From: an uncultured Clostridia bacterium | Lineage (GTDB): Bacteria; Bacillota; Clostridia; Christensenellales; Aristaeellaceae | Assembly (NCBI GenBank): GCA_947631405.1 | Contig: CANRLC010000011.1 | Coordinates: 1-51,877, forward strand | Direction of reading: 5' to 3' | DNA length: 51,877 bases | Shown: one piece after another, positions 1 to 51,877 of the stretch | Numbering within the stretch: position 1 is the stretch's first letter | Layout: each line of letters begins with the position of its first letter | Translations under genes and position numbers: made by a program | The notes under the pieces: generated by a model | What the model saw: the letters and a program-made list of their open reading frames with translations, nothing else | Database searches by the model: none | Told to the model about the DNA's origin: nothing

Positions 1-35
1 TTTTTATTTGCAGGCTTGCGATTCCCGACGTTCCG

Positions 36-68
36 CCCGCCTCTCCTCCGCCACTGGCGGCGGCGGGC
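36..68. terminator. GC-rich inverted repeat after the beta-helix gene
   Basis: Bases 1-69 hold no gene. An imperfect GC-rich inverted repeat (GCCCGCC paired with GGCGGGC, with an inner GCC-agt-GGC) lies just past the stop codon of the minus-strand beta-helix gene. There is no run of T after the stem in that direction, so a role as an intrinsic terminator is only a guess. Confidence 0.3.
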
Positions 69-69
69 T

Positions 70-2055
70 TCAGTCCCAGACGACCTTCTCGGCCTCGCCC
101 TCGGCGAACGGGCCGGGCAGCGCCGTCACGCCGCGATGGTCGCCGAGGTAGTCGCGGTCGAAGGTGATCGCGGTGCCGTCCGGGTTCTCGAAGCGCTGCT
201 CCGGCTCGAAGGCGCAGCCCAGCACGTCGCTGGTGACGATCGACGCGTCAAAGCCCGCAAGCTTCTCGTAGAGATCGGTCTTGAGGGTGATCTTTCCGTC
301 CTTCTCGACCAGCTCCACATGCACGGGTGCCTCCTGCACAAAGCCCTTCTTCTCGTGGCGGCTGACGCTCGCCCCGCCGAAGTAGGCGTTGCCCTGTACC
401 CACACGGGCAGGTGGCCGAAGTGATACTGCGCCAGACCGCCCATGTCCGCCAGTCCTCCCTTAAAGGGCGCGACCCACGTCTCGTAATCCGGGAAGATGT
501 CGAACGGCGCGGTGCCGACGACCTCGTAGTCGTTGTCCTCCGCGGTCTTCTCGGGGTGCTCGATCGGGTAGTGCTGCACGAAGATGTTGTTGTAGATGCG
601 GTCGTCGCCGTGCAGGATGGTCATAAAGCCCGCGACCTCGGTGCGGTGGCGGATGTGATAGGGCGTGTAGCGCGGCTCGCGCTGGCCGTTGATGATGCTG
701 TCCACGCCCGAGTTGATGAGGCCGAACGCGCCGAGCATCAGGTTGTGTACGCAGGCGACGCCCTCGCTGGGGATGGTGACGGACGCCTTGGACAGCAGCA
801 GGTTGTTGTCGATGAGCGTCGGGCCGTGGCCGACCTCGATGAAGACATCGGTGTTGAACATCGCGCCCGGAGCGGGCTGTGCAAACGCGGGCCGCTGGTT
901 GTCGTGCATCAGGTTGCCCGTGATGCGCGCGCCCTGCGCCTCCCAGTCGCACCAGATGCCCATGATGCAGTGGTGGATGTGGTTGCGGCGGATGGTCACG
1001 TCGATGGCGGCGTGCAGCTTGATGCCTCCCGTCTCCGCGCCGCCCAGCTGCTGGGAGGTACAGATGTGGTGGATGCGGCAGTCCTCGATGGTGGAGAACA
1101 CGCCGCCCATGCGCCCGACGATGCCCGTCTGCTCGCAGTGGTGTATCTCACAGCGGCGCACGATATGGGAGCCTACCTTCTCCTTGAGCCAGCCGTGGTA
1201 CTGGCCGCGGCAGACGGCGTCGCGCTCCATCTGCGTGGGGTTCTTGACGCGCTTGGTGAAGAAATACATGTCGTTTTCCGGATCGCGGTACTTGCCCAGC
1301 GAGATGCCGCAGCAGCGGCTGTTGCACACCTCGCAGTCCTCGATGATCCAGCCGCGGCTCCAGTGCGGGCCGATCAGGCCGTCCTGATAGGCGGCGGGCG
1401 GCGCCCATGTGGTGGCGGCGCAGGTGAGCTTGAAGCCGCTCACCGTGATGTAGCCCACGCCCGTGACGCTGGGCATGAAGCAGTTGCGGCGCACGGCGAA
1501 CTCGACGTGCTCGGCGTTCGGATCCTTCCCTTGGAAGTTGGCGTAGATCACGGTCGTGTCGCCGTCCTGCTCAGTGAACCACTTATAGCGCGACTCCTCC
1601 GGGAACCACGCGCAGGGATCCGCCTCGCCCGCCACGCAGGCGTCGAGCGAGTCGGCCTCGTACATCGCCCGCTCGCCGAGGTACACGCTGCCCGTGTGCC
1701 GCACGTTCGGCGCGAAGTACCAGTCGCCGCAGACGAGCGTGGTGTAGGGGTTGTAACCGGCGAACACGCTATTGGGCACGCGCGCGACATAGGTGTTTCC
1801 CTTGTAGGGCTTCCAGCCCGTCAGCTCCTCGGCGCCGGTGATGACCGCGCCGCGCGGCGTCTCGCTGCGGTAGACGATGCGCGCGTCCTCCGTGCCGGCG
1901 TGGCGGGGATCGACGTACTCCCGATAGACGCCGGGCGCGACGACGACCTCGTCCCCCGGCATGGCGACCGCCGCCGCGTCGTTGATGCGCTTGAAGGGCC
2001 GCTCCTTGGTGCCGTTGCCCTCGCGCGGCGCGTTCACGTTGACGTAATAGATCAT
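70..2055 (-). CDS. Right-handed parallel beta-helix repeat protein (pectate-lyase-like fold)
   Basis: A 661-residue protein that opens with MIYYVNVNAPREGNGTKERP and continues 'FKRINDAAAVAMPGDEVVVAPGVYREYV'-style, the usual entry strand of polysaccharide-acting beta-helix proteins (PL/GH28-like, DUF1565-type). The middle carries rung-like repeats such as IIEDCEVCNSRCCGISL, IVRRCEIHHCEQTGIVGR and TIRRNHIHHCIMGIWCDW, each with an Asn/His-rich turn. No signal peptide is seen, so it is probably cytoplasmic. I chose the ATG at 2055 because AAGGAG lies 7 nt upstream; an upstream in-frame start at 2079 has no such site. The gene is divergent from the GH10 gene, suggesting joint use on plant cell-wall oligosaccharides. 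Lyase or hydrolase activity cannot be told from sequence alone. Confidence 0.8.
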   Translation of the reverse strand: MIYYVNVNAPREGNGTKERPFKRINDAAAVAMPGDEVVVAPGVYREYVDPRHAGTEDARIVYRSETPRGAVITGAEELTGWKPYKGNTYVARVPNSVFAGYNPYTTLVCGDWYFAPNVRHTGSVYLGERAMYEADSLDACVAGEADPCAWFPEESRYKWFTEQDGDTTVIYANFQGKDPNAEHVEFAVRRNCFMPSVTGVGYITVSGFKLTCAATTWAPPAAYQDGLIGPHWSRGWIIEDCEVCNSRCCGISLGKYRDPENDMYFFTKRVKNPTQMERDAVCRGQYHGWLKEKVGSHIVRRCEIHHCEQTGIVGRMGGVFSTIEDCRIHHICTSQQLGGAETGGIKLHAAIDVTIRRNHIHHCIMGIWCDWEAQGARITGNLMHDNQRPAFAQPAPGAMFNTDVFIEVGHGPTLIDNNLLLSKASVTIPSEGVACVHNLMLGAFGLINSGVDSIINGQREPRYTPYHIRHRTEVAGFMTILHGDDRIYNNIFVQHYPIEHPEKTAEDNDYEVVGTAPFDIFPDYETWVAPFKGGLADMGGLAQYHFGHLPVWVQGNAYFGGASVSRHEKKGFVQEAPVHVELVEKDGKITLKTDLYEKLAGFDASIVTSDVLGCAFEPEQRFENPDGTAITFDRDYLGDHRGVTALPGPFAEGEAEKVVWD

Positions 2056-2093
2056 GTCCTGCTCCTTTCGCCCCGGCAATTCGCCGACAGGCC

Positions 2094-2122
2094 TTGACGT
2101 TGTGGCTTTTCGCGACTACAAT
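2094..2122 (+). promoter_or_regulatory. Sigma-A-type promoter of the GH10 gene
   Basis: TTGACG (2094-2099), a 17-nt spacer, and TACAAT (2117-2122). It faces the beta-helix promoter, and the two -10 boxes nearly touch. An imperfect inverted repeat, TTGTGG...CTACAA (about 2100-2122), overlaps the spacer and could bind a regulator. Confidence 0.65.
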
Positions 2123-2123
2123 G

Positions 2124-2152
2124 ATGATATTCCATCCGGCAAACTCTGTCAA
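2124..2152 (-). promoter_or_regulatory. Sigma-A-type promoter of the beta-helix gene
   Basis: Read on the minus strand, TTGACA (2152-2147) is followed after exactly 17 nt by TATCAT (2129-2124). The -10 box lies one base away from the -10 box of the opposing GH10 promoter. Confidence 0.7.
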
Positions 2153-2167
2153 GAGGAGGAACATGAA

Positions 2168-3388
2168 ATGGATGCGCTCTCCCATCGCAAAGCCTGCGCG
2201 CGCGTGCGCCTGATCCACGCGGACGGCACGCCCGTCGCCCACCGCGAGATCGCCGTCGACCAGACGGCGCACCGCTTTCTCTTCGGCTGCGGCGCGTTCG
2301 AGTCGATGGCCGCCCAGCAGTCGCCCGACCCCGCGCGCCGCGCGCTCGCCGAGGCGAACGTGCAAAAGTGGCTGGGCCTGTTCAACTACGGCACGCTGCC
2401 CTTCTACTGGGGCCGCTACGAGCCTGTGCCCGGGCACACCGCCAAGGAGGCGACGATGGCCGCCGCGCAGTCGCTGCGCGCGCACGGCGTCACGCTCAAG
2501 GGCCACCCGCTCTGCTGGCACACGGTCTGCGCCGACTGGCTGCTCGCCTACGACAACGAGGAGATCTTCCGCCGCCAGATCGAGCGCATCCACCGCGAGG
2601 TGAGCGATTTCCGCGGCGTGGTCTCGCTCTGGGACGTCATCAACGAAGTCGTCATCATGCCGGACTTCGACAAATACGACAACGCCGTCACCCGCCTGTG
2701 CCGGGAGAAGGGCCGCGTCGTGCTGGTCAAGGCGGTGTTCGAGGCGGCGAAGGCGTGCGACCCGGACGCGACGCTGCTCATCAACGATTTCAACACCAGC
2801 GCGGCCTACGCGCACCTGATCGAGGATCTGCTGAGCGCGGGCGTGCCCATCGGCGCGATCGGCATCCAGTCCCACCAGCATCAGGGATTCTGGGGGCTTA
2901 ACAAGCTCGGCGAGGTGCTGCACCGCTTCGAGCGCTTCGGACTGCCCCTGCACTTCACCGAGAACACGCTGATCTCCGGCCACCTGATGCCGCCGGACAT
3001 CGTCGATCTCAACGACTATCAGGTGGACGTCTGGCCCACCACGCCGGAGGGCGAGGCGCGGCAAGCCGAGGAGATCGCGACGATGTACAGCGCGCTCTTT
3101 GCGCATCCGCTGGTGGAGGCCATCACCTCGTGGGATTTCACCGACGACTGCTGGCTGCACGCGCCCGCCGGGCTGCTGCGCGCCGACGGCACGGAGAAGC
3201 CCTCCTACGAGGCGCTGCGCTCGCTCATCCACGGCGCATGGGAGACGCACGAGCGCCTCGTCACCGACGCGGACGGCTGCCTGCGCTTCACGGGCTTCAA
3301 AGGGGACTATCGCCTCGCCTGCGGCGGGGAGAGCGCGACGCTCTCGCTGGACGCCGACGCGCAGGCGACGCTCACGCTGCGCGCGTGA
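2168..3388 (+). CDS. Glycoside hydrolase family 10 (endo-1,4-beta-xylanase-type), intracellular
   Basis: A 406-residue protein with the GH10 pattern: HPLCWHTVCADWL (substrate-subsite His/Trp), SLWDVINEVV with the acid/base Glu at residue 160, GIQSHQHQGFW, and LHFTENTLI with the nucleophile Glu at residue 265. A short beta-rich tail follows the barrel (FTGFKGDYRL onward), as in some clostridial GH10 proteins. There is no signal peptide, so it likely acts on imported xylo-oligosaccharides rather than on polymer. GAGGAGG sits 7 nt before the ATG at 2168; in-frame codons further upstream lack a site and run through the promoter. A dispersed repeat element starts 16 nt after its stop. Confidence 0.88.
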   Translation: MDALSHRKACARVRLIHADGTPVAHREIAVDQTAHRFLFGCGAFESMAAQQSPDPARRALAEANVQKWLGLFNYGTLPFYWGRYEPVPGHTAKEATMAAAQSLRAHGVTLKGHPLCWHTVCADWLLAYDNEEIFRRQIERIHREVSDFRGVVSLWDVINEVVIMPDFDKYDNAVTRLCREKGRVVLVKAVFEAAKACDPDATLLINDFNTSAAYAHLIEDLLSAGVPIGAIGIQSHQHQGFWGLNKLGEVLHRFERFGLPLHFTENTLISGHLMPPDIVDLNDYQVDVWPTTPEGEARQAEEIATMYSALFAHPLVEAITSWDFTDDCWLHAPAGLLRADGTEKPSYEALRSLIHGAWETHERLVTDADGCLRFTGFKGDYRLACGGESATLSLDADAQATLTLRA

Positions 3389-3404
3389 CGCGGCAAAGAC
3401 GGGA

Positions 3405-3748
3405 TTGCCTTTTCACAGATAAAACCCTTATGTGCTGTAAACCAAAGGGAGGGGTCTGGGGACAATGTCCCCAGACAGGGTTTGGCGCTGGAGCCTGCCG
3501 CCGCCTGTGGCGGATGAAGGCAGGCGGAACGCGGGGAATCACAAGGAGTGAGCGAAGCTCACGACTATGTGAGTTCCCCGGATCGGTAGCCCCAACGGTA
3601 CCCCAATCGCGAAGCGATTGCCAAATGTAGCCCGGAAGCGAAGCGATCCCGGGCGGGTTGCTCATGAAAAGTTGCGGTACCCCGCCTATGCTTGCTCAGC
3701 GTAACCCATGACAGAATGATTCGATCATTTGATCTGAGAATAGTATTA
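3405..3748 (+). repeat. Structured dispersed element, copy 1 (long form, hairpin X)
   Basis: A 344-nt intergenic element. The left end (CTTTTCACAGATAAAA) is an imperfect inverted copy of the right end (reverse complement CTATTCTCAGATCAAA). Inside are a perfect hairpin GTCTGGGGACA-A-TGTCCCCAGAC; a long module with stems CCGCC/GGCGG (3501-3513), GGGGAA-TCACA/TGTGA-g-TTCCCC (3533-3579) and GTGAGC-GAA-GCTCAC (3548-3562); the hairpin AATCGC-GAA-GCGATT (3605-3619); and a GC-rich stem near 3630. It fills the gap between the GH10 gene and a convergent gene. It has the size and ends of a MITE, but no target duplication could be fixed. Confidence 0.8.
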
Positions 3749-3759
3749 GAGAGACGACT

Positions 3760-3785
3760 GGGGCCGCCGGAAAACCGGCGGCCCC
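3760..3785. terminator. Hairpin between convergent genes
   Basis: GGGGCCGCCGG-AAAA-CCGGCGGCCCC is a perfect 11-bp stem with a 4-nt loop, placed just past copy 1 of the dispersed element and before the convergent gene's stop. It is followed by TTCTATGC on the + strand. It could stop transcription from either side, though the T tract is weak. Confidence 0.6.
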
Positions 3786-3806
3786 TTCTATGCTTCTATG
3801 CTTGCC

Positions 3807-5441
3807 TTACTGCGCCAGCAGCGCGCTCACGGCGCTCATGATCTCCTCATTCTGGGTGAGGCTCATGCAGACGCCCATCAGCTGCGCGAAGGCTTGCTGC
3901 TTGACCGTCTCCCGATTCTGGGAATCGGAGAGATCGATCGCCGGGCCGGGCGCGAACTCGATGCCGTCGTATTCGTCGGCCTGCGCGCTCACGTTCGCCG
4001 TGACCGCCATGCCCAGCGCCTCGACGCGCGCGTTCGCGCCGAGCAGGAAGCCGCCGTCCGACACGCTGGTCTCGCCCTGCGCGCTCGCCGTGAGCAGCGC
4101 CTTCGGCTCGCCGTTCACGCGCTCGCTCACCGTGCCGCTCAGGTCAAACGCCTCCGCGTCGTCGCCGCCGTCGGTCTTGTAGGTCGCCGCGCCGTCGATG
4201 GCGACGCCCTGCGCCGTGCCCTGCGCCGCTTGGCGCACCTCTAGATAGCCGCTCAGGCTGTTGGCGTTCACGCCGTCCACGTCGCGCCCGACCCACAGGT
4301 CGAGGTCGCCCGCCAGACGGTTGCCCTCCATCAGCTCCAGCTCGCCGTGCGCGGTGTGGTGCTTCTGCTCGCGCTCGTCGCTCTTGACCGAGTAGACGAG
4401 ATCGCCCTCGTAGGGCAGCAGCGAGGAGATCTGCGGCACCTGCAAATCGTAGCCGACCACCGCGCCGTAATCGTCGTAGCCGAGGGTCATGTGGATGGTG
4501 CGCTCCGGGGTGATGTCCGCACCCTCCATCGCGTGCTCGACGCTCTTGTCCAGCTTCTTGATCGCGTATTCGATGTCGTCCTTGGTACACAGCGCGCCGT
4601 CGTCATACACGGTCGCAGAGGGCTGCACCCAGTCCACCGCGGGATCCATCTTCTCCTCGGTGAGCAGGCCGTCCACGAGCCGCCGCACCTGATAGCGCGT
4701 CACCCCGGCCTCGGCGAGCACGTCGGAGAGCGCCTGCTCCAGCGGGCCGCATTCGTCGCGCAGCGTCCAGAGGATGTTGACGAGGAAATCAAAGAAGTTC
4801 CACGACGGCGCTTCCGTCACCATCCGCAGGGAGACGGCGTCGCGCGTGTCGGTTGCCGCCACAGGCTCGTTGTCAAAGACGTAGAGCTTGCCCGTCTCCC
4901 GCTGCGTGTAGGAGATCCAGCCGAGCAGGTGGCCCATCAGCGTGAAGCGCAGATCGTCCAGCGCGATGACGAGCCGCTCCTTGGCCGGCAGCGAGGCGAA
5001 GGCCGGGTCGTTCACGCCGACGCCCTGCACGCCGCCGCCCGCCGGAAAGGCGAGCACCGAGTCGCCCGTCAGGTTCGTCTTCGCCTGAATCGAGCCGTCC
5101 CCGGCGATCAGCGCGTCCGCCGTCAGCAGCGGCGCGCCGCCCACCGTCAGCGCGGCCTTCACGCGCGCGGTGCCGAAATCGTCGTAGAAGGAGAGCTTCA
5201 ACTCCGCCATCTCCAGCAGCTTGCGCAGCGCCTGCGCGCGCGCGGAGGCCGCCTCGTCCGCCTCGAGCGAAAAGCCGACCGTGACGTCGATCTGCAGCCC
5301 GCCGACGTAGGCGTCGCTGATCGCCGTCGCCGTCACCTGCCCCGCCGGGATAACGTAGCCGCCCTCGGCTAGCGCGACGCAGTGCGACAGCAGCAGGGCC
5401 GCGCTCACCGCCAGTGCAACGATGCGTCTTGTGATGTTCAT
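3807..5441 (-). CDS. Exported protein of unknown function (544 aa)
   Basis: I do not recognise the family. The N-terminus is a signal peptide (MNITRRIVALAVSAALLLSH) with a likely cleavage after VALA. The rest is acidic and beta-rich, with no transmembrane segment, no sortase motif and no lipobox. Repeated phrases such as LTVGGAPLLTADALIAGDGS and SLSGYLEVRQ suggest a stacked or beta-sandwich extracellular protein. GGAAAGGAG precedes the ATG by 6 nt. The next gene upstream (5476-6738) is another exported protein of similar style, 34 nt away on the same strand, so the two are probably co-transcribed and may work together at the cell surface. Confidence 0.75.
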   Translation of the reverse strand: MNITRRIVALAVSAALLLSHCVALAEGGYVIPAGQVTATAISDAYVGGLQIDVTVGFSLEADEAASARAQALRKLLEMAELKLSFYDDFGTARVKAALTVGGAPLLTADALIAGDGSIQAKTNLTGDSVLAFPAGGGVQGVGVNDPAFASLPAKERLVIALDDLRFTLMGHLLGWISYTQRETGKLYVFDNEPVAATDTRDAVSLRMVTEAPSWNFFDFLVNILWTLRDECGPLEQALSDVLAEAGVTRYQVRRLVDGLLTEEKMDPAVDWVQPSATVYDDGALCTKDDIEYAIKKLDKSVEHAMEGADITPERTIHMTLGYDDYGAVVGYDLQVPQISSLLPYEGDLVYSVKSDEREQKHHTAHGELELMEGNRLAGDLDLWVGRDVDGVNANSLSGYLEVRQAAQGTAQGVAIDGAATYKTDGGDDAEAFDLSGTVSERVNGEPKALLTASAQGETSVSDGGFLLGANARVEALGMAVTANVSAQADEYDGIEFAPGPAIDLSDSQNRETVKQQAFAQLMGVCMSLTQNEEIMSAVSALLAQ

Positions 5442-5475
5442 TCCTCGCTCCTTTCCCCATGCAGCGCCTGCGCGC

Positions 5476-6738
5476 TCATAGGCCGCTTTCGATTTTATTC
5501 ATGCTGTCCTCGCCGAGCTGCGCGTACAGCCCGGCCGTCAGCGCGTGCAGCGCCTCGTCAAGCGCCGCGCGCGCGTCCGCCTGCGCCTCGCCGTCCGTCT
5601 GCGGGGCGGCGGGCGCGGTCAGGGCCGGCTTGCCGCCCGCCAGCGCCGTGAGCGTCACGCCGCCGCCGAGGAAGTCGTTGCCGTCCATCGTCACCGACAG
5701 CGTCCCCTCCGCCGTGAGCGGAACGGGGCCGCTCTGCCCCTCGGCCGTTTCCACATTCAGGCGGCCCTTGAGCGTCGCGGCGATGTCGTTGAGGCGCTGC
5801 ATGCGCCGCCCCGGCGTCCTGTCCGTGTGGCCGAGCGTCACGGAGACGGCGATCTTTTCGGAGAGGCCGCCCTCGTCCGCCGTCCAGTCGTTGGTCAGGC
5901 GCACCGTCAGGCGGCTGTCGATGCGGCTGCCCTCCAGTTCGCCGTCCGAGCGCAGCGACGTTTGCACGCTCGCCTTGCCCTTCGCGTCCTTGCGCTGAAC
6001 CTCCGAGGAGCGCGTGCTGGCGTAGGTGAGCGTGAAGTGGTTGTCCTCGTCGCGCGTCGCCGTCAGCTCGAACGTGTCCTTCGGCGCGCGCCCGCCCGGC
6101 TGGCGCAAAAAGCCCGTCACCTCGTAGGGCGCGCCCCCGTCCGGCGGCGTGATCGCGCCGCTCACGTCGATGCGCGTGAGCCGCTCTCCGTCGTCGGACA
6201 TCGTCCGCTCGACGGCAAACGCGCGCGCGACCGTCAGCCCCAGCGGCAGCGCGTCGCCGGGCTGCAGCGCCTCCAGCGCCTGCGCGAGCGCCGCGAGCGG
6301 CACGCGCTCGACGATGGAATCGACGCCCGGCAGCGTCCAGAGCGTCGCCTGCGGCAGCGAGGAGAGCAGCGCCTCGTCCGGCGCGAAGGTGTGCCCGTTC
6401 AGCCGCATCGCGGAGCCGTCGCGCGCGAGGGCCGCGTCCAGCAGCGTCTCGCCGCCGCGCTCGATGCGCAGCGCGTCCGCGCCGTCCTCGCCGCCCACGC
6501 TCTCGACGGTCAAGGTCGTGCCGGAGAGCATGTCCCGCAGCACGGTTAGATCGCGCGCGTAGAGCGCGTTGTCGGCGGTGAACTGCGCCGTCACGCGCAG
6601 GTCGTCCTGCCTTTGCAGGGCCTGCGCCGCGCGCAGCAGCCCCGGCGAAAAGCACTCGACGCCCGGCAGCGTCTGCGCCGCCGCCGTCGCGGTCAGCAGC
6701 GCAAACGCCGCACACGCCGCCGCAAGCATCCGTTTCAC
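5476..6738 (-). CDS. Exported protein of unknown function (420 aa)
   Basis: A signal peptide (MKRMLAAACAAFALLTATAAAQ) with an AxA cleavage site, followed by a beta-rich body with phrases such as RIERGGETLLDAALARDGSA and DDGERLTRIDVSGAITPPDG. No known domain is recognised. The GTG at 6738 is favoured over the ATG at 6729: GGAGG lies 8 nt upstream of it, and it supplies the positive n-region (KR) of the signal peptide. It lies directly after rimM, where trmD is usually found, and is followed by a second exported orphan. Composition and style resemble the 544-residue neighbour, so they may be distant paralogues; a profile comparison would tell. Confidence 0.75.
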   Translation of the reverse strand: MKRMLAAACAAFALLTATAAAQTLPGVECFSPGLLRAAQALQRQDDLRVTAQFTADNALYARDLTVLRDMLSGTTLTVESVGGEDGADALRIERGGETLLDAALARDGSAMRLNGHTFAPDEALLSSLPQATLWTLPGVDSIVERVPLAALAQALEALQPGDALPLGLTVARAFAVERTMSDDGERLTRIDVSGAITPPDGGAPYEVTGFLRQPGGRAPKDTFELTATRDEDNHFTLTYASTRSSEVQRKDAKGKASVQTSLRSDGELEGSRIDSRLTVRLTNDWTADEGGLSEKIAVSVTLGHTDRTPGRRMQRLNDIAATLKGRLNVETAEGQSGPVPLTAEGTLSVTMDGNDFLGGGVTLTALAGGKPALTAPAAPQTDGEAQADARAALDEALHALTAGLYAQLGEDSMNKIESGL

Positions 6739-6819
6739 CCTCGCTCGCCTCCGTCCTCGCGCCCTTCTATTCTAACGAAGGAGCGCGCCGTTTTCATCCC
6801 GCGTGGCCAAAGTTTCGCG

Positions 6820-7371
6820 TCAGCCGTCGTCCCGCGGGGAGGACTCCTCCTGCCAGACGGCCACCTCGGCGAGCGCCCGCTCGTCGAGCACGATGACGCC
6901 GCCCTCCACGTCCACCCGCGCGACGGCGCGCCGCAGCGCGGGCATGAGCATCTCGCCGCGCGGCGTGTCGAACGCGTACACGTCGCACACGGCGTTGGGC
7001 CGGAGCACCTCACGCAGCGTGCCGATCGGGTGGCCCTGCGTATCCTCGGCGCGCAGGCCAATCAGATCGCAGATGAAGTTTTCATCCTCGCCCAGCCGCC
7101 TCGCATGCGCGCGGTCGACGTACAATGTACAGCCGCGCAGCGCCTCGGCGGCGTTGCGGTCTTTTACGCCCTCCAGTGCCAGCACGGCGAAGCCGCCGGC
7201 GCAGCGGCCGTGCAGCACGCGCACGGGGACGTATTCGCCGCCCCGCGCCAGATACGCGCTTTGAAGGCGCGCATAAAAATCCGCGTCGCCGCTCTCGGCG
7301 CGCAGCTTCACCTCGCCGCGGATGCCTTGCGGCCGCACGATCTCGCCGATGGCGATATAGGGAGCCTGCAC
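6820..7371 (-). CDS. rimM: 16S rRNA processing protein RimM
   Basis: A 183-residue protein of normal length for RimM, which helps mature the 16S rRNA 3' domain and assemble the 30S head with S19. The N-terminal beta-barrel starts IAIGEIVRPQGIRGEVKL, the family signature. The PRC-barrel half holds LIGLRAEDTQGHPIGTL and ends with VDVEGGVIVLDERAL. The start is a GTG at 7371 with AAGGAGG 5 nt upstream; no ATG fits. It is the last member of the ylxM-ffh-rpsP-khpA-rimM run. In most Firmicutes trmD and rplS follow; here an exported orphan follows instead. Confidence 0.93.
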   Translation of the reverse strand: MQAPYIAIGEIVRPQGIRGEVKLRAESGDADFYARLQSAYLARGGEYVPVRVLHGRCAGGFAVLALEGVKDRNAAEALRGCTLYVDRAHARRLGEDENFICDLIGLRAEDTQGHPIGTLREVLRPNAVCDVYAFDTPRGEMLMPALRRAVARVDVEGGVIVLDERALAEVAVWQEESSPRDDG

Positions 7372-7446
7372 GGGAACCTCCTTGCCTGCGCGCTCGGGCG
7401 CGATAGAAACGCCGCGCCGCCTGCATGCGCAAACGGCGCGGAAGCC

Positions 7447-7674
7447 TCATAGGATCTCCACAAAGACGGGCTTGTCGTTGCGGGCGGTCGCCGCCTTGAC
7501 CACGGCGCGGATGGACTTGGCGATGCGGCCCTGTTTGCCGATCACCTTGCCCATGTCCTCCGGCCCGACGCTCAGCTCGATGATGACGGCTTCCGGCCCA
7601 TCGACGGCCTTCACCTGCACCTGCTCGGGATGATCGACGAGCGTCGAGGCGATGTAGCGAACCAATTCTTCCAT
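7447..7674 (-). CDS. khpA: KH-domain RNA-binding protein KhpA (YlqC)
   Basis: 75 residues, the usual size. It is a single KH domain with the GxxG loop in VIGKQGRIAKSIRAVV. In other Firmicutes KhpA pairs with KhpB/Jag and influences cell division and elongation by binding RNA. Its place between rpsP and rimM is the conserved one. A weak GAGGGC site precedes the ATG, fitting translation within the operon. Confidence 0.93.
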   Translation of the reverse strand: MEELVRYIASTLVDHPEQVQVKAVDGPEAVIIELSVGPEDMGKVIGKQGRIAKSIRAVVKAATARNDKPVFVEIL

Positions 7675-7710
7675 GTTTCAGCCCTCGCTTTCCGGGCAGC
7701 GCCCATGCGA

Positions 7711-7953
7711 TCAGGCGATCGCGCCGGTCTTCTTGAGCAGCGCGCGGACGGTATCGGTCGGCTGCGCCCCGTTCTTGATCCACGCCTTGGCCTTCTCGGC
7801 GTCGATCTTCAGCTCCACGGGGTCGGCGACGGGATTGTAGTACCCCAGCTCGTCGATGAAACGGCCGTCGCGGGACGCGCGCTCGTCGGCGACGACGACG
7901 CGATAGAAGGGCTTCTTCTTCATGCCCATCCTCTTGAGACGAATCTTGACCAT
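7711..7953 (-). CDS. rpsP: 30S ribosomal protein S16
   Basis: 80 residues starting [41 protein letters not shown]-like, the S16 signature. S16 binds 16S rRNA in the 5' domain of the 30S subunit. GAAGGAGG lies 7 nt before the ATG. It sits 65 nt after ffh on the same strand, in the standard ffh-rpsP-khpA order. Confidence 0.97.
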
Positions 7954-8018
7954 AACGGTTCCTCCTTCAAACGGTTTTCCCTTTTATTTCCCACAATCCG
8001 AGGATTGTCGGTGTCGTT

Positions 8019-9353
<1,335 letters not shown>

Positions 9354-9354
9354 G

Positions 9355-9693
9355 TCATCCCTCCTCCTGCGAAAGCAGCCGTGAAAGCGTCTCTCTCGCG
9401 CGCGAAGCCTCTTCGCCCGGCGCGCCCTCGAGCGCGCGCAGCGCATCGCGCAAGCCCGCCGTCATCCGGCGGTAGCGCTCCAGCAAGCCCAGCTCCCGCT
9501 CGTACTGCGCGAGCTGGCTCGCGCCGCGATGCACGGCGTCGTAGACGCCCTGCCGCGAGATGCCCTCCCGCGCGGCGATCTCCGAGAGGGAGAGATCCTC
9601 CTCGCAGTAGAGCGAGAGCAGGCCCCTCTGCCGCTCGGTCAGCAGCGGGCCGTAAAAATCGAACAGCCAGCCCGTCTCGATGCGATCCTCCAT
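9355..9693 (-). CDS. ylxM: SRP-associated HTH protein YlxM (UPF0122)
   Basis: 112 residues. It opens with ETGWLFDFYGPLLTERQRGLLSLYCEEDLS, then SLSEIAAREGISRQGVYDAV, a sigma-70-region-4-like helix-turn-helix typical of the family. YlxM is encoded next to ffh in most Firmicutes and in streptococci stimulates the SRP pathway. GGAGG lies 4 nt before the ATG. It is the first gene after a consensus promoter at 9730-9758. Confidence 0.95.
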   Translation of the reverse strand: MEDRIETGWLFDFYGPLLTERQRGLLSLYCEEDLSLSEIAAREGISRQGVYDAVHRGASQLAQYERELGLLERYRRMTAGLRDALRALEGAPGEEASRARETLSRLLSQEEG

Positions 9694-9729
9694 AGCGCCT
9701 CCGCCCGGCCTGAACGGCCGCTACCGCCC

Positions 9730-9758
9730 ATTATAGCGCGCTTTGCGCCGTCTGTCAA
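9730..9758 (-). promoter_or_regulatory. Consensus sigma-A promoter of the ylxM-ffh-rpsP-khpA-rimM operon
   Basis: Read on the minus strand: TTGACA (9758-9753), 17 nt, TATAAT (9735-9730). Both boxes are perfect consensus. The -35 box lies in one arm of a 24-bp perfect inverted repeat (9752-9775). Confidence 0.85.
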
Positions 9759-9775
9759 GGGTTTTTCCTTGACAG
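9752..9775. promoter_or_regulatory. Perfect inverted repeat covering the -35 box (possible operator)
   Basis: CTGTCAAGG-GTTTTT-CCTTGACAG: 9-bp perfect arms and a 6-nt centre. One arm contains the -35 of the ylxM-ffh promoter. No T tract follows the hairpin in the minus direction, so protein binding is as likely as termination after the upstream acetyltransferase gene. Confidence 0.5.
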
Positions 9776-9812
9776 TGTGGCGAAAAAAAGAGAGCCGCGC
9801 CATTTGCAGCCC

Positions 9813-10418
9813 CTATCCGTCAAGCAGCGCCTCGATCTCCCGCGTCGCGATCTCGATCTCCCGCGCCACCGCCCGCGCGTCCAGCGCGCCGACGGGCGTG
9901 ATTTCTCCCGGCGCTCCCTCGCGCAGGCGCTTATGCAGCCACACCGTGTCGTGCCACCGGCCGTGCTTGTAGCCCGTCCTCTCGTGCAGGCCGACGCGCG
10001 CAAAGCCCATCGCCTCGTGCATCGCGATGCTGCCCGCGTTCGACCCGGTGATGACCGCGTAGAGGTTGACGTAGCCCTGCATCTCCAATAGGCGCTGGAG
10101 CAGCGTGTAGAGCGGCCTGCCCAGCCCGCGGCCTCGCCACGTCTCGGCCAGATAGATGGACAGCTCGGCGTTCCAGTCAAACGCCGCGCGCTCGGCCTGA
10201 CGGTGCGCGTAGGCGTACCCGGCCACTTCCCCGTCGATCTCCAGTAGAAGATACGGAAATTCGCGCGCGATCCCTGCAACGCGCCGGGCAAAGTCCTCCT
10301 GCGCGGGCACGTCCACCTCGAAGGTGACGCTCGTGTACTCGATGTACGGGCGATAGACGGCGAGCACGCGCCGCGCGTCCTCCGCCGTGGACGCGAAGCG
10401 GATGTACACGGCGCTCAT
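9813..10418 (-). CDS. GNAT acetyltransferase, phosphinothricin/methionine-sulfone acetyltransferase-like
   Basis: A 201-residue GNAT protein. IRFASTAEDARRVLAVYRPYIEYTSVTFE at the start and HERTGYKHGRWHDTVWL near residues 143-160 are typical of the PAT/MddA subfamily, which acetylates glutamate-analogue substrates with acetyl-CoA. The acetyl-CoA loop is ETWRGRGLGRPLY. About 40 extra residues at the C-terminus (ITPVGALDARAVAREIEIAT onward) look helical and are not part of the usual fold. The start overlaps the stop of the upstream permease gene (ATGA), so the two are coupled; AGGAGG precedes it. Confidence 0.82.
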   Translation of the reverse strand: MSAVYIRFASTAEDARRVLAVYRPYIEYTSVTFEVDVPAQEDFARRVAGIAREFPYLLLEIDGEVAGYAYAHRQAERAAFDWNAELSIYLAETWRGRGLGRPLYTLLQRLLEMQGYVNLYAVITGSNAGSIAMHEAMGFARVGLHERTGYKHGRWHDTVWLHKRLREGAPGEITPVGALDARAVAREIEIATREIEALLDG

Positions 10419-11347
10419 GCGTCCTCCTTCTGCCCGCGGCCGACGAGGAAGATGCCCGCGCTGACCAGCGCGAGCGCGAGCGCGCAGGAGGTCAGCGGCG
10501 CGCCGCCGTCATCCCGCACGAGCAGGAGCGAGAGGAGCACGCCGAAGATCGGCTGAAGGAACGTATACGCCGTCACGCGGGAGACGGGATTGACCCGCAG
10601 CAGCAGCCCCCAGATGGAATACGCGGCGGCGGAGAGGAACGCGAGATAGAGCAGCACGCAGGCCGCGAGCGGCCCCTCGGGCGCAAGGCTCCCGCCCATG
10701 AGCAGGCCGCACACGGCGAGCGCGCCGCCGCCCAGCACGAACTGCCAGCCGCTCAGCGCGACGGGATCGTCCGTCTGGCCGTAGGCGCGCAGCAGCGCGG
10801 CGCTGCACGCGTTGGCGATCATGGACAGCATCAGCATGCCCTCGCCCTGCCAGTGCATCGCGCCGGAGAGGCGGCCGCCGCCGAGGTTGACCAGCACCAC
10901 GCCCGCGACGCCGAGCAGCCCGCCCAGCCACTTCTTCCCGTTCATCGCCTCGAAGCGGAACACATAGCAGGCGACGAGGATCGACACGAAGCCGTTGAGG
11001 CCCTGAATAATCGACCCTTCGACGCTGGTGGTGTGCGCGACGCCGATGTAGAAGCAGACGTACTGCGCGACCGTCTGCGCGAGCGCCAGCCGCACGACGT
11101 TTGGCAGGCTCTCGCGCTGGGGCAGCAGCAGGCGCCGCCGCCCTACGCTGCCCATCGCCACGGCGAGCAGGCCCGCGAGCACGAAGCGGCAGCCCGCAAA
11201 GAGCAGCTGCGAGGCGGTGTCGCCCGAGGCGATGGCAAACAGCCGGTAGCCGAGGTTGATGAACGGGATGGCGCTGCCCCAGAGCAGGCAGCAGAAGCTG
11301 GCGAGCAGGCCGCAGACGAGCGGCGAAGATAGCGGCGATCTTTTCAC
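10415..11347 (-). CDS. EamA-family (DMT superfamily) membrane transporter
   Basis: About 310 residues with ten hydrophobic segments, consistent with two EamA repeats. It begins with CCLLWGSAIPFINLGY, and AYSIWGLLLRVNPVSRVTAYTFLQPIFGVLL is the conserved second-repeat end. Such proteins export metabolites or amino acids, but the substrate is not predictable. I use the GTG at 11347, with AGGAG 7 nt upstream; the ORF extension to 11377 has no site. It overlaps the downstream acetyltransferase by four bases, hinting at paired detoxification or export. Confidence 0.82.
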   Translation of the reverse strand: MKRSPLSSPLVCGLLASFCCLLWGSAIPFINLGYRLFAIASGDTASQLLFAGCRFVLAGLLAVAMGSVGRRRLLLPQRESLPNVVRLALAQTVAQYVCFYIGVAHTTSVEGSIIQGLNGFVSILVACYVFRFEAMNGKKWLGGLLGVAGVVLVNLGGGRLSGAMHWQGEGMLMLSMIANACSAALLRAYGQTDDPVALSGWQFVLGGGALAVCGLLMGGSLAPEGPLAACVLLYLAFLSAAAYSIWGLLLRVNPVSRVTAYTFLQPIFGVLLSLLLVRDDGGAPLTSCALALALVSAGIFLVGRGQKEDA

Positions 11348-11375
11348 GCGGTTTCTCCTTTGTCGCAAGGGGTGC

Positions 11376-11410
11376 AAAAAGGGGCCTGCGGCGCAAGCGC
11401 CCCGGCAGGC
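11376..11410 (-). terminator. Intrinsic terminator of the spoIIID-mreB unit
   Basis: On the minus strand: GCCTGC-cgg-GGCGC-TT-GCGCC-GCAGGC followed by CCCTTTTTGC. The stem ends directly at the T run and lies 10 nt past the mreB-like stop codon. Confidence 0.8.
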
Positions 11411-11419
11411 TCCCGTGGG

Positions 11420-12460
11420 TCAGCGGTCTTCCCGCTCCAGCTCGCTGCGGCTGCCGGAGATCAGGTCGACCTGCTCGTAGCGGTCGGGATCGTCCAGCAG
11501 CGCGCTCAGCCCGTGGGCCACGCAGAGCGCGGGTTCGTCGGCGAGCGTCGTGCGGATGCGGAGCTGGTCGGTGATGACCTCCGGCAGGCCGAAGAGCTGC
11601 GCGCCGCCTCCGCTGAGGGTGATGCCCTCGTCGAAGATGTCGCTGGCCAGCTCCGGCGGCGTGCGCTCGACGATGCGGTGCAGCGCGCTCATCATCTCGC
11701 GCAGCGGCTCGTCGAGCGCCTCGATCATCTCCTCGGAGTTGACCGTCACCGCGCGCGGCAGGCCGGAGACCAGCCCGCGCCCATACGCCTCCATCTCCAG
11801 CTTCGCGCCGCGCATGCGGGCGGAGCCGATGGTGATCTTGAGCTGCTCCGCCGTGCGCGCACCGATGAGCAGGTTGTGCTTCTTGCGCAGGTAATCGACG
11901 ATCGCGTCGTCGAAGCGGTCGCCCGCCGTGTCCAGAATATCCCACACGATCTGGTGCCCCAGCGAGAAGACCGACACGTTGGTGCGGCCGCCGCCCACGT
12001 CGATATTCATGCGCCCGTAGGGCTGATCGACGCGCAAGCCCGCGCCCAGCGCCGAGGCGACGCTCTCATCCACAGGGACGACGCTGCGCACGCCCGCGTC
12101 CACGAGGATGTCCACGAGCGTCTGGCGCTCGCTGGGGGCCATGCCGCAGGGCAGCGCCAGCAGCAGCCGCGGCCTGAACGCCGTGCGCTTGCCCGTCACC
12201 TTGCGCAGGAAAAAGCGCAGCATCTTGCTCACCAGATCGAAGCTGCGGATGCGCCCCTCGCGCAGCGGCCGCTCGACGACCAGATCGGCGGGCGTGCGCC
12301 CGTACATGCGCTGGGCCTCCTCGCCGACGGCGACGACGTCGCGCGTCTGCCGCTCAAAGGCGACGTAGGCGGGTTCGCTGAGCACGATGCCTTTTCCCCG
12401 CACGACGATGTGCAGCATGCTCGTGCCCAAGTCCATTCCCAGCTCGTCGATACCAAACAT
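11420..12460 (-). CDS. MreB/Mbl-type rod-shape determining actin homologue
   Basis: 346 residues with the actin-fold motifs of MreB: GMDLGTSMLHIVVRGKGIVL (phosphate 1), MNIDVGGGRTNVSVFSLG (phosphate 2), and ITLSGGGAQLFGLPEVI (adenosine). MreB proteins polymerise under the membrane and guide sidewall peptidoglycan synthesis. The gene lies 34 nt downstream of spoIIID, the order of spoIIID-mbl in Bacillus and many clostridia, so Mbl is the most likely paralogue. LGTSMLHI in place of the usual LGTANTLV and a longer acidic tail set it somewhat apart. Only a weak GAGGCG precedes the ATG. Confidence 0.87.
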   Translation of the reverse strand: MFGIDELGMDLGTSMLHIVVRGKGIVLSEPAYVAFERQTRDVVAVGEEAQRMYGRTPADLVVERPLREGRIRSFDLVSKMLRFFLRKVTGKRTAFRPRLLLALPCGMAPSERQTLVDILVDAGVRSVVPVDESVASALGAGLRVDQPYGRMNIDVGGGRTNVSVFSLGHQIVWDILDTAGDRFDDAIVDYLRKKHNLLIGARTAEQLKITIGSARMRGAKLEMEAYGRGLVSGLPRAVTVNSEEMIEALDEPLREMMSALHRIVERTPPELASDIFDEGITLSGGGAQLFGLPEVITDQLRIRTTLADEPALCVAHGLSALLDDPDRYEQVDLISGSRSELEREDR

Positions 12461-12494
12461 GTGTCGCGCCTCATCTTTCTTGCGCCCCGCGCCG

Positions 12495-12761
12495 CTATTC
12501 GCGCTCGGGCCGCTTCATCTGCGCATATCGCCTGCGCGTCGCCTCGCCGCCGCGCAGGTGCCGCTCGGCCTTGTTTCGCGCAAAGACCGACGCCACCTCC
12601 CGCGACAGCGCGGCGGACAGCCGGGGCAAACGCAGCTCCATGTCCTTATGCACCGTCGATTTGCTCACGCCCAGCACGCGGGCGGCCTGCCGCACCGTCG
12701 CCCCGTTGGCGACGATGTACTCCGCGGCCCTGATCGCCCTGCGCTCGATCGCCTGATTCAC
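12495..12761 (-). CDS. spoIIID: Sporulation transcriptional regulator SpoIIID
   Basis: 88 residues that match SpoIIID throughout: IERRAIRAAEYIVANGATVR, RVLGVSKSTVHKDMELRLP (helix-turn-helix) and RHLRGGEATRRRY. SpoIIID acts in the mother cell, switching sigma-E genes and promoting sigK. The start is set at the GTG at 12761: TGGAGGG lies 6 nt upstream, and the protein then begins at the same place as known SpoIIIDs. The in-frame ATG at 12767 abuts the ribosome binding site and is too close. Its presence is the best evidence that the organism forms endospores. Confidence 0.95.
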   Translation of the reverse strand: MNQAIERRAIRAAEYIVANGATVRQAARVLGVSKSTVHKDMELRLPRLSAALSREVASVFARNKAERHLRGGEATRRRYAQMKRPERE

Positions 12762-12885
12762 GCGCATCCCTCCAGACAGTCTCGGCAATCCGAGCTATCC
12801 TATGCGCGTGGCCGGCGCCGCCTGCCACAAACCGTTCGCCGCGATTTTTACGCCCGCCGTGTGCGGCGAGCCGGGTCTATCGTAG

Positions 12886-13719
12886 TCAATCGAAGAAGGT
12901 CAGCGCGCGCGCCTCCTCGCCCGCGTACAGCGCGGCGAGCAGCGTCAGCCCGCGCGCCGGGGCCGTCGCGCCGAGGGCGAGCCGGTCGCCCGTCTCGATC
13001 GCGCGCGCGATCGCGCCGCGCGCGCGCTTGCCCGAGCCGACCTCGCAGAGCGTGCCCGCGATGATGCGCACCATGTTGTAGAGGAAGCCGTCGCCCAGCA
13101 GGGTCAGCTTCACCTCGTCGCCGTCGCGGCGCACCTGCGCGCGGTAGATCGTGCGCACGGTATTTTTCGCCGCGCCGCCGCTGGCGGCGAACGCCGCGAA
13201 GTCGTGCGTGCCGAGCAGCGCGCGCGCCTCCTCGCGCATCACCGCCTCGTCGAGCGGCAGCGGCGCGTGCGCGCTGTATTGCCGCCCCACGGCGCGGTCG
13301 TGCCGCGCGTTGTAAAAAGCGTAGCGGTAGACCTTGGCGCAGGCGCTGTAGCGCGCGTGGAAGCCCTCCGGCGCGAGGCCGCTCTCCCGCACGCGGATGT
13401 CCGGCGGGAGCAGCGTGTTGAGCGCGAAGGCCAGCTTTTCCGGCGGGATGCGCGTCGCGCTGTCCACATGCGCGCACAGTCCGAGCGCGTGTACGCCCGC
13501 GTCCGTGCGGCTGGAGCCGATCACGGCGGCGGCCTCGCCCGTGAGGGCGCGCATCGCCTCCTCGACCGCCTGCTGCACGCTGGGCGCGTTGCGCTGCCGC
13601 TGCCAGCCGCCGTAGGCCGTGCCGTCGTATTCCAGCGTCAGCGTGAAGCGGCGCAGCCCCGGCGCGGGATGATCCGCCGCGCTCGGGCGGTGGCGGCAGG
13701 CGAAGCGCAGCTCATCCAA
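12886..13719 (-). CDS. truA: tRNA pseudouridine(38-40) synthase TruA
   Basis: 277 residues. LTLEYDGTAYGGWQRQ is the family opening; GSSRTDAGVHALGL holds the catalytic Asp at residue 73; NTLLPPDIRV, ARYSACAKVYRYAF and GDGFLYNMVRIIAGTL follow in order. It modifies U38-U40 of tRNA anticodon stems. No ATG is available; the TTG at 13719 has GGAGG 8 nt upstream and overlaps the ecfT stop by eight bases, so it is probably made by translational coupling. It follows ecfA1-ecfA2-ecfT as in many Firmicutes, but rplM-rpsI, which often come next, are absent. Confidence 0.94.
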   Translation of the reverse strand: MDELRFACRHRPSAADHPAPGLRRFTLTLEYDGTAYGGWQRQRNAPSVQQAVEEAMRALTGEAAAVIGSSRTDAGVHALGLCAHVDSATRIPPEKLAFALNTLLPPDIRVRESGLAPEGFHARYSACAKVYRYAFYNARHDRAVGRQYSAHAPLPLDEAVMREEARALLGTHDFAAFAASGGAAKNTVRTIYRAQVRRDGDEVKLTLLGDGFLYNMVRIIAGTLCEVGSGKRARGAIARAIETGDRLALGATAPARGLTLLAALYAGEEARALTFFD

Positions 13720-14518
13720 GGAAGCGTCCCTCCGCGAAGATCACCAGCAAAAAGCACGCCGTCGCTGCCGCGGCCAGCGCGTCCAGCCGCGTGTACTTCA
13801 GCTCGCGCAGCCGCGTGCGGTGCTCGCCGCCGCGGTAGCAGCGCGCCTCCATCGCCATCGCCAGATCGTTCGCGCGCCTAAACGCGCTCACGAACAGCGG
13901 CACCAGCAGCGGCACCATCGCCTTCGCGCGCATGAGCAGGTTGCCGCTCTCAAAGTCCGCGCCGCGCGCCATCTGCGCCTTTTGAATCTTATCGGTCTCC
14001 TCCAGCAGCAGCGGGATAAAGCGCAAGGCGATGGTCATCATCATCGCCAGCTCGTGCGCCGGGAAATGGAAGCGCGTCAGCGGGCGCATCAGCCGCTCAA
14101 GGCCGTCGGTCAGCTGCATGGGGCTGGTCGTCAGCGTCAGCACGGAGGTGCCCATCACGAGGAACACCAGCCTCAAAGCGAAAAAGACCGCCTTTTGGAG
14201 CGCCTCGCGCGTGAGCGTAAAGAAGCCCAGCGAGAGGATCGGCGTCGTGCCCGGGAAAAAGAACAGGTTCAGCAGGAACGTGAACACGAGGATGAAGCGC
14301 AGCGGCTTCACCCCGCGCACGAGGTAGCCAAACGGCAGCCCCGCCACGCGCACCACCAGATAGAGGAACGCCAGCGCCAGCGCGTAGCCGAGCAGGTCGC
14401 TCACCAGAAACACGCCCACGATGTAGGCGATGGTCAGGATGAGCTTCATGCGCGGATCCATGCGGTGTACGGGCGAATCGCCGGGGAAATACTGCCCGAG
14501 CGTGATGTCCTTAAGCAT
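13712..14518 (-). CDS. ecfT: Energy-coupling factor transporter transmembrane protein EcfT
   Basis: About 268 residues with several hydrophobic segments near the N-terminus (LILTIAYIVGVFLVSDLLGY onward) and two coupling-helix motifs: ARG in AQMARGADFE and MEARCYRGG near the C-terminus (usual form A-R-G). EcfT joins the two ATPases to interchangeable substrate-binding S proteins for vitamins or metals; no S protein is encoded here. The ATG at 14518 ([10 protein letters not shown]) has AAGGGGG 6 nt upstream; the ATG at 14524 abuts that site. It overlaps the ecfA2 stop. Confidence 0.93.
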   Translation of the reverse strand: MLKDITLGQYFPGDSPVHRMDPRMKLILTIAYIVGVFLVSDLLGYALALAFLYLVVRVAGLPFGYLVRGVKPLRFILVFTFLLNLFFFPGTTPILSLGFFTLTREALQKAVFFALRLVFLVMGTSVLTLTTSPMQLTDGLERLMRPLTRFHFPAHELAMMMTIALRFIPLLLEETDKIQKAQMARGADFESGNLLMRAKAMVPLLVPLFVSAFRRANDLAMAMEARCYRGGEHRTRLRELKYTRLDALAAAATACFLLVIFAEGRFLG

Positions 14519-15377
14519 CCGCATCCCCCTTTCCCGCGAGGCCGCGCACGAAGGCGGCGATCTCCTCTGGGCGGTAGAGGCCCTGCGGCACGGCGAGGCC
14601 GCGCTCGCGCAGGCGGTCGGCCAGCTCCACGGCCTGCGGCACGTCCAGCCCGATCGCGCGCAGCGCCTCCCCTTGGGAGAACACCTCGCGCGGGGAGCCG
14701 TCCATCGCCACGCGGCCCTGATTCATCACGATCACCCGCTCCGCCAGCGAGGCCACGTCGTCCATCGAGTGGCTCACCATCACGATGGTCGTGCCCGCCT
14801 CGGCGTGCAGCGCGCGGATGAGCGAGAGGATCTCCTCGCGCCCGCGCGGGTCAAGGCCCGCGCACGGCTCGTCCAGCACGAGCACGCGCGGCTCCATCGC
14901 CAGCACGCCCGCAATCGCGACCCTACGCATCTGCCCGCCGGAAAGCTCGAACACCGAGCGCGCGTGCAGTTCGTCGTAGGAGAGCGCCACGCGGCGCAGC
15001 GCGTCCCGCACGCGGCGGTCGATCTCCTCGTCTGAAAGGCCCAGATTGCGCGGGCCGAACGCGACGTCCTTTTCGACCGTCTCCTCAAAGAGCTGGTTTT
15101 CCGGATACTGGAACACCAGCCCGACCTTGCGGCGGATGGCGCGGCGGTCGGTCGCCTTGTCCGCGACGTCCAGTCCGTCCACCAGCACGCGGCCCGAGGT
15201 GGGCGAAAGCAGCCCGTTGAGATGCTGCACGAGCGTGGATTTGCCGCTGCCCGTGTGCCCGATCAGGCCCACGAATTCGCCGTCCTCAATCGTGAGCGAC
15301 ACGTTGTGCAGCGCCTGCGTCTCATACGGGCCGCCGGACATGTAGACGTAGCTCAGGTCTTCAACGACAATCGGCAT
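14511..15377 (-). CDS. ecfA2: Energy-coupling factor transporter ATP-binding protein EcfA2
   Basis: 288 residues of an ABC ATPase: [10 protein letters not shown] (Walker A), [21 protein letters not shown] (the ECF Q-loop signature), [28 protein letters not shown] (signature and Walker B). It powers the ECF complex as a heterodimer with EcfA1. The ATG at 15377 follows GGAGGAG and overlaps the end of ecfA1 by 25 bases. The open frame continues upstream through ecfA1 in another frame, but that part is a shadow. Confidence 0.95.
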
Positions 15378-16201
15378 ATCTCCTCCACCATCTCGTCCAC
15401 GGTCAGCACGTCCGGCGCGATGGGCACGCCCTGCGCGCGCAGGGTGTGCGCCAGATCCGTCATCGGCGGCACGTCCAGCCCCAGCGCGCGCACGCGCTCC
15501 ACCTGCGAAAACACCTCGCGCGGCGTGCCCGTCAGCGCGATTTTGCCCTCGTCCATCACCAGCACATAGTCCGCCGTGGCGGCCTCGCTCATGTAATGCG
15601 TGATGAGCACGACGCTGATGCCCTCCTCCTCGTTGAGGCGGTGGACGGTCTGCATCACCTCGCGGCGGCCGCTCGGGTCGAGCATCGCCGTGGACTCGTC
15701 GAGGATCAGCACGTCCGGGCGCATCGCGATGATGCCCGCGATCGCCACGCGCTGCTTCTGCCCGCCAGAGAGCATGTGCGGCGCCTTTTTCGCGAAATCG
15801 GTCATGTTCACCGCGCGCAGCGCCTCGTCGATGCGCTCGCGAATCTGCGCGGGCGGCACGCCGTTGTTCTCCAGCCCGAAGGCCACGTCCTCCTCCACCA
15901 CCGTCGCCACGATCTGGTTGTCGGGGTTTTGGAACACCATGCCCGCGTGCTGGCGGATGTCGAAAACGAGTTCGTCGTCCCGCGTGTCCAGCCCGCAGAC
16001 GAGCACGCTGCCGCGCGTGGGGACGTACAGCGCGTTGAGCAGCTTCGCCAGCGTGGATTTGCCGCTGCCGTTGTGCCCCAATATCGCCAAGAATTCGCCG
16101 CGCTTCACCCGCATGCGCACGCCGTCCACGGCGTTTGCCGCCGCCTCCGGGTAGGCGTAGCACAGATCCGTCGCGACGATGCGGTTCTCCTGATCTGCCA
16201 A
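15353..16201 (-). CDS. ecfA1: Energy-coupling factor transporter ATP-binding protein EcfA1
   Basis: 282 residues: [20 protein letters not shown] (Walker A), [23 protein letters not shown] (ECF-type Q-loop region), [27 protein letters not shown]. It is the partner of EcfA2 with the degenerate/consensus site arrangement usual for this pair. The start appears to be a TTG at 16201 ([20 protein letters not shown]); AAGGAAAA lies upstream but about 10 nt away, so initiation may be weak. Only 31 nt separate it from the upstream G3E gene and no terminator lies between, so the GTPases and the ECF transporter could share a transcript. Confidence 0.93.
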
Positions 16202-16232
16202 ATGGATCGTTTTCCTTTCCGAAATGGTCTCG

Positions 16233-17180
16233 TCAGTAGGTGAAGCTGACGACTTCCTCCTGCGGCGGCTCGCACGGCTCCATCGCCGTGACGTAGAGCA
16301 CCGGGCCGACGCCCTTGTACTGGCGGCGCTCCTCGGCCTGTACGCGCGCGGTGACGCGCTGCCAGCTGCGCTCCTGCGGCAGCGGCGCGCCGTCCTGCAT
16401 CTTGGCGATGAAGCCCACGAAGCGGACGTCCTCCGCGCAGCAGACCATGCCCATGCGCCCGGGCACGAACTCGTCGCGCCCGATGTTGCGCCCGCGGTAG
16501 ATATAGCCCTTGAAGCGGACGGTCTTCCCGTCGTAATCCTGCGGGTTCTCCGACGCGTCGAGGTAGAAGATGCCGAAGTGCTCGTCCTCGATCTCGATCA
16601 CGGGCGCGTCCATGTCGTAGGGCGGCGGCATGCCCGCGCCGTAATCCTCGCTGGTGCCGTCGTCGTTTTCAAAGTAGATGCTCGCCTTGGGGTTCATGCT
16701 GCGCACGTTGCGGTCGCGAATGAGCTGGCGCGTCTGCTCGGTCGCGCGGTTGAAGACCACCATGTCCGCGTCGGTGATGTGTTGCAGCATCCTCTGGCCC
16801 ATGTTCTTCGCGTACAGGTCGAACGTCTCGGCGTTGACCGTCGCGATGATCTGGTAGACCTCCAGCACCTTCGGCACGCGCGTGAGTGCCGCGTCGAGAT
16901 CCCACATGCCGTTCATCTCGACGATCACGCGGTCGGGATGATGCGCGCGCACGAACGCGCGCAGCGTGTCGGCCTCGAACTCGTCCTCGTCCTCGATGCG
17001 CTCGATCACCGTGTGCGTGCGCGCGAGCAGCTTGGGGTCAAGCTCCTCCACGCCCTCCTCGCAGCTGACCACGAGCGTGTGCTCATCGCGCGTAAAGCCC
17101 GGGTCGTCCAGCACGCTGGCGATGAAGGACGTCTTGCCGCTCTCCAGAAAGCCCGCGAACAGATAGACAGGTATCGCCAT
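16233..17180 (-). CDS. CobW/G3E-family GTP-binding protein with C-terminal DUF1980-like domain
   Basis: 315 residues. The N-terminal G3E domain starts [17 protein letters not shown] (P-loop, residues 3-18). [10 protein letters not shown] and [10 protein letters not shown] mark the Walker B region, and [10 protein letters not shown] the G4 region. The C-terminal third ([22 protein letters not shown], then [16 protein letters not shown]) resembles DUF1980/YcgQ proteins, which are found with metal-related permeases. The CxCC metal motif of zinc metallochaperones is absent from the N-terminal domain. The ATG at 17180 follows GGAGGG; upstream codons to 17252 have no site. It is 14 nt after the His-rich G3E gene, so they are one operon, likely acting on the same metal or metal cofactor. 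Confidence 0.83.
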
Positions 17181-17194
17181 AACGCCCTCCCCGA

Positions 17195-18430
17195 TCAGAC
17201 GCCGAACAGCTCGGCCAGCGCGGCCTCGCGCAGCTCGGAGCCGATCACGCACAGGCGGCCCGTGTAGTCCGCCGCGCCGTCGCGCACCTGCGCCTCGCCG
17301 GGCGTGTAGTCAAAGTGCAGCCAGCCGCCGTCCGCGCAGGGGACGATGCCCTTCGCGCGCAGCACCGCGCCGTACTCGCCGCCGTCCAGCTTGCCCAGCA
17401 TTCCCAGCAGCTCGTCCTTGCCAAAGGCGCGCACCGTCTCCACGCCCCACGAGGTAAAGACCTCGTCCGCGTCGTGGCCGTGGTGATGGTGGCCGCAGCT
17501 GCACACGCCGTTCTCGTCATAGTGGTGGTGATGATGGTGCTCGTGTTCGTCGCCGTCGTCATCGTGATGATGGTGATGGCAGCAGCCGTGCTCATGCTCA
17601 TCGTCATCGTCGTGATGATGATGGTGGCAGCAGCCGTGCTCGTGCTCGTGCTCGTCATCGTCGTCATCATCATCGTGATGGTGGTGGCAGCAGCCGTGCT
17701 CATGCTCGTCGCCGTCTTCGTCGTGATGATGATGATGGTGGTGATGCTCGTGCTCGTCTTCATCGTCGTCATCGGCCTGCTCCGCGAGCACGGCCGCGAG
17801 CATCTCGCCCGCGAGGTCGTGATCGTTCTCCATCGCGGAGAGGATCTGCGCGCCGGTCAGCTCGTCCCACGGCGTGGTGATGATGCGCGCCTTGGCGTTG
17901 TGCTCGCGCACCAGCGCGACGGCGGCCTCCAGCTTCTCCTGCGAGAGCTTCTGCGTGCGCGAGAGCAGGATGGTGCCCGCGTACTCGATCTGGTTGAGGA
18001 AGAACTCGCCGAAGTTCTTCACATACATGCGGGCCTTGGTCGCGTCGGCGACGGTGACGAAGCTGCCCATTTGCGCCTCCTCGATGTCGCGCTCGACGCC
18101 CTCGACCGCGCGGATGACGTCCGAGAGCTTGCCCACGCCGCTCGGCTCGATGAGGATGCGGTCGGGGTGATAGGTGTCGATGACCTTGCGCAGTGCCTCG
18201 CCGAAGTCGCCGACGAGCGAGCAGCAGATGCAGCCGGAGTTCATCTCGGTCACCTGAATGCCGGCCTCCTTCATGAAGCCGCCGTCGATGCCGATCTCGC
18301 CGAACTCGTTTTCGATGAGGACGACCTGCTCGCCCGCAAGCGCCTCCTTGAGCAGCTTCTTGATGAGCGTGGTCTTGCCCGCGCCGAGGAAGCCGGAAAA
18401 GATGTCGATCTTCGTAGCCATGGTTTTCAT
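17195..18430 (-). CDS. G3E GTPase (COG0523, zinc-type metallochaperone) with long His/Asp/Cys repeat
   Basis: 411 residues. DIFSGFLGAGKTTLIKKLL is the P-loop (13-21), EMNSGCICCS carries the CxCC metal motif (Cys 67, 69, 70), ILIEPSGVGK is Walker B, and a CobW C-terminal domain ends the protein (FGKDELLGMLGKLDGGEYG onward). Between the two domains, about residues 220-323, is a low-complexity stretch rich in His, Asp and Glu in which DEHEHGCCHHHH-type units recur. Proteins of this family deliver Zn, Co or Ni to target enzymes; the repeat could store or sense the metal. GGAGG sits 3 nt before the ATG at 18430 and 12 nt before an in-frame ATG at 18421, so either could be the start. Confidence 0.9.
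   Translation of the reverse strand: MKTMATKIDIFSGFLGAGKTTLIKKLLKEALAGEQVVLIENEFGEIGIDGGFMKEAGIQVTEMNSGCICCSLVGDFGEALRKVIDTYHPDRILIEPSGVGKLSDVIRAVEGVERDIEEAQMGSFVTVADATKARMYVKNFGEFFLNQIEYAGTILLSRTQKLSQEKLEAAVALVREHNAKARIITTPWDELTGAQILSAMENDHDLAGEMLAAVLAEQADDDDEDEHEHHHHHHHHDEDGDEHEHGCCHHHHDDDDDDDEHEHEHGCCHHHHHDDDDEHEHGCCHHHHHDDDGDEHEHHHHHHYDENGVCSCGHHHHGHDADEVFTSWGVETVRAFGKDELLGMLGKLDGGEYGAVLRAKGIVPCADGGWLHFDYTPGEAQVRDGAADYTGRLCVIGSELREAALAELFGV
17500..17772 (-). repeat. Coding tandem repeat for His/Asp/Glu/Cys segments
   Basis: Within the G3E gene, blocks of His, Asp and Glu codons recur; the phrase GCCHHHH appears three times, each preceded by HEH and followed by an Asp run. On the + strand it reads as gtgatg/gtcatc/gctcgtg repeats. 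Slippage would be expected to change its length between strains. Confidence 0.85.
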
Positions 18431-18500
18431 ATCCTCCCATCAAGACCTGTCCGCGCCGGGCGTCGGGATGGCGCGCGAGGGCAACGGATTCCGAGGGTCT

Positions 18501-18529
18501 ATTGTACACCATTTCCTAGGAAAACACAA
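18501..18529 (-). promoter_or_regulatory. Promoter of the G3E operon with internal palindrome
   Basis: Minus strand: TTGTGT (18529-18524), 17 nt, TACAAT (18506-18501). The spacer holds the perfect 12-bp palindrome TTTCCTAGGAAA (18512-18523), exactly where a repressor would block RNA polymerase. I see no match to the TCGTAAT-type Zur box. Confidence 0.6.
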
Positions 18530-18567
18530 GGATTTTTGCCGGAAAAGATCGCGAAATCGCGCTCCGG

Positions 18568-19740
18568 TCAGGCCCGCGCGACGCCCGATTCCCGCGCCGC
18601 GCGCGCGACGGCCTCGGCGACGGCGGGGCCAACGCGGCGGTCGAACGCCTTGGGCAGGATGTAGTCGGCACACAGCTCCTGCGGGGAGACGAGCGACGCG
18701 ATCGCGTGGCTGGCGGCGCGCTTCATCGCCTCGTTGATCTCCCGCGCGCGGCAGTCGAGCGCGCCCCTGAAGATGCCGGGGAAGGCCAGCACGTTGTTGA
18801 TCTGGTTCTTGTAATCGCTGCGCCCACAGCCCACGACGGCGGCCCCGGCGGCGATCGCCTCGTCCGGCCAGATCTCCGGCACGGGGTTGGCCATCGGGAA
18901 GACGCACGCGCCCGGCGCCATGCTCGCGATCATCTCGCGCGTGGCGACGCCCGGCGCGCTCACGCCGATGAACACATCCGCCCCTTGCAGCGCGTCGGCG
19001 AGCGCGCCGCGCAGGCGGCGCGGGTTGGTGACGCGGCTCATCTGCGCGTGGACGGGGTTCAGCTGCGGCATGCCCTCGCACAGGATGCCGAAGCGGTCGA
19101 CCAGCGTCACGTCCTGCGCGCCGAGGGAGAGCAGGTGCCGCGCGATGGCGACGCCCGCGCTGCCCGCGCCGTTCACGACGATGCGCGCGCCCGGCAGGGT
19201 CTTGCCGACAACGCGCAGCGCGTTCAGCAGCGCCGCCGCGACGACGACCGCCGTGCCGTGCTGATCGTCGTGGAAGACGGGGATGTCGCAGATCGCCTTC
19301 AGCTTTTCCTCGACCTCGAAGCAGCGCGGCGCGGCGATGTCCTCCAGATTGATGCCGCCGAAGCTGCCGGAGATGAGGTAGACCGTGCGCACCAGCTCGT
19401 CCACGTCCTGCGTCTTCACGCAGATGGGGAACGCGTCCACGCCGGCGAACGCCTTGAAGAGCACGCACTTGCCCTCCATGACGGGCATGCCCGCCTCCGG
19501 GCCGATGTCGCCCAGCCCCAGCACGGCCGAGCCGTCCGTGACGACGGCGACCATGTTTGCGCGGCGCGTGAGCGCGAAGCTCTTTTCGATGTCGCGCTGA
19601 ATCTCCAGACACGGCGCCGCGACGCCCGGCGTATACGCGAGCGACAATTCCTCGCTTGTGGTGACCGGCACGCGCGGCGCGATCTCCAGCTTGCCCTGCC
19701 ACGCGTAGTGCGCCCGCAGCGCCTTTTCTCCGATGTCCAT
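18568..19740 (-). CDS. Malic enzyme (malate to pyruvate + CO2), short form
   Basis: 390 residues, the size of YtsJ-like bacterial malic enzymes. SLAYTPGVAAPCLEI contains the Tyr of the active site; GLGDIGPEAGMPVMEGK and FGGINLEDIAAPRCFEVE are the malate/metal signature; NGAGSAGVAIARHLL is the nucleotide-binding loop; DYILPKAFDRRVGPAVAEAVA ends the protein. It yields pyruvate and NAD(P)H. Cofactor preference cannot be read with confidence. AAAGGAG lies 8 nt before the ATG at 19740, which I choose over the ATG at 19746 that is only 2 nt from the site. Confidence 0.93.
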   Translation of the reverse strand: MDIGEKALRAHYAWQGKLEIAPRVPVTTSEELSLAYTPGVAAPCLEIQRDIEKSFALTRRANMVAVVTDGSAVLGLGDIGPEAGMPVMEGKCVLFKAFAGVDAFPICVKTQDVDELVRTVYLISGSFGGINLEDIAAPRCFEVEEKLKAICDIPVFHDDQHGTAVVVAAALLNALRVVGKTLPGARIVVNGAGSAGVAIARHLLSLGAQDVTLVDRFGILCEGMPQLNPVHAQMSRVTNPRRLRGALADALQGADVFIGVSAPGVATREMIASMAPGACVFPMANPVPEIWPDEAIAAGAAVVGCGRSDYKNQINNVLAFPGIFRGALDCRAREINEAMKRAASHAIASLVSPQELCADYILPKAFDRRVGPAVAEAVARAARESGVARA

Positions 19741-19770
19741 GCGCATCGCTCCTTTTTTCGTCCTTCCCCC

Positions 19771-19799
19771 ATCATAGCCGAGGCGGCCCAAAATTGCAA
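19771..19799 (-). promoter_or_regulatory. Promoter of the malic enzyme gene
   Basis: Minus strand: TTGCAA (19799-19794), 17 nt, TATGAT (19776-19771). It stands back to back with the promoter of the small gene at 19889. Confidence 0.55.
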
Positions 19800-19823
19800 C
19801 GAAAAGTTTGCGCGTCCGGCCGG

Positions 19824-19852
19824 TTTACAAGCGAAAGCCCGGCGTGTATAAT
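19824..19852 (+). promoter_or_regulatory. Promoter of the 72-residue gene
   Basis: TTTACA (19824-19829), 17 nt, TATAAT (19847-19852), about 36 nt before the ATG. A near-consensus promoter in front of such a small gene supports the gene being real. Confidence 0.7.
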
Positions 19853-19888
19853 ACGCACGTCGGCCTTCGCCGCGAAAGGAGACCCGTC

Positions 19889-20107
19889 ATGAAGATCACG
19901 CGCAAGAATCTGCTCTCCCTCCTCACGGGCATGGAACGCGCCGGGCAGCTGCCCGCCGACGGCCCGACGTCCATCTTTCTGCCGGGGCGGCCGCTGGTGC
20001 AGCTCGCCGTGCGGGTGGAGGGCGGACGCGTCGCGGTGTACACGAGCCGCCTGCCGTTCTCGCGGCCCGTGGAATTCACCTTGGAGGAGATCCGCAGCGG
20101 GGTGTAA
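19889..20107 (+). CDS. Small protein of unknown function (72 aa)
   Basis: Not recognised. It starts MKITRKNLLSLLTGMERAGQ after a good AAAGGAG and reads FLPGRPLVQLAVRVEGGRVA then FSRPVEFTLEEIRSGV. It is soluble, mixed alpha/beta by eye, with one small hydrophobic patch and no cysteines. A strong promoter and ribosome site argue that it is expressed. Its stop codon TAA overlaps the first bases of copy 2 of the dispersed element, so its C-terminus may have been set by the element. Confidence 0.7.
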   Translation: MKITRKNLLSLLTGMERAGQLPADGPTSIFLPGRPLVQLAVRVEGGRVAVYTSRLPFSRPVEFTLEEIRSGV

Positions 20108-20339
20108 TACAGTCTTTATATGCTGCAAAGCACAGAACGGGGTCTGGGGACAATGTCCCCAGACAGGGTTTGGGGCGGTAGCCCCAACGTACCCCAAATC
20201 GCGAAGCGATTGCCAAAAGTAGCCCGGTAGCGAAGCGTTCCCGGGCGGGTTCATCATGAAAAGTCTCGCCTCCCGCTTTTGCTTGCCCGGCGTCATCCGA
20301 TGTCGGAGCGTGTAGATCATTTGATTTGAGAACAGTATG
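20105..20339 (+). repeat. Structured dispersed element, copy 2 (short form, hairpin X)
   Basis: It begins TAATAC, overlapping the upstream stop codon, and then lacks about ten bases of the left terminal repeat. The shared hairpin GTCTGGGGACA-A-TGTCCCCAGAC is followed directly by the small hairpin GGGGC-GGTA-GCCCC in place of the long module of copies 1 and 3. Hairpin X (AATCGC-GAA-GCGATT, 20197-20211) follows. The right end ATTTGATTTGAGAACAGTAT matches the other copies. The gap from here to 20433 holds one further hairpin and no gene. Confidence 0.8.
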
Positions 20340-20386
20340 AGAATACAAAAACTCTACGTTTGACAGAAATAAGGTTTTCGACAGAC

Positions 20387-20425
20387 TGCGGCGTCCCCAC
20401 CTTCCGGAAGGGACGCCGCAACTTT
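20387..20425 (+). terminator. Intrinsic terminator between convergent genes
   Basis: TGCGGCGTCCC (20387-20397) pairs with GGGACGCCGCA (20410-20420), followed by ACTTTTTG on the + strand. It would stop transcripts from the small gene and the element. In the reverse direction there is no T run. Confidence 0.75.
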
Positions 20426-20432
20426 TTGAATT

Positions 20433-21059
20433 TTATTTTTCCTCCAGCTCGACGGAGCGCATGTTATTAAACGGGAACACCACCCAGCGCACATGCCCGA
20501 CGATCTGCTCGCGCGTGAGCGCGCCGACCATGGGGCTGCGGCTGTCCTTCGAGTTGTTGCGGTTGTCGCCCATCACGAAGTAGCAGCCCTCCGGCACCTC
20601 GTAGGGGCCGAAGTACGTCTCGTTCTCCGTCATGTCGAAGTTCTGCTCGATGTGCTCGCCGTCGATGAACAGCTCGCCCGCGCGCAGCTCCAGCGTCTCG
20701 CCCGGCAGACCGATCACCCGCTTGACGCGGTACATGCCGTCGTCCGCGTTGGGATAGTTGCAGATGACGATGTCAAAGCGCTCCGGATCGCCCATCAGGT
20801 AGTCGAGCTTCGTGGCGATCATGAAGTCGTGATCGTTCAGCGTGTTGAGCATCGACTGCCCGTCCACACTCACCGCCTCGAACAGGAACGTGCGCACCAC
20901 GAACGCCGTCACGCCCGCCACCACGAAGACCATCACCCACTCGAAGATCTCGCGCTTGACGCTCTTCTTGGGCTTTTCCTTTTTGGGCTTTCTGCGAAAG
21001 AGCGCGCGCCGCGCCGCCTTTGCATCCTGCGCGCCGCCCTGCGCCGGGTTGTTTTCCAT
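20433..21059 (-). CDS. lepB: Signal peptidase I
   Basis: 208 residues, one N-terminal membrane segment (FEWVMVFVVAGVTAFVV) after a Lys/Arg-rich tail. SVDGQSMLNTL holds the catalytic Ser at residue 69; YRVKRVIGLPGE holds the Lys at residue 113; CYFVMGDNRNNSKDSR is box E. It removes signal peptides from exported proteins such as the several with AxA sites in this window. The upstream neighbour is the DUF951 gene, 34 nt away on the same strand, with two promoters further up. Confidence 0.95.
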   Translation of the reverse strand: MENNPAQGGAQDAKAARRALFRRKPKKEKPKKSVKREIFEWVMVFVVAGVTAFVVRTFLFEAVSVDGQSMLNTLNDHDFMIATKLDYLMGDPERFDIVICNYPNADDGMYRVKRVIGLPGETLELRAGELFIDGEHIEQNFDMTENETYFGPYEVPEGCYFVMGDNRNNSKDSRSPMVGALTREQIVGHVRWVVFPFNNMRSVELEEK

Positions 21060-21093
21060 ATGTGCCGCCTCTTTTCTCCAAGGTGATCGCGCC

Positions 21094-21315
21094 TCAGTCG
21101 TCCGTCTCGTTGGTGCCGCGCACCGGCTCCGCCGAATGGCCGACGACCTTCTTCATGCGCTTGACAAAGTCCGCGCGATCCATCATCACGATGCGCGCGC
21201 AGCCGGAGCAGCGGATCTTCACGTCCGCGCCCACGCGGATGACCGTCCAGCGGTCGCTGCCGCAGGGATGCTTCTTGCGCATCTGCACGATGTCGCCCAA
21301 GCTGAACTCGTCCAT
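21094..21315 (-). CDS. DUF951 family protein (YyzM-like)
   Basis: 73 residues: FSLGDIVQMRKKHPCGSDRWTVIRVGADV-type opening, then KIRCSGCARIVMMDRADFVK. The conserved Cys (HPCG and CSGC) suggest a metal or zinc-ribbon-like site. DUF951 is a small family spread through Firmicutes and its role is unknown. The ATG at 21315 has only a weak GGGGGC; the upstream extension to 21417 runs through the promoters and is not real. Confidence 0.88.
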   Translation of the reverse strand: MDEFSLGDIVQMRKKHPCGSDRWTVIRVGADVKIRCSGCARIVMMDRADFVKRMKKVVGHSAEPVRGTNETDD

Positions 21316-21342
21316 GCCGCCGCCCCCTTCGCTCGCCGCTCT

Positions 21343-21371
21343 ATTATAGCAGGCGCGCGCCCATTTTTCAA
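21343..21371 (-). promoter_or_regulatory. Proximal promoter P1 of the DUF951-lepB operon
   Basis: Minus strand: TTGAAA (21371-21366), 17 nt, TATAAT (21348-21343). It is the second of two tandem promoters. Confidence 0.7.
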
Positions 21372-21388
21372 CCGCCGCGCATGCGCTT

Positions 21389-21417
21389 ATTATACACGCA
21401 TCGCGGCGGTCTGTCAA
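21389..21417 (-). promoter_or_regulatory. Distal promoter P2 of the DUF951-lepB operon
   Basis: Minus strand: TTGACA (21417-21412), 17 nt, TATAAT (21394-21389), a perfect consensus. Its -10 box is in the centre of a 40-bp inverted repeat, ACCGCCGCG-c-ATGCG ... CGCAT-CGCGGCGGT (21371-21410). Confidence 0.75.
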
Positions 21418-21451
21418 CTATACTTGTCATTTTCCAATTTTTATTTTGCAA

Positions 21452-22231
21452 TCACGCGATGGCGGCCGCCAGCAGCCCGCACACGATCAGGTGCAGCGGA
21501 TAAAAGAGGTAAAAGGCGACCGGCGGAATGCGATCGCCGCGCTCGCCGGAATAGCTCCACAGCGCGTAGCCGGAGATCGGCCCGGTGACGTAGAGCAGGC
21601 TGATCGCGCAGCCGATCAGGATGCGCGCGCCGTTGCGCTCGCGCAGCAGGTAGTACACGGCGCATAGCAGCACGCTGCACAGCCCGAAGGCGCAGCGCAG
21701 CAGGCTGCACCAGAGCGCCGCCGCCAGCACGACGGCGGCCTGCATGAGCCGCCCCACCGCGCCTTTCTTCGCCTCCAAGAGGCGCAGGCCGTAGAGCATC
21801 ACCAGACACAGACACAGCGTGATCAGCGCGTTCTGGCCGGAGAGATCGAAGGTCTTCCCGGTCATCGCGTAGTCGTAGGGGATCTCGCTCAGCAGCGCAA
21901 AGCAGACCATCCGACCCAGATAGCGCGAGAAGCTGCGCGTGTTTTGGAACCCCTCCACCAGCAGGAACGCAAACACCGGGATGGACAGCCCGCCGATCAG
22001 CTGGAACAGCGACGCCCAGCTAGACATGAGCATGAGCGACCGGTCGCTCGCCAGCGCCGCGCGCAGCGCGTCCGGCGTATAGCTGCCCACATGCAGCAGC
22101 CCGTTCTGGATGACGCTCATGCTGAGCGTGTAAAAGAGCATCGTCGCGCAGCCGTAGAGCTTGAGCACCTCGCCCGTGACGCGCAGATGCGGCCTGCGCC
22201 GCTTCTTTTTGTTGTCGCTTGCCGTCTGCAT
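21452..22231 (-). CDS. TraX-family integral membrane protein
   Basis: 259 residues with about eight hydrophobic segments. GEVLKLYGCATMLFYTLSM, GLSIPVFAFLLVEGFQNTRSFSRYLGRM and FALLSEIPYDYAM are typical of the TraX family; in conjugative plasmids TraX acetylates pilin, but chromosomal relatives in Firmicutes have unknown substrates and no conjugation genes lie nearby. HLIVCGLLAAAIA ends the last helix. The start is 9 nt after the GH53 stop and GAGGTGAGG precedes it, so it is the final gene of the glycosidase operon. A role in cell-surface acylation is only inference. Confidence 0.82.
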   Translation of the reverse strand: MQTASDNKKKRRRPHLRVTGEVLKLYGCATMLFYTLSMSVIQNGLLHVGSYTPDALRAALASDRSLMLMSSWASLFQLIGGLSIPVFAFLLVEGFQNTRSFSRYLGRMVCFALLSEIPYDYAMTGKTFDLSGQNALITLCLCLVMLYGLRLLEAKKGAVGRLMQAAVVLAAALWCSLLRCAFGLCSVLLCAVYYLLRERNGARILIGCAISLLYVTGPISGYALWSYSGERGDRIPPVAFYLFYPLHLIVCGLLAAAIA

Positions 22232-22240
22232 GCCCTCACC

Positions 22241-23347
22241 TCAAAAATCGCGGATGACCGCCAGCGCGGGGAGCGCGCGGCCCTCGTAGTCAAACAGCGC
22301 CTGATTGGCCCACTCGTTGCCGCCGGGGCCTTTTTCGCGCATGTACGCGATCGCGGCCTCGCCGGCCCACTGGCTCCCCGGCACGGGCAGCCACGCCGCC
22401 TCCCACCAGATAAAGCCCTGCCCCAGCCCGCCCGGCACGCCGCGCACGGCGCGCATCACGTCGCGGATGAAGTCGGCCTGCCCCTGCGGCGTCATGGGAT
22501 AGGGCGATTTTTGCGCGACGCGCGCGTTCGCCGCCATGCCCTTGCGCGCCGACGGCGCGAGCTGCTCATAGCGCGCGTAATCCTCCAGCGTAAACCCCGC
22601 CGACGTCTCCGCGACGATCAGCGGCTTACCGTAGCGCGCGGCGAGGTCGCACAGGTTGCGCGAGAGCGCCTCGACGCCGCCGTGCCAGTACGGGTAATAG
22701 GACAGGCCGATGCAGTCGAAATCCTCGCCGCCCGCGGCAAAGTAGCGGTCAAACCACGCGCGGCAGACGGCGTTGTCGCCGCCGCAGTCGAGGTGCAGCA
22801 TCGTGCGCGCGCCGCAGCGCGCGTCGCGCACCGCGCGGATGCCCGCGCCCAGCAGCGCCGCGAGCGTCTTTGCGTCCTCCGCCCGGCCGACGGGCCAGAG
22901 CAGCCCGCCCGTCACCTCGTTGCCGACCGACACGATCTCGGGCGAGAGCCGCGCCTCGCGCAGCAGCGTCAGCACCGAGAACGTGTAATCGTATACGGCC
23001 TTGCACAGCGCGGGCGCGTCCATCCCCTCCCACGCCTTGGGCGGGCGCTGCTTGCCGGGATCGGCCCAGAAATCGCTGTAATGCAGGTCGAGCATCCACC
23101 CGACGCCGAGCTTCTTCGCCCGGCGCGCGAGCGTCATCACGCGCGGCAGGTCGCATACGCCCGCGCCGTAAGGCTCGCCCTGCGGCGTGTACGGGTCGTT
23201 CCACAGGCGCAGGCGCAGCAGGTTCATGCCGTAGCGCGCGAGCAGCGCAAGCGCGTCCTCCGGCGCGCCGCCGTCCGAAAAGCGCCCGCCGCACGCCTCG
23301 ACCTCCAATAGCGTCGAGAGATCCATCCCCTTGATGAAGGCTTCCAT
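22241..23347 (-). CDS. Glycoside hydrolase family 53 endo-beta-1,4-galactanase, intracellular form
   Basis: 368 residues: GMDLSTLLEVEACGGRF (family opening), NLLRLRLWNDPY, GWMLDLHYSDFWADPGKQ, VSVGNEVTGGLLWP with the acid/base Glu at residue 144, and LIVAETSAGFT with the nucleophile Glu at residue 247. GH53 cuts beta-1,4-galactan of type I arabinogalactan. Unlike secreted GanB it has no signal peptide, which points to hydrolysis of imported galacto-oligosaccharides. The nearby MalEFG-type transporter (25788-29465) is a good candidate importer, as ganSPQ is for ganB in Bacillus. Confidence 0.92.
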   Translation of the reverse strand: MEAFIKGMDLSTLLEVEACGGRFSDGGAPEDALALLARYGMNLLRLRLWNDPYTPQGEPYGAGVCDLPRVMTLARRAKKLGVGWMLDLHYSDFWADPGKQRPPKAWEGMDAPALCKAVYDYTFSVLTLLREARLSPEIVSVGNEVTGGLLWPVGRAEDAKTLAALLGAGIRAVRDARCGARTMLHLDCGGDNAVCRAWFDRYFAAGGEDFDCIGLSYYPYWHGGVEALSRNLCDLAARYGKPLIVAETSAGFTLEDYARYEQLAPSARKGMAANARVAQKSPYPMTPQGQADFIRDVMRAVRGVPGGLGQGFIWWEAAWLPVPGSQWAGEAAIAYMREKGPGGNEWANQALFDYEGRALPALAVIRDF

Positions 23348-23365
23348 CGCTCGCCCTCCCGCGGG

Positions 23366-23590
23366 TCAGTCGGAAAAATCCTCGAAGTCGGTGAAGCGCT
23401 TGCGCATCGCGCGGTAGCGGAAGCGCGCCATCTCGTTCTTTTGCAGCACGTCCTCCTCGGTGCCGACGTACTGGCAGCGCAGGCAGTAATACTCCCCGCG
23501 CTCCTTGTCGTAAAACATGTCGATGTCCAGATCGCGCATGAAGCACGACGGGCAGCGGTAATTCAGTCTGCCTTTTCCAGCTTGAGCCAT
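23366..23590 (-). CDS. Small zinc-ribbon protein (74 aa)
   Basis: The protein holds two CxxC knuckles, YRCPSCFMRDLDIDMFYD and YYCLRCQYVGTEED, about 20 residues apart, a classic four-cysteine zinc ribbon, followed by a basic helix (EMARFRYRAMRKRF) and an acidic end. Small ribbons of this type are often found beside sugar genes in clostridia, with no known role. It starts 28 nt inside the 3' end of the 612-residue gene; GGAGG lies 10 nt upstream of the ATG at 23590. It might bind nucleic acid or stabilise a partner enzyme. Confidence 0.78.
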   Translation of the reverse strand: MAQAGKGRLNYRCPSCFMRDLDIDMFYDKERGEYYCLRCQYVGTEEDVLQKNEMARFRYRAMRKRFTDFEDFSD

Positions 23591-25401
23591 GTGGTGAAGA
23601 CCTCCTTCTCGCGCAGCGTTCCCGTGTAGCCCAGCGCAAACATCGGGCTGAACGCGTAGCCCTCGCGGACGTAGCCGCGCGGCTGCCTGCCCTCGCACGT
23701 CATGGATACGCGCGTCTTGATCGGCGGCACGTCGCAGCTGACGCGCGCAGCGCCGTCCGCCCCGGCCTCGCGGCACTTGTATTCGTAGGGCAGCGCGACG
23801 CTGTCCTCCCCCGCGTCCACGCGCAGTGTCAGCGACGTCATGTCCTCCGGGTATTCGGTCGTGCCGTAGCAGCCCACCATGTATTCGTCGATCTGCACCT
23901 GCGCGTCCGGATCGCTCATGGAGAGCACGCGCCGCTCGTAGCGGATGCAGCTCTCGCCCTCGGGGAACGCGATCACCGTCTGCAGCGTCACCGACAGGCC
24001 GTCAAACTCCACCGTCACCGGGTCGAGCGTCAGGCGGCGCTCGCCGCCCTCCCGCTCAAAATGCGCCTTCGTGCGGCAGAGGCAGAGGTCTACCTCCTCG
24101 CCGCGGTAGCGCAGCTTCGCGCTGCGCACCGTGCCCTCGCCCGCGTAGTGCGTGAAGTAGCCCGCGCGGTACTTTTCCTGGATGAGGAACGGATAGCTCG
24201 CGTCCTGAACATGCTTCGTGCCGATGCCCACCGGCCACTCCAGCTTGGCGACATACGGGCGCAGATCCACCAGCGCGCCGCCCTGATCCATGTTCACGCA
24301 CGCGCGCATGTACGGATCGCAGTACCAGAAGAGCTGCTTCTTGCTCCCGTAGAGGATGTCGCGCCAGAGCGCGCATTCCGGCACGGTGTAGCCCTTCTTC
24401 GCGCGGTAGTAGTCGGCGAATTCCGACATGGTCATGTCCGTCAGCTTGCCCTGCCGCTTCAGCTCGCCGTAGTAGGCGCAGCCCTCCTCATAGCTCTTGA
24501 GCAGCAGCTCGTAGGGGGCTTCCCAGCGGCCCATCTTGTTCATCCAGCCCGGGCCGACAAACATCATGTTGTAGGCGTAGCCGTCGTTGTACTTCGCCAA
24601 CGCGCGGTACTGGTCGATCAGGTTGTACAGATACGGGAACTCCCATGTGCTCGTGTCGTAGATCATCCCGCGCAGCACGTTCTGCGGATGCGTGCCGAAG
24701 TTGGAGCCGTTGCCGTCGTAGCAGGCCAGCAGGTCGCGCGACAGGTGCGGGATGGCGACGATGCCGCTGTCCTCCTCCGCGTTCGCGGCGGGCGCGTGCG
24801 TGTTCTGCTTGGAGGGAATCCACGGCGCCCACGGGCCGCCGTCCATCAGCGTGTACCAGCTGTTGTTGCAGGTGTGGTAGGCCTTGGGGCCTTCCTCCCA
24901 GCAGGTCGCGACCGCGCACTTGACCTGCGGGTATTCCGCCTTGATGAAGTTGATCAGCTCCGCGTCCAGATAGTACGACCCCGTCGACTCCGGGTAAAAC
25001 CCGAAGCGGTCGTGGAACTTGCCGAACACGTCGCGCACGATGGCCTTCTTGTCCTCCATGGAGAACATCCAGATGCAGAAGTCCTTCGTGTTGTACTTCT
25101 TGCGGAATTCCTCGCACGGCAGGCCGAGCAGGCTCAGCGCGATCTCGTCGCCGTAGCGCTCGTGGTGCTCCTTGGCCAGCGCCACCGCCTCGTCGTTAAA
25201 GAGGCTGGCATAGGTCATCTGAATGGTCGTCTTCAGCCCGTGCCGGTGCGCGCAATCCTGCTGCGTCTTGAAGATGTCGAGGCTCTCCGTGAGCAGCGCC
25301 TTGCGGCCGATGTCCTCGGCCTTGCCCTGCCCCGTGACCTTCTCCGCGTACTCCGGAACCATCTCCGGGCGGTGGATGATGTTGACGATGAACTGCTCCA
25401 T
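23563..25401 (-). CDS. Unknown 612-residue protein, possibly polysaccharide deacetylase or GH57-like
   Basis: I do not recognise the family with certainty. The N-terminal half has barrel-like features: TESLDIFKTQQDCAHRHGLK, then HERYGDEIALSLLGLP, FGFYPESTGSYYLDAEL and VKCAVATCWEEGPKA, an order seen in NodB/GH57-type (beta/alpha) barrels acting on sugars. A beta-rich C-terminal half follows (RRLTLDPVTVEFDGLSVTL, RYERRVLSMSDPDAQVQIDE). No signal peptide is seen, so it is cytoplasmic. The ATG at 25401 (MEQFIVNIIHRPEMV) follows AAGGGAAG; upstream codons run into tandem repeats. Place in the operon suggests it acts on the same galactan-type sugars as the GH53 enzyme. Confidence 0.7.
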   Translation of the reverse strand: MEQFIVNIIHRPEMVPEYAEKVTGQGKAEDIGRKALLTESLDIFKTQQDCAHRHGLKTTIQMTYASLFNDEAVALAKEHHERYGDEIALSLLGLPCEEFRKKYNTKDFCIWMFSMEDKKAIVRDVFGKFHDRFGFYPESTGSYYLDAELINFIKAEYPQVKCAVATCWEEGPKAYHTCNNSWYTLMDGGPWAPWIPSKQNTHAPAANAEEDSGIVAIPHLSRDLLACYDGNGSNFGTHPQNVLRGMIYDTSTWEFPYLYNLIDQYRALAKYNDGYAYNMMFVGPGWMNKMGRWEAPYELLLKSYEEGCAYYGELKRQGKLTDMTMSEFADYYRAKKGYTVPECALWRDILYGSKKQLFWYCDPYMRACVNMDQGGALVDLRPYVAKLEWPVGIGTKHVQDASYPFLIQEKYRAGYFTHYAGEGTVRSAKLRYRGEEVDLCLCRTKAHFEREGGERRLTLDPVTVEFDGLSVTLQTVIAFPEGESCIRYERRVLSMSDPDAQVQIDEYMVGCYGTTEYPEDMTSLTLRVDAGEDSVALPYEYKCREAGADGAARVSCDVPPIKTRVSMTCEGRQPRGYVREGYAFSPMFALGYTGTLREKEVFTTWLKLEKAD

Positions 25402-25499
25402 AGAACTTCCCTTCGCTTTATCTGTATGGAGACGTCCCTCGGGTCTCGCCCCGCAGGACGCCATGACGCGGGGAGAGGCAAACGCCCCTCCCCGCATAA

Positions 25500-25787
25500 G
25501 CGGGTATGAAATACATGCGGCCACGGGCGCAAAACCCTCGCTTTACGCCCCACGCCCTTCGGAGGTGGGTGCGGGCACAGCCCACCGGCCTCGGACGCGA
25601 AACCTCCGATCACATCCAAGCCCTTCGGAAATGGGCGCAGGCACAGCCCGCCGGAAGTGGGCACGGACACAGCCCGCCCGCCAGCCCACCGGCCTCGGGC
25701 GCAAAACCCTCGCCCTACGCCCAAGCCCTTCGGAAATGGGTGTGGGCACAGCCCACCGGAGATGGGTGCGGGCACCGCCCGCCCCGC
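25500..25787. repeat. Imperfect tandem repeats between permease and enzyme genes
   Basis: This gap of about 390 nt within a run of co-directed genes holds three copies of a roughly 65-nt unit. Each begins near GGGCGCAAAACCCTCG and ends CCCTTCGGAAATGGGY plus GCACAGCCCACCGG; the CCCTTCGG core is at 25555, 25621 and 25726. Extra short units (GGGCACGGACACAGCCCGCC type) lie between. Each unit can fold as GGTGGG...CCCACC. It is not CRISPR: spacers are not unique and units are contiguous. No gene is supported here. Confidence 0.75.
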
Positions 25788-26657
25788 TTAGCCTTTGACG
25801 GCGCCGCCCGTGATGCCCTCGACGTAGAACTTCTGCATGATGAAGAACAGCGCGGAGATCGGGATGGAGACCAGCACGCCGCCAGCGCAGAAGAACGTGA
25901 AGTACTGATTGATGAGGCTCTTGTCGAGCATGCGGTACAGGCCCACGGCGACCGTGTAATTGGCCGAGATGCCCGCATTGAGGATCATCTTCGCGAAGAC
26001 GAAGTCCATCCACGGCGCGAGGAAGCTGTTGATGATCGTGTAGACGATGATCGGGCGGCTCGTCGGAATGACGATCTGCCAGAAGATGCGCGCCTCGGAG
26101 CAGCCGTCAATGCGCGCGGCCTCGCACAGCGCGCGCGGCACCGTGTCAAAGAAGCCCTTGCAGATCAGGTAGCCGAGGCCCGCCGACGCGCTGTAGACGA
26201 GCGTCAGGCCGAGGTGGCTGTTCGTCAACCCAAAGGTGCGCAGCGTGAAGTACACGGCGATCATGCTCAGCACGCCCGGGAAGAGGTTGAGCATGACGGC
26301 GACGTTCATCAGCGGCTTGCGCGCCTTGAACTTGCCAAAGCTCATCGCATAGGCGACCATCAGCACAAAGCAGGTGGAGATCACGCAGCTCGCGCAGGCG
26401 ATCTTGAAGGTGTTCATGAACCACGTCGGGAACTGATTGACGGTATCCACCTGAAACAGCTCCACATAATGGCTCGCGCTCCACTGGGTGGGGAAGAACG
26501 TGCTGGTGTTGATGCCGTCGTAAGCGCTGAAGGACGTACACACCAGCCAGATGATCGGGATCAGCCAGATGAAGGCGAGCACGGCGATGAGCGCGTTGTG
26601 CAGCACGATGCTCGTGCGCTTCTTGGCGCTCATGCGCGGCTTGATGGTTTGCGTCAT
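25788..26657 (-). CDS. Carbohydrate ABC transporter permease, MalG type
   Basis: 289 residues with six membrane segments and the permease EAA loop EAARIDGCSEARIFWQIVIP. LIPIIWLVCTSFSAYDG and YFTLRTFGLTNSHLGLTLVYSA are typical of MalG/GanQ. It pairs with the MalF-type permease; their genes overlap by four bases (ATGA), and the ribosome site AAGGAGG is inside the end of that gene. No ATPase gene is in the cluster, so a shared MsmK-type ATPase elsewhere is expected. Confidence 0.93.
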   Translation of the reverse strand: MTQTIKPRMSAKKRTSIVLHNALIAVLAFIWLIPIIWLVCTSFSAYDGINTSTFFPTQWSASHYVELFQVDTVNQFPTWFMNTFKIACASCVISTCFVLMVAYAMSFGKFKARKPLMNVAVMLNLFPGVLSMIAVYFTLRTFGLTNSHLGLTLVYSASAGLGYLICKGFFDTVPRALCEAARIDGCSEARIFWQIVIPTSRPIIVYTIINSFLAPWMDFVFAKMILNAGISANYTVAVGLYRMLDKSLINQYFTFFCAGGVLVSIPISALFFIMQKFYVEGITGGAVKG

Positions 26658-28099
26658 TGATACTCCGCCTCCTTATTGCCGCTGATGAGGAAGTTGAACG
26701 CGACCAGCGTGAACACGGCGCAGACGAGGAAGACCATGATGCCGATGACCGCCGCCATCTTGTAGTTGTAGTAATCCTGCGTCAGCGTGAACAGCCATGT
26801 GACCAGCAGGTCGACCTCCTTCGCCTGCGAGTTCGCCATCGCCTGATTGGTGGTGGTGTACACGCCCTGCGTGAGCAGGTAGATGACGTTGAAGTTGTTG
26901 ATGTTCTTCACGAAGTCGGTCACCAGCGTGGGGCCGGTGACGAAGAGCAGGTACGGCATGGTGATGTGCCGGAAGCTCTGCCACTTGGACGCGCCGTCGA
27001 TGCTCGCGCTCTCGAGCTGGTCGGCGGGCAGGTTCATCAGCACGCCGGTCGCGATGAGCATCTGGTAGGGAACGCCGATCCAGATGTTGATGAGGATGAT
27101 CATCACATGCGCCCAGCCCGGCGCGGACAGGAACGGGATGTAGCTGGTATTGATGAGGCCCGCGTTGCGCAGGAAGCCCGTCAGCCCGATGTTCGCACAG
27201 AACGTGTTGACGATGCCGCCGTTGGAGAAGAAGTTGCGCACCAGCAGCAGCGACACGAACTGCGGCACCGCGATCGTGATGACGAACAGCAGCCGCCAGA
27301 GCTTAGGCAGGCGCGTCTTCTTGCTGTTGAGCAGCATGGAGAGCATGATGCCGCCGATGTAAGTGGTGAACGTGGCGAAGAACGCCCACACGAGCGTCCA
27401 CCCCAGCACGCGCGCGAACGCGTAGCCGAAGGTGGCCGTCATTCCGCCGCCGCCGAGCAGGTTTTTGAAGTTGGCAAAGCCCACCCATGTGAACAGGCTG
27501 TTGGGCGGCATGTGCTGCTGATCGTAATTGGTGAAGGCCACGAAGATCAGCAGCAGGATCGGGATGACCGTGAACACCGTGATGCCCAGCACCGGCAGCG
27601 AGAGCAGCGTGATGTGGAATTTATCCTCGATGTAGCGGTGCATATCCTCGCGGAAGGTGTTGATGTGCCCGCCGCGCTCGGCCTGCTGCTGCAGGCGATA
27701 GACCGCCACGACGTTGCGCATGAGCACCGCCAGCGCCGCCGCCCACACCACAAAACTGAACAGCGAGAACAGCAGGATGAGGAACGAGTGATCGTAGTCG
27801 TTCCACTCGGTCTGCATCGTCGCGATGTTGAAGGTCTGCTCGGCCTGCACGGTGCCCAGCGTGCCGAACTTGGGCACATACTGCATCGCAAAGCCGAACG
27901 TGAAGGCGATCACGGCGATCTCCAGCAGCGTCATGAGCAGGGCCTTGGCGTACTGCTTTCTCTTCACATAGCCCGCGCCCCACCACAGGAGCGTGAGCTT
28001 GACGAAGGCGTCGCCCTTGGCCAGCGCCTCGGCGAATTCGCCGAAGAACCTGCCTATCGCGGAGAAGAAGCCGCCGATCGAAGAGACGATCTTTTTCAT
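26654..28099 (-). CDS. Carbohydrate ABC transporter permease, MalF/GanP type
   Basis: 481 residues, longer than usual because of an N-terminal cytoplasmic region (first 40 residues, FFGEFAEALAKGDAFVKL) and an extra membrane pair before the core. The EAA loop reads ESASIDGASKWQSFRHITMPYL. The core matches YvfL/GanP-like permeases for galacto- or malto-oligosaccharides. The ATG at 28099 follows AAGGAGG. A hairpin with T tract lies between it and the upstream binding-protein gene, which would make the permeases less abundant than the binding protein. Confidence 0.92.
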   Translation of the reverse strand: MKKIVSSIGGFFSAIGRFFGEFAEALAKGDAFVKLTLLWWGAGYVKRKQYAKALLMTLLEIAVIAFTFGFAMQYVPKFGTLGTVQAEQTFNIATMQTEWNDYDHSFLILLFSLFSFVVWAAALAVLMRNVVAVYRLQQQAERGGHINTFREDMHRYIEDKFHITLLSLPVLGITVFTVIPILLLIFVAFTNYDQQHMPPNSLFTWVGFANFKNLLGGGGMTATFGYAFARVLGWTLVWAFFATFTTYIGGIMLSMLLNSKKTRLPKLWRLLFVITIAVPQFVSLLLVRNFFSNGGIVNTFCANIGLTGFLRNAGLINTSYIPFLSAPGWAHVMIILINIWIGVPYQMLIATGVLMNLPADQLESASIDGASKWQSFRHITMPYLLFVTGPTLVTDFVKNINNFNVIYLLTQGVYTTTNQAMANSQAKEVDLLVTWLFTLTQDYYNYKMAAVIGIMVFLVCAVFTLVAFNFLISGNKEAEYQ

Positions 28100-28130
28100 G
28101 AGCGGGGACCTCCTTGTATGATTCCTCCGG

Positions 28131-28166
28131 ACAAAATCAGGCCCACATGCAGCGCACATGGGCCTG
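28131..28166 (-). terminator. Attenuating terminator after the sugar-binding protein gene
   Basis: Minus strand: CAGGCCCA ... TGGGCCTG (28166-28138) followed by ATTTTGT. It sits between the binding protein and the permease genes, a common device for uneven expression of ABC operons. Confidence 0.75.
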
Positions 28167-28214
28167 GTTTGTCAGGAGAACGCCTGACCCAAGCGGTTGT
28201 TCAGACGAAGCTCG

Positions 28215-29465
28215 TTACTCGATCGCGGCGGTCACGCCCTCGACCAGCGCGTCCAGCGCGGCCTGCACGGAGGCGTCGTCAGAGGCGATGGTGCCCTGCG
28301 CGATCTGCTCGCCGAAGGAACCCGTCGCATCCCAGTACTTGCCGCCCACGGTCTGGATGACCGCATACGCGGACTGCTCGCCCAGCGCCTTGATGGCGAG
28401 GTTCTCGCCCACGGCGGGGTTGCCCTGCGCCACGATGTTGGACGGGCCGATCTCGTTGGTCTCAAAGTGACGGGCCTGGGACTCCTCGTTGGTCAGGAAG
28501 TCGGCCAGCACGACGGCCCAGCCGGCGTTCTTGGAGAAGCCGTTGACGCCGGTCAGCTTGCCGCCGCCGACGGAACCGGTCTGGATCTCCTTGTCACCAG
28601 CCATGTAGGTGGGCAGCTTGGTGGCGGCGTAGCCGTCGCCGAACGCAGTCTGCACCGCGGTGGCGTCCCAAGTGCCGGAGACGACCGCGCACAGGTTGCC
28701 GGACGCGATCTGGTTGGAGATGTCGCCGTCGGCGATCGCCATGAAGGCCGGATCGGAAGCGATCTTGAGCATCGCCTGCACGACCTGCACGCCGGTCACG
28801 CCGTCGGGCGAGGTGCCGTTCCAGTCCATGGTGGTGATGCCGTCGTCGTTCAGCCCGGTGGTGAAGCCCGCGCCATAGAAGAAGCCCGCGTTATACCAGC
28901 CGGAGGCGAGCGTCATGCCGACCTTGCGGCCCGCGCCCTTCTCGTTCGCTGCGGCGAGCAGGCTGTCCCAAGACTTCACGTCGTCCTCGGAGAAGACGGT
29001 GGAGTCGTAGAAGAGGAAGTAGCCGTTGTCAAAGCTGTTCGGGAAGGCGTAGAGCTTGCCGTCCTTCGTCGCGCCGTCGATGGAGGCGGGCACGTTCTCC
29101 GCCTTCACGTCGTCGATCGAACGGTTCGCCAGCTGAAGCGCCTGGCCGTAGTCGCTGTCCAGATTGATGAGCGCGCCCGCTTCCACCAGCTGGGTCAGCT
29201 GATCGCTGGCGAAGTTATACACATCCGCCGCCGCGGTCGGGTCGGTCAGCACGGTGTCCTTCGCCGTGGACTCCGACTCGACGCCGATCTGAATCTCGAA
29301 CGTCTGGTCGGGGTAGAGCGCCTTGAAGGCCTCCACGCGCTCGGCGATAAAGTTCTGGTCAAGCTCGGCGCCCCAAACGGTCAGGGCGATCGTGTCGGCG
29401 GAAGCGGTGGCGAACATCGCCAGCACGAGCAGAGCCGCCAGAAGCAGGGAAGTCCATTTCTTCAT
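28215..29465 (-). CDS. Sugar ABC transporter substrate-binding protein, MalE type
   Basis: 416 residues. A signal peptide (MKKWTSLLLAALLVLAMFAT) ends ASA before DTIALTVWGAE; there is no lipobox cysteine. The mature part follows maltose-type binding proteins: TVWGAELDQNFIAERVEAFK, then GKLYAFPNSFDNGYFLFYDS and KNAGWAVVLADFLTNEESQ. It should bind galacto- or malto-oligosaccharides for the two permeases downstream. GGAGG lies 7 nt before the ATG at 29465; the longer frame to 29546 crosses the promoter. Confidence 0.93.
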   Translation of the reverse strand: MKKWTSLLLAALLVLAMFATASADTIALTVWGAELDQNFIAERVEAFKALYPDQTFEIQIGVESESTAKDTVLTDPTAAADVYNFASDQLTQLVEAGALINLDSDYGQALQLANRSIDDVKAENVPASIDGATKDGKLYAFPNSFDNGYFLFYDSTVFSEDDVKSWDSLLAAANEKGAGRKVGMTLASGWYNAGFFYGAGFTTGLNDDGITTMDWNGTSPDGVTGVQVVQAMLKIASDPAFMAIADGDISNQIASGNLCAVVSGTWDATAVQTAFGDGYAATKLPTYMAGDKEIQTGSVGGGKLTGVNGFSKNAGWAVVLADFLTNEESQARHFETNEIGPSNIVAQGNPAVGENLAIKALGEQSAYAVIQTVGGKYWDATGSFGEQIAQGTIASDDASVQAALDALVEGVTAAIE

Positions 29466-29536
29466 GCGATTACCTCCATTTTCTTTTGACGCGCGCAGCC
29501 GGCCGGATGGCCCGGCTCGCCGCCTATCTATCGCAT

Positions 29537-29565
29537 AGTATATCAAAATGTCGACTGTTCGTCAA
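29537..29565 (-). promoter_or_regulatory. Promoter of the MalEFG-type operon
   Basis: Minus strand: TTGACG (29565-29560), 17 nt, TATACT (29542-29537). The spacer contains AGTCGACAT, a 9-mer that also lies in the ytfQ-type promoter (34460-34468). Confidence 0.7.
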
Positions 29566-29652
29566 GGCCCGCAGGGCAACCTGTGACAATTTCTCTGCCT
29601 GTTTTTGACCATGTTGCCCCGCCCGCGGCGACGGCTTTGCCGCAATGCGAAA

Positions 29653-29674
29653 GCCGGCGCCCTGCGGCGTCGGC
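29653..29674 (-). terminator. Hairpin after the YjfF-type permease gene
   Basis: Minus strand: GCCGACGCC-gcag-GGCGCCGGC followed by TTTCGCATT, 22 nt past the stop codon at 29697. The stem has one mismatch and the T tract is short. It ends the galactofuranose-type operon before the MalEFG promoter. Confidence 0.6.
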
Positions 29675-29696
29675 CTCGCGTGTTGTTTTGGGATGC

Positions 29697-30761
29697 TTAT
29701 CCCTTAATCTTGCCGCCAAGCCATGCGGGCCGCTTCAGGCCGCCCTTGCCCCGGCGGGAGAGCACGACGCTCTGCAGCAGGATGAAGAAGCACAGCATCG
29801 CGCCGGTGGTGATGCTCTGCCACCACGGCTCGCGCAGGCCCGAGGTCGTGACGATGGACTTGATCGTCGCCAGCGTCATGACGCCGAAGAACGTGCCGAT
29901 CACGTTGCCCACGCCGCCGGTGAGCAGCGTGCCGCCGATGATCGAGGAGGCGATGGCGTTCATCTCCGCTCCAGCCGCGTTGGATGCGTTGCCCGCGCCC
30001 GTGTGCATCATGAACACATAGCCGCCGATGCCCGCCAGCAGCCCGCTGAGCACATAGGAGATGAAGCGCGTGCGGCGCACGTTGATGCCCAGCATCAGCG
30101 CGCTCTGGCTGTTTCCGCCCAGCGCGTAGATGTTGCGGCCCAGCCGCGTGAAGCGCAGCATGATGTAGACCAGCGCCACGATCGCCAGCGCCACCACGAC
30201 GCCCAGCTCCATGCGCGCGGGGATCAGGTTGCCGTTCTTGGCCGTGTAGCCGAGGAAGGGGATCTCGATCTTCCGGTTCATCAGCGCCTGAAAGCCCTCG
30301 TGCGCGACGTTCTGCGGCTCCAGGCTGACGATGGTCGTCATGCCGCGGGCGAAGAACATGCCCGCCAGCGTGATGATGAAGGGCTGAATCTCCAGATAGG
30401 CGATCAGGTAGCCGTGTACGAGACCGAAGCACAGGCCGATGGCCAGCGCCATCAGGATGGACGTCGGGATGCTCCCGCCGCCGTTCAGATGTACCACGCA
30501 GGACATGACGACCAGCGACGTCACGCCGCCGACGGAGATGTCGATGCCGCCGCCGATCATGACGATGGTCAGCGAGCAAGCGACGATGATGAGCGAGGCG
30601 TTGTTGTTGAGCATGTCGAACACCTGCTGCCAGCGCAGGAAGCCGCCGCCCCAGATGGCCATCGCCGCCGCGTACATGACGGCAAAGATGCAAATCGTGA
30701 TGGTGAGCAGCAGCTGCGTGTCTGTCAGCGGCTCTCTGCGCTTGATTGTCTTTCCGGCCAT
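29697..30761 (-). CDS. Sugar ABC transporter permease, YjfF type
   Basis: 354 residues with eight to ten membrane segments of the RbsC/AraH family. VMIGGGIDISVGGVTSLVVMS and IGGTLLTGGVGNVIGTFFGVM are the hallmark loops. In E. coli YjfF pairs with YtfT in the galactofuranose importer. The ATG at 30761 follows GGAGG and starts one base after the stop of the next permease. It is the last gene of the operon. Confidence 0.88.
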   Translation of the reverse strand: MAGKTIKRREPLTDTQLLLTITICIFAVMYAAAMAIWGGGFLRWQQVFDMLNNNASLIIVACSLTIVMIGGGIDISVGGVTSLVVMSCVVHLNGGGSIPTSILMALAIGLCFGLVHGYLIAYLEIQPFIITLAGMFFARGMTTIVSLEPQNVAHEGFQALMNRKIEIPFLGYTAKNGNLIPARMELGVVVALAIVALVYIMLRFTRLGRNIYALGGNSQSALMLGINVRRTRFISYVLSGLLAGIGGYVFMMHTGAGNASNAAGAEMNAIASSIIGGTLLTGGVGNVIGTFFGVMTLATIKSIVTTSGLREPWWQSITTGAMLCFFILLQSVVLSRRGKGGLKRPAWLGGKIKG

Positions 30762-30762
30762 C

Positions 30763-31827
30763 TCAAGCCGCCTCCTTTCCGTCCGCGCGCGCGGCCTTGA
30801 TCCTGCCGACCATGCGGCCAAAGGCTTCCTTGACCATCGGGGAGCCAATGACCACGATCAGGATGATGACGATCGCCTTGTAGGACTTGACCGCCGTGGA
30901 CGGCACGCGCATCGCGTACAGCGTCGTGGTCAGGGTTTGAATCGCATACGCGCCCAGCACGGAACCGGCCATCTTGAACCGGCCGCCGCCCAGCGCGTTG
31001 CCGCCGATGGCGACCGCGAGGATGGCATCCATCTCGATCTCCAGCAGCACGGTCTCGTGGTTGAGGTAGCCCAGACGGGCGACAGCGATGCAGCCCGACA
31101 CCGCGCAGCAGATGCCGAGGATCATGAACGCAAGGATCTTGATGCCCACGGCGTTGATGCCGTTCAGGCGCGCGGCGCGCTGGTTGATGCCCACGGCCTG
31201 CGTATACAGCCGCAGCGTCGTGAAGCGGAAGACCAGCGCGAAGATCACGCCGCACAGCGCCACGATCAGGATCGGCGTGGGGATGGGCACGCCGGGAATA
31301 AAGCTGCCGATCGCGGTGAGGATGGGGCTGGCGACGGTCGGCGAGGCGCCGCCGTTGATCCAGTAGGCGATGGAGCGGCCGCAGGTGTAGAGCACCAGCG
31401 TCGCGATCATCGGCTGAATCTTGAAGACGGCGACCAGCGTGCCGTTGAACACGCCGAAGATCATCGCCACCACGCAGCACAGCAGGAAGGCGACGACGAC
31501 CGTCACCGGCGTGATCTCGCCCGCGCGCAGCACCTTCACGAACACGCTGCCGGCGATGGCCGCCAGCGCGCCCACGCTGATGTCCTGTCCGCCGGAGGCA
31601 GCCGTGACCAGCGTCATGCCCATGGCCAGCACGGCCAGTTCGGACGCGCCGTTGAGGATGCTGATGAGGTTGCCCGTCAGCACGGTGTTGCCGCTGTTGT
31701 TGACCGAAAGGCTGATCGAGAAGAAGCTCGGGTCGCGGAAGAGGTTGAAGACGATGAGCGCAAGGATGGACAGCAGCGGCACGATCAGCTGCGCGTTCCT
31801 TGCAAAGAATCCGTTCTTTTTCTTCAT
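30763..31827 (-). CDS. Sugar ABC transporter permease, YtfT type
   Basis: 354 residues of the same family as its neighbour: TAASGGQDISVGALAAIAGSVFV and VAIGGNALGGGRFKMAGSVLGAYAIQTL. The TLTTTLYAMRV region matches YtfT-like permeases. It starts one base after the ATPase stop. Two different RbsC-type permeases in one operon is the YtfT/YjfF arrangement rather than that of ribose transporters, which use one. Confidence 0.88.
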   Translation of the reverse strand: MKKKNGFFARNAQLIVPLLSILALIVFNLFRDPSFFSISLSVNNSGNTVLTGNLISILNGASELAVLAMGMTLVTAASGGQDISVGALAAIAGSVFVKVLRAGEITPVTVVVAFLLCCVVAMIFGVFNGTLVAVFKIQPMIATLVLYTCGRSIAYWINGGASPTVASPILTAIGSFIPGVPIPTPILIVALCGVIFALVFRFTTLRLYTQAVGINQRAARLNGINAVGIKILAFMILGICCAVSGCIAVARLGYLNHETVLLEIEMDAILAVAIGGNALGGGRFKMAGSVLGAYAIQTLTTTLYAMRVPSTAVKSYKAIVIILIVVIGSPMVKEAFGRMVGRIKAARADGKEAA

Positions 31828-31828
31828 G

Positions 31829-33331
31829 TCAGTTTCCCCCTCCCGCGATGGTGCGCATCACGTTGTCCTGCGTCAGCGCGTCGCCCGTCAGTTCGCCCAC
31901 GATGTGGCGGTCGCGCATGACGATCAGGCGCGAGCAGGTGCGCAGCATCTCCTCGATCTCCGAGGAGATGAACGTCACGCTCATGCCCTCGCTGGAGAGC
32001 TTCAGCACGAGGCGCTGAATCTCGGTCTTCGTGCCCACGTCGATGCCGCGCGTCGGCTCGTCGAGGATGAGATACTGCGGGTGCGTCAGCAGCCAGCGCG
32101 CGAGGATGACCTTCTGCTGGTTGCCGCCGGAGAGGGACTTGATCGGCGTATCCGTCGAGGCGGTCTTGATCTCCAGCGCCTTGATGTACTCGTCGGCGAA
32201 CGCCTCGGCGTCGGCCTGCGAGATGGGCTTTCCAAAGCCCTTCATCACCTGCAGCGCGAGGATGATGTTCTCGCGCACGGACAGATCGGCGATGATGCCG
32301 TCGTCCTTGCGATCCTCGGAGAGGTAGGCGATGCCCTTGCGCATGGCGTCGATGGGCTTTTGCACCTTCACGCTCTGGCCGTTCATCGTCACGCTGCCGC
32401 CCGTCACGCGATCCGCGCCGAAGATGGCGCGCACGCTCTCGCTGCGGCCGGAGCCGAGCAGGCCGGTAAAGCCGTTGACCTCGCCCTTGGCGATGTGAAA
32501 ATCGAACGGATTGGGGCAGGCCGCGCTGGAGAGGCCCTTGGCCTCGTAGACCGTCTCGCCCTTCGCGCCCGTCTCCTTGCCGGAGACGCTGATGGCGGAA
32601 AGGTCGTCCAGCTCCTTGCCCATCATCTTGCTGACCAGATCGAGCTGCGGTAGCTCTTCGACCTTGTATTCGCCCACCAGCTCGCCGTTGCGCAGCACGG
32701 TGATGCGGTCGCTGATCTCGTAGACCTGCCCGAGGAAGTGCGTCACGAAGACGATGCCCACGCCGCGCGACTTCAGGTCGCGCATGAGCTTAAAGAGCAT
32801 GGCGACCTCGTTGTCGTCCAGCGAGGAGGTCGGCTCATCGAGGACGAGCACCTTGCAGTGCTGATCCACCGCGCGCGCGATGGCGATCATCTGCTGCACG
32901 GCCAGCGAGCAGCTGCTCAGCTGCTGCTTGGGCCGCGCGGGAATGTCAAGGCTGCGGAGCAGCTCGCCCGCCTTGCGCTCCATCTCCTTCCACGGCACGA
33001 GCGCGCTCTTGTCGCGGCCGATGAACATGTTCTCGGCCACGGTGAGGTTCGGGCAGAGCGTGATCTCCTGATACACGGTGCTGATGCCGCTCGCCTGCGC
33101 GTCCTGCGGGGAGCGGATCGCGACCTCCTTGCCCTCGATGGCGATCTGCCCGGCGTCCTTGCCGTACACGCCCGTGAGCACCTTGATGAGCGTGGATTTG
33201 CCCGCGCCGTTTTCGCCCATCAGCGCGTGAACCTCGCCGCTGCGCAGCGTAAAATCCACGTTGTGCAGCGCGCGCACGCCCGGGAAGCTCTTGCAGATGC
33301 CGCGCATGGTCAGCACGACGTCGTTTTGCAT
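31829..33331 (-). CDS. Sugar ABC transporter ATP-binding protein, YtfR/MglA type
   Basis: 500 residues with two ABC domains. The first has GENGAGKSTLIKVLTGVY and a full Walker B (KVLVLDEPTSSLD). The second has the degenerate P-loop GLLGSGRSESVRAIFGAD and signature SGGNQQKVILARWL then ILDEPTRGIDVGTK. This layout is typical of RbsA/MglA/YtfR. The ATG at 33331 follows GGGGGA; the frame continues upstream without a site. A hairpin before it separates it from the binding-protein gene. Confidence 0.93.
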   Translation of the reverse strand: MQNDVVLTMRGICKSFPGVRALHNVDFTLRSGEVHALMGENGAGKSTLIKVLTGVYGKDAGQIAIEGKEVAIRSPQDAQASGISTVYQEITLCPNLTVAENMFIGRDKSALVPWKEMERKAGELLRSLDIPARPKQQLSSCSLAVQQMIAIARAVDQHCKVLVLDEPTSSLDDNEVAMLFKLMRDLKSRGVGIVFVTHFLGQVYEISDRITVLRNGELVGEYKVEELPQLDLVSKMMGKELDDLSAISVSGKETGAKGETVYEAKGLSSAACPNPFDFHIAKGEVNGFTGLLGSGRSESVRAIFGADRVTGGSVTMNGQSVKVQKPIDAMRKGIAYLSEDRKDDGIIADLSVRENIILALQVMKGFGKPISQADAEAFADEYIKALEIKTASTDTPIKSLSGGNQQKVILARWLLTHPQYLILDEPTRGIDVGTKTEIQRLVLKLSSEGMSVTFISSEIEEMLRTCSRLIVMRDRHIVGELTGDALTQDNVMRTIAGGGN

Positions 33332-33380
33332 GCTGTTTTCCCCCTTTTCCGCCTGCGCCGCCTGCCGTGAAGCAAGCGCG

Positions 33381-33420
33381 GCGCGGTCTTGCGGATCTCT
33401 CCACAAAGGCCGCACCGCGC
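33381..33420 (-). terminator. Hairpin between binding-protein and ATPase genes
   Basis: GCGCGGT-ctt-GCGG ... CCGC-ACCGCGC forms an interrupted 11-bp stem in the 121-nt gap. There is no clear T run in the minus direction, so it may stabilise the upstream mRNA rather than stop transcription. Confidence 0.5.
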
Positions 33421-33452
33421 AGGCTATTTGGTGTTATCCGACAGGGTAGCGA

Positions 33453-34406
33453 TTACTCGCCCAGGCCGTAGGTCTCGATGTCCTCGTCGGTGAGGGTCTT
33501 CGCGTCGAAGCCCTTCTCCACGGAGATGACCTGCTTGCTCTCGAGGTCGAGGCTCTCGCCCGCTTCGAGCTTCTGGATCATGTCGCTGATGACCTGCGCC
33601 TGGAACGGGCTGCACTGGCCGTCGTAGTTCCAGCTGCCGGCCTTCAGCTCGCGAAGCGCCCACTTGTTGGTGTCGAAGCCCATGATGATGACGTCGCCGT
33701 TCACGCCGTGGGTGATGCCGTGCTCATCCAGCGCCTGCACAGCGCCCTTAGCCATGTCGTCGTTCTCAGCGTAGATGACATTGAAAGGCTCGCCGCTGTT
33801 GATGACGGACTCGACGATCTCCTTCGCGGTGTCCGCGCTCCACTCGGCGGTCTGCTGCACGACGATGTGAACGGTGCCGGCCGCAGCCTGCTCGTCCAGC
33901 GCGGCGGTGCGGCCGATCTGCGCGTCGTTGCCCATGACGCCCTGGATGTGGATGACGTTGTACTCGGGCAGATTCTGAGAGAGCAGCCAATCCACGGCGG
34001 TCACGCCCTGATTCGCCATGTCGGACACGACGGCCGCCTCGTAGAGGCTCTCGTCGCAGTCGATCATGCGGTCAAACAGGAAGACGCCGATGCCGTTCTC
34101 CTGCGCGGAGGTCAGCACCTGATCCCAACCGGTGGTCGCCGCGGCGGAGATCAGCAGGTAATCGACGCCGTCGGTGATGAACTGCTGAGCGGCGGCGAGC
34201 TGCTCGTCGTTCTTGAGGCTGTAGAAGGTCTTGGCCTCGTAGCCGTTCTCGGCAGAGAACACGGCCTCAAAGTCCTTCACGTTCGCCTCGCGGTAGCCGG
34301 ACTCGGAAGGCGGGTTGTTGACGATGCCGACGGTGATGTCGGCCAGCGCGGTAGCCATCGCGAAGACGAGCACCAGAGAGACGAGCAGACATACGAGCTT
34401 TTTCAT
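33453..34406 (-). CDS. Sugar-binding protein, YtfQ type (galactofuranose-like)
   Basis: 317 residues. The signal peptide MKKLVCLLVSLVLVFAMATA ends ALA before DITVGIVNN; no lipobox. The mature protein tracks E. coli YtfQ: NNPPSESGYREANVKDFEA, DYLLISAAATTGWDQVL, IGVFLFDRMIDCDESLYEAAV, and VIYAENDDMAKGAVQALDEHG. These include the family's Arg, Asp and Trp sugar contacts. It should bind a furanose or pyranose galactose. GAGGAGG lies upstream of the ATG. It leads the operon with ytfR-, ytfT- and yjfF-type genes. Confidence 0.9.
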   Translation of the reverse strand: MKKLVCLLVSLVLVFAMATALADITVGIVNNPPSESGYREANVKDFEAVFSAENGYEAKTFYSLKNDEQLAAAQQFITDGVDYLLISAAATTGWDQVLTSAQENGIGVFLFDRMIDCDESLYEAAVVSDMANQGVTAVDWLLSQNLPEYNVIHIQGVMGNDAQIGRTAALDEQAAAGTVHIVVQQTAEWSADTAKEIVESVINSGEPFNVIYAENDDMAKGAVQALDEHGITHGVNGDVIIMGFDTNKWALRELKAGSWNYDGQCSPFQAQVISDMIQKLEAGESLDLESKQVISVEKGFDAKTLTDEDIETYGLGE

Positions 34407-34454
34407 GGTTGCATCTTCCTCCTCATTTTTGTCCTTTTCGGACTTCTGCCTAAT

Positions 34455-34483
34455 ATTATAGTCGACATCTTTTCAAAATGCAA
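34455..34483 (-). promoter_or_regulatory. Promoter of the YtfQRT-YjfF-type operon
   Basis: Minus strand: TTGCAT (34483-34478), 17 nt, TATAAT (34460-34455). The sequence from 34441 to 34510 is AT-rich, unlike its surroundings. GTCGAC (34461-34466) touches the -10 box. Confidence 0.65.
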
Positions 34484-34647
34484 TCATTTTTTCAAAAAAA
34501 ATGCACGCCGTTTGTGCAATTCGTTGCCGTTTGGCGCGCGCGCGGGCGGCTTCGGCCCCCAAAAAACGCAAGCGATAGCAGATGTTCCCGGCGATTGCGC
34601 CCGTCGCATAGCCGCGCGCGCCGCCGGGCACGCTGGCCATGCGGCGC

Positions 34648-34676
34648 TTGCAATGGGCCGCAAAAGCTGGTATACT
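34648..34676 (+). promoter_or_regulatory. Promoter of the PepSY-repeat gene
   Basis: TTGCAA (34648-34653), 17 nt, TATACT (34671-34676), about 78 nt before the ATG. The rest of the 347-nt gap (34407-34753) shows no gene. Confidence 0.6.
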
Positions 34677-34753
34677 GTACCGGCCATCGTATGCAAAAGA
34701 ATAGCATCAACGGAAAACGGACATGCGTCAAACGACGGAAAGGGGTGTTCCCG

Positions 34754-35416
34754 ATGAAAAGAGGCATCACGGCGCTGCTCGCGCTGGCTTTGGCGCTCAC
34801 GGGCGCGACGGCGCTGGCGGTGACGCAGGACGAGGCGCGCGCGCTGGCCGCGCAGGCTGTGGGCGAAGGCGCGCAGCCGACGCGCGTGGAGCGCGACGAC
34901 GGCGGTTACGAGGTGTCGCTTCGCGGCGACGGCGCGACCTACGAGGTCAAGGTGAGCGGGGACGGCGCGGTCGTGGAGATCGAGGAGACGGTTCCCGGCG
35001 CGGGCCGCGCGAGCGGCTTTGCGCTGACGGAGGACGAGGCGCTCACCGCGGCGCAGGCGCTGCGGCCCGGCGCGTCGTTCGCGCCCGTGCTCGCGCAGCG
35101 CGAGGACGGCGGCCGCGTCTACGAGGCGTTCTACGCCGAGGGCGATGCGATCGGCTTCCTTCGCCTGAACGCGGAGACCGGCGCGCTCGTCTCCTCCAAG
35201 CGCTTTCCCACCGCGCTCGCGCAGGGCGGTCTGACGCCCGCCGACGCGGCGGAGCTTGTCGCATCGCGTGAGAGCGGCGCGACGCTCGCCGAGATGGACA
35301 TCGGCGAGGAGCGCGGGCGGCTCGTCTACGAGGGCGAGGCGCTCGTCTCCGGGCAGGTCTTCGAGTTTGAGATCGACCTGCTCTCCGGCGAGTTTGTCGA
35401 ATGGAAACGGGACTGA
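34754..35416 (+). CDS. Exported protein with three PepSY-like repeats
   Basis: 220 residues. The signal peptide is MKRGITALLALALALTGATALA, cleaved before VTQDEARAL. Three PepSY-like units follow: TQDEARALAAQAVGEGAQP to VVEIEETV, LTEDEALTAAQAL to LVSSKRF, and LTPADAAELVASRESGAT to EFVEWKRD. Each shows a helix, then a sheet ending with an acidic turn. PepSY domains inhibit or gate surface proteases, so it may guard against a neighbouring exported protease, but none is seen here. Upstream ORF codons back to 34478 have no ribosome site; GGAAAGGGG lies about 9 nt before the ATG at 34754. Confidence 0.8.
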   Translation: MKRGITALLALALALTGATALAVTQDEARALAAQAVGEGAQPTRVERDDGGYEVSLRGDGATYEVKVSGDGAVVEIEETVPGAGRASGFALTEDEALTAAQALRPGASFAPVLAQREDGGRVYEAFYAEGDAIGFLRLNAETGALVSSKRFPTALAQGGLTPADAAELVASRESGATLAEMDIGEERGRLVYEGEALVSGQVFEFEIDLLSGEFVEWKRD

Positions 35417-35434
35417 TAAACGAATGACATCGGC

Positions 35435-35464
35435 GCGGCCCGGCGAAAGCCGGGCCGCATTGTT
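35435..35464 (+). terminator. Intrinsic terminator of the PepSY-repeat gene
   Basis: GCGGCCCGGC-GAAA-GCCGGGCCGC followed by ATTGTTTGG. A perfect 10-bp stem with a GAAA loop. The same stem sequence recurs in the terminator at 38814-38837. Confidence 0.75.
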
Positions 35465-35472
35465 TGGCCTTC

Positions 35473-35507
35473 TTGACGTGTTTCAAAAGGACATGTTATA
35501 TTGAAAC
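35473..35507 (+). promoter_or_regulatory. Promoter and inverted repeat of the AraC gene
   Basis: TTGACG (35473-35478), 18 nt, TATATT (35497-35502) with an extended TG at 35494-35495. GTTTCAA (35480-35486) and TTGAAAC (35501-35507) form a perfect 7-bp inverted repeat whose centres are 21 bp, two helical turns, apart and which overlaps the -10 box, fitting autoregulation. Confidence 0.55.
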
Positions 35508-35533
35508 CATCTCAAAGCAAGGGAGGCGACGCC

Positions 35534-36352
35534 ATGACCCCCGCGCTGCACAGGCGCTACCGCCCGATCACCGCCTCGCCCCTTTTGCGCGGCCCGGCCT
35601 ACGCGGAGGTTTCCCCCGGCGCAGCGCTCGCGCCGTATGTCCGCTGTTTCTGGGGCACGTCGCCCGCCGCCGGTGGGGAGATCTCCGCCTCGCCCGCGCT
35701 GGTCATCCCCGACACCTGCATGGACGTCATCTTCCGCGCGCGCGGCGGCCTCGTGTGCGGCTCCTTCTGCGCGATGGACGAGTACGCGCAGGGCGCGCCA
35801 CAGCCGCTCGCGGAGGAGGAAACTGTCTTCGCCGTGCGCTTTTACCCGTGGGCGGCGGCGCTGTTTGCCGACGCGCCCCTGTCCGGCTCCGCAAACGGCC
35901 GCTTCGATTCGGAGGCCTTCTTTCCCTCCCTCGCCGGGGATCTTTCCCCACTGCTTTTGCGCCGCATCGCGCTGCGCGAGCGCGCGCGGCTGGCCGAGCC
36001 GCTGCTGCTGCGCCGCCTGCGCGAGGATCGCCTCGATCCGCTCCTGTTCAACGCGATCGACGCCATCGTCCGCAGCCGGGGCGCGGCGCGCGTAGGCGAC
36101 CTGTGTGCGGGCCTCGCCGTCTCGCCGCGCCGCTTGCAGCGGCGCTTCGAATCGCTCGTCGGCCTCCCGCCCAAGACCTTCGCCGTCCTCGTGCGCTACC
36201 AGCTCCTCTGGCAGGATCTTTGCCGCGGCGAGCGGGATACGCTCGACCTCGCCTTCAAATACGGCTACTGCGATCAGGCGCATCTGCTGGACGACTTTCG
36301 CCACCGTCACGGCATGACCCCCGCGCAGGCGCTGCGGCGGAGCGGATTCTAG
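35534..36352 (+). CDS. AraC-family transcriptional regulator
   Basis: 272 residues. The last 100 form the double helix-turn-helix: LCAGLAVSPRRLQRRFESLVGLPPKTFAVLVRYQLL and LAFKYGYCDQAHLLDDFRHRHGMTPAQALR. The N-terminal part (VSPGAALAPYVRCFWGTSPA, LVIPDTCMDVIF, VFAVRFYPWAAALF) matches the DUF6597/AraC-type sensory domain that starts with 'l.pyv..yW'. Ligand unknown. GGGAGGCG lies 5 nt before the ATG at 35534; the MKPSQSK extension to 35501 overlaps the promoter. Targets may include the downstream gene at 36425. Confidence 0.88.
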   Translation: MTPALHRRYRPITASPLLRGPAYAEVSPGAALAPYVRCFWGTSPAAGGEISASPALVIPDTCMDVIFRARGGLVCGSFCAMDEYAQGAPQPLAEEETVFAVRFYPWAAALFADAPLSGSANGRFDSEAFFPSLAGDLSPLLLRRIALRERARLAEPLLLRRLREDRLDPLLFNAIDAIVRSRGAARVGDLCAGLAVSPRRLQRRFESLVGLPPKTFAVLVRYQLLWQDLCRGERDTLDLAFKYGYCDQAHLLDDFRHRHGMTPAQALRRSGF

Positions 36353-36424
36353 CGTCGCGTTTTTACAAGACGGCTTCCCCAAAGTGCGCTATCCTGCGGG
36401 TATCCTAGTCAAGGAGGCGATTTG

Positions 36425-37339
36425 ATGGAACCTTTTGAAAGCGCCGCGCGCTTCATGCGCCGCTGCGCCCGCCCGATCGACCTTGCCCGCTGGCAATTCC
36501 ACTTTGAAGGCGGAGAGCGGGACGCCGTGCTGCGCGCCCTGTCCGCCTACCAGAACGCCGACGGCGGCTTTGGCCACGCGCTGGAAGCCGACAGCTTCAA
36601 CCCGAACTCCTGCCCCATCCAGACGTGGGCCGCGACCGAGATCCTCCGAGAGATCGGCGCGGACGGCGCGGCCCGCCCGATCGTGCAGGGCATTTTGCGC
36701 TATCTGGACAGCGGTGCGGACTTTGACGAGGGCCGCCGCCAGTGGCGCAACGCCGTGCCGTCCAACAACGATTTCCCCTGCGCGGCGTGGTGGAAATGCG
36801 GCGAGGACGGCGGCGATTTTCGCTATAACCCCACGGCGGCGCTGGCGGGATTCGCGCTGCGCTTTGCCGCGCCGGAAAGCCGGCTGTACGCGCTGTGTTT
36901 TTCCCTCGCCGGGGAAGCGGCGGATTGGCTGGGGCGCCAGCCAGCCTTCGCCGAGCAGCACATCGCCGCCTGCTTCATCCGCCTGTATGAGGACTGCGCG
37001 GCGGCGGGCGTCGCGCCCTTCGATGCGGACGCGCTACTCGCGCGCCTTCGGGAGATGGCGCGCCTGTGCCTGGAGGGCGCGCCCGAAAAGTGGGGCCGCG
37101 AATACGCGGCGTTTCCCTCCGACCTGATCTCCTCGCCGGACAGCCCGCTTCGCCCGGCGCTGTCCGGCGTCATCGCCGCGCAGTGCGATTACATTCGCGG
37201 CGGCCAGCTCCCCGACGGCTCCTACCCCGTGCCGTGGACGTGGTACAATGACGACCCGGACTTCCCCGTCGCCGAGCTGTGGTGGAAGGGCGACATGCTC
37301 GTCAAATTCATGCACTTTCTACGCGCGTTTGGCGGTTAA
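36425..37339 (+). CDS. Alpha/alpha-toroid protein (prenyltransferase/terpene-cyclase fold)
   Basis: 304 residues. The repeating helix pairs carry the QW-like glycine turns of this fold: SAYQNADGGFGHALEADSFN, RYLDSGADFDEGRRQWRN, and GGQLPDGSYPVPWTWYNDDP. Members include lyases, cyclases and unknown enzymes; the DXDD-type catalytic motif is not visible, so function is open. AAGGAGG lies 7 nt before the ATG at 36425. It follows the AraC gene by 72 nt on the same strand. Its stop codon TAA overlaps the first bases of copy 3 of the dispersed element. Confidence 0.72.
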   Translation: MEPFESAARFMRRCARPIDLARWQFHFEGGERDAVLRALSAYQNADGGFGHALEADSFNPNSCPIQTWAATEILREIGADGAARPIVQGILRYLDSGADFDEGRRQWRNAVPSNNDFPCAAWWKCGEDGGDFRYNPTAALAGFALRFAAPESRLYALCFSLAGEAADWLGRQPAFAEQHIAACFIRLYEDCAAAGVAPFDADALLARLREMARLCLEGAPEKWGREYAAFPSDLISSPDSPLRPALSGVIAAQCDYIRGGQLPDGSYPVPWTWYNDDPDFPVAELWWKGDMLVKFMHFLRAFGG

Positions 37340-37677
37340 TGCTTTTCTCAGATAAAAACTTAATCTGGTGCGAAGCACAGGATGGGGTCTGGGGACAATG
37401 TCCCCAGACAGGGTTTGGCGCTGGAGCCGAGCGCGGCCAGTGGCCGAAACAGCGAGGCGGAAGCGGGGAATCGCAAGAAGCGAGCGAAGCTCGCGACTAT
37501 GCGAGTTCCCCGGATCGGTAGCCCCAACGTTCCCCGGCGCGTAGCGCCCACAAATCAGTAACCCGGAAGCGAAGCGATCCCGAGCGGGTTGCTCATGAAA
37601 AATTACGTTATCCCGCTTTTTCTTGCTCAGAATAACCCATGGCAATGGTTCGATCATTTGACTTGAGAATAGTATAA
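37337..37677 (+). repeat. Structured dispersed element, copy 3 (long form, hairpin Y)
   Basis: 341 nt. Left end TAATGCTTTTCTCAG, whose TAA is the stop codon of the upstream gene; right end TTGAGAATAGTATAA. It has the shared hairpin; the long module with stems CGGCC/GGCCG (37434-37446), GGGGAA-TCGCA/TGCGA-g-TTCCCC (37465-37511) and GCGAGC-GAA-GCTCGC (37480-37494); then GGCGC-GTA-GCGCC (37536-37548) where copies 1 and 2 have the AATCGC hairpin. The stem sequences differ from copy 1 in paired positions. Confidence 0.8.
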
Positions 37678-37699
37678 GGTCGTCTTTATAGGCCGACGG

Positions 37700-37728
37700 T
37701 TGACTTTGTACGCACTAAGTGATAATAT
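37700..37728 (+). promoter_or_regulatory. Promoter of the AT-rich exported gene
   Basis: TTGACT (37700-37705), 17 nt, TAATAT (37723-37728) with an extended TG (37720-37721). It begins 23 nt past the dispersed element, so the 444-nt gap (37340-37783) holds the element, this promoter and a short leader. Confidence 0.65.
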
Positions 37729-37783
37729 GTTTACACATCCAAACAGAAATGGATGAATTTACAAAAGAAAAGGAGATGGTATT

Positions 37784-38794
37784 GTGGATAATCCAATCAG
37801 AGCAAGAAGAGGTATCCTCTATCTCATCATGGTTTTGGCAATCCTATGCCTCAACGCCGCTTACGCAGAAGCGAATGAAAGAATTGTGGATCGTTTGGAA
37901 TTCAAGCAGGGAACCATTACAGTAGATATGTCTGAACCCGTGCAGGCAGACAGCGTCACAACATATACAACAAAGAATATACCCATTGAGCCGGATGATT
38001 TCGAGACGGTTCTTGGCGGCGCGGCTTCACAGGGTTCTATCAGCATTGAAAACAAACCGGATGAAATCACATATTCCTTTTCCCTTGACGGCACCGTCGG
38101 CCTTTGCCCGCTGCTGAGAACCTGCGGGGCCTATCAAACGGAGAGCACGCCGAACGTTCAGGCTGCCGTAGACAGCGTGAAGGCGATGCTCACCGAATGG
38201 AAAATCCCATGCACGGCGTATTTTGTTGGAAGGAAGGACGATGTGATCCGGCTTGGCGCATGCGAAAAAGAACGGGAACAGGTTGACAGTCAGGCGGAAA
38301 ATGAGAATGATATAACGGCCATTTTATTCCGTTATCCGGTAGGCGATCTATTCTATGACATGAATTCTTATGTTTTTAACCCGGCGCGAAAACCAAATGA
38401 AGGGTTCCGTTATGGTCATGATTGCGGCGGTTATGTCACTGCAATCGTCAGGGATGACGGCGCCATTGAAAACCTAAACATCGTCTTTCCTGTAGAGACG
38501 GAATCGAAGGCGGGAGAAGTCAAATGCGTCAAATGGCAAGAAGCGCTAAACAAAGTGATCGATGAAATTCAAAGAAAAGCGGAAGAAGCGAAATATAAAA
38601 ATTGTAACTATACAATACGCAGAATGGAGCTAACGCAAATCGCAGATGATCGCGCTGTAACGCATCCCATTTGGAATGTCGATGTGGAACAGACGATAGG
38701 TCATACGGACTCAGACAGAGTAGAAAACTATATCACGTCTTATCAAATCAACGCCACCAACGGAGAGCTTCTTTGGCCCGAAGAAGAAAGGTAA
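37784..38794 (+). CDS. AT-rich exported protein of unknown function (336 aa)
   Basis: Not recognised. A GTG start with AGGAG 8 nt upstream; the signal peptide RGILYLIMVLAILCLNAAYA is cleaved before EANERIV. The mature part is hydrophilic with five Cys (CPLLRTC, CTAY, GHDCGGY, VKCVKW, KNCNYT) and ends NATNGELLWPEEER, which resembles a PepSY-like last strand. It is built as two similar halves by eye. The coding sequence is clearly richer in A/T, with AAA and GAA codons, than every gene around it, which suggests recent transfer. It lies between copy 3 of the dispersed element and a terminator. Confidence 0.75.
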   Translation: MDNPIRARRGILYLIMVLAILCLNAAYAEANERIVDRLEFKQGTITVDMSEPVQADSVTTYTTKNIPIEPDDFETVLGGAASQGSISIENKPDEITYSFSLDGTVGLCPLLRTCGAYQTESTPNVQAAVDSVKAMLTEWKIPCTAYFVGRKDDVIRLGACEKEREQVDSQAENENDITAILFRYPVGDLFYDMNSYVFNPARKPNEGFRYGHDCGGYVTAIVRDDGAIENLNIVFPVETESKAGEVKCVKWQEALNKVIDEIQRKAEEAKYKNCNYTIRRMELTQIADDRAVTHPIWNVDVEQTIGHTDSDRVENYITSYQINATNGELLWPEEER

Positions 38795-38813
38795 GACGGC
38801 AACCGAGACTGAC

Positions 38814-38845
38814 GCGGCCCGGCTTTCGCCGGGCCGCGCTTTATT
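38814..38845. terminator. Terminator between convergent genes
   Basis: GCGGCCCGGC-TTTC-GCCGGGCCGC followed by GCTTTATTT on the + strand. It serves the AT-rich gene and probably the minus-strand HD-GYP-like gene that ends at 38860. Confidence 0.75.
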
Positions 38846-38859
38846 TGCCTGTCTCTGCC

Positions 38860-40716
38860 CTACGCCCCGCGCAGCGCCGCCTCGCGCCTGCGCAGCAGCT
38901 CCTCCGCCGCCTCGCGCACGAAGCGGGGAATGTCCTCGCGCAGCGCGTCCACGCGCCCCGGCGCGCGCAGCAGCTCGGCGACGAACGGCGCGTACCGCTT
39001 GCCCGCCCCCTCGAGGACGCGCCGCGCCGCCTGTTCGGCGGTCAGCGGCTCGCGCGCGCGGCCCGCGGTCTCCTCGGCGGCGACGGACAGCGCGTCCGCC
39101 GCGGCGACCAGAAAGATCATCGCGCGCATCGGGGACTGGCGCACCGAGAACCCGAGCGGGTAGCCGGAGCTGTCGTCGTAGGCGCGGTGATGGCCGTTCG
39201 CCACATCCGCGTAGATCGCCGTGGAGGGCTGGCGGCGCAGCAGATCCGCGCCGCAGTAGGCGTGCATCTGCAGCAGCGTCTCCTCCTCCTCAAACAGGCC
39301 GCGGCAGGCCAGCTCCTCGATGCTCAAAAAGTGGATCATGCCCGCGTCGCATAGCTTGCCCGCGTTTGCGGCCATCTCCAGCAGCGCCTCGCGGCCCCAG
39401 ATCACGTCCTCGACGCGCGCGCAGCCGGGCAGGCCCGCCAGCTTCTCCGGGCAATCCTCGATCGCCCACGCGCAGAGCGTGCGGGAGAGGCGCGACGTGA
39501 CGCCCATGCGCACATAGCCGACCGGGTCGCGCGCGGCGAAGGCGGTTTGCAGCGTCTCGAGAAACGTCGGGCAGCCCGGCAGCTCCCGGTAAAAGTAGAG
39601 CGCCTGCCGCAGGTAAAACATGAGATCCCCGCCCGCGTTTTCGGCCGGCGCGCGCACGATGAACGCGCACAGGCGGGCGACCATGTTCTTCACCTGCCGG
39701 GCGGTGTCCTCGGGCAGGCGCTCCCCCTGCGCGTATTCCAGATACAGCCCCAGCGTGCCGACGTGTGAAAACACGCTCTGCGCGCCGAAGTCGTCGTCCG
39801 GCATGGAGTAGGCGAGCGCGTAGATGCCCTCCAGCAGCTCGGAAAGCTCCAGCGCGCCGCAGTGGTACTGCGCGGCCAGATACGCGTATTGCCAGCGCGG
39901 CTGGAGCGACTCGCCGCGCTCGCGCGCGAGCTGCGCCTGCCGCCGCTCGACGATCTGCGCGGATTCCAGCACCTGCACGAACGCCTCCGGCTCGGCCCGG
40001 CCGGAGCGCAAATAGGGCAGCAGCGCCGTCCGCTCCATGTGGCTCTTGTAGAGGTAGGTGTCCCATGGCAGCGACGGCGTCTTCGCGCGCAGCTCGGGAT
40101 CGGACAGGAGGCGGATGGAGCGCGTGACCGCCTCCAGCTTCAGGCGCGCCGCGTCGGTGGTCGCGCCGTAGCTCAGGGCGATATTGCCCATGCTCCGGTG
40201 GATGTAGCCGCGCGTCTCGGGATCCTCAATCCTGTCGTACTCGGTCTCAAAATAGGACGCGCTCTCGGCGAAGCACAGCCGCATGCGCGCGCTGTACGGG
40301 CGCATGCCGCTGGGCGAGAGCAGACGCTCCATCTGGTAAAGCGCCATGCCCACCTGATACAGCTCGCGGATGAGCATGTCGCGCCTCTTCCAGTGGCGCG
40401 CGTAGTTCGTCAGCGCCATATGGATGCGGTAGTGCAGCACGATGTCCGCCGGGTTTCCCTCCGTCAGCCCGCTCGCGAAGGCGGTCAGCTCGTCGATCTC
40501 CTGCTGGGAGGCGGAAAGCACGTTGTCCAGCATCGGGAACAGCCCTTCGCGCAGCAGCTGCGTGCCGCGCTGCACGGCCCGCCGCGACGCGCGGCCCTGC
40601 TCGCGCAGCGCCGCCGCGCAGGCCTCCGCGCCGCCCGCTCCATCCGCAGGCGGCGTCTGGCCGCCGCGCACCGAGGCGAGCAGCTCCATGTATTCCCGCT
40701 GGTAGGCCCTGTCCAT
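38860..40716 (-). CDS. HD-GYP-like domain protein with altered catalytic dyad
   Basis: 618 residues, no membrane segment. Residues 1-430 are helical and repetitive (for example ASYFETEYDRIEDPETRGYIH and LSYGATTDAARLKLEAVTRS), likely a TPR-like or sensory all-alpha region. The last part aligns with HD-GYP proteins: LCDAGMIHFLSIEELACRGL, MHAYCGADLLRR, and GHHRAYDDSSGYPLGF (HH at residues 509-510). Where active proteins have HD (as in LHDIGK), this has Cys456-Asp457, and the following Lys is Met. It may sense cyclic dinucleotides without hydrolysing them. GGAGG and AAGGA precede the ATG at 40716. It is the gene after the hybrid kinase. Confidence 0.75.
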   Translation of the reverse strand: MDRAYQREYMELLASVRGGQTPPADGAGGAEACAAALREQGRASRRAVQRGTQLLREGLFPMLDNVLSASQQEIDELTAFASGLTEGNPADIVLHYRIHMALTNYARHWKRRDMLIRELYQVGMALYQMERLLSPSGMRPYSARMRLCFAESASYFETEYDRIEDPETRGYIHRSMGNIALSYGATTDAARLKLEAVTRSIRLLSDPELRAKTPSLPWDTYLYKSHMERTALLPYLRSGRAEPEAFVQVLESAQIVERRQAQLARERGESLQPRWQYAYLAAQYHCGALELSELLEGIYALAYSMPDDDFGAQSVFSHVGTLGLYLEYAQGERLPEDTARQVKNMVARLCAFIVRAPAENAGGDLMFYLRQALYFYRELPGCPTFLETLQTAFAARDPVGYVRMGVTSRLSRTLCAWAIEDCPEKLAGLPGCARVEDVIWGREALLEMAANAGKLCDAGMIHFLSIEELACRGLFEEEETLLQMHAYCGADLLRRQPSTAIYADVANGHHRAYDDSSGYPLGFSVRQSPMRAMIFLVAAADALSVAAEETAGRAREPLTAEQAARRVLEGAGKRYAPFVAELLRAPGRVDALREDIPRFVREAAEELLRRREAALRGA

Positions 40717-40760
40717 TCCTTCGCCTCCCTTCCGCCGTCTGCTTTTATCATTCAACCCAA

Positions 40761-40918
40761 ATACTACCGCTTGTCGAAAACCCTAGTTTCACTTCACCTT
40801 GCACTTTCGAGGGATGTGGGGCGCTGCCCCACCGCCCCGCTTAGGGGCTTTCCGGTCGCCCCTAAGAACCCTTCGGCCCTTACGCCTTAAACGCTGCTAA
40901 TATGCTTAGATTTAGTAT
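40761..40918. repeat. GC-hairpin intergenic element, possible relative of the four-copy family
   Basis: This 201-nt gap holds GTGGGGC-GCT-GCCCCAC, the strong stem CTTAGGGGC/GCCCCTAAG and AT-rich ends. ATACTA (40761-40766) and TAGTAT (40913-40918) form short terminal inverted repeats like the ATACT ends of the other elements, and the end again touches a stop codon (TGA of the kinase gene). The interior differs from the other four, so kinship is tentative. Confidence 0.5.
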
Positions 40919-42861
40919 CAGCCCCGCGCGCCCTTGCGCTCGCCCGCGAGGAAGCGGCGCATCACGTCCGCGAGGCTCTGCACGCTCGCGGGCTTGGGCA
41001 CATGCGCGTTCATGCCCGCGCGCTCGCAGGCGCGGATGTCCTCGACGAACGCGTTCGCGCTCATCGCCACGATGGGAACGCGCTTCGCGTCCTCGCGCGG
41101 CAGCGCGCGGATGGCGCGCGTGGCCTCGTAACCGTCCATCACGGCCATTTGAAGATCCATGAAGATCAGGTCAAACGTCCCGGGCGGGCACGCCGCAAAG
41201 CGGTCGAGCGCCTGCTTGCCGTCCTCGGCGCATTCGACCGTCGCGCCGAGCATCTCCAGCAGCTCCACGCCGATCTCCCGGTTGATCTCGTTGTCCTCCA
41301 CCAGCAGCAGGTGGCAGCCGGAAAAGTCGTCCTGCGCCTGCGCGTTGGCCCGGTTGCGGCGCGCCATGCCCTCGGGCGTGTATTCGCACAGCGCCTTGCC
41401 CAGCCGCGTGCGGAAGAGCGGCTTGGGCACGAACGCGCTGATGCCCGCGGCGCGCATCTCGTCGCCGGAGAGCGTCCACTCCCACGAGGACATGACGAGG
41501 ATGGGCGTCCCGTCGCCCAGCATCGCGCGCAGCTCGCGGCTGGCGGCCACGCCGTCCACGACGGGCAGATGCCAGCTGAGCAGGATGGCGAAGTAGTCGT
41601 TCCCCTCCATGCGCGCCCTGCCCGCCAGCTCATAAGCGGACAGCGCGTTTTCGCACAGGTCGCAGGTCATGCCCAGATCGGAGAGGATGCGCGCGGTGTT
41701 CTGCCGCGCGGCGGCGTCCCCGTCGGCGACCAGAACGCGCAGGCCGCGCAGCTCGGTAAGCTCGTCCTCACCGCCGGAGAGCTGCTCCAGCGGCAGGGTG
41801 ACGGTGAAGCGCGTGCCCTTGCCCTCCTCGCTCTCCACGGAAATCTCGCCGTTCATCATCTCCACGAGGTTGCGCGTGATCGCCATGCCCAGCCCCGTGC
41901 CCTCCACGCGATTGACCTCCCGCGCGCGCTCGAACGGGGAAAACAGGCGGCTGAGCGCCTCCGGCCCCATGCCGATGCCCGTGTCGGCGATGACGAACTC
42001 GTAATAGGCGTAATTGTGCTCGCCCTTGCTCCTCTCCCCCGTCTCGCGCACGCGCATGGAGATCGTCCCCTCCGGCGGCGTGAACTTGACGGCGTTGGAG
42101 AGGATGTTGATCATGATCTGCTGCATGCGCAGCTGATCGCCGCGCACCTGCTCGTGAATCACGCCGGAAAAGTCCAGATCGACCTTCTGCCACTTCTTGT
42201 CCGCCTGCGGGCGCAGCACGGCCATCAGCGCGTGGATGAAGTCGGCCATCGTGAACGCCTCGGGACTGAGCGACATCTTGCCGCTCTCGATGCGCGACAT
42301 GTCGAGGATGTCGTTGATGAGCGCCAGCAGGTGGCGCGAGGAAAGCTCGATCTTCTTGAGGCAGTCGTCCACGCGGTCGCGATCCTGCGCGTGCGCCTGC
42401 GCGATGGTCGTCATGCCGATGATCGCGTTGAGCGGCGTGCGGATGTCGTGGGACATGCTGGAGAGGAAGTCCGTCTTCGCCTTCGAGGCGGCGTTCGCCG
42501 CGTCCAGCGCGCTCTTGAGCGCGGCGTTCGCCGCGTCCATGCGCTCCTGCTGGCGGCGAAGCTCGTCCGTGCCGTCCCAGAGCAGCGCCATGCAGCGCCC
42601 GCCCTCGTGCGGGGAGAGCGGCATGAACATCCGCCTGCCGCGCAGCTCTCCGCGCCAGACCAGCCCCGTCTCGCCCGCGGCGGCCCGCTCGATCTCGGGC
42701 GCGGCCAAGAGAAGCAGCTCCTCCTCGCCGCCCCGCAAAAACGCTTCCGCCGCGGGGTTGCGATAGGCGCAGCCCCACCCGTCCTGCCGCCGCTCCAGCA
42801 GCAGGACGCCGGCGGCCAGCGGGTCGTAGGCCGCGGCGAGACGCCGAAGCTCCTCGTGCAT
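40918..42861 (-). CDS. Soluble hybrid histidine kinase with two receiver domains
   Basis: 647 residues, no membrane segment. A PAS-like N-terminus (about 1-100), a short coiled coil (EERMDAANAALKSALDAANA-type), HisKA with SHDIRTP (His 138), HATPase with NILSNAVKF, DTGIGMG and GTGLGMAI, then two receivers. Receiver 1 (LRVLVADGDAAARQNTARIL) has LLSWHLP where Asp is expected; the residue is Ser 429. Receiver 2 has VEDNEINREI, FMDLQMAVMDG (Asp 569) and MSANAF, so it can be phosphorylated. The ATG at 42861 follows GAGGAGGAG; codons up to 43008 overlap the promoter. No separate output protein is adjacent except the HD-GYP-like gene downstream. Confidence 0.9.
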   Translation of the reverse strand: MHEELRRLAAAYDPLAAGVLLLERRQDGWGCAYRNPAAEAFLRGGEEELLLLAAPEIERAAAGETGLVWRGELRGRRMFMPLSPHEGGRCMALLWDGTDELRRQQERMDAANAALKSALDAANAASKAKTDFLSSMSHDIRTPLNAIIGMTTIAQAHAQDRDRVDDCLKKIELSSRHLLALINDILDMSRIESGKMSLSPEAFTMADFIHALMAVLRPQADKKWQKVDLDFSGVIHEQVRGDQLRMQQIMINILSNAVKFTPPEGTISMRVRETGERSKGEHNYAYYEFVIADTGIGMGPEALSRLFSPFERAREVNRVEGTGLGMAITRNLVEMMNGEISVESEEGKGTRFTVTLPLEQLSGGEDELTELRGLRVLVADGDAAARQNTARILSDLGMTCDLCENALSAYELAGRARMEGNDYFAILLSWHLPVVDGVAASRELRAMLGDGTPILVMSSWEWTLSGDEMRAAGISAFVPKPLFRTRLGKALCEYTPEGMARRNRANAQAQDDFSGCHLLLVEDNEINREIGVELLEMLGATVECAEDGKQALDRFAACPPGTFDLIFMDLQMAVMDGYEATRAIRALPREDAKRVPIVAMSANAFVEDIRACERAGMNAHVPKPASVQSLADVMRRFLAGERKGARG

Positions 42862-42954
42862 AGGCTCCTCCTCGCGCGCCCGGCGCGGGCGCGCTCCGTC
42901 CGTAAAGCGATTCTTTCGTGCGGGCCGGTCTGTCGCCCGCCCGAGCTTTGTATC

Positions 42955-42983
42955 AGTATAACATACGGATTTGGTGAAGTCCA
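42955..42983 (-). promoter_or_regulatory. Promoter of the hybrid kinase gene
   Basis: Minus strand: TGGACT (42983-42978), 17 nt, TATACT (42960-42955). The -35 box matches consensus at four of six positions. Confidence 0.5.
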
Positions 42984-43025
42984 CCATTTTCACGGGGCGC
43001 TCGCGCAAAATCGCGCGGCGCTCCC

Positions 43026-43054
43026 TTGTGCGGCGGCGCTTTTCGCGTTACAAT
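43026..43054 (+). promoter_or_regulatory. Promoter of the beta-phosphoglucomutase gene
   Basis: TTGTGC (43026-43031), 17 nt, TACAAT (43049-43054), about 63 nt before the ATG. Confidence 0.55.
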
Positions 43055-43117
43055 GGATAAGGGAAAAATCCTCGCCGCGCGCGGCGCGCCGCGGCGAGAT
43101 CAACGGAGGAAACGATC

Positions 43118-43750
43118 ATGAAATATCGCGGCATCATCTTCGATCTGGACGGGGTCGTCTGCTCGACGGACGAATACCACTATCTGGCGTGGAAGGCGCT
43201 CGCCGACCGCCTTGGCATCCCCTTCGATAGGGAGCGCAACAGCCTGCTGCGCGGCGTGAGCCGCATGGACAGCCTGCGCATCATTCTAGAAAAGGCCGAC
43301 AGGGCCTACACGGACGCGGAGATGGCGGCCTTCGCCGAGGAAAAGAACGCGCTCTATCGCGAGCTGCTCGGGCGCATGTCCCCCGCCGATCTTTCGGACG
43401 ACGTGCGCGCCACGCTGGACGCGCTGCGCGCGGACGGGAAGCGGCTGGCCATCGGCTCCTCCAGCAAGAACACGCCCTTTATTCTGGAACGCCTCGGCCT
43501 GTCCGATTTCTTTGACGCGGTCGCCGACGGCAACTGCATCACCCATTCCAAGCCGCACCCCGAGGTCTTTCTGAAGGCGGCGGAGATGCTCGGCCTCGCC
43601 CCTTGCGACTGTCTGGTCGTCGAGGACGCGCACGCAGGCGTCGAGGCGGCGAGGCGCGGCGGCTTTGACTGCGCCGCCATCGGAGACGCGCGGGACGACG
43701 CGCGCGCCGCCTATTCGCTTGACCGGCTTTCCGATCTGCTGGGGATATAG
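43118..43750 (+). CDS. pgmB: Beta-phosphoglucomutase (HAD family)
   Basis: 210 residues. IIFDLDGVVCSTDEYHYLAWKALADRLGI holds the nucleophile and acid Asp (residues 9 and 11) and the His/Trp pattern that marks beta-PGM among HAD proteins; NSLLRGVSRMDSLRIIL is the substrate cap; GSSSKNT, HSKPHPEVFLKAAEML and VVEDAHAGVEAA complete the site. It converts beta-glucose-1-phosphate (from disaccharide phosphorolysis) into glucose-6-phosphate. AGGAGG lies 7 nt before the ATG. Copy 4 of the dispersed element starts directly after its TAG. Confidence 0.9.
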   Translation: MKYRGIIFDLDGVVCSTDEYHYLAWKALADRLGIPFDRERNSLLRGVSRMDSLRIILEKADRAYTDAEMAAFAEEKNALYRELLGRMSPADLSDDVRATLDALRADGKRLAIGSSSKNTPFILERLGLSDFFDAVADGNCITHSKPHPEVFLKAAEMLGLAPCDCLVVEDAHAGVEAARRGGFDCAAIGDARDDARAAYSLDRLSDLLGI

Positions 43751-43990
43751 ATAATACTTTTCTCAGTTAGAATCTTTATATCACAGGATGGGGTCTGGGG
43801 ACAATGTCCCCAGACAGGGTTTGGGGCGGTAGCCCCAACGTACCCCGGCGCGTAGCGCCCACAAATCAGTAGCCCGGAAGCGAAGCGATCCCGGGTGGAT
43901 CGTTCATGAAAAGTGGCGTACTCCCGCTTTTGCTTGTCCTGCGTAGCCCAATGACAGAATGATGGATGATTTGATTTGAGAATAGTATAA
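43751..43990 (+). repeat. Structured dispersed element, copy 4 (short form, hairpin Y)
   Basis: 240 nt, with the best-kept ends: ATAATACTTTTCTCAG at the left and, read in reverse complement from the right, TTATACTATTCTCAAATC. It has the shared hairpin, GGGGC-GGTA-GCCCC as in copy 2, then GGCGC-GTA-GCGCC (43847-43859) as in copy 3. Together the four copies show every combination of long or short module with hairpin X or Y. Confidence 0.8.
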
Positions 43991-43997
43991 AGGCACC

Positions 43998-44029
43998 AAT
44001 CGGGCCGCGCCCACCGGCGCGGCCCGATT
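43998..44029. terminator. Terminator between convergent genes at the end of the liv operon
   Basis: AATCGGGCCGCGCC-cacc-GGCGCGGCCCGATT, a perfect 14-bp stem, followed by ATTTCC on the + strand and by GGTGCCTTT on the minus strand. Confidence 0.8.
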
Positions 44030-44040
44030 ATTTCCATGTC

Positions 44041-44739
44041 TCAGCCGAGGTACGCGCGGCGGACGTCGTCGTCGTGCATCAGCGCGTCGGCGTCGCCCTC
44101 CTTGACGATGTTGCCCGTCTCCAGCACATACGCGCGCGTGGCGATCGAGAGCGCCATCTGCGCGTTCTGCTCGACGAGCAGGATCGTCGTGCCCGCGCGG
44201 TTCAGCTCGCCGATGATGTCGAAGATCTGCTCCACCAGCAGCGGCGCGAGGCCCATCGACGGCTCGTCGAGCATGAGCAGCTTCGGCTTGCTCATCAGCG
44301 CGCGGCCCATCGCCAGCATCTGCTGCTCGCCGCCGGAGAGCGTTCCGGCCACCTGCCGGGCGCGCTCCTTCAGGCGCGGGAAGCGGGTGAATACGTTCTC
44401 CAGCGACGCCTCGATCTCCCCCGCCGGGCGCGAGAAGCCGCCCATCTCGAGGTTCTCGCGCACCGTCATCTGTTGAAAGACGCGGCGGCCCTCCGGGCAG
44501 AGCGCCATCCCGCGCGAGACGATCTTGCTGGCGGGCATGCCCACGAGGCTTTGCCCCTCGAAGGTGATCGTGCCGCCGCGCGGATGCAGAAGCCCTGCGA
44601 CCGTGTTCAGCGTGGTCGATTTGCCCGCGCCGTTCGCGCCAATCAGCGTCACGATCTCCCCGTCGTTGACCTCGAAGGAGACGCCCTTGATCGCGTGTAT
44701 ACTGCCGTAGTAGACGTGCAGGTTTTCCACCTTCAGCAT
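44041..44739 (-). CDS. livF: Branched-chain amino acid ABC transporter ATPase LivF
   Basis: 232 residues: GANGAGKSTTLNTVAGLLHP (Walker A), TLSGGEQQMLAMGRALMSKPKLLMLDEPSMGLAP (signature and Walker B), then VEQNAQMALSIATRAYVLETG, the LivF ending. It powers uptake of Leu/Ile/Val or a related substrate with LivG, LivM and LivH. GGAGGG lies 8 nt before the ATG, 4 nt after the livG stop. It is the last gene of the operon. Confidence 0.94.
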   Translation of the reverse strand: MLKVENLHVYYGSIHAIKGVSFEVNDGEIVTLIGANGAGKSTTLNTVAGLLHPRGGTITFEGQSLVGMPASKIVSRGMALCPEGRRVFQQMTVRENLEMGGFSRPAGEIEASLENVFTRFPRLKERARQVAGTLSGGEQQMLAMGRALMSKPKLLMLDEPSMGLAPLLVEQIFDIIGELNRAGTTILLVEQNAQMALSIATRAYVLETGNIVKEGDADALMHDDDVRRAYLG

Positions 44740-44743
44740 GTCG

Positions 44744-45601
44744 TCAGCCCTCCTTGCGCTTGCCCAGATACGCCTCGATCACGACGGGGTTCTGCTGGAT
44801 CTCGCTGGCCGTGCCCTTGGCGATGATGCGCCCGTAGTTGAGCACGCAGATACCCTCGCAGATGCCCATGACCAGATTCATGTCGTGCTCGATCAGCAGG
44901 ATGGCGATGTGGAACTGGTCGCGAATCTTGGTGATGTTGGCCATCAGCTCGTCGGTCTCGTGCGGGTTCATGCCGGCGGCGGGTTCGTCCAGCAGCAGCA
45001 GCGACGGGTTGGTCGCCAGCGCGCGCACGATCTCCAGCCTGCGCTGCGCGCCGTAGGGCAGCGACCCGGCCTGATGGCCCGCGAGATCCTGCATATCGAA
45101 GATGGAGAGCAGATCCATCGCGCGCTCGTGCTGGGCGCGCTCGCCCTTCCAGTAGGCGGGCAGGCGCAGGATGCCGGAGAACATCCCGTAGCGGAGCTGG
45201 TTGTGCAAGCCGATGCGCACGTTGTCCTCGACGGTCATGTTGCCGAAGAGGCGGATGTTTTGGAACGTGCGCGCGATGCCCAGCCGGTTTGCCTGAATGG
45301 TGTTCATCCCGGCGGTGTCGCGCCCGTTGAGCAGGATGGTGCCCATCGTGGGCTGATACACCTTGGTGAGCAGGTTGAAGACGGTCGTCTTGCCCGCGCC
45401 GTTGGGGCCGATCAGGCCCGCGATCTCGGTGCGGCCGATGATGAGGTTAAAGTCCTCCACGGCGTGCAGGCCGCCGAACTCGATGCCCAGATGCCGCGCC
45501 TCCAGCACAGGGCGGCTGCCGAGGTCGCGCTCCGGGATGATCCCCTGGCTCGGCGCGGGAACCATGCGGGTGGTCGAATGTTTGCGATTGGAAACGCTCA
45601 T
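44744..45601 (-). CDS. livG: Branched-chain amino acid ABC transporter ATPase LivG
   Basis: 285 residues: GPNGAGKTTVFNLLTKVYQP (Walker A), LPYGAQRRLEIVRALATNPSLLLLDEPAAGMNPHE (the LivG form of the signature), and HDMNLVMGICEGICVLNYG. The first 30 residues (MSVSNRKHSTTRMVPAPSQG onward) are an extension not usual in LivG, but the ATG at 45601 overlaps the livM stop as ATGA and follows GGGAGG, so it is likely used. Confidence 0.94.
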   Translation of the reverse strand: MSVSNRKHSTTRMVPAPSQGIIPERDLGSRPVLEARHLGIEFGGLHAVEDFNLIIGRTEIAGLIGPNGAGKTTVFNLLTKVYQPTMGTILLNGRDTAGMNTIQANRLGIARTFQNIRLFGNMTVEDNVRIGLHNQLRYGMFSGILRLPAYWKGERAQHERAMDLLSIFDMQDLAGHQAGSLPYGAQRRLEIVRALATNPSLLLLDEPAAGMNPHETDELMANITKIRDQFHIAILLIEHDMNLVMGICEGICVLNYGRIIAKGTASEIQQNPVVIEAYLGKRKEG

Positions 45602-46653
45602 TGCGCGTCGCCTCCCTTCCGTGTACGGTGGGGCAGGATGCGCCCGAAGAACTGCCGGATGGACGGGCTGTTGGTGAAGAGCATCACGACGATCAGCACG
45701 ATCGCGTAGATGAGCATGCGGTAATCGCCGAACTCGCGCAGCACCTCGGGCAGCACGGTCAGCAGCGTGGCCGCGATGATCGAGCCGCGGATGGAGCCGA
45801 TGCCGCCCAGCACGACGAACACCAGCACGAGGATGGACGTATCAAACTTGAACTTGGCTGCCGTGACCGTCGAGAGGTTGAGGCCGTAGAGCGCGCCGGC
45901 CATGCCCGCCAGCACGGCGGAGGTGACAAAGGCCATCATCTTATATTTGGTGACGTTGATGCCGACGGACTCCGCCGCGATGCGGCTGTCGCGGATCGCC
46001 ATGATCGCGCGGCCGGAGCGGCTGTTCACCAGATTGAGCACGACGATGAGCGTGAAGATCACGAGGCAAAAGCCCATGGTAAACGTGGAAATGGTCTTGT
46101 TGCCCACCGCGCCGGTCGGGCCTTTATAAATGACGTTGCCCGGCAAGTTCGGATTGTTGAAGGAAACGTGCAGCGCGCTGCCGTCCACGGAAAAGTAGAG
46201 GCAGTTGAGCACGTTGCGGATGATCTCGCCGAAGGCCAGCGTCACGATGGCAAGGTAGTCGCCGCGCAGCCGCAGAACGGGGATGCCGATGATCACGCCC
46301 GCGATGCCCGCGACCGCTCCGCCAGCGAGCATCGCCAAAATCAGGCGAACCGTTTCGTTTTCCATCTCGAAAGCGCTCAGCAGCCACGCGGACATGATGA
46401 TGCCGGAGAAGGCGCCCACGCTCATGAAGCCCGCGTGGCCGAGGCTTAGTTCGCCGGAGATGCCGACGGTCAGGTTGAGCGAGACGGCCATGACGATCCA
46501 TGTGCAGATCGGCACAAGCTGCCCGCGGAACGAACGGCTCATCTTGAAACCGGGGATCAGGCCCGACAGCGCCAGCTGGCACAGCAGAAAGGCGATTACG
46601 ACCATCGCGTAGGTGGCCGCGTTGCCGGAGAGGAACCTCTTGATCTTTTTCAT
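45598..46653 (-). CDS. livM: Branched-chain amino acid ABC transporter permease LivM
   Basis: About 351 residues with eight to ten membrane segments. LTVGISGELSLGHAGFMSVGAFSG, VLRLRGDYLAIVTLAFGEIIRNVLNCL and AIRDSRIAAESVGINVTKYKMMAFV are LivM signatures. The ATG at 46653 (MKKIKRFLSGN) is favoured, with GAGGTG 6 nt upstream; a GTG at 46662 overlaps that site. Confidence 0.93.
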   Translation of the reverse strand: MKKIKRFLSGNAATYAMVVIAFLLCQLALSGLIPGFKMSRSFRGQLVPICTWIVMAVSLNLTVGISGELSLGHAGFMSVGAFSGIIMSAWLLSAFEMENETVRLILAMLAGGAVAGIAGVIIGIPVLRLRGDYLAIVTLAFGEIIRNVLNCLYFSVDGSALHVSFNNPNLPGNVIYKGPTGAVGNKTISTFTMGFCLVIFTLIVVLNLVNSRSGRAIMAIRDSRIAAESVGINVTKYKMMAFVTSAVLAGMAGALYGLNLSTVTAAKFKFDTSILVLVFVVLGGIGSIRGSIIAATLLTVLPEVLREFGDYRMLIYAIVLIVVMLFTNSPSIRQFFGRILPHRTRKGGDAQ

Positions 46654-46663
46654 GCCGTTCACC

Positions 46664-47548
46664 TCACACCTTCTCGTGAACCTGCTTGCCGAGCAGACCC
46701 GTGGGCCGCACGAGCAGCACGACGATCAGCACGCCGAAGACGATCGCGTCGCCCAGCTCCGTGGAGACATACGCCTTGCCGAGAATCTCGATGACACCCA
46801 GCAGCAGGCCGCCCAGCAGCGCGCCGGGGATGGAGCCGATGCCGCCGAAGACGGCGGCGGTGAACGCCTTGATGCCGGGCATGGAGCCGGTCGTCGGCAT
46901 GAGCACGGGGTAGGTGGAGCACAGCAGCACGCCCGCGATCGCGGCCAGCGCGCTGCCGATGGCGAACGTGAGCGAGATGGTGCTGTTGACGTTGATGCCC
47001 ATCAGCTCCGCCGCACCGCGGTCCTCGCTGACGCCGCGCATGGCCTTGCCCATCTTGGTCTTGTTGATGAACAGCGTAAGCGAAACCATGATGACGACGT
47101 TGGCCAACACGGTCACCAGCGTCTCACCCGTGATGAGCATCTGCCCGCCGAAGAGCGAAAGCGAGGGGAAGGAGACGAGACTGGGGAAATTCTTGGGATT
47201 CGCCGTCCAGATGAGCTGAGCCACGTTTTGCAGCAGATAGCTCATGCCGATGGCGGTAATGAGCACGGCCAGCGACGTCGCCTGACGCAGCGGCTTGTAG
47301 GCTAGCCGCTCGATGGTGATGCCCAACGCCGTACACACGATGACGGCGGCCAGCACCCCCGCCAGCGGCGGCAGCCCGACGTACTGCGTGACGCAGAAAG
47401 CGATATACGCGCCAACCATGATGACGTCGCCGTGCGCGAAGTTAAGCATCTTGGCGATGCCGTACACCATCGAATAGCCCAGCGCGATGATGGCGTACAC
47501 GCTGCCCAGACCGATGCCGTTGATCAAATAGGAGAAGAATTGGATCAT
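46664..47548 (-). CDS. livH: Branched-chain amino acid ABC transporter permease LivH
   Basis: 294 residues. The N-terminus FFSYLINGIGLGSVYAIIALGYSMVYGIAKMLNFAHGDV is the LivH signature; GVSEDRGAAELMGINVNSTISLTF and AFTAAVFGGIGSIPGALLGGLLLGVIE follow. The ATG at 47548 has GAGGTG upstream. It pairs with LivM, 10 nt away. Confidence 0.94.
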   Translation of the reverse strand: MIQFFSYLINGIGLGSVYAIIALGYSMVYGIAKMLNFAHGDVIMVGAYIAFCVTQYVGLPPLAGVLAAVIVCTALGITIERLAYKPLRQATSLAVLITAIGMSYLLQNVAQLIWTANPKNFPSLVSFPSLSLFGGQMLITGETLVTVLANVVIMVSLTLFINKTKMGKAMRGVSEDRGAAELMGINVNSTISLTFAIGSALAAIAGVLLCSTYPVLMPTTGSMPGIKAFTAAVFGGIGSIPGALLGGLLLGVIEILGKAYVSTELGDAIVFGVLIVVLLVRPTGLLGKQVHEKV

Positions 47549-47652
47549 CGTCCACAGCACCTCACTTGCGTAATGGCTCTCCCCGTTTTGCAATGGGATC
47601 GCCCGCATCAACGGGCCGCGCGGGCACGCGCTGATGCGGACGATTCCGCTCG

Positions 47653-47704
47653 ATAAAACGACCGCCTGTCCGGCCCCGGGCTGGCCCCGAGGCCGGGCAA
47701 GCGG
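47653..47704 (-). terminator. Attenuating terminator after livJ
   Basis: Minus strand: CCGCtTGcCCGGCC ... GGCCGGaCAgGCGG followed by TCGTTTTATC. It lies in the 171-nt gap between livJ and livH and should lower expression of the permease and ATPase genes relative to the binding protein. Confidence 0.75.
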
Positions 47705-47719
47705 TGAAACGATGTTTCT

Positions 47720-48847
47720 TTACTCCACGACTTCGTACTGACCGTCCTTGATGACAACGGCGAGAGGCGTCTTGGAGACCTCGCCGGACTCAGTCCACGT
47801 CATGGCGCCGGTGATGCCCTCGATCTGCAGCTTCGGGAACTCGGCGATCAGCAGCTCGCAGGCTTCCTCAGGCGTGGTGTCGGCGGTGATGCCGGTATTC
47901 AGGCAGGCCTGATAGAGCGCGTAGATGCCGTCGTAGGCGTTAGCGGCGAACTGATTCGGCACCTCGCCGTAAAGCTCCTGATACTTGGCGACGAAGTTCT
48001 TCGTCTGCTCATTGTCCGCGCCGGAATAGAACGGGGTCAGCATCATGACGCCCTCGGCGAGGCTGGTGTCAAAGCCCTCCACGGAGAGGATGCCGTCCAT
48101 GCCGTCCACGCCGAAGAACAGCGGGGCGTACTCCTGACGGTTGGCCTCGGTGAGGATCTGAGAAGCCGGGGTGTAGTAGATCGGAAGGAAGACGATATCC
48201 GCGCCGGCGTTCTTGGCCTCGGTCACCTGCACGGAGAAGTCGGTCGTGTCGTCGGTGAAGGTGGTGGTGGAAACGATGTCAAGGCCCTGCGTCTCCGCCT
48301 CGGCGATAAACGCCTGATAGATGCCGGTGGAGTACACGTCGGCGTTGTTGTAGATGATGGCGACCTTGGTGCCCAGCTTCGTCTCGCCGATGCGCTTAGC
48401 GGCGGCGGTGCCCATCGCGGGGTCGGTGAAGCAGACTTGGAAGGCGTTGTCCTTATTCGCGGTCACGTCGGCGGAAGACGCGGACGGCGTGAGCATGAAG
48501 ATGCGATCCTCAAAGGCCTGCGCGGAGACGGCGATGCACGGCGCCGTGGTGACGGTGCCCAGAATCATCTGAGAGCCGTTGTCCAGTGTGGCGTTGTAGG
48601 CGTTGATGCCCTTCTCGGGATCATGTTCGTCATCCTGCACGTCGATCACGATATCGAAGGCCGCGTCGGGATTGGCGTTGATCTCGTCGGCGGCGATCTT
48701 CGCGCCGTTGGCCACGGCCACGCCGTACACGGCGGCAGGGCCGGTCATCGGGCCGATGACGCCGATCTTGATCGTGTCCTCAGCCATGGCGAAGGACGCG
48801 GTGAGCGCCAGCGCGAGGGCCAGCGCGACCACAAGAAGCTTCTTCAT
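47720..48847 (-). CDS. livJ: Branched-chain amino acid-binding protein (LivJ/LivK type)
   Basis: 375 residues. Signal peptide MKKLLVVALALALALTASFA, cleaved at AMA before EDTIKIGV; no lipobox. The mature protein opens TIKIGVIGPMTGPAAVYGVAVANGAKIAADEIN, the type 1 periplasmic-binding fold, and has GTVTTAPCIAVSAQAFEDR and FFGVDGMDGILSVEGFDTSLAEG. It binds a branched-chain or other small amino acid. AGGAGG lies 6 nt before the ATG at 48847. It leads the operon, behind a leader of about 80 nt. Confidence 0.94.
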   Translation of the reverse strand: MKKLLVVALALALALTASFAMAEDTIKIGVIGPMTGPAAVYGVAVANGAKIAADEINANPDAAFDIVIDVQDDEHDPEKGINAYNATLDNGSQMILGTVTTAPCIAVSAQAFEDRIFMLTPSASSADVTANKDNAFQVCFTDPAMGTAAAKRIGETKLGTKVAIIYNNADVYSTGIYQAFIAEAETQGLDIVSTTTFTDDTTDFSVQVTEAKNAGADIVFLPIYYTPASQILTEANRQEYAPLFFGVDGMDGILSVEGFDTSLAEGVMMLTPFYSGADNEQTKNFVAKYQELYGEVPNQFAANAYDGIYALYQACLNTGITADTTPEEACELLIAEFPKLQIEGITGAMTWTESGEVSKTPLAVVIKDGQYEVVE

Positions 48848-48870
48848 AGTCGTTCCTCCTGTTTGATGAT

Positions 48871-48918
48871 GGAGCCTGACCGGCTCCGGTTTTGCGGCGG
48901 CGGGGCCTGCCCCGCGCC
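48871..48918 (-). promoter_or_regulatory. Structured leader of the liv operon
   Basis: Two hairpins precede the ribosome site: GGAGCC/GGCTCC (48871-48887) and a GCGGGGC/GCCCCGC stem (about 48898-48916). A known riboswitch is not recognised; they may only protect the mRNA. Confidence 0.4.
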
Positions 48919-48928
48919 GATGGCAATC

Positions 48929-48957
48929 ATTATAGCGCAAAAAAACGGGTGAAACAA
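48929..48957 (-). promoter_or_regulatory. Promoter of the liv operon
   Basis: Minus strand: TTGTTT (48957-48952), 17 nt, TATAAT (48934-48929). The gap from here to 49165 is more AT-rich and shows no gene. Confidence 0.7.
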
Positions 48958-49165
48958 GCGATTTTCAATCGATTCCAATCACGGTGGACGTGATTCTTTT
49001 TCATTTTATGAAGGGATAAAGTCAACAAGATGCAATCTATTGTCATTTTGCGCGCTTTTTTGCCCGAATTTGGTGAAAACTGCGAGAAAGCCGTCCTCTC
49101 CGCGCGCGCCCGCGGGAAGGGACTAGCCAACGCGCGCGATTTCCCGTATAATAGGTAAGCAGCCG

Positions 49166-50266
49166 TCACAGCGCGGATGCGGCCAGCGTGACGAGCGTGG
49201 CGGTCGGCGGGTTGAAGAGGCGGAAGAAGAAGGCCGGGTAGCGCGCGTCGCGCGTGCCGAGGCCGGGGCTGACGTAGACCTGCGCCGCGCCCACGCGCGA
49301 CAGGCCGTAATACGCCCCCTCGCCGGGCAGCAGGCCGTAGCGCGGCAGCGCCATCGACGGGATGAACAGCGCGCCCAGCAGGGGCAGCCGCGCCACCCCG
49401 CCCAGATGATGCCCGCAGAGCACCGCGTCCACCAGCGAGGAAAGCTCCTGCGCGGAGGGCGGCGTGTGCGTCAGCGCGACGACGGCGTCCCCGACGCGGA
49501 TCTCCTTGCGGGCCTGCCGCGTCTGCTCCAGCCAGCTCAGGTTGTAGGAGGCCAGCTCGATCGCGTTTTCGTCCCCGCCCGCCTGCGCTTCGAGGTATTG
49601 CAGCTCGTACTGGCGCTGCAGTGTGTCCAGATCGAGGCTGAGCTGCGACGGCGTCAGCAGCCACAGCACCGCGTCGCCGCGCTGCAAGCGCACGGGCGCG
49701 CTGAGCATCTGCCCGCCGCGCTGGCGCGCGCCGAGCACCCACGGCGCGAACGGGCTGCCGCTGGTAGCGTAGTCCATCGAGGCGGGAACGGGATCCTCGT
49801 CCCCGGCGATGAAGTAGACCGGCGCGGCCGGGGCAATCTCGTGCAGCGCGTCCAGCAGCGCGTAGAGCGGCTCCGCGTTGCCGCGCAGGGAGAGCATGTC
49901 CCCGGTGAGCGCGACCGCGTCGAAGGCCGCGTCCTGCAGCGCCATGCGCAGGCGGGACTGCCCGCTTCCAAACATGGCCCCCTTCAGGTCGGACAGGTGC
50001 AGGATGGTAAAGCCGTCCAGCGCCTCGCCCATCCCGGTCACGGGCACCTCGACGCGCGCGAGGAAGACGAAGCGGTCGGCGATCAGGTTCGCCCCCAGCG
50101 CAGCCAAAAGGAGCAGCGCCGCCAGCGTGAGCAGACGGCGCGCGATCGAGCGTTTCCTTCGTGTTTCAAAAAAGTGGGTGTCCGGCGAGGCGGCGGTAAA
50201 GCGGGAGGCGTCCCGTGGGGAAAAGGCGTCGTAGCCGCTGCGGCTCTTGGTCGGTCGTCTGTTCAT
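49166..50266 (-). CDS. Membrane-anchored metallophosphoesterase-like protein with altered metal ligands
   Basis: 366 residues. A basic N-terminus and one membrane helix (LLTLAALLLLAALGANLIA) precede a calcineurin-like fold with FTILHLSDLKGAMFG, AVALTGDML, YFIAGDEDPVP, ALTHTPPS and AVLCGHHLGG. These are the places of the usual DLH, GD, GNHE, HxP and GHTHGG motifs, but the first His is Lys, GNHE is GDED and GHTH is GHHL, so metal binding and activity may be lost or changed. YkuE-like enzymes are the closest comparison. It is divergent from radA. Confidence 0.8.
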   Translation of the reverse strand: MNRRPTKSRSGYDAFSPRDASRFTAASPDTHFFETRRKRSIARRLLTLAALLLLAALGANLIADRFVFLARVEVPVTGMGEALDGFTILHLSDLKGAMFGSGQSRLRMALQDAAFDAVALTGDMLSLRGNAEPLYALLDALHEIAPAAPVYFIAGDEDPVPASMDYATSGSPFAPWVLGARQRGGQMLSAPVRLQRGDAVLWLLTPSQLSLDLDTLQRQYELQYLEAQAGGDENAIELASYNLSWLEQTRQARKEIRVGDAVVALTHTPPSAQELSSLVDAVLCGHHLGGVARLPLLGALFIPSMALPRYGLLPGEGAYYGLSRVGAAQVYVSPGLGTRDARYPAFFFRLFNPPTATLVTLAASAL

Positions 50267-50296
50267 GCGTCTGTCCCCCGTTGGCTTGCTGGGTCA

Positions 50297-50325
50297 ATTA
50301 TAGCGTATCCGCCGGGCGGCTTCAA
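50297..50325 (-). promoter_or_regulatory. Promoter of the metallophosphoesterase-like gene
   Basis: Minus strand: TTGAAG (50325-50320), 17 nt, TATAAT (50302-50297), 30 nt before the ATG. Confidence 0.65.
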
Positions 50326-50381
50326 CGGAAGAAATTACCTTTCAGGATAGAAACCGAAAAAGAAGAAACTGGAAATATCTG

Positions 50382-50408
50382 GAAGGGGAAAGCCTGTTCC
50401 CCTTCTTT
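50382..50408 (+). terminator. Leader hairpin before radA
   Basis: GAAGGGGAA-agcctg-TTCCCCTTC followed by TTTGA, ending just before the radA ribosome site GAGGAGG. It may be an attenuator or the end of a short upstream transcript. Confidence 0.5.
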
Positions 50409-50422
50409 GAGGAGGCGCGCGC

Positions 50423-51793
<1,371 letters not shown>

Positions 51794-51811
51794 CGCGGTT
51801 GTGTAGGTTTG

Positions 51812-51877
51812 TCAATCATCTTGGACAGTGAAGTTAGAGAGAAAGTCGCTGGGAGTAGCCCAGTGAAGAGGACGCAT
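51812..51877 (-). pseudogene. Possible C-terminal end of a transposase, cut by the window edge
   Basis: The minus strand encodes MRPLHWATPSDFLSNFTVQDD then a stop. RPxHWATPSDFL resembles the last segment of rve/integrase-core transposases ('RP..aL.w.TP.eF'). The Met at the edge may be internal. Only 22 codons are visible, so this is a tentative call; the sequence past the window edge would decide it. Confidence 0.4.

Follow-up and report, generated by a model that had tools for sequence, protein, structure and literature searches.

A large family of small hairpin-rich mobile elements with MITE behaviour in an uncultured Clostridia bacterium

Four repeats in the window

The window analysed here is the whole stretch of 51,877 nt of contig CANRLC010000011.1, part of a draft genome of 68 contigs. 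It contains four intergenic, hairpin-rich repeats, all on the forward strand and all at the positions reported in an earlier note on this DNA. The limits given there take in the 3-bp flanking repeats, and the element itself runs from TAC to GTA. Copies 1 (3406..3745) and 3 (37340..37674) have a long form, copies 2 (20108..20337) and 4 (43755..43987) a short one. The left end of copy 1 is decayed (TGCCTTTTCACAG), and its right end, which carries GATCTGAGAATAGTA, is followed by TTA. Copy 2 lies between TAA (20105-20107) and TGA, an inexact repeat, copy 3 between two TAA triplets, the left one at 37337-37339, and copy 4 between TAA at 43752-43754 and TAA at 43988-43990. The left TAA of copy 2 doubles as the stop codon of the gene at 19889-20107, and that of copy 3 as the stop codon of the gene at 36455-37339; the gene at 43118-43750 has its stop codon directly before the left TAA of copy 4.

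The interior of the copies is built from hairpins. HP1, located by a pattern search at 3454..3476, 20142..20164, 37387..37409 and 43793..43815 in copies 1 to 4, respectively, reads GTCTGGGGACAATGTCCCCAGAC in each of them, so that the perfect hairpin described before is indeed free of differences within the window. HP2 is GGGGC-GGTA-GCCCC in the short copies 2 (20172..20185) and 4 (43823..43836), and in the long form it houses a long module, here called element B, at 3486..3584 in copy 1 and 37419..37516 in copy 3. HP3 is of type A (AATCGC-GAA-GCGATT) in copies 1 (3605..3619) and 2 (20197..20211) and of type B (GGCGC-GTA-GCGCC) in copies 3 (37536..37548) and 4 (43847..43859). HP4 (GCCCGG-AAGCGAAGCGAT-CCCGGGC) is located at 3630..3654, 20222..20246, 37561..37585 and 43872..43895 in the same order of copies. 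Terminator-like hairpins were noticed by eye 3' of copies 1 and 4, and a simple terminator scan around copy 4 reported none.

Family size, module combinations and nested repeats

The earlier note had made its reading depend on the existence of further copies, and these are plentiful. HP1 occurs 92 times genome-wide when up to 2 mismatches are allowed (none for the reversed pattern), and 81 of these occurrences were placed and analysed. The covariance-model search of the genome and its relatives that the note had proposed gave 136 matches in the own genome and further ones in congeners, seven of which have at least 141-150 each among the matches listed; the core is patchy within the genus, with 8 of 29 genomes lacking a match. 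Own copies with both ends mostly measure 181-339 nt. The four repeats are members of a large family of small mobile elements with MITE behaviour, as the note had suspected from their size and ends; the terminal repeats, the flanking target repeat, a copy number of about 100 and the presence, in a congener, of a transposon whose ends match all support this. Several contigs of the draft end within copies, and chimeric joins at the identical core may be present.

The two exchangeable positions that were described for the window, in all four combinations, are a genome-wide property. Among 79 copies anchored on HP4, both positions could be called in 78, giving 44 short/A, 16 short/B, 15 long/A and 3 long/B, with no association between the two (Fisher P 0.54). 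The module exchange that had been deduced from this holds in part. The long module is a separate, second repeat family, which is more than swapping, and exchange of HP3 may still take place; since the HP3 types assort freely with the long module, either such exchange or independent lineages are possible. The tail of element B has 46 matches in the genome, and B is also found outside the MITE, for example at loci L091 and L118. Within the MITE it is seated in HP1 or HP2, in congeners in either direction. Element B in turn contains an IS110-family element, whose own gene is not assembled in this genome. The possibility that an ORF-bearing insert represents the long module in autonomous form was rejected, since the end sequence of the insert is common to complete IS110-family elements of other Clostridia.

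Flanking repeats, stop codons and the folded core

The elements are bounded by TACTTTTCTCAG...TTTGAGAATAGTA, imperfect inverted terminal repeats of about 18 nt, and flanked by a 3-bp TNA direct repeat. This repeat is exact in 18 of the 35 own copies with both ends and not in the other 17, and 10,000 shuffles gave a mean of 6.6 exact repeats and a maximum of 15. In other genomes it is exact in 15 of 25 end-bounded elements (shuffle mean 5.8, maximum 14), and 45 of the 50 flanks are TNA; two rows of this set, both from L171, have one right end in common. TA is present at both termini of the element, yet only the TNA repeat exceeds chance, and it probably represents a target-site duplication. Of 300 genomes from the host family, 19 have the end pattern and none has its reversed form.

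The flanking TNA coincides with the stop codon of a gene in 20 of 35 copies, as compared to 10.7 expected (P 1.4e-4), and it does so 18 times at the left end and 2 times at the right end; the 35 copies counted here and those used for the flanking repeat are partly different sets, both restricted to copies with both ends. Because the flanking TNA is its stop codon, such a gene would keep its stop upon insertion. A same-direction upstream gene accompanies 61 of 70 copies in the own genome, and a divergent context was found for 1 of 71, the number kept after leaving out 10 copies near contig ends (L039 and L049 were oriented by a loop base that is mutated and probably lie the other way round). 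For the congeners, 76 of 82 matches were taken in and 74 counted. None of these 74 has a divergent context, with one side uncalled in 4; by-eye tallies place the left end at most 40 nt from the stop of the upstream gene in 27 and the right end at most 25 nt from the stop of a convergent gene in 25.

The central part of the element is exceptionally well preserved. In 36 copies selected genome-wide by their left end, the HP1 stems have 0 changes in 720 sites and the loop has 3 in 108, with 12-22% non-majority bases in the arms and the HP3 region. Private substitutions per base amount to 0.12% in HP1, 2.0% in the left arm, 1.5% in the HP3 region and 5.1% in the right arm; the figures for HP2, HP3 and HP4 are limited to copies in which a short HP2 or an HP4 could be recognised. 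The end search gave 48 places, of which 36 keep HP1, 5 are reversed right ends, 1 is truncated, 4 have B in HP1 and 2 have an HP1-HP2 fusion. Another set of 46 copies, left from 75 end-like matches after removal of 24 reversed right ends, 1 truncated, 2 fused and 2 B-containing ones, has 1 stem change in 920 sites, but it was mostly fetched by HP1 itself and favours intact HP1, so the set of 36 is preferred.

Relatives provide 24 distinct HP1 stems, in which 114 of 120 outer pairs are Watson-Crick or G-U, against a mean of 82.5 and a maximum of 98 in 2000 shuffles; the test required the inner five pairs, and the shuffles ignore relatedness. A first test had demanded at least 7 Watson-Crick pairs, a filter that was dropped in the repeat test. 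On the sense strand there are 19 G-U pairs, 10 of them at one pair, and no A-C. Copy 4 folds better than all of 200 shuffles on both strands (z -4.1 sense, -4.6 antisense). The suggestion of a functional fold thus gains support from the covariation in relatives, which points to a single-strand fold, presumably under selection. Such a core behind many genes offers natural replicates for studying effects of 3'-end hairpins on mRNA.

One explanation of this conservation, which is compatible with a MITE origin and which we consider a real possibility while leaning against it, is that the core serves mainly as a 3'-UTR RNA acting in cis, whose hairpins would protect mRNA ends or block Rho or nucleases and whose copies hosts would retain for this benefit. 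The invariant HP1 stems in copies whose arms have diverged, the G-U pairs without A-C in the sense strand and the sense orientation after stops in the own genome (18 left-end against 2 right-end cases) all fit this explanation, as do the terminator-like hairpins seen by eye after copies 1 and 4, of which the scan reported none for copy 4. In congeners, however, the core lies at stops in either orientation (27 left-end and 25 right-end cases in 74 copies), and presence in the genus is patchy, with the 8 empty genomes out of 29. Any effect of the element on mRNA is an inference.

Gene conversion, or a very recent spread from a single master, could have made HP1 and HP2 uniform in the own genome with no selection involved, and their being different in relatives agrees with that. 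We find this rather doubtful, since the arms of the same copies have at least 12 times the private substitution frequency of HP1, and several compensated stem types occur side by side within each of the genomes G020, G011 and G026. Selection, rather than conversion, is the probable reason for the maintenance of the HP1/HP2 core. A bolder and quite tentative extension is that HP1 and HP2 together are a structured module of the whole genus, under selection for the fold of one strand and with a function of its own at the 3' ends of genes. As a portable 3'-end cassette, this module would ride unrelated movers (with IS630-type ends in some species and other ends elsewhere) onto stop codons that are regenerated on arrival. 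The exact end pattern has no match in G020, G011 and G017 despite at least 146-150 core matches in each, among the matches listed, and the core therefore also travels by another route.

The candidate mover and related repeats

The transposase with matching ends that the earlier note had proposed to look for was found in IS630-family elements of other genomes, including a congener. Four full-length, transposase-bearing elements have such ends: L483, from the same genus (1109 nt, TAA/TAA flanks), the right end of which is identical to the own right-end consensus at 17 of 18 nt; L445 (1107 nt, TAA/TAA); L441 (1111 nt, TGA/TAA); and L471, also from the same genus (1275 nt, TAA/TTA). The TNA repeat is exact in two of the four, L483 and L445, and inexact in L441 and L471. 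Pieces of L445 and L441 match Pfam DDE_3, and pieces of L445 match NF033545 IS630; open frames and Pfam matches are the basis on which the coding capacity of all four was assessed, and the genes span more than one frame. As no IS630 (DDE_3) gene match was obtained in the own draft assembly or in the high-copy genomes G018, G020, G026 and G010, the mover is absent or unassembled in these. Relatives were searched with DUF4096, Y1_Tnp and DDE_3, and 8 genomes with DDE_Tnp_1. The usual target rule of IS630 elements is TA, and the TNA repeat here speaks against an IS630 mover, as do the missing DDE_3 matches, the inexact repeats in 17 of 35 own copies and in two of the four transposase-bearing elements, and the core-rich genomes G020, G011 and G017 without a match to the exact end pattern. 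Judging from the shared ends, an IS630-family enzyme probably moves this family.

We consider it very likely that the repeats are a MITE family of the IS630 type, with TNA insertion, stop-codon rescue, a hairpin-chain cargo and nested repeats. An IS630-family transposase would recognise the ends TACTWTTCTCAGAT...ATTTGAGAATAGTA and insert the element at TNA, with duplication of the three bases. Where the target happens to be a stop codon, TGA or TAA, the stop would be preserved by the left repeat copy, so that insertion at the last codon would be harmless, and for this reason insertions would pile up at gene ends and be nearly absent between divergent genes. The cargo would be the chain HP1, HP2, HP3 and HP4, of which HP1 and HP2 may be maintained by selection on the fold of one strand or homogenised between copies. 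This suggests a simple route by which an element can become abundant yet harmless in a compact genome, the TNA duplication recreating TGA or TAA stops.

Duplication of TNA is a mark of the IS5/IS1031 group, and IS5-like transposase genes are present near copies in G026 and G025. Nevertheless, a MITE of this type is highly improbable, since the IS5-family elements of G026 have different ends (GAGTGTGTTTC or GGGTGTGTTTC), DUF4096 is unmatched in the own genome, and the transposase-bearing elements that do have the ends of the family are IS630. Mobilisation as REP elements by a RAYT (Y1/HUH) transposase, suggested by REP-like GTAG/GGAG motifs beside imperfect hairpins and by C-GNA-G loops (a likeness judged by eye), is likewise highly improbable, as neither the own genome nor the core-rich G010, G011, G017, G025, G026, G028 and G019 gave a Y1_Tnp match, and a flanking target repeat is present, which HUH enzymes are not known to make.

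The statement that no named family has this layout holds as far as Rfam and the literature searched go, but the RUP and BOX repeats of pneumococcus are of the same kind. Rfam gave no match within the window at the gathering score and two chance-level matches (E up to 5) in copy 1 at relaxed thresholds. The exact core 31-mer is absent from GTDB r220 contigs, and the core 23-mer and one end 18-mer from IMG/VR, in both of which records of or near the own genome may be missing; copy 4 has no match among plasmids and phages.

Among bacterial repeats, the family belongs with RUP and BOX, as a variant of their kind. RUP, as described, is likewise non-coding and intergenic, with about 100 copies and IS630-like terminal repeats, and IS630-Spn1 is its proposed mover (PMC2229807, PMC3049150); the targets of this known IS630-type MITE are reported to contain TA (PMC2229807). 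As compared to these descriptions, the TNA flanking repeat, the frequent stop-codon sites and the covarying multi-hairpin core are different here. BOX of streptococci (boxA-boxB-boxC) is described as composite and modular, with hairpins as cargo and ends like those of IS elements (PMC3049150), whereas the present elements, by eye, have other ends and distinct hairpins plus a nested element instead of tandem boxB. Correia/NEMIS and ERIC, structured MITEs with a reported action on the mRNA of adjacent genes (PMC2229807), differ in ends, hosts and cargo, as judged by eye. What is new beside the known repeats is the frequent landing on stop codons without gene breakage, together with the unusually well-preserved folded core.

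REP/BIME sequences with RAYT share the high copy number and intergenic hairpins, and differ by the Y1 transposase, unmatched here, and by the flanking target repeat of our family. REPs are reported targets of IS elements (PMC1525189), in which respect they can be likened to element B with its IS110-family element. Element B would insert into HP1 or HP2 and the IS110-family element then into B, which, with the MITE on a stop codon, makes a clean nested series.

Copies, ends and candidate mover

The four elements reported in the window by the earlier note (copies 1 to 4, at 3406-3745, 20108-20337, 37340-37674 and 43755-43987, all on the forward strand) are all present as it described them. The first of their successive hairpins (HP1 to HP4) occurs 92 times in the 2.28-Mb draft genome if up to two mismatches are allowed, as compared to none for a reversed-pattern control, and 81 placed copies were taken into the analysis. 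The copies in this genome have TACTTTTCTCAGATNAAA as left-end and ATTTGAGAATAGTA as right-end sequence, flanked by a 3-bp direct repeat of the form TNA. This repeat is exact in 18 of the 35 copies with both ends (10,000 shuffles: mean 6.6, maximum 15) and inexact in 17; among 25 elements from other genomes that have ends of this type it is exact in 15 (shuffle mean 5.8, maximum 14), with TNA at 45 of the 50 flanks. The reading of the family as a MITE, a small non-autonomous mobile element, is well supported. At locus L011 (about 1380-1720), a terminator-like flank of some 40 nt, exceeding the usual 3 bp, was noted by eye on both sides of the copy.

Duplication of TNA is a mark of IS5/IS1031, and a TA target is the general rule for IS630. 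Of 300 genomes of the taxonomic family, 19 contain the end pattern (control 0). The loci L445, L441, L483 and L471, the last two from the same genus, are elements of 1107-1275 nt that share these ends and carry a transposase gene. Pieces of L445 and L441 match DDE_3, L445 also matches the IS630 model NF033545, and flanks are exactly TAA/TAA in L483 and L445 and inexact in L441 (TGA/TAA) and L471 (TAA/TTA). A link to IS630 is likely. The IS5-family elements adjoining copies in the relative G026 are unlikely candidates, their ends differing from those of the MITE. The own genome gave no match to DDE_3, Y1 or DUF4096, and its single DDE_Tnp_1 match, a 483-aa frame, is on a 2994-nt locus with no such element end at up to three mismatches. 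With no matching transposase detected, the family is by current data an orphan MITE in this genome.

Among known bacterial repeats, REPs feature GTAG/GGAG. The kinds nearest to this MITE are RUP and the modular BOX elements, and IS630-Spn1 is proposed as the mover of RUP (PMC2229807, PMC3049150). Among the other titles listed in literature searches, none describes this family.

Modules and nested elements

Of the exchangeable modules claimed earlier, the free combination of short or long state with HP3 type A or B holds, but the long module of about 100 nt is a separate repeat, element B, which occupies HP2 of copies 1 and 3 and HP1 of other copies. Its tail has 46 matches in the genome (up to three mismatches), and B occurs beyond the MITE at several of 30 loci read (e.g. 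L091, L118); in congeners it is found in HP1 or HP2, in either direction. An IS110-type end sequence is present at 12 contig ends (L078-L089), with 10 junctions inside B, after CRCAAG; the remaining two, L084 and L088, are outside B at a short site resembling this one. Complete elements in other Clostridia carry the same end sequence, and one of them (L269) has an IS110-family gene; the own copies, whose gene is missing from the assembly, were assigned via this shared sequence.

Another intergenic hairpin repeat of the window, CCCTTCGGARATGGGY..GGGCACAGCCCRCC, is arranged in tandem at 25550-25810, and a similar motif also adjoins the copy at L051. A perfect, terminator-like 26-nt inverted repeat (35433-35458 and 38814-38839) is common to two distant gene ends.

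Placement relative to genes

With a codon-model gene caller, 71 own-genome copies were found in 40 convergent, 20 tandem forward, 8 tandem reverse and 1 divergent context (2 with one neighbour uncalled), the upstream gene being co-directional with the element in 61 of the 70 having a call. Window copies 1 to 4 start 17, 0, 0 and 4 nt past their respective forward genes. The flanking TNA is the actual stop codon in 20 of 35 two-ended copies, which overlap only partly with those of the flanking-repeat test, as compared to 10.7 expected if any TNA within the same interval were equally usable (P = 1.4e-4); the stop is at the left end in 18 of the 20. The stop would survive such an insertion because the flanking repeat recreates it.

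None of 74 congener copies is divergent (4 with one side uncalled). By-eye tallies give 27 copies whose left end is no more than 40 nt from an upstream stop and 25 whose right end is no more than 25 nt from the stop of a convergent gene. Since congeners share the non-divergent placement but vary in orientation, the placement holds generally and sense orientation does not. In G020 (L345-L364), core copies (HP1 plus HP2) are often paired in inverted orientation, with a terminator-like hairpin between the two partners and convergent genes on either side; the right end of each copy lies close to a stop codon. By eye, an apparently orthologous copy precedes the same gene in two species (L366 in G011, L388 in G026).

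Conserved core

Genome-wide, the end search returned 48 places. HP1 is retained in 36 of them; the others comprise 5 reversed right ends, 4 copies with B seated in HP1, 2 with a fusion of HP1 and HP2, and 1 truncated copy. In the 36 end-selected copies, HP1 has no stem changes at 720 sites and 3 loop changes at 108. Non-majority bases amount to 0.4% in HP1, 0.1% in linker plus HP2 (27 short copies), 1.6% in HP4, 12.4% in the left arm, 17.2% in the right arm and 21.8% in the HP3 region; private substitutions per base are 0.12% in HP1, 1.5% in the HP3 region, 2.0% in the left arm and 5.1% in the right arm.

The 81 copies from relatives, aligned on the inner five pairs only, contain 24 distinct HP1 stems, with 114 of 120 outer pairs Watson-Crick or G-U (mean 82.5, maximum 98 in shuffles, which ignore relatedness). 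G-U pairs number 19, 10 of them at one pair, and the absence of A-C pairs points to folding of the sense strand, either as RNA or as single-stranded DNA. HP2 varies by compensated changes and in whole loops. The core is likely functional.

A covariance model of HP1 and HP2 has 136 matches in the own genome and at least 141-150 in each of seven congeners; counts are lower in others, and 8 of 29 genomes have no match. G020, G011 and G017, with at least 146-150 matches each, have no exact end-pattern match, so the core either predates these ends or has a wider distribution than they do. At L187 and L192, HP1 and HP2 are fused into a single hairpin, perhaps via recombination at common GGGG stretches.
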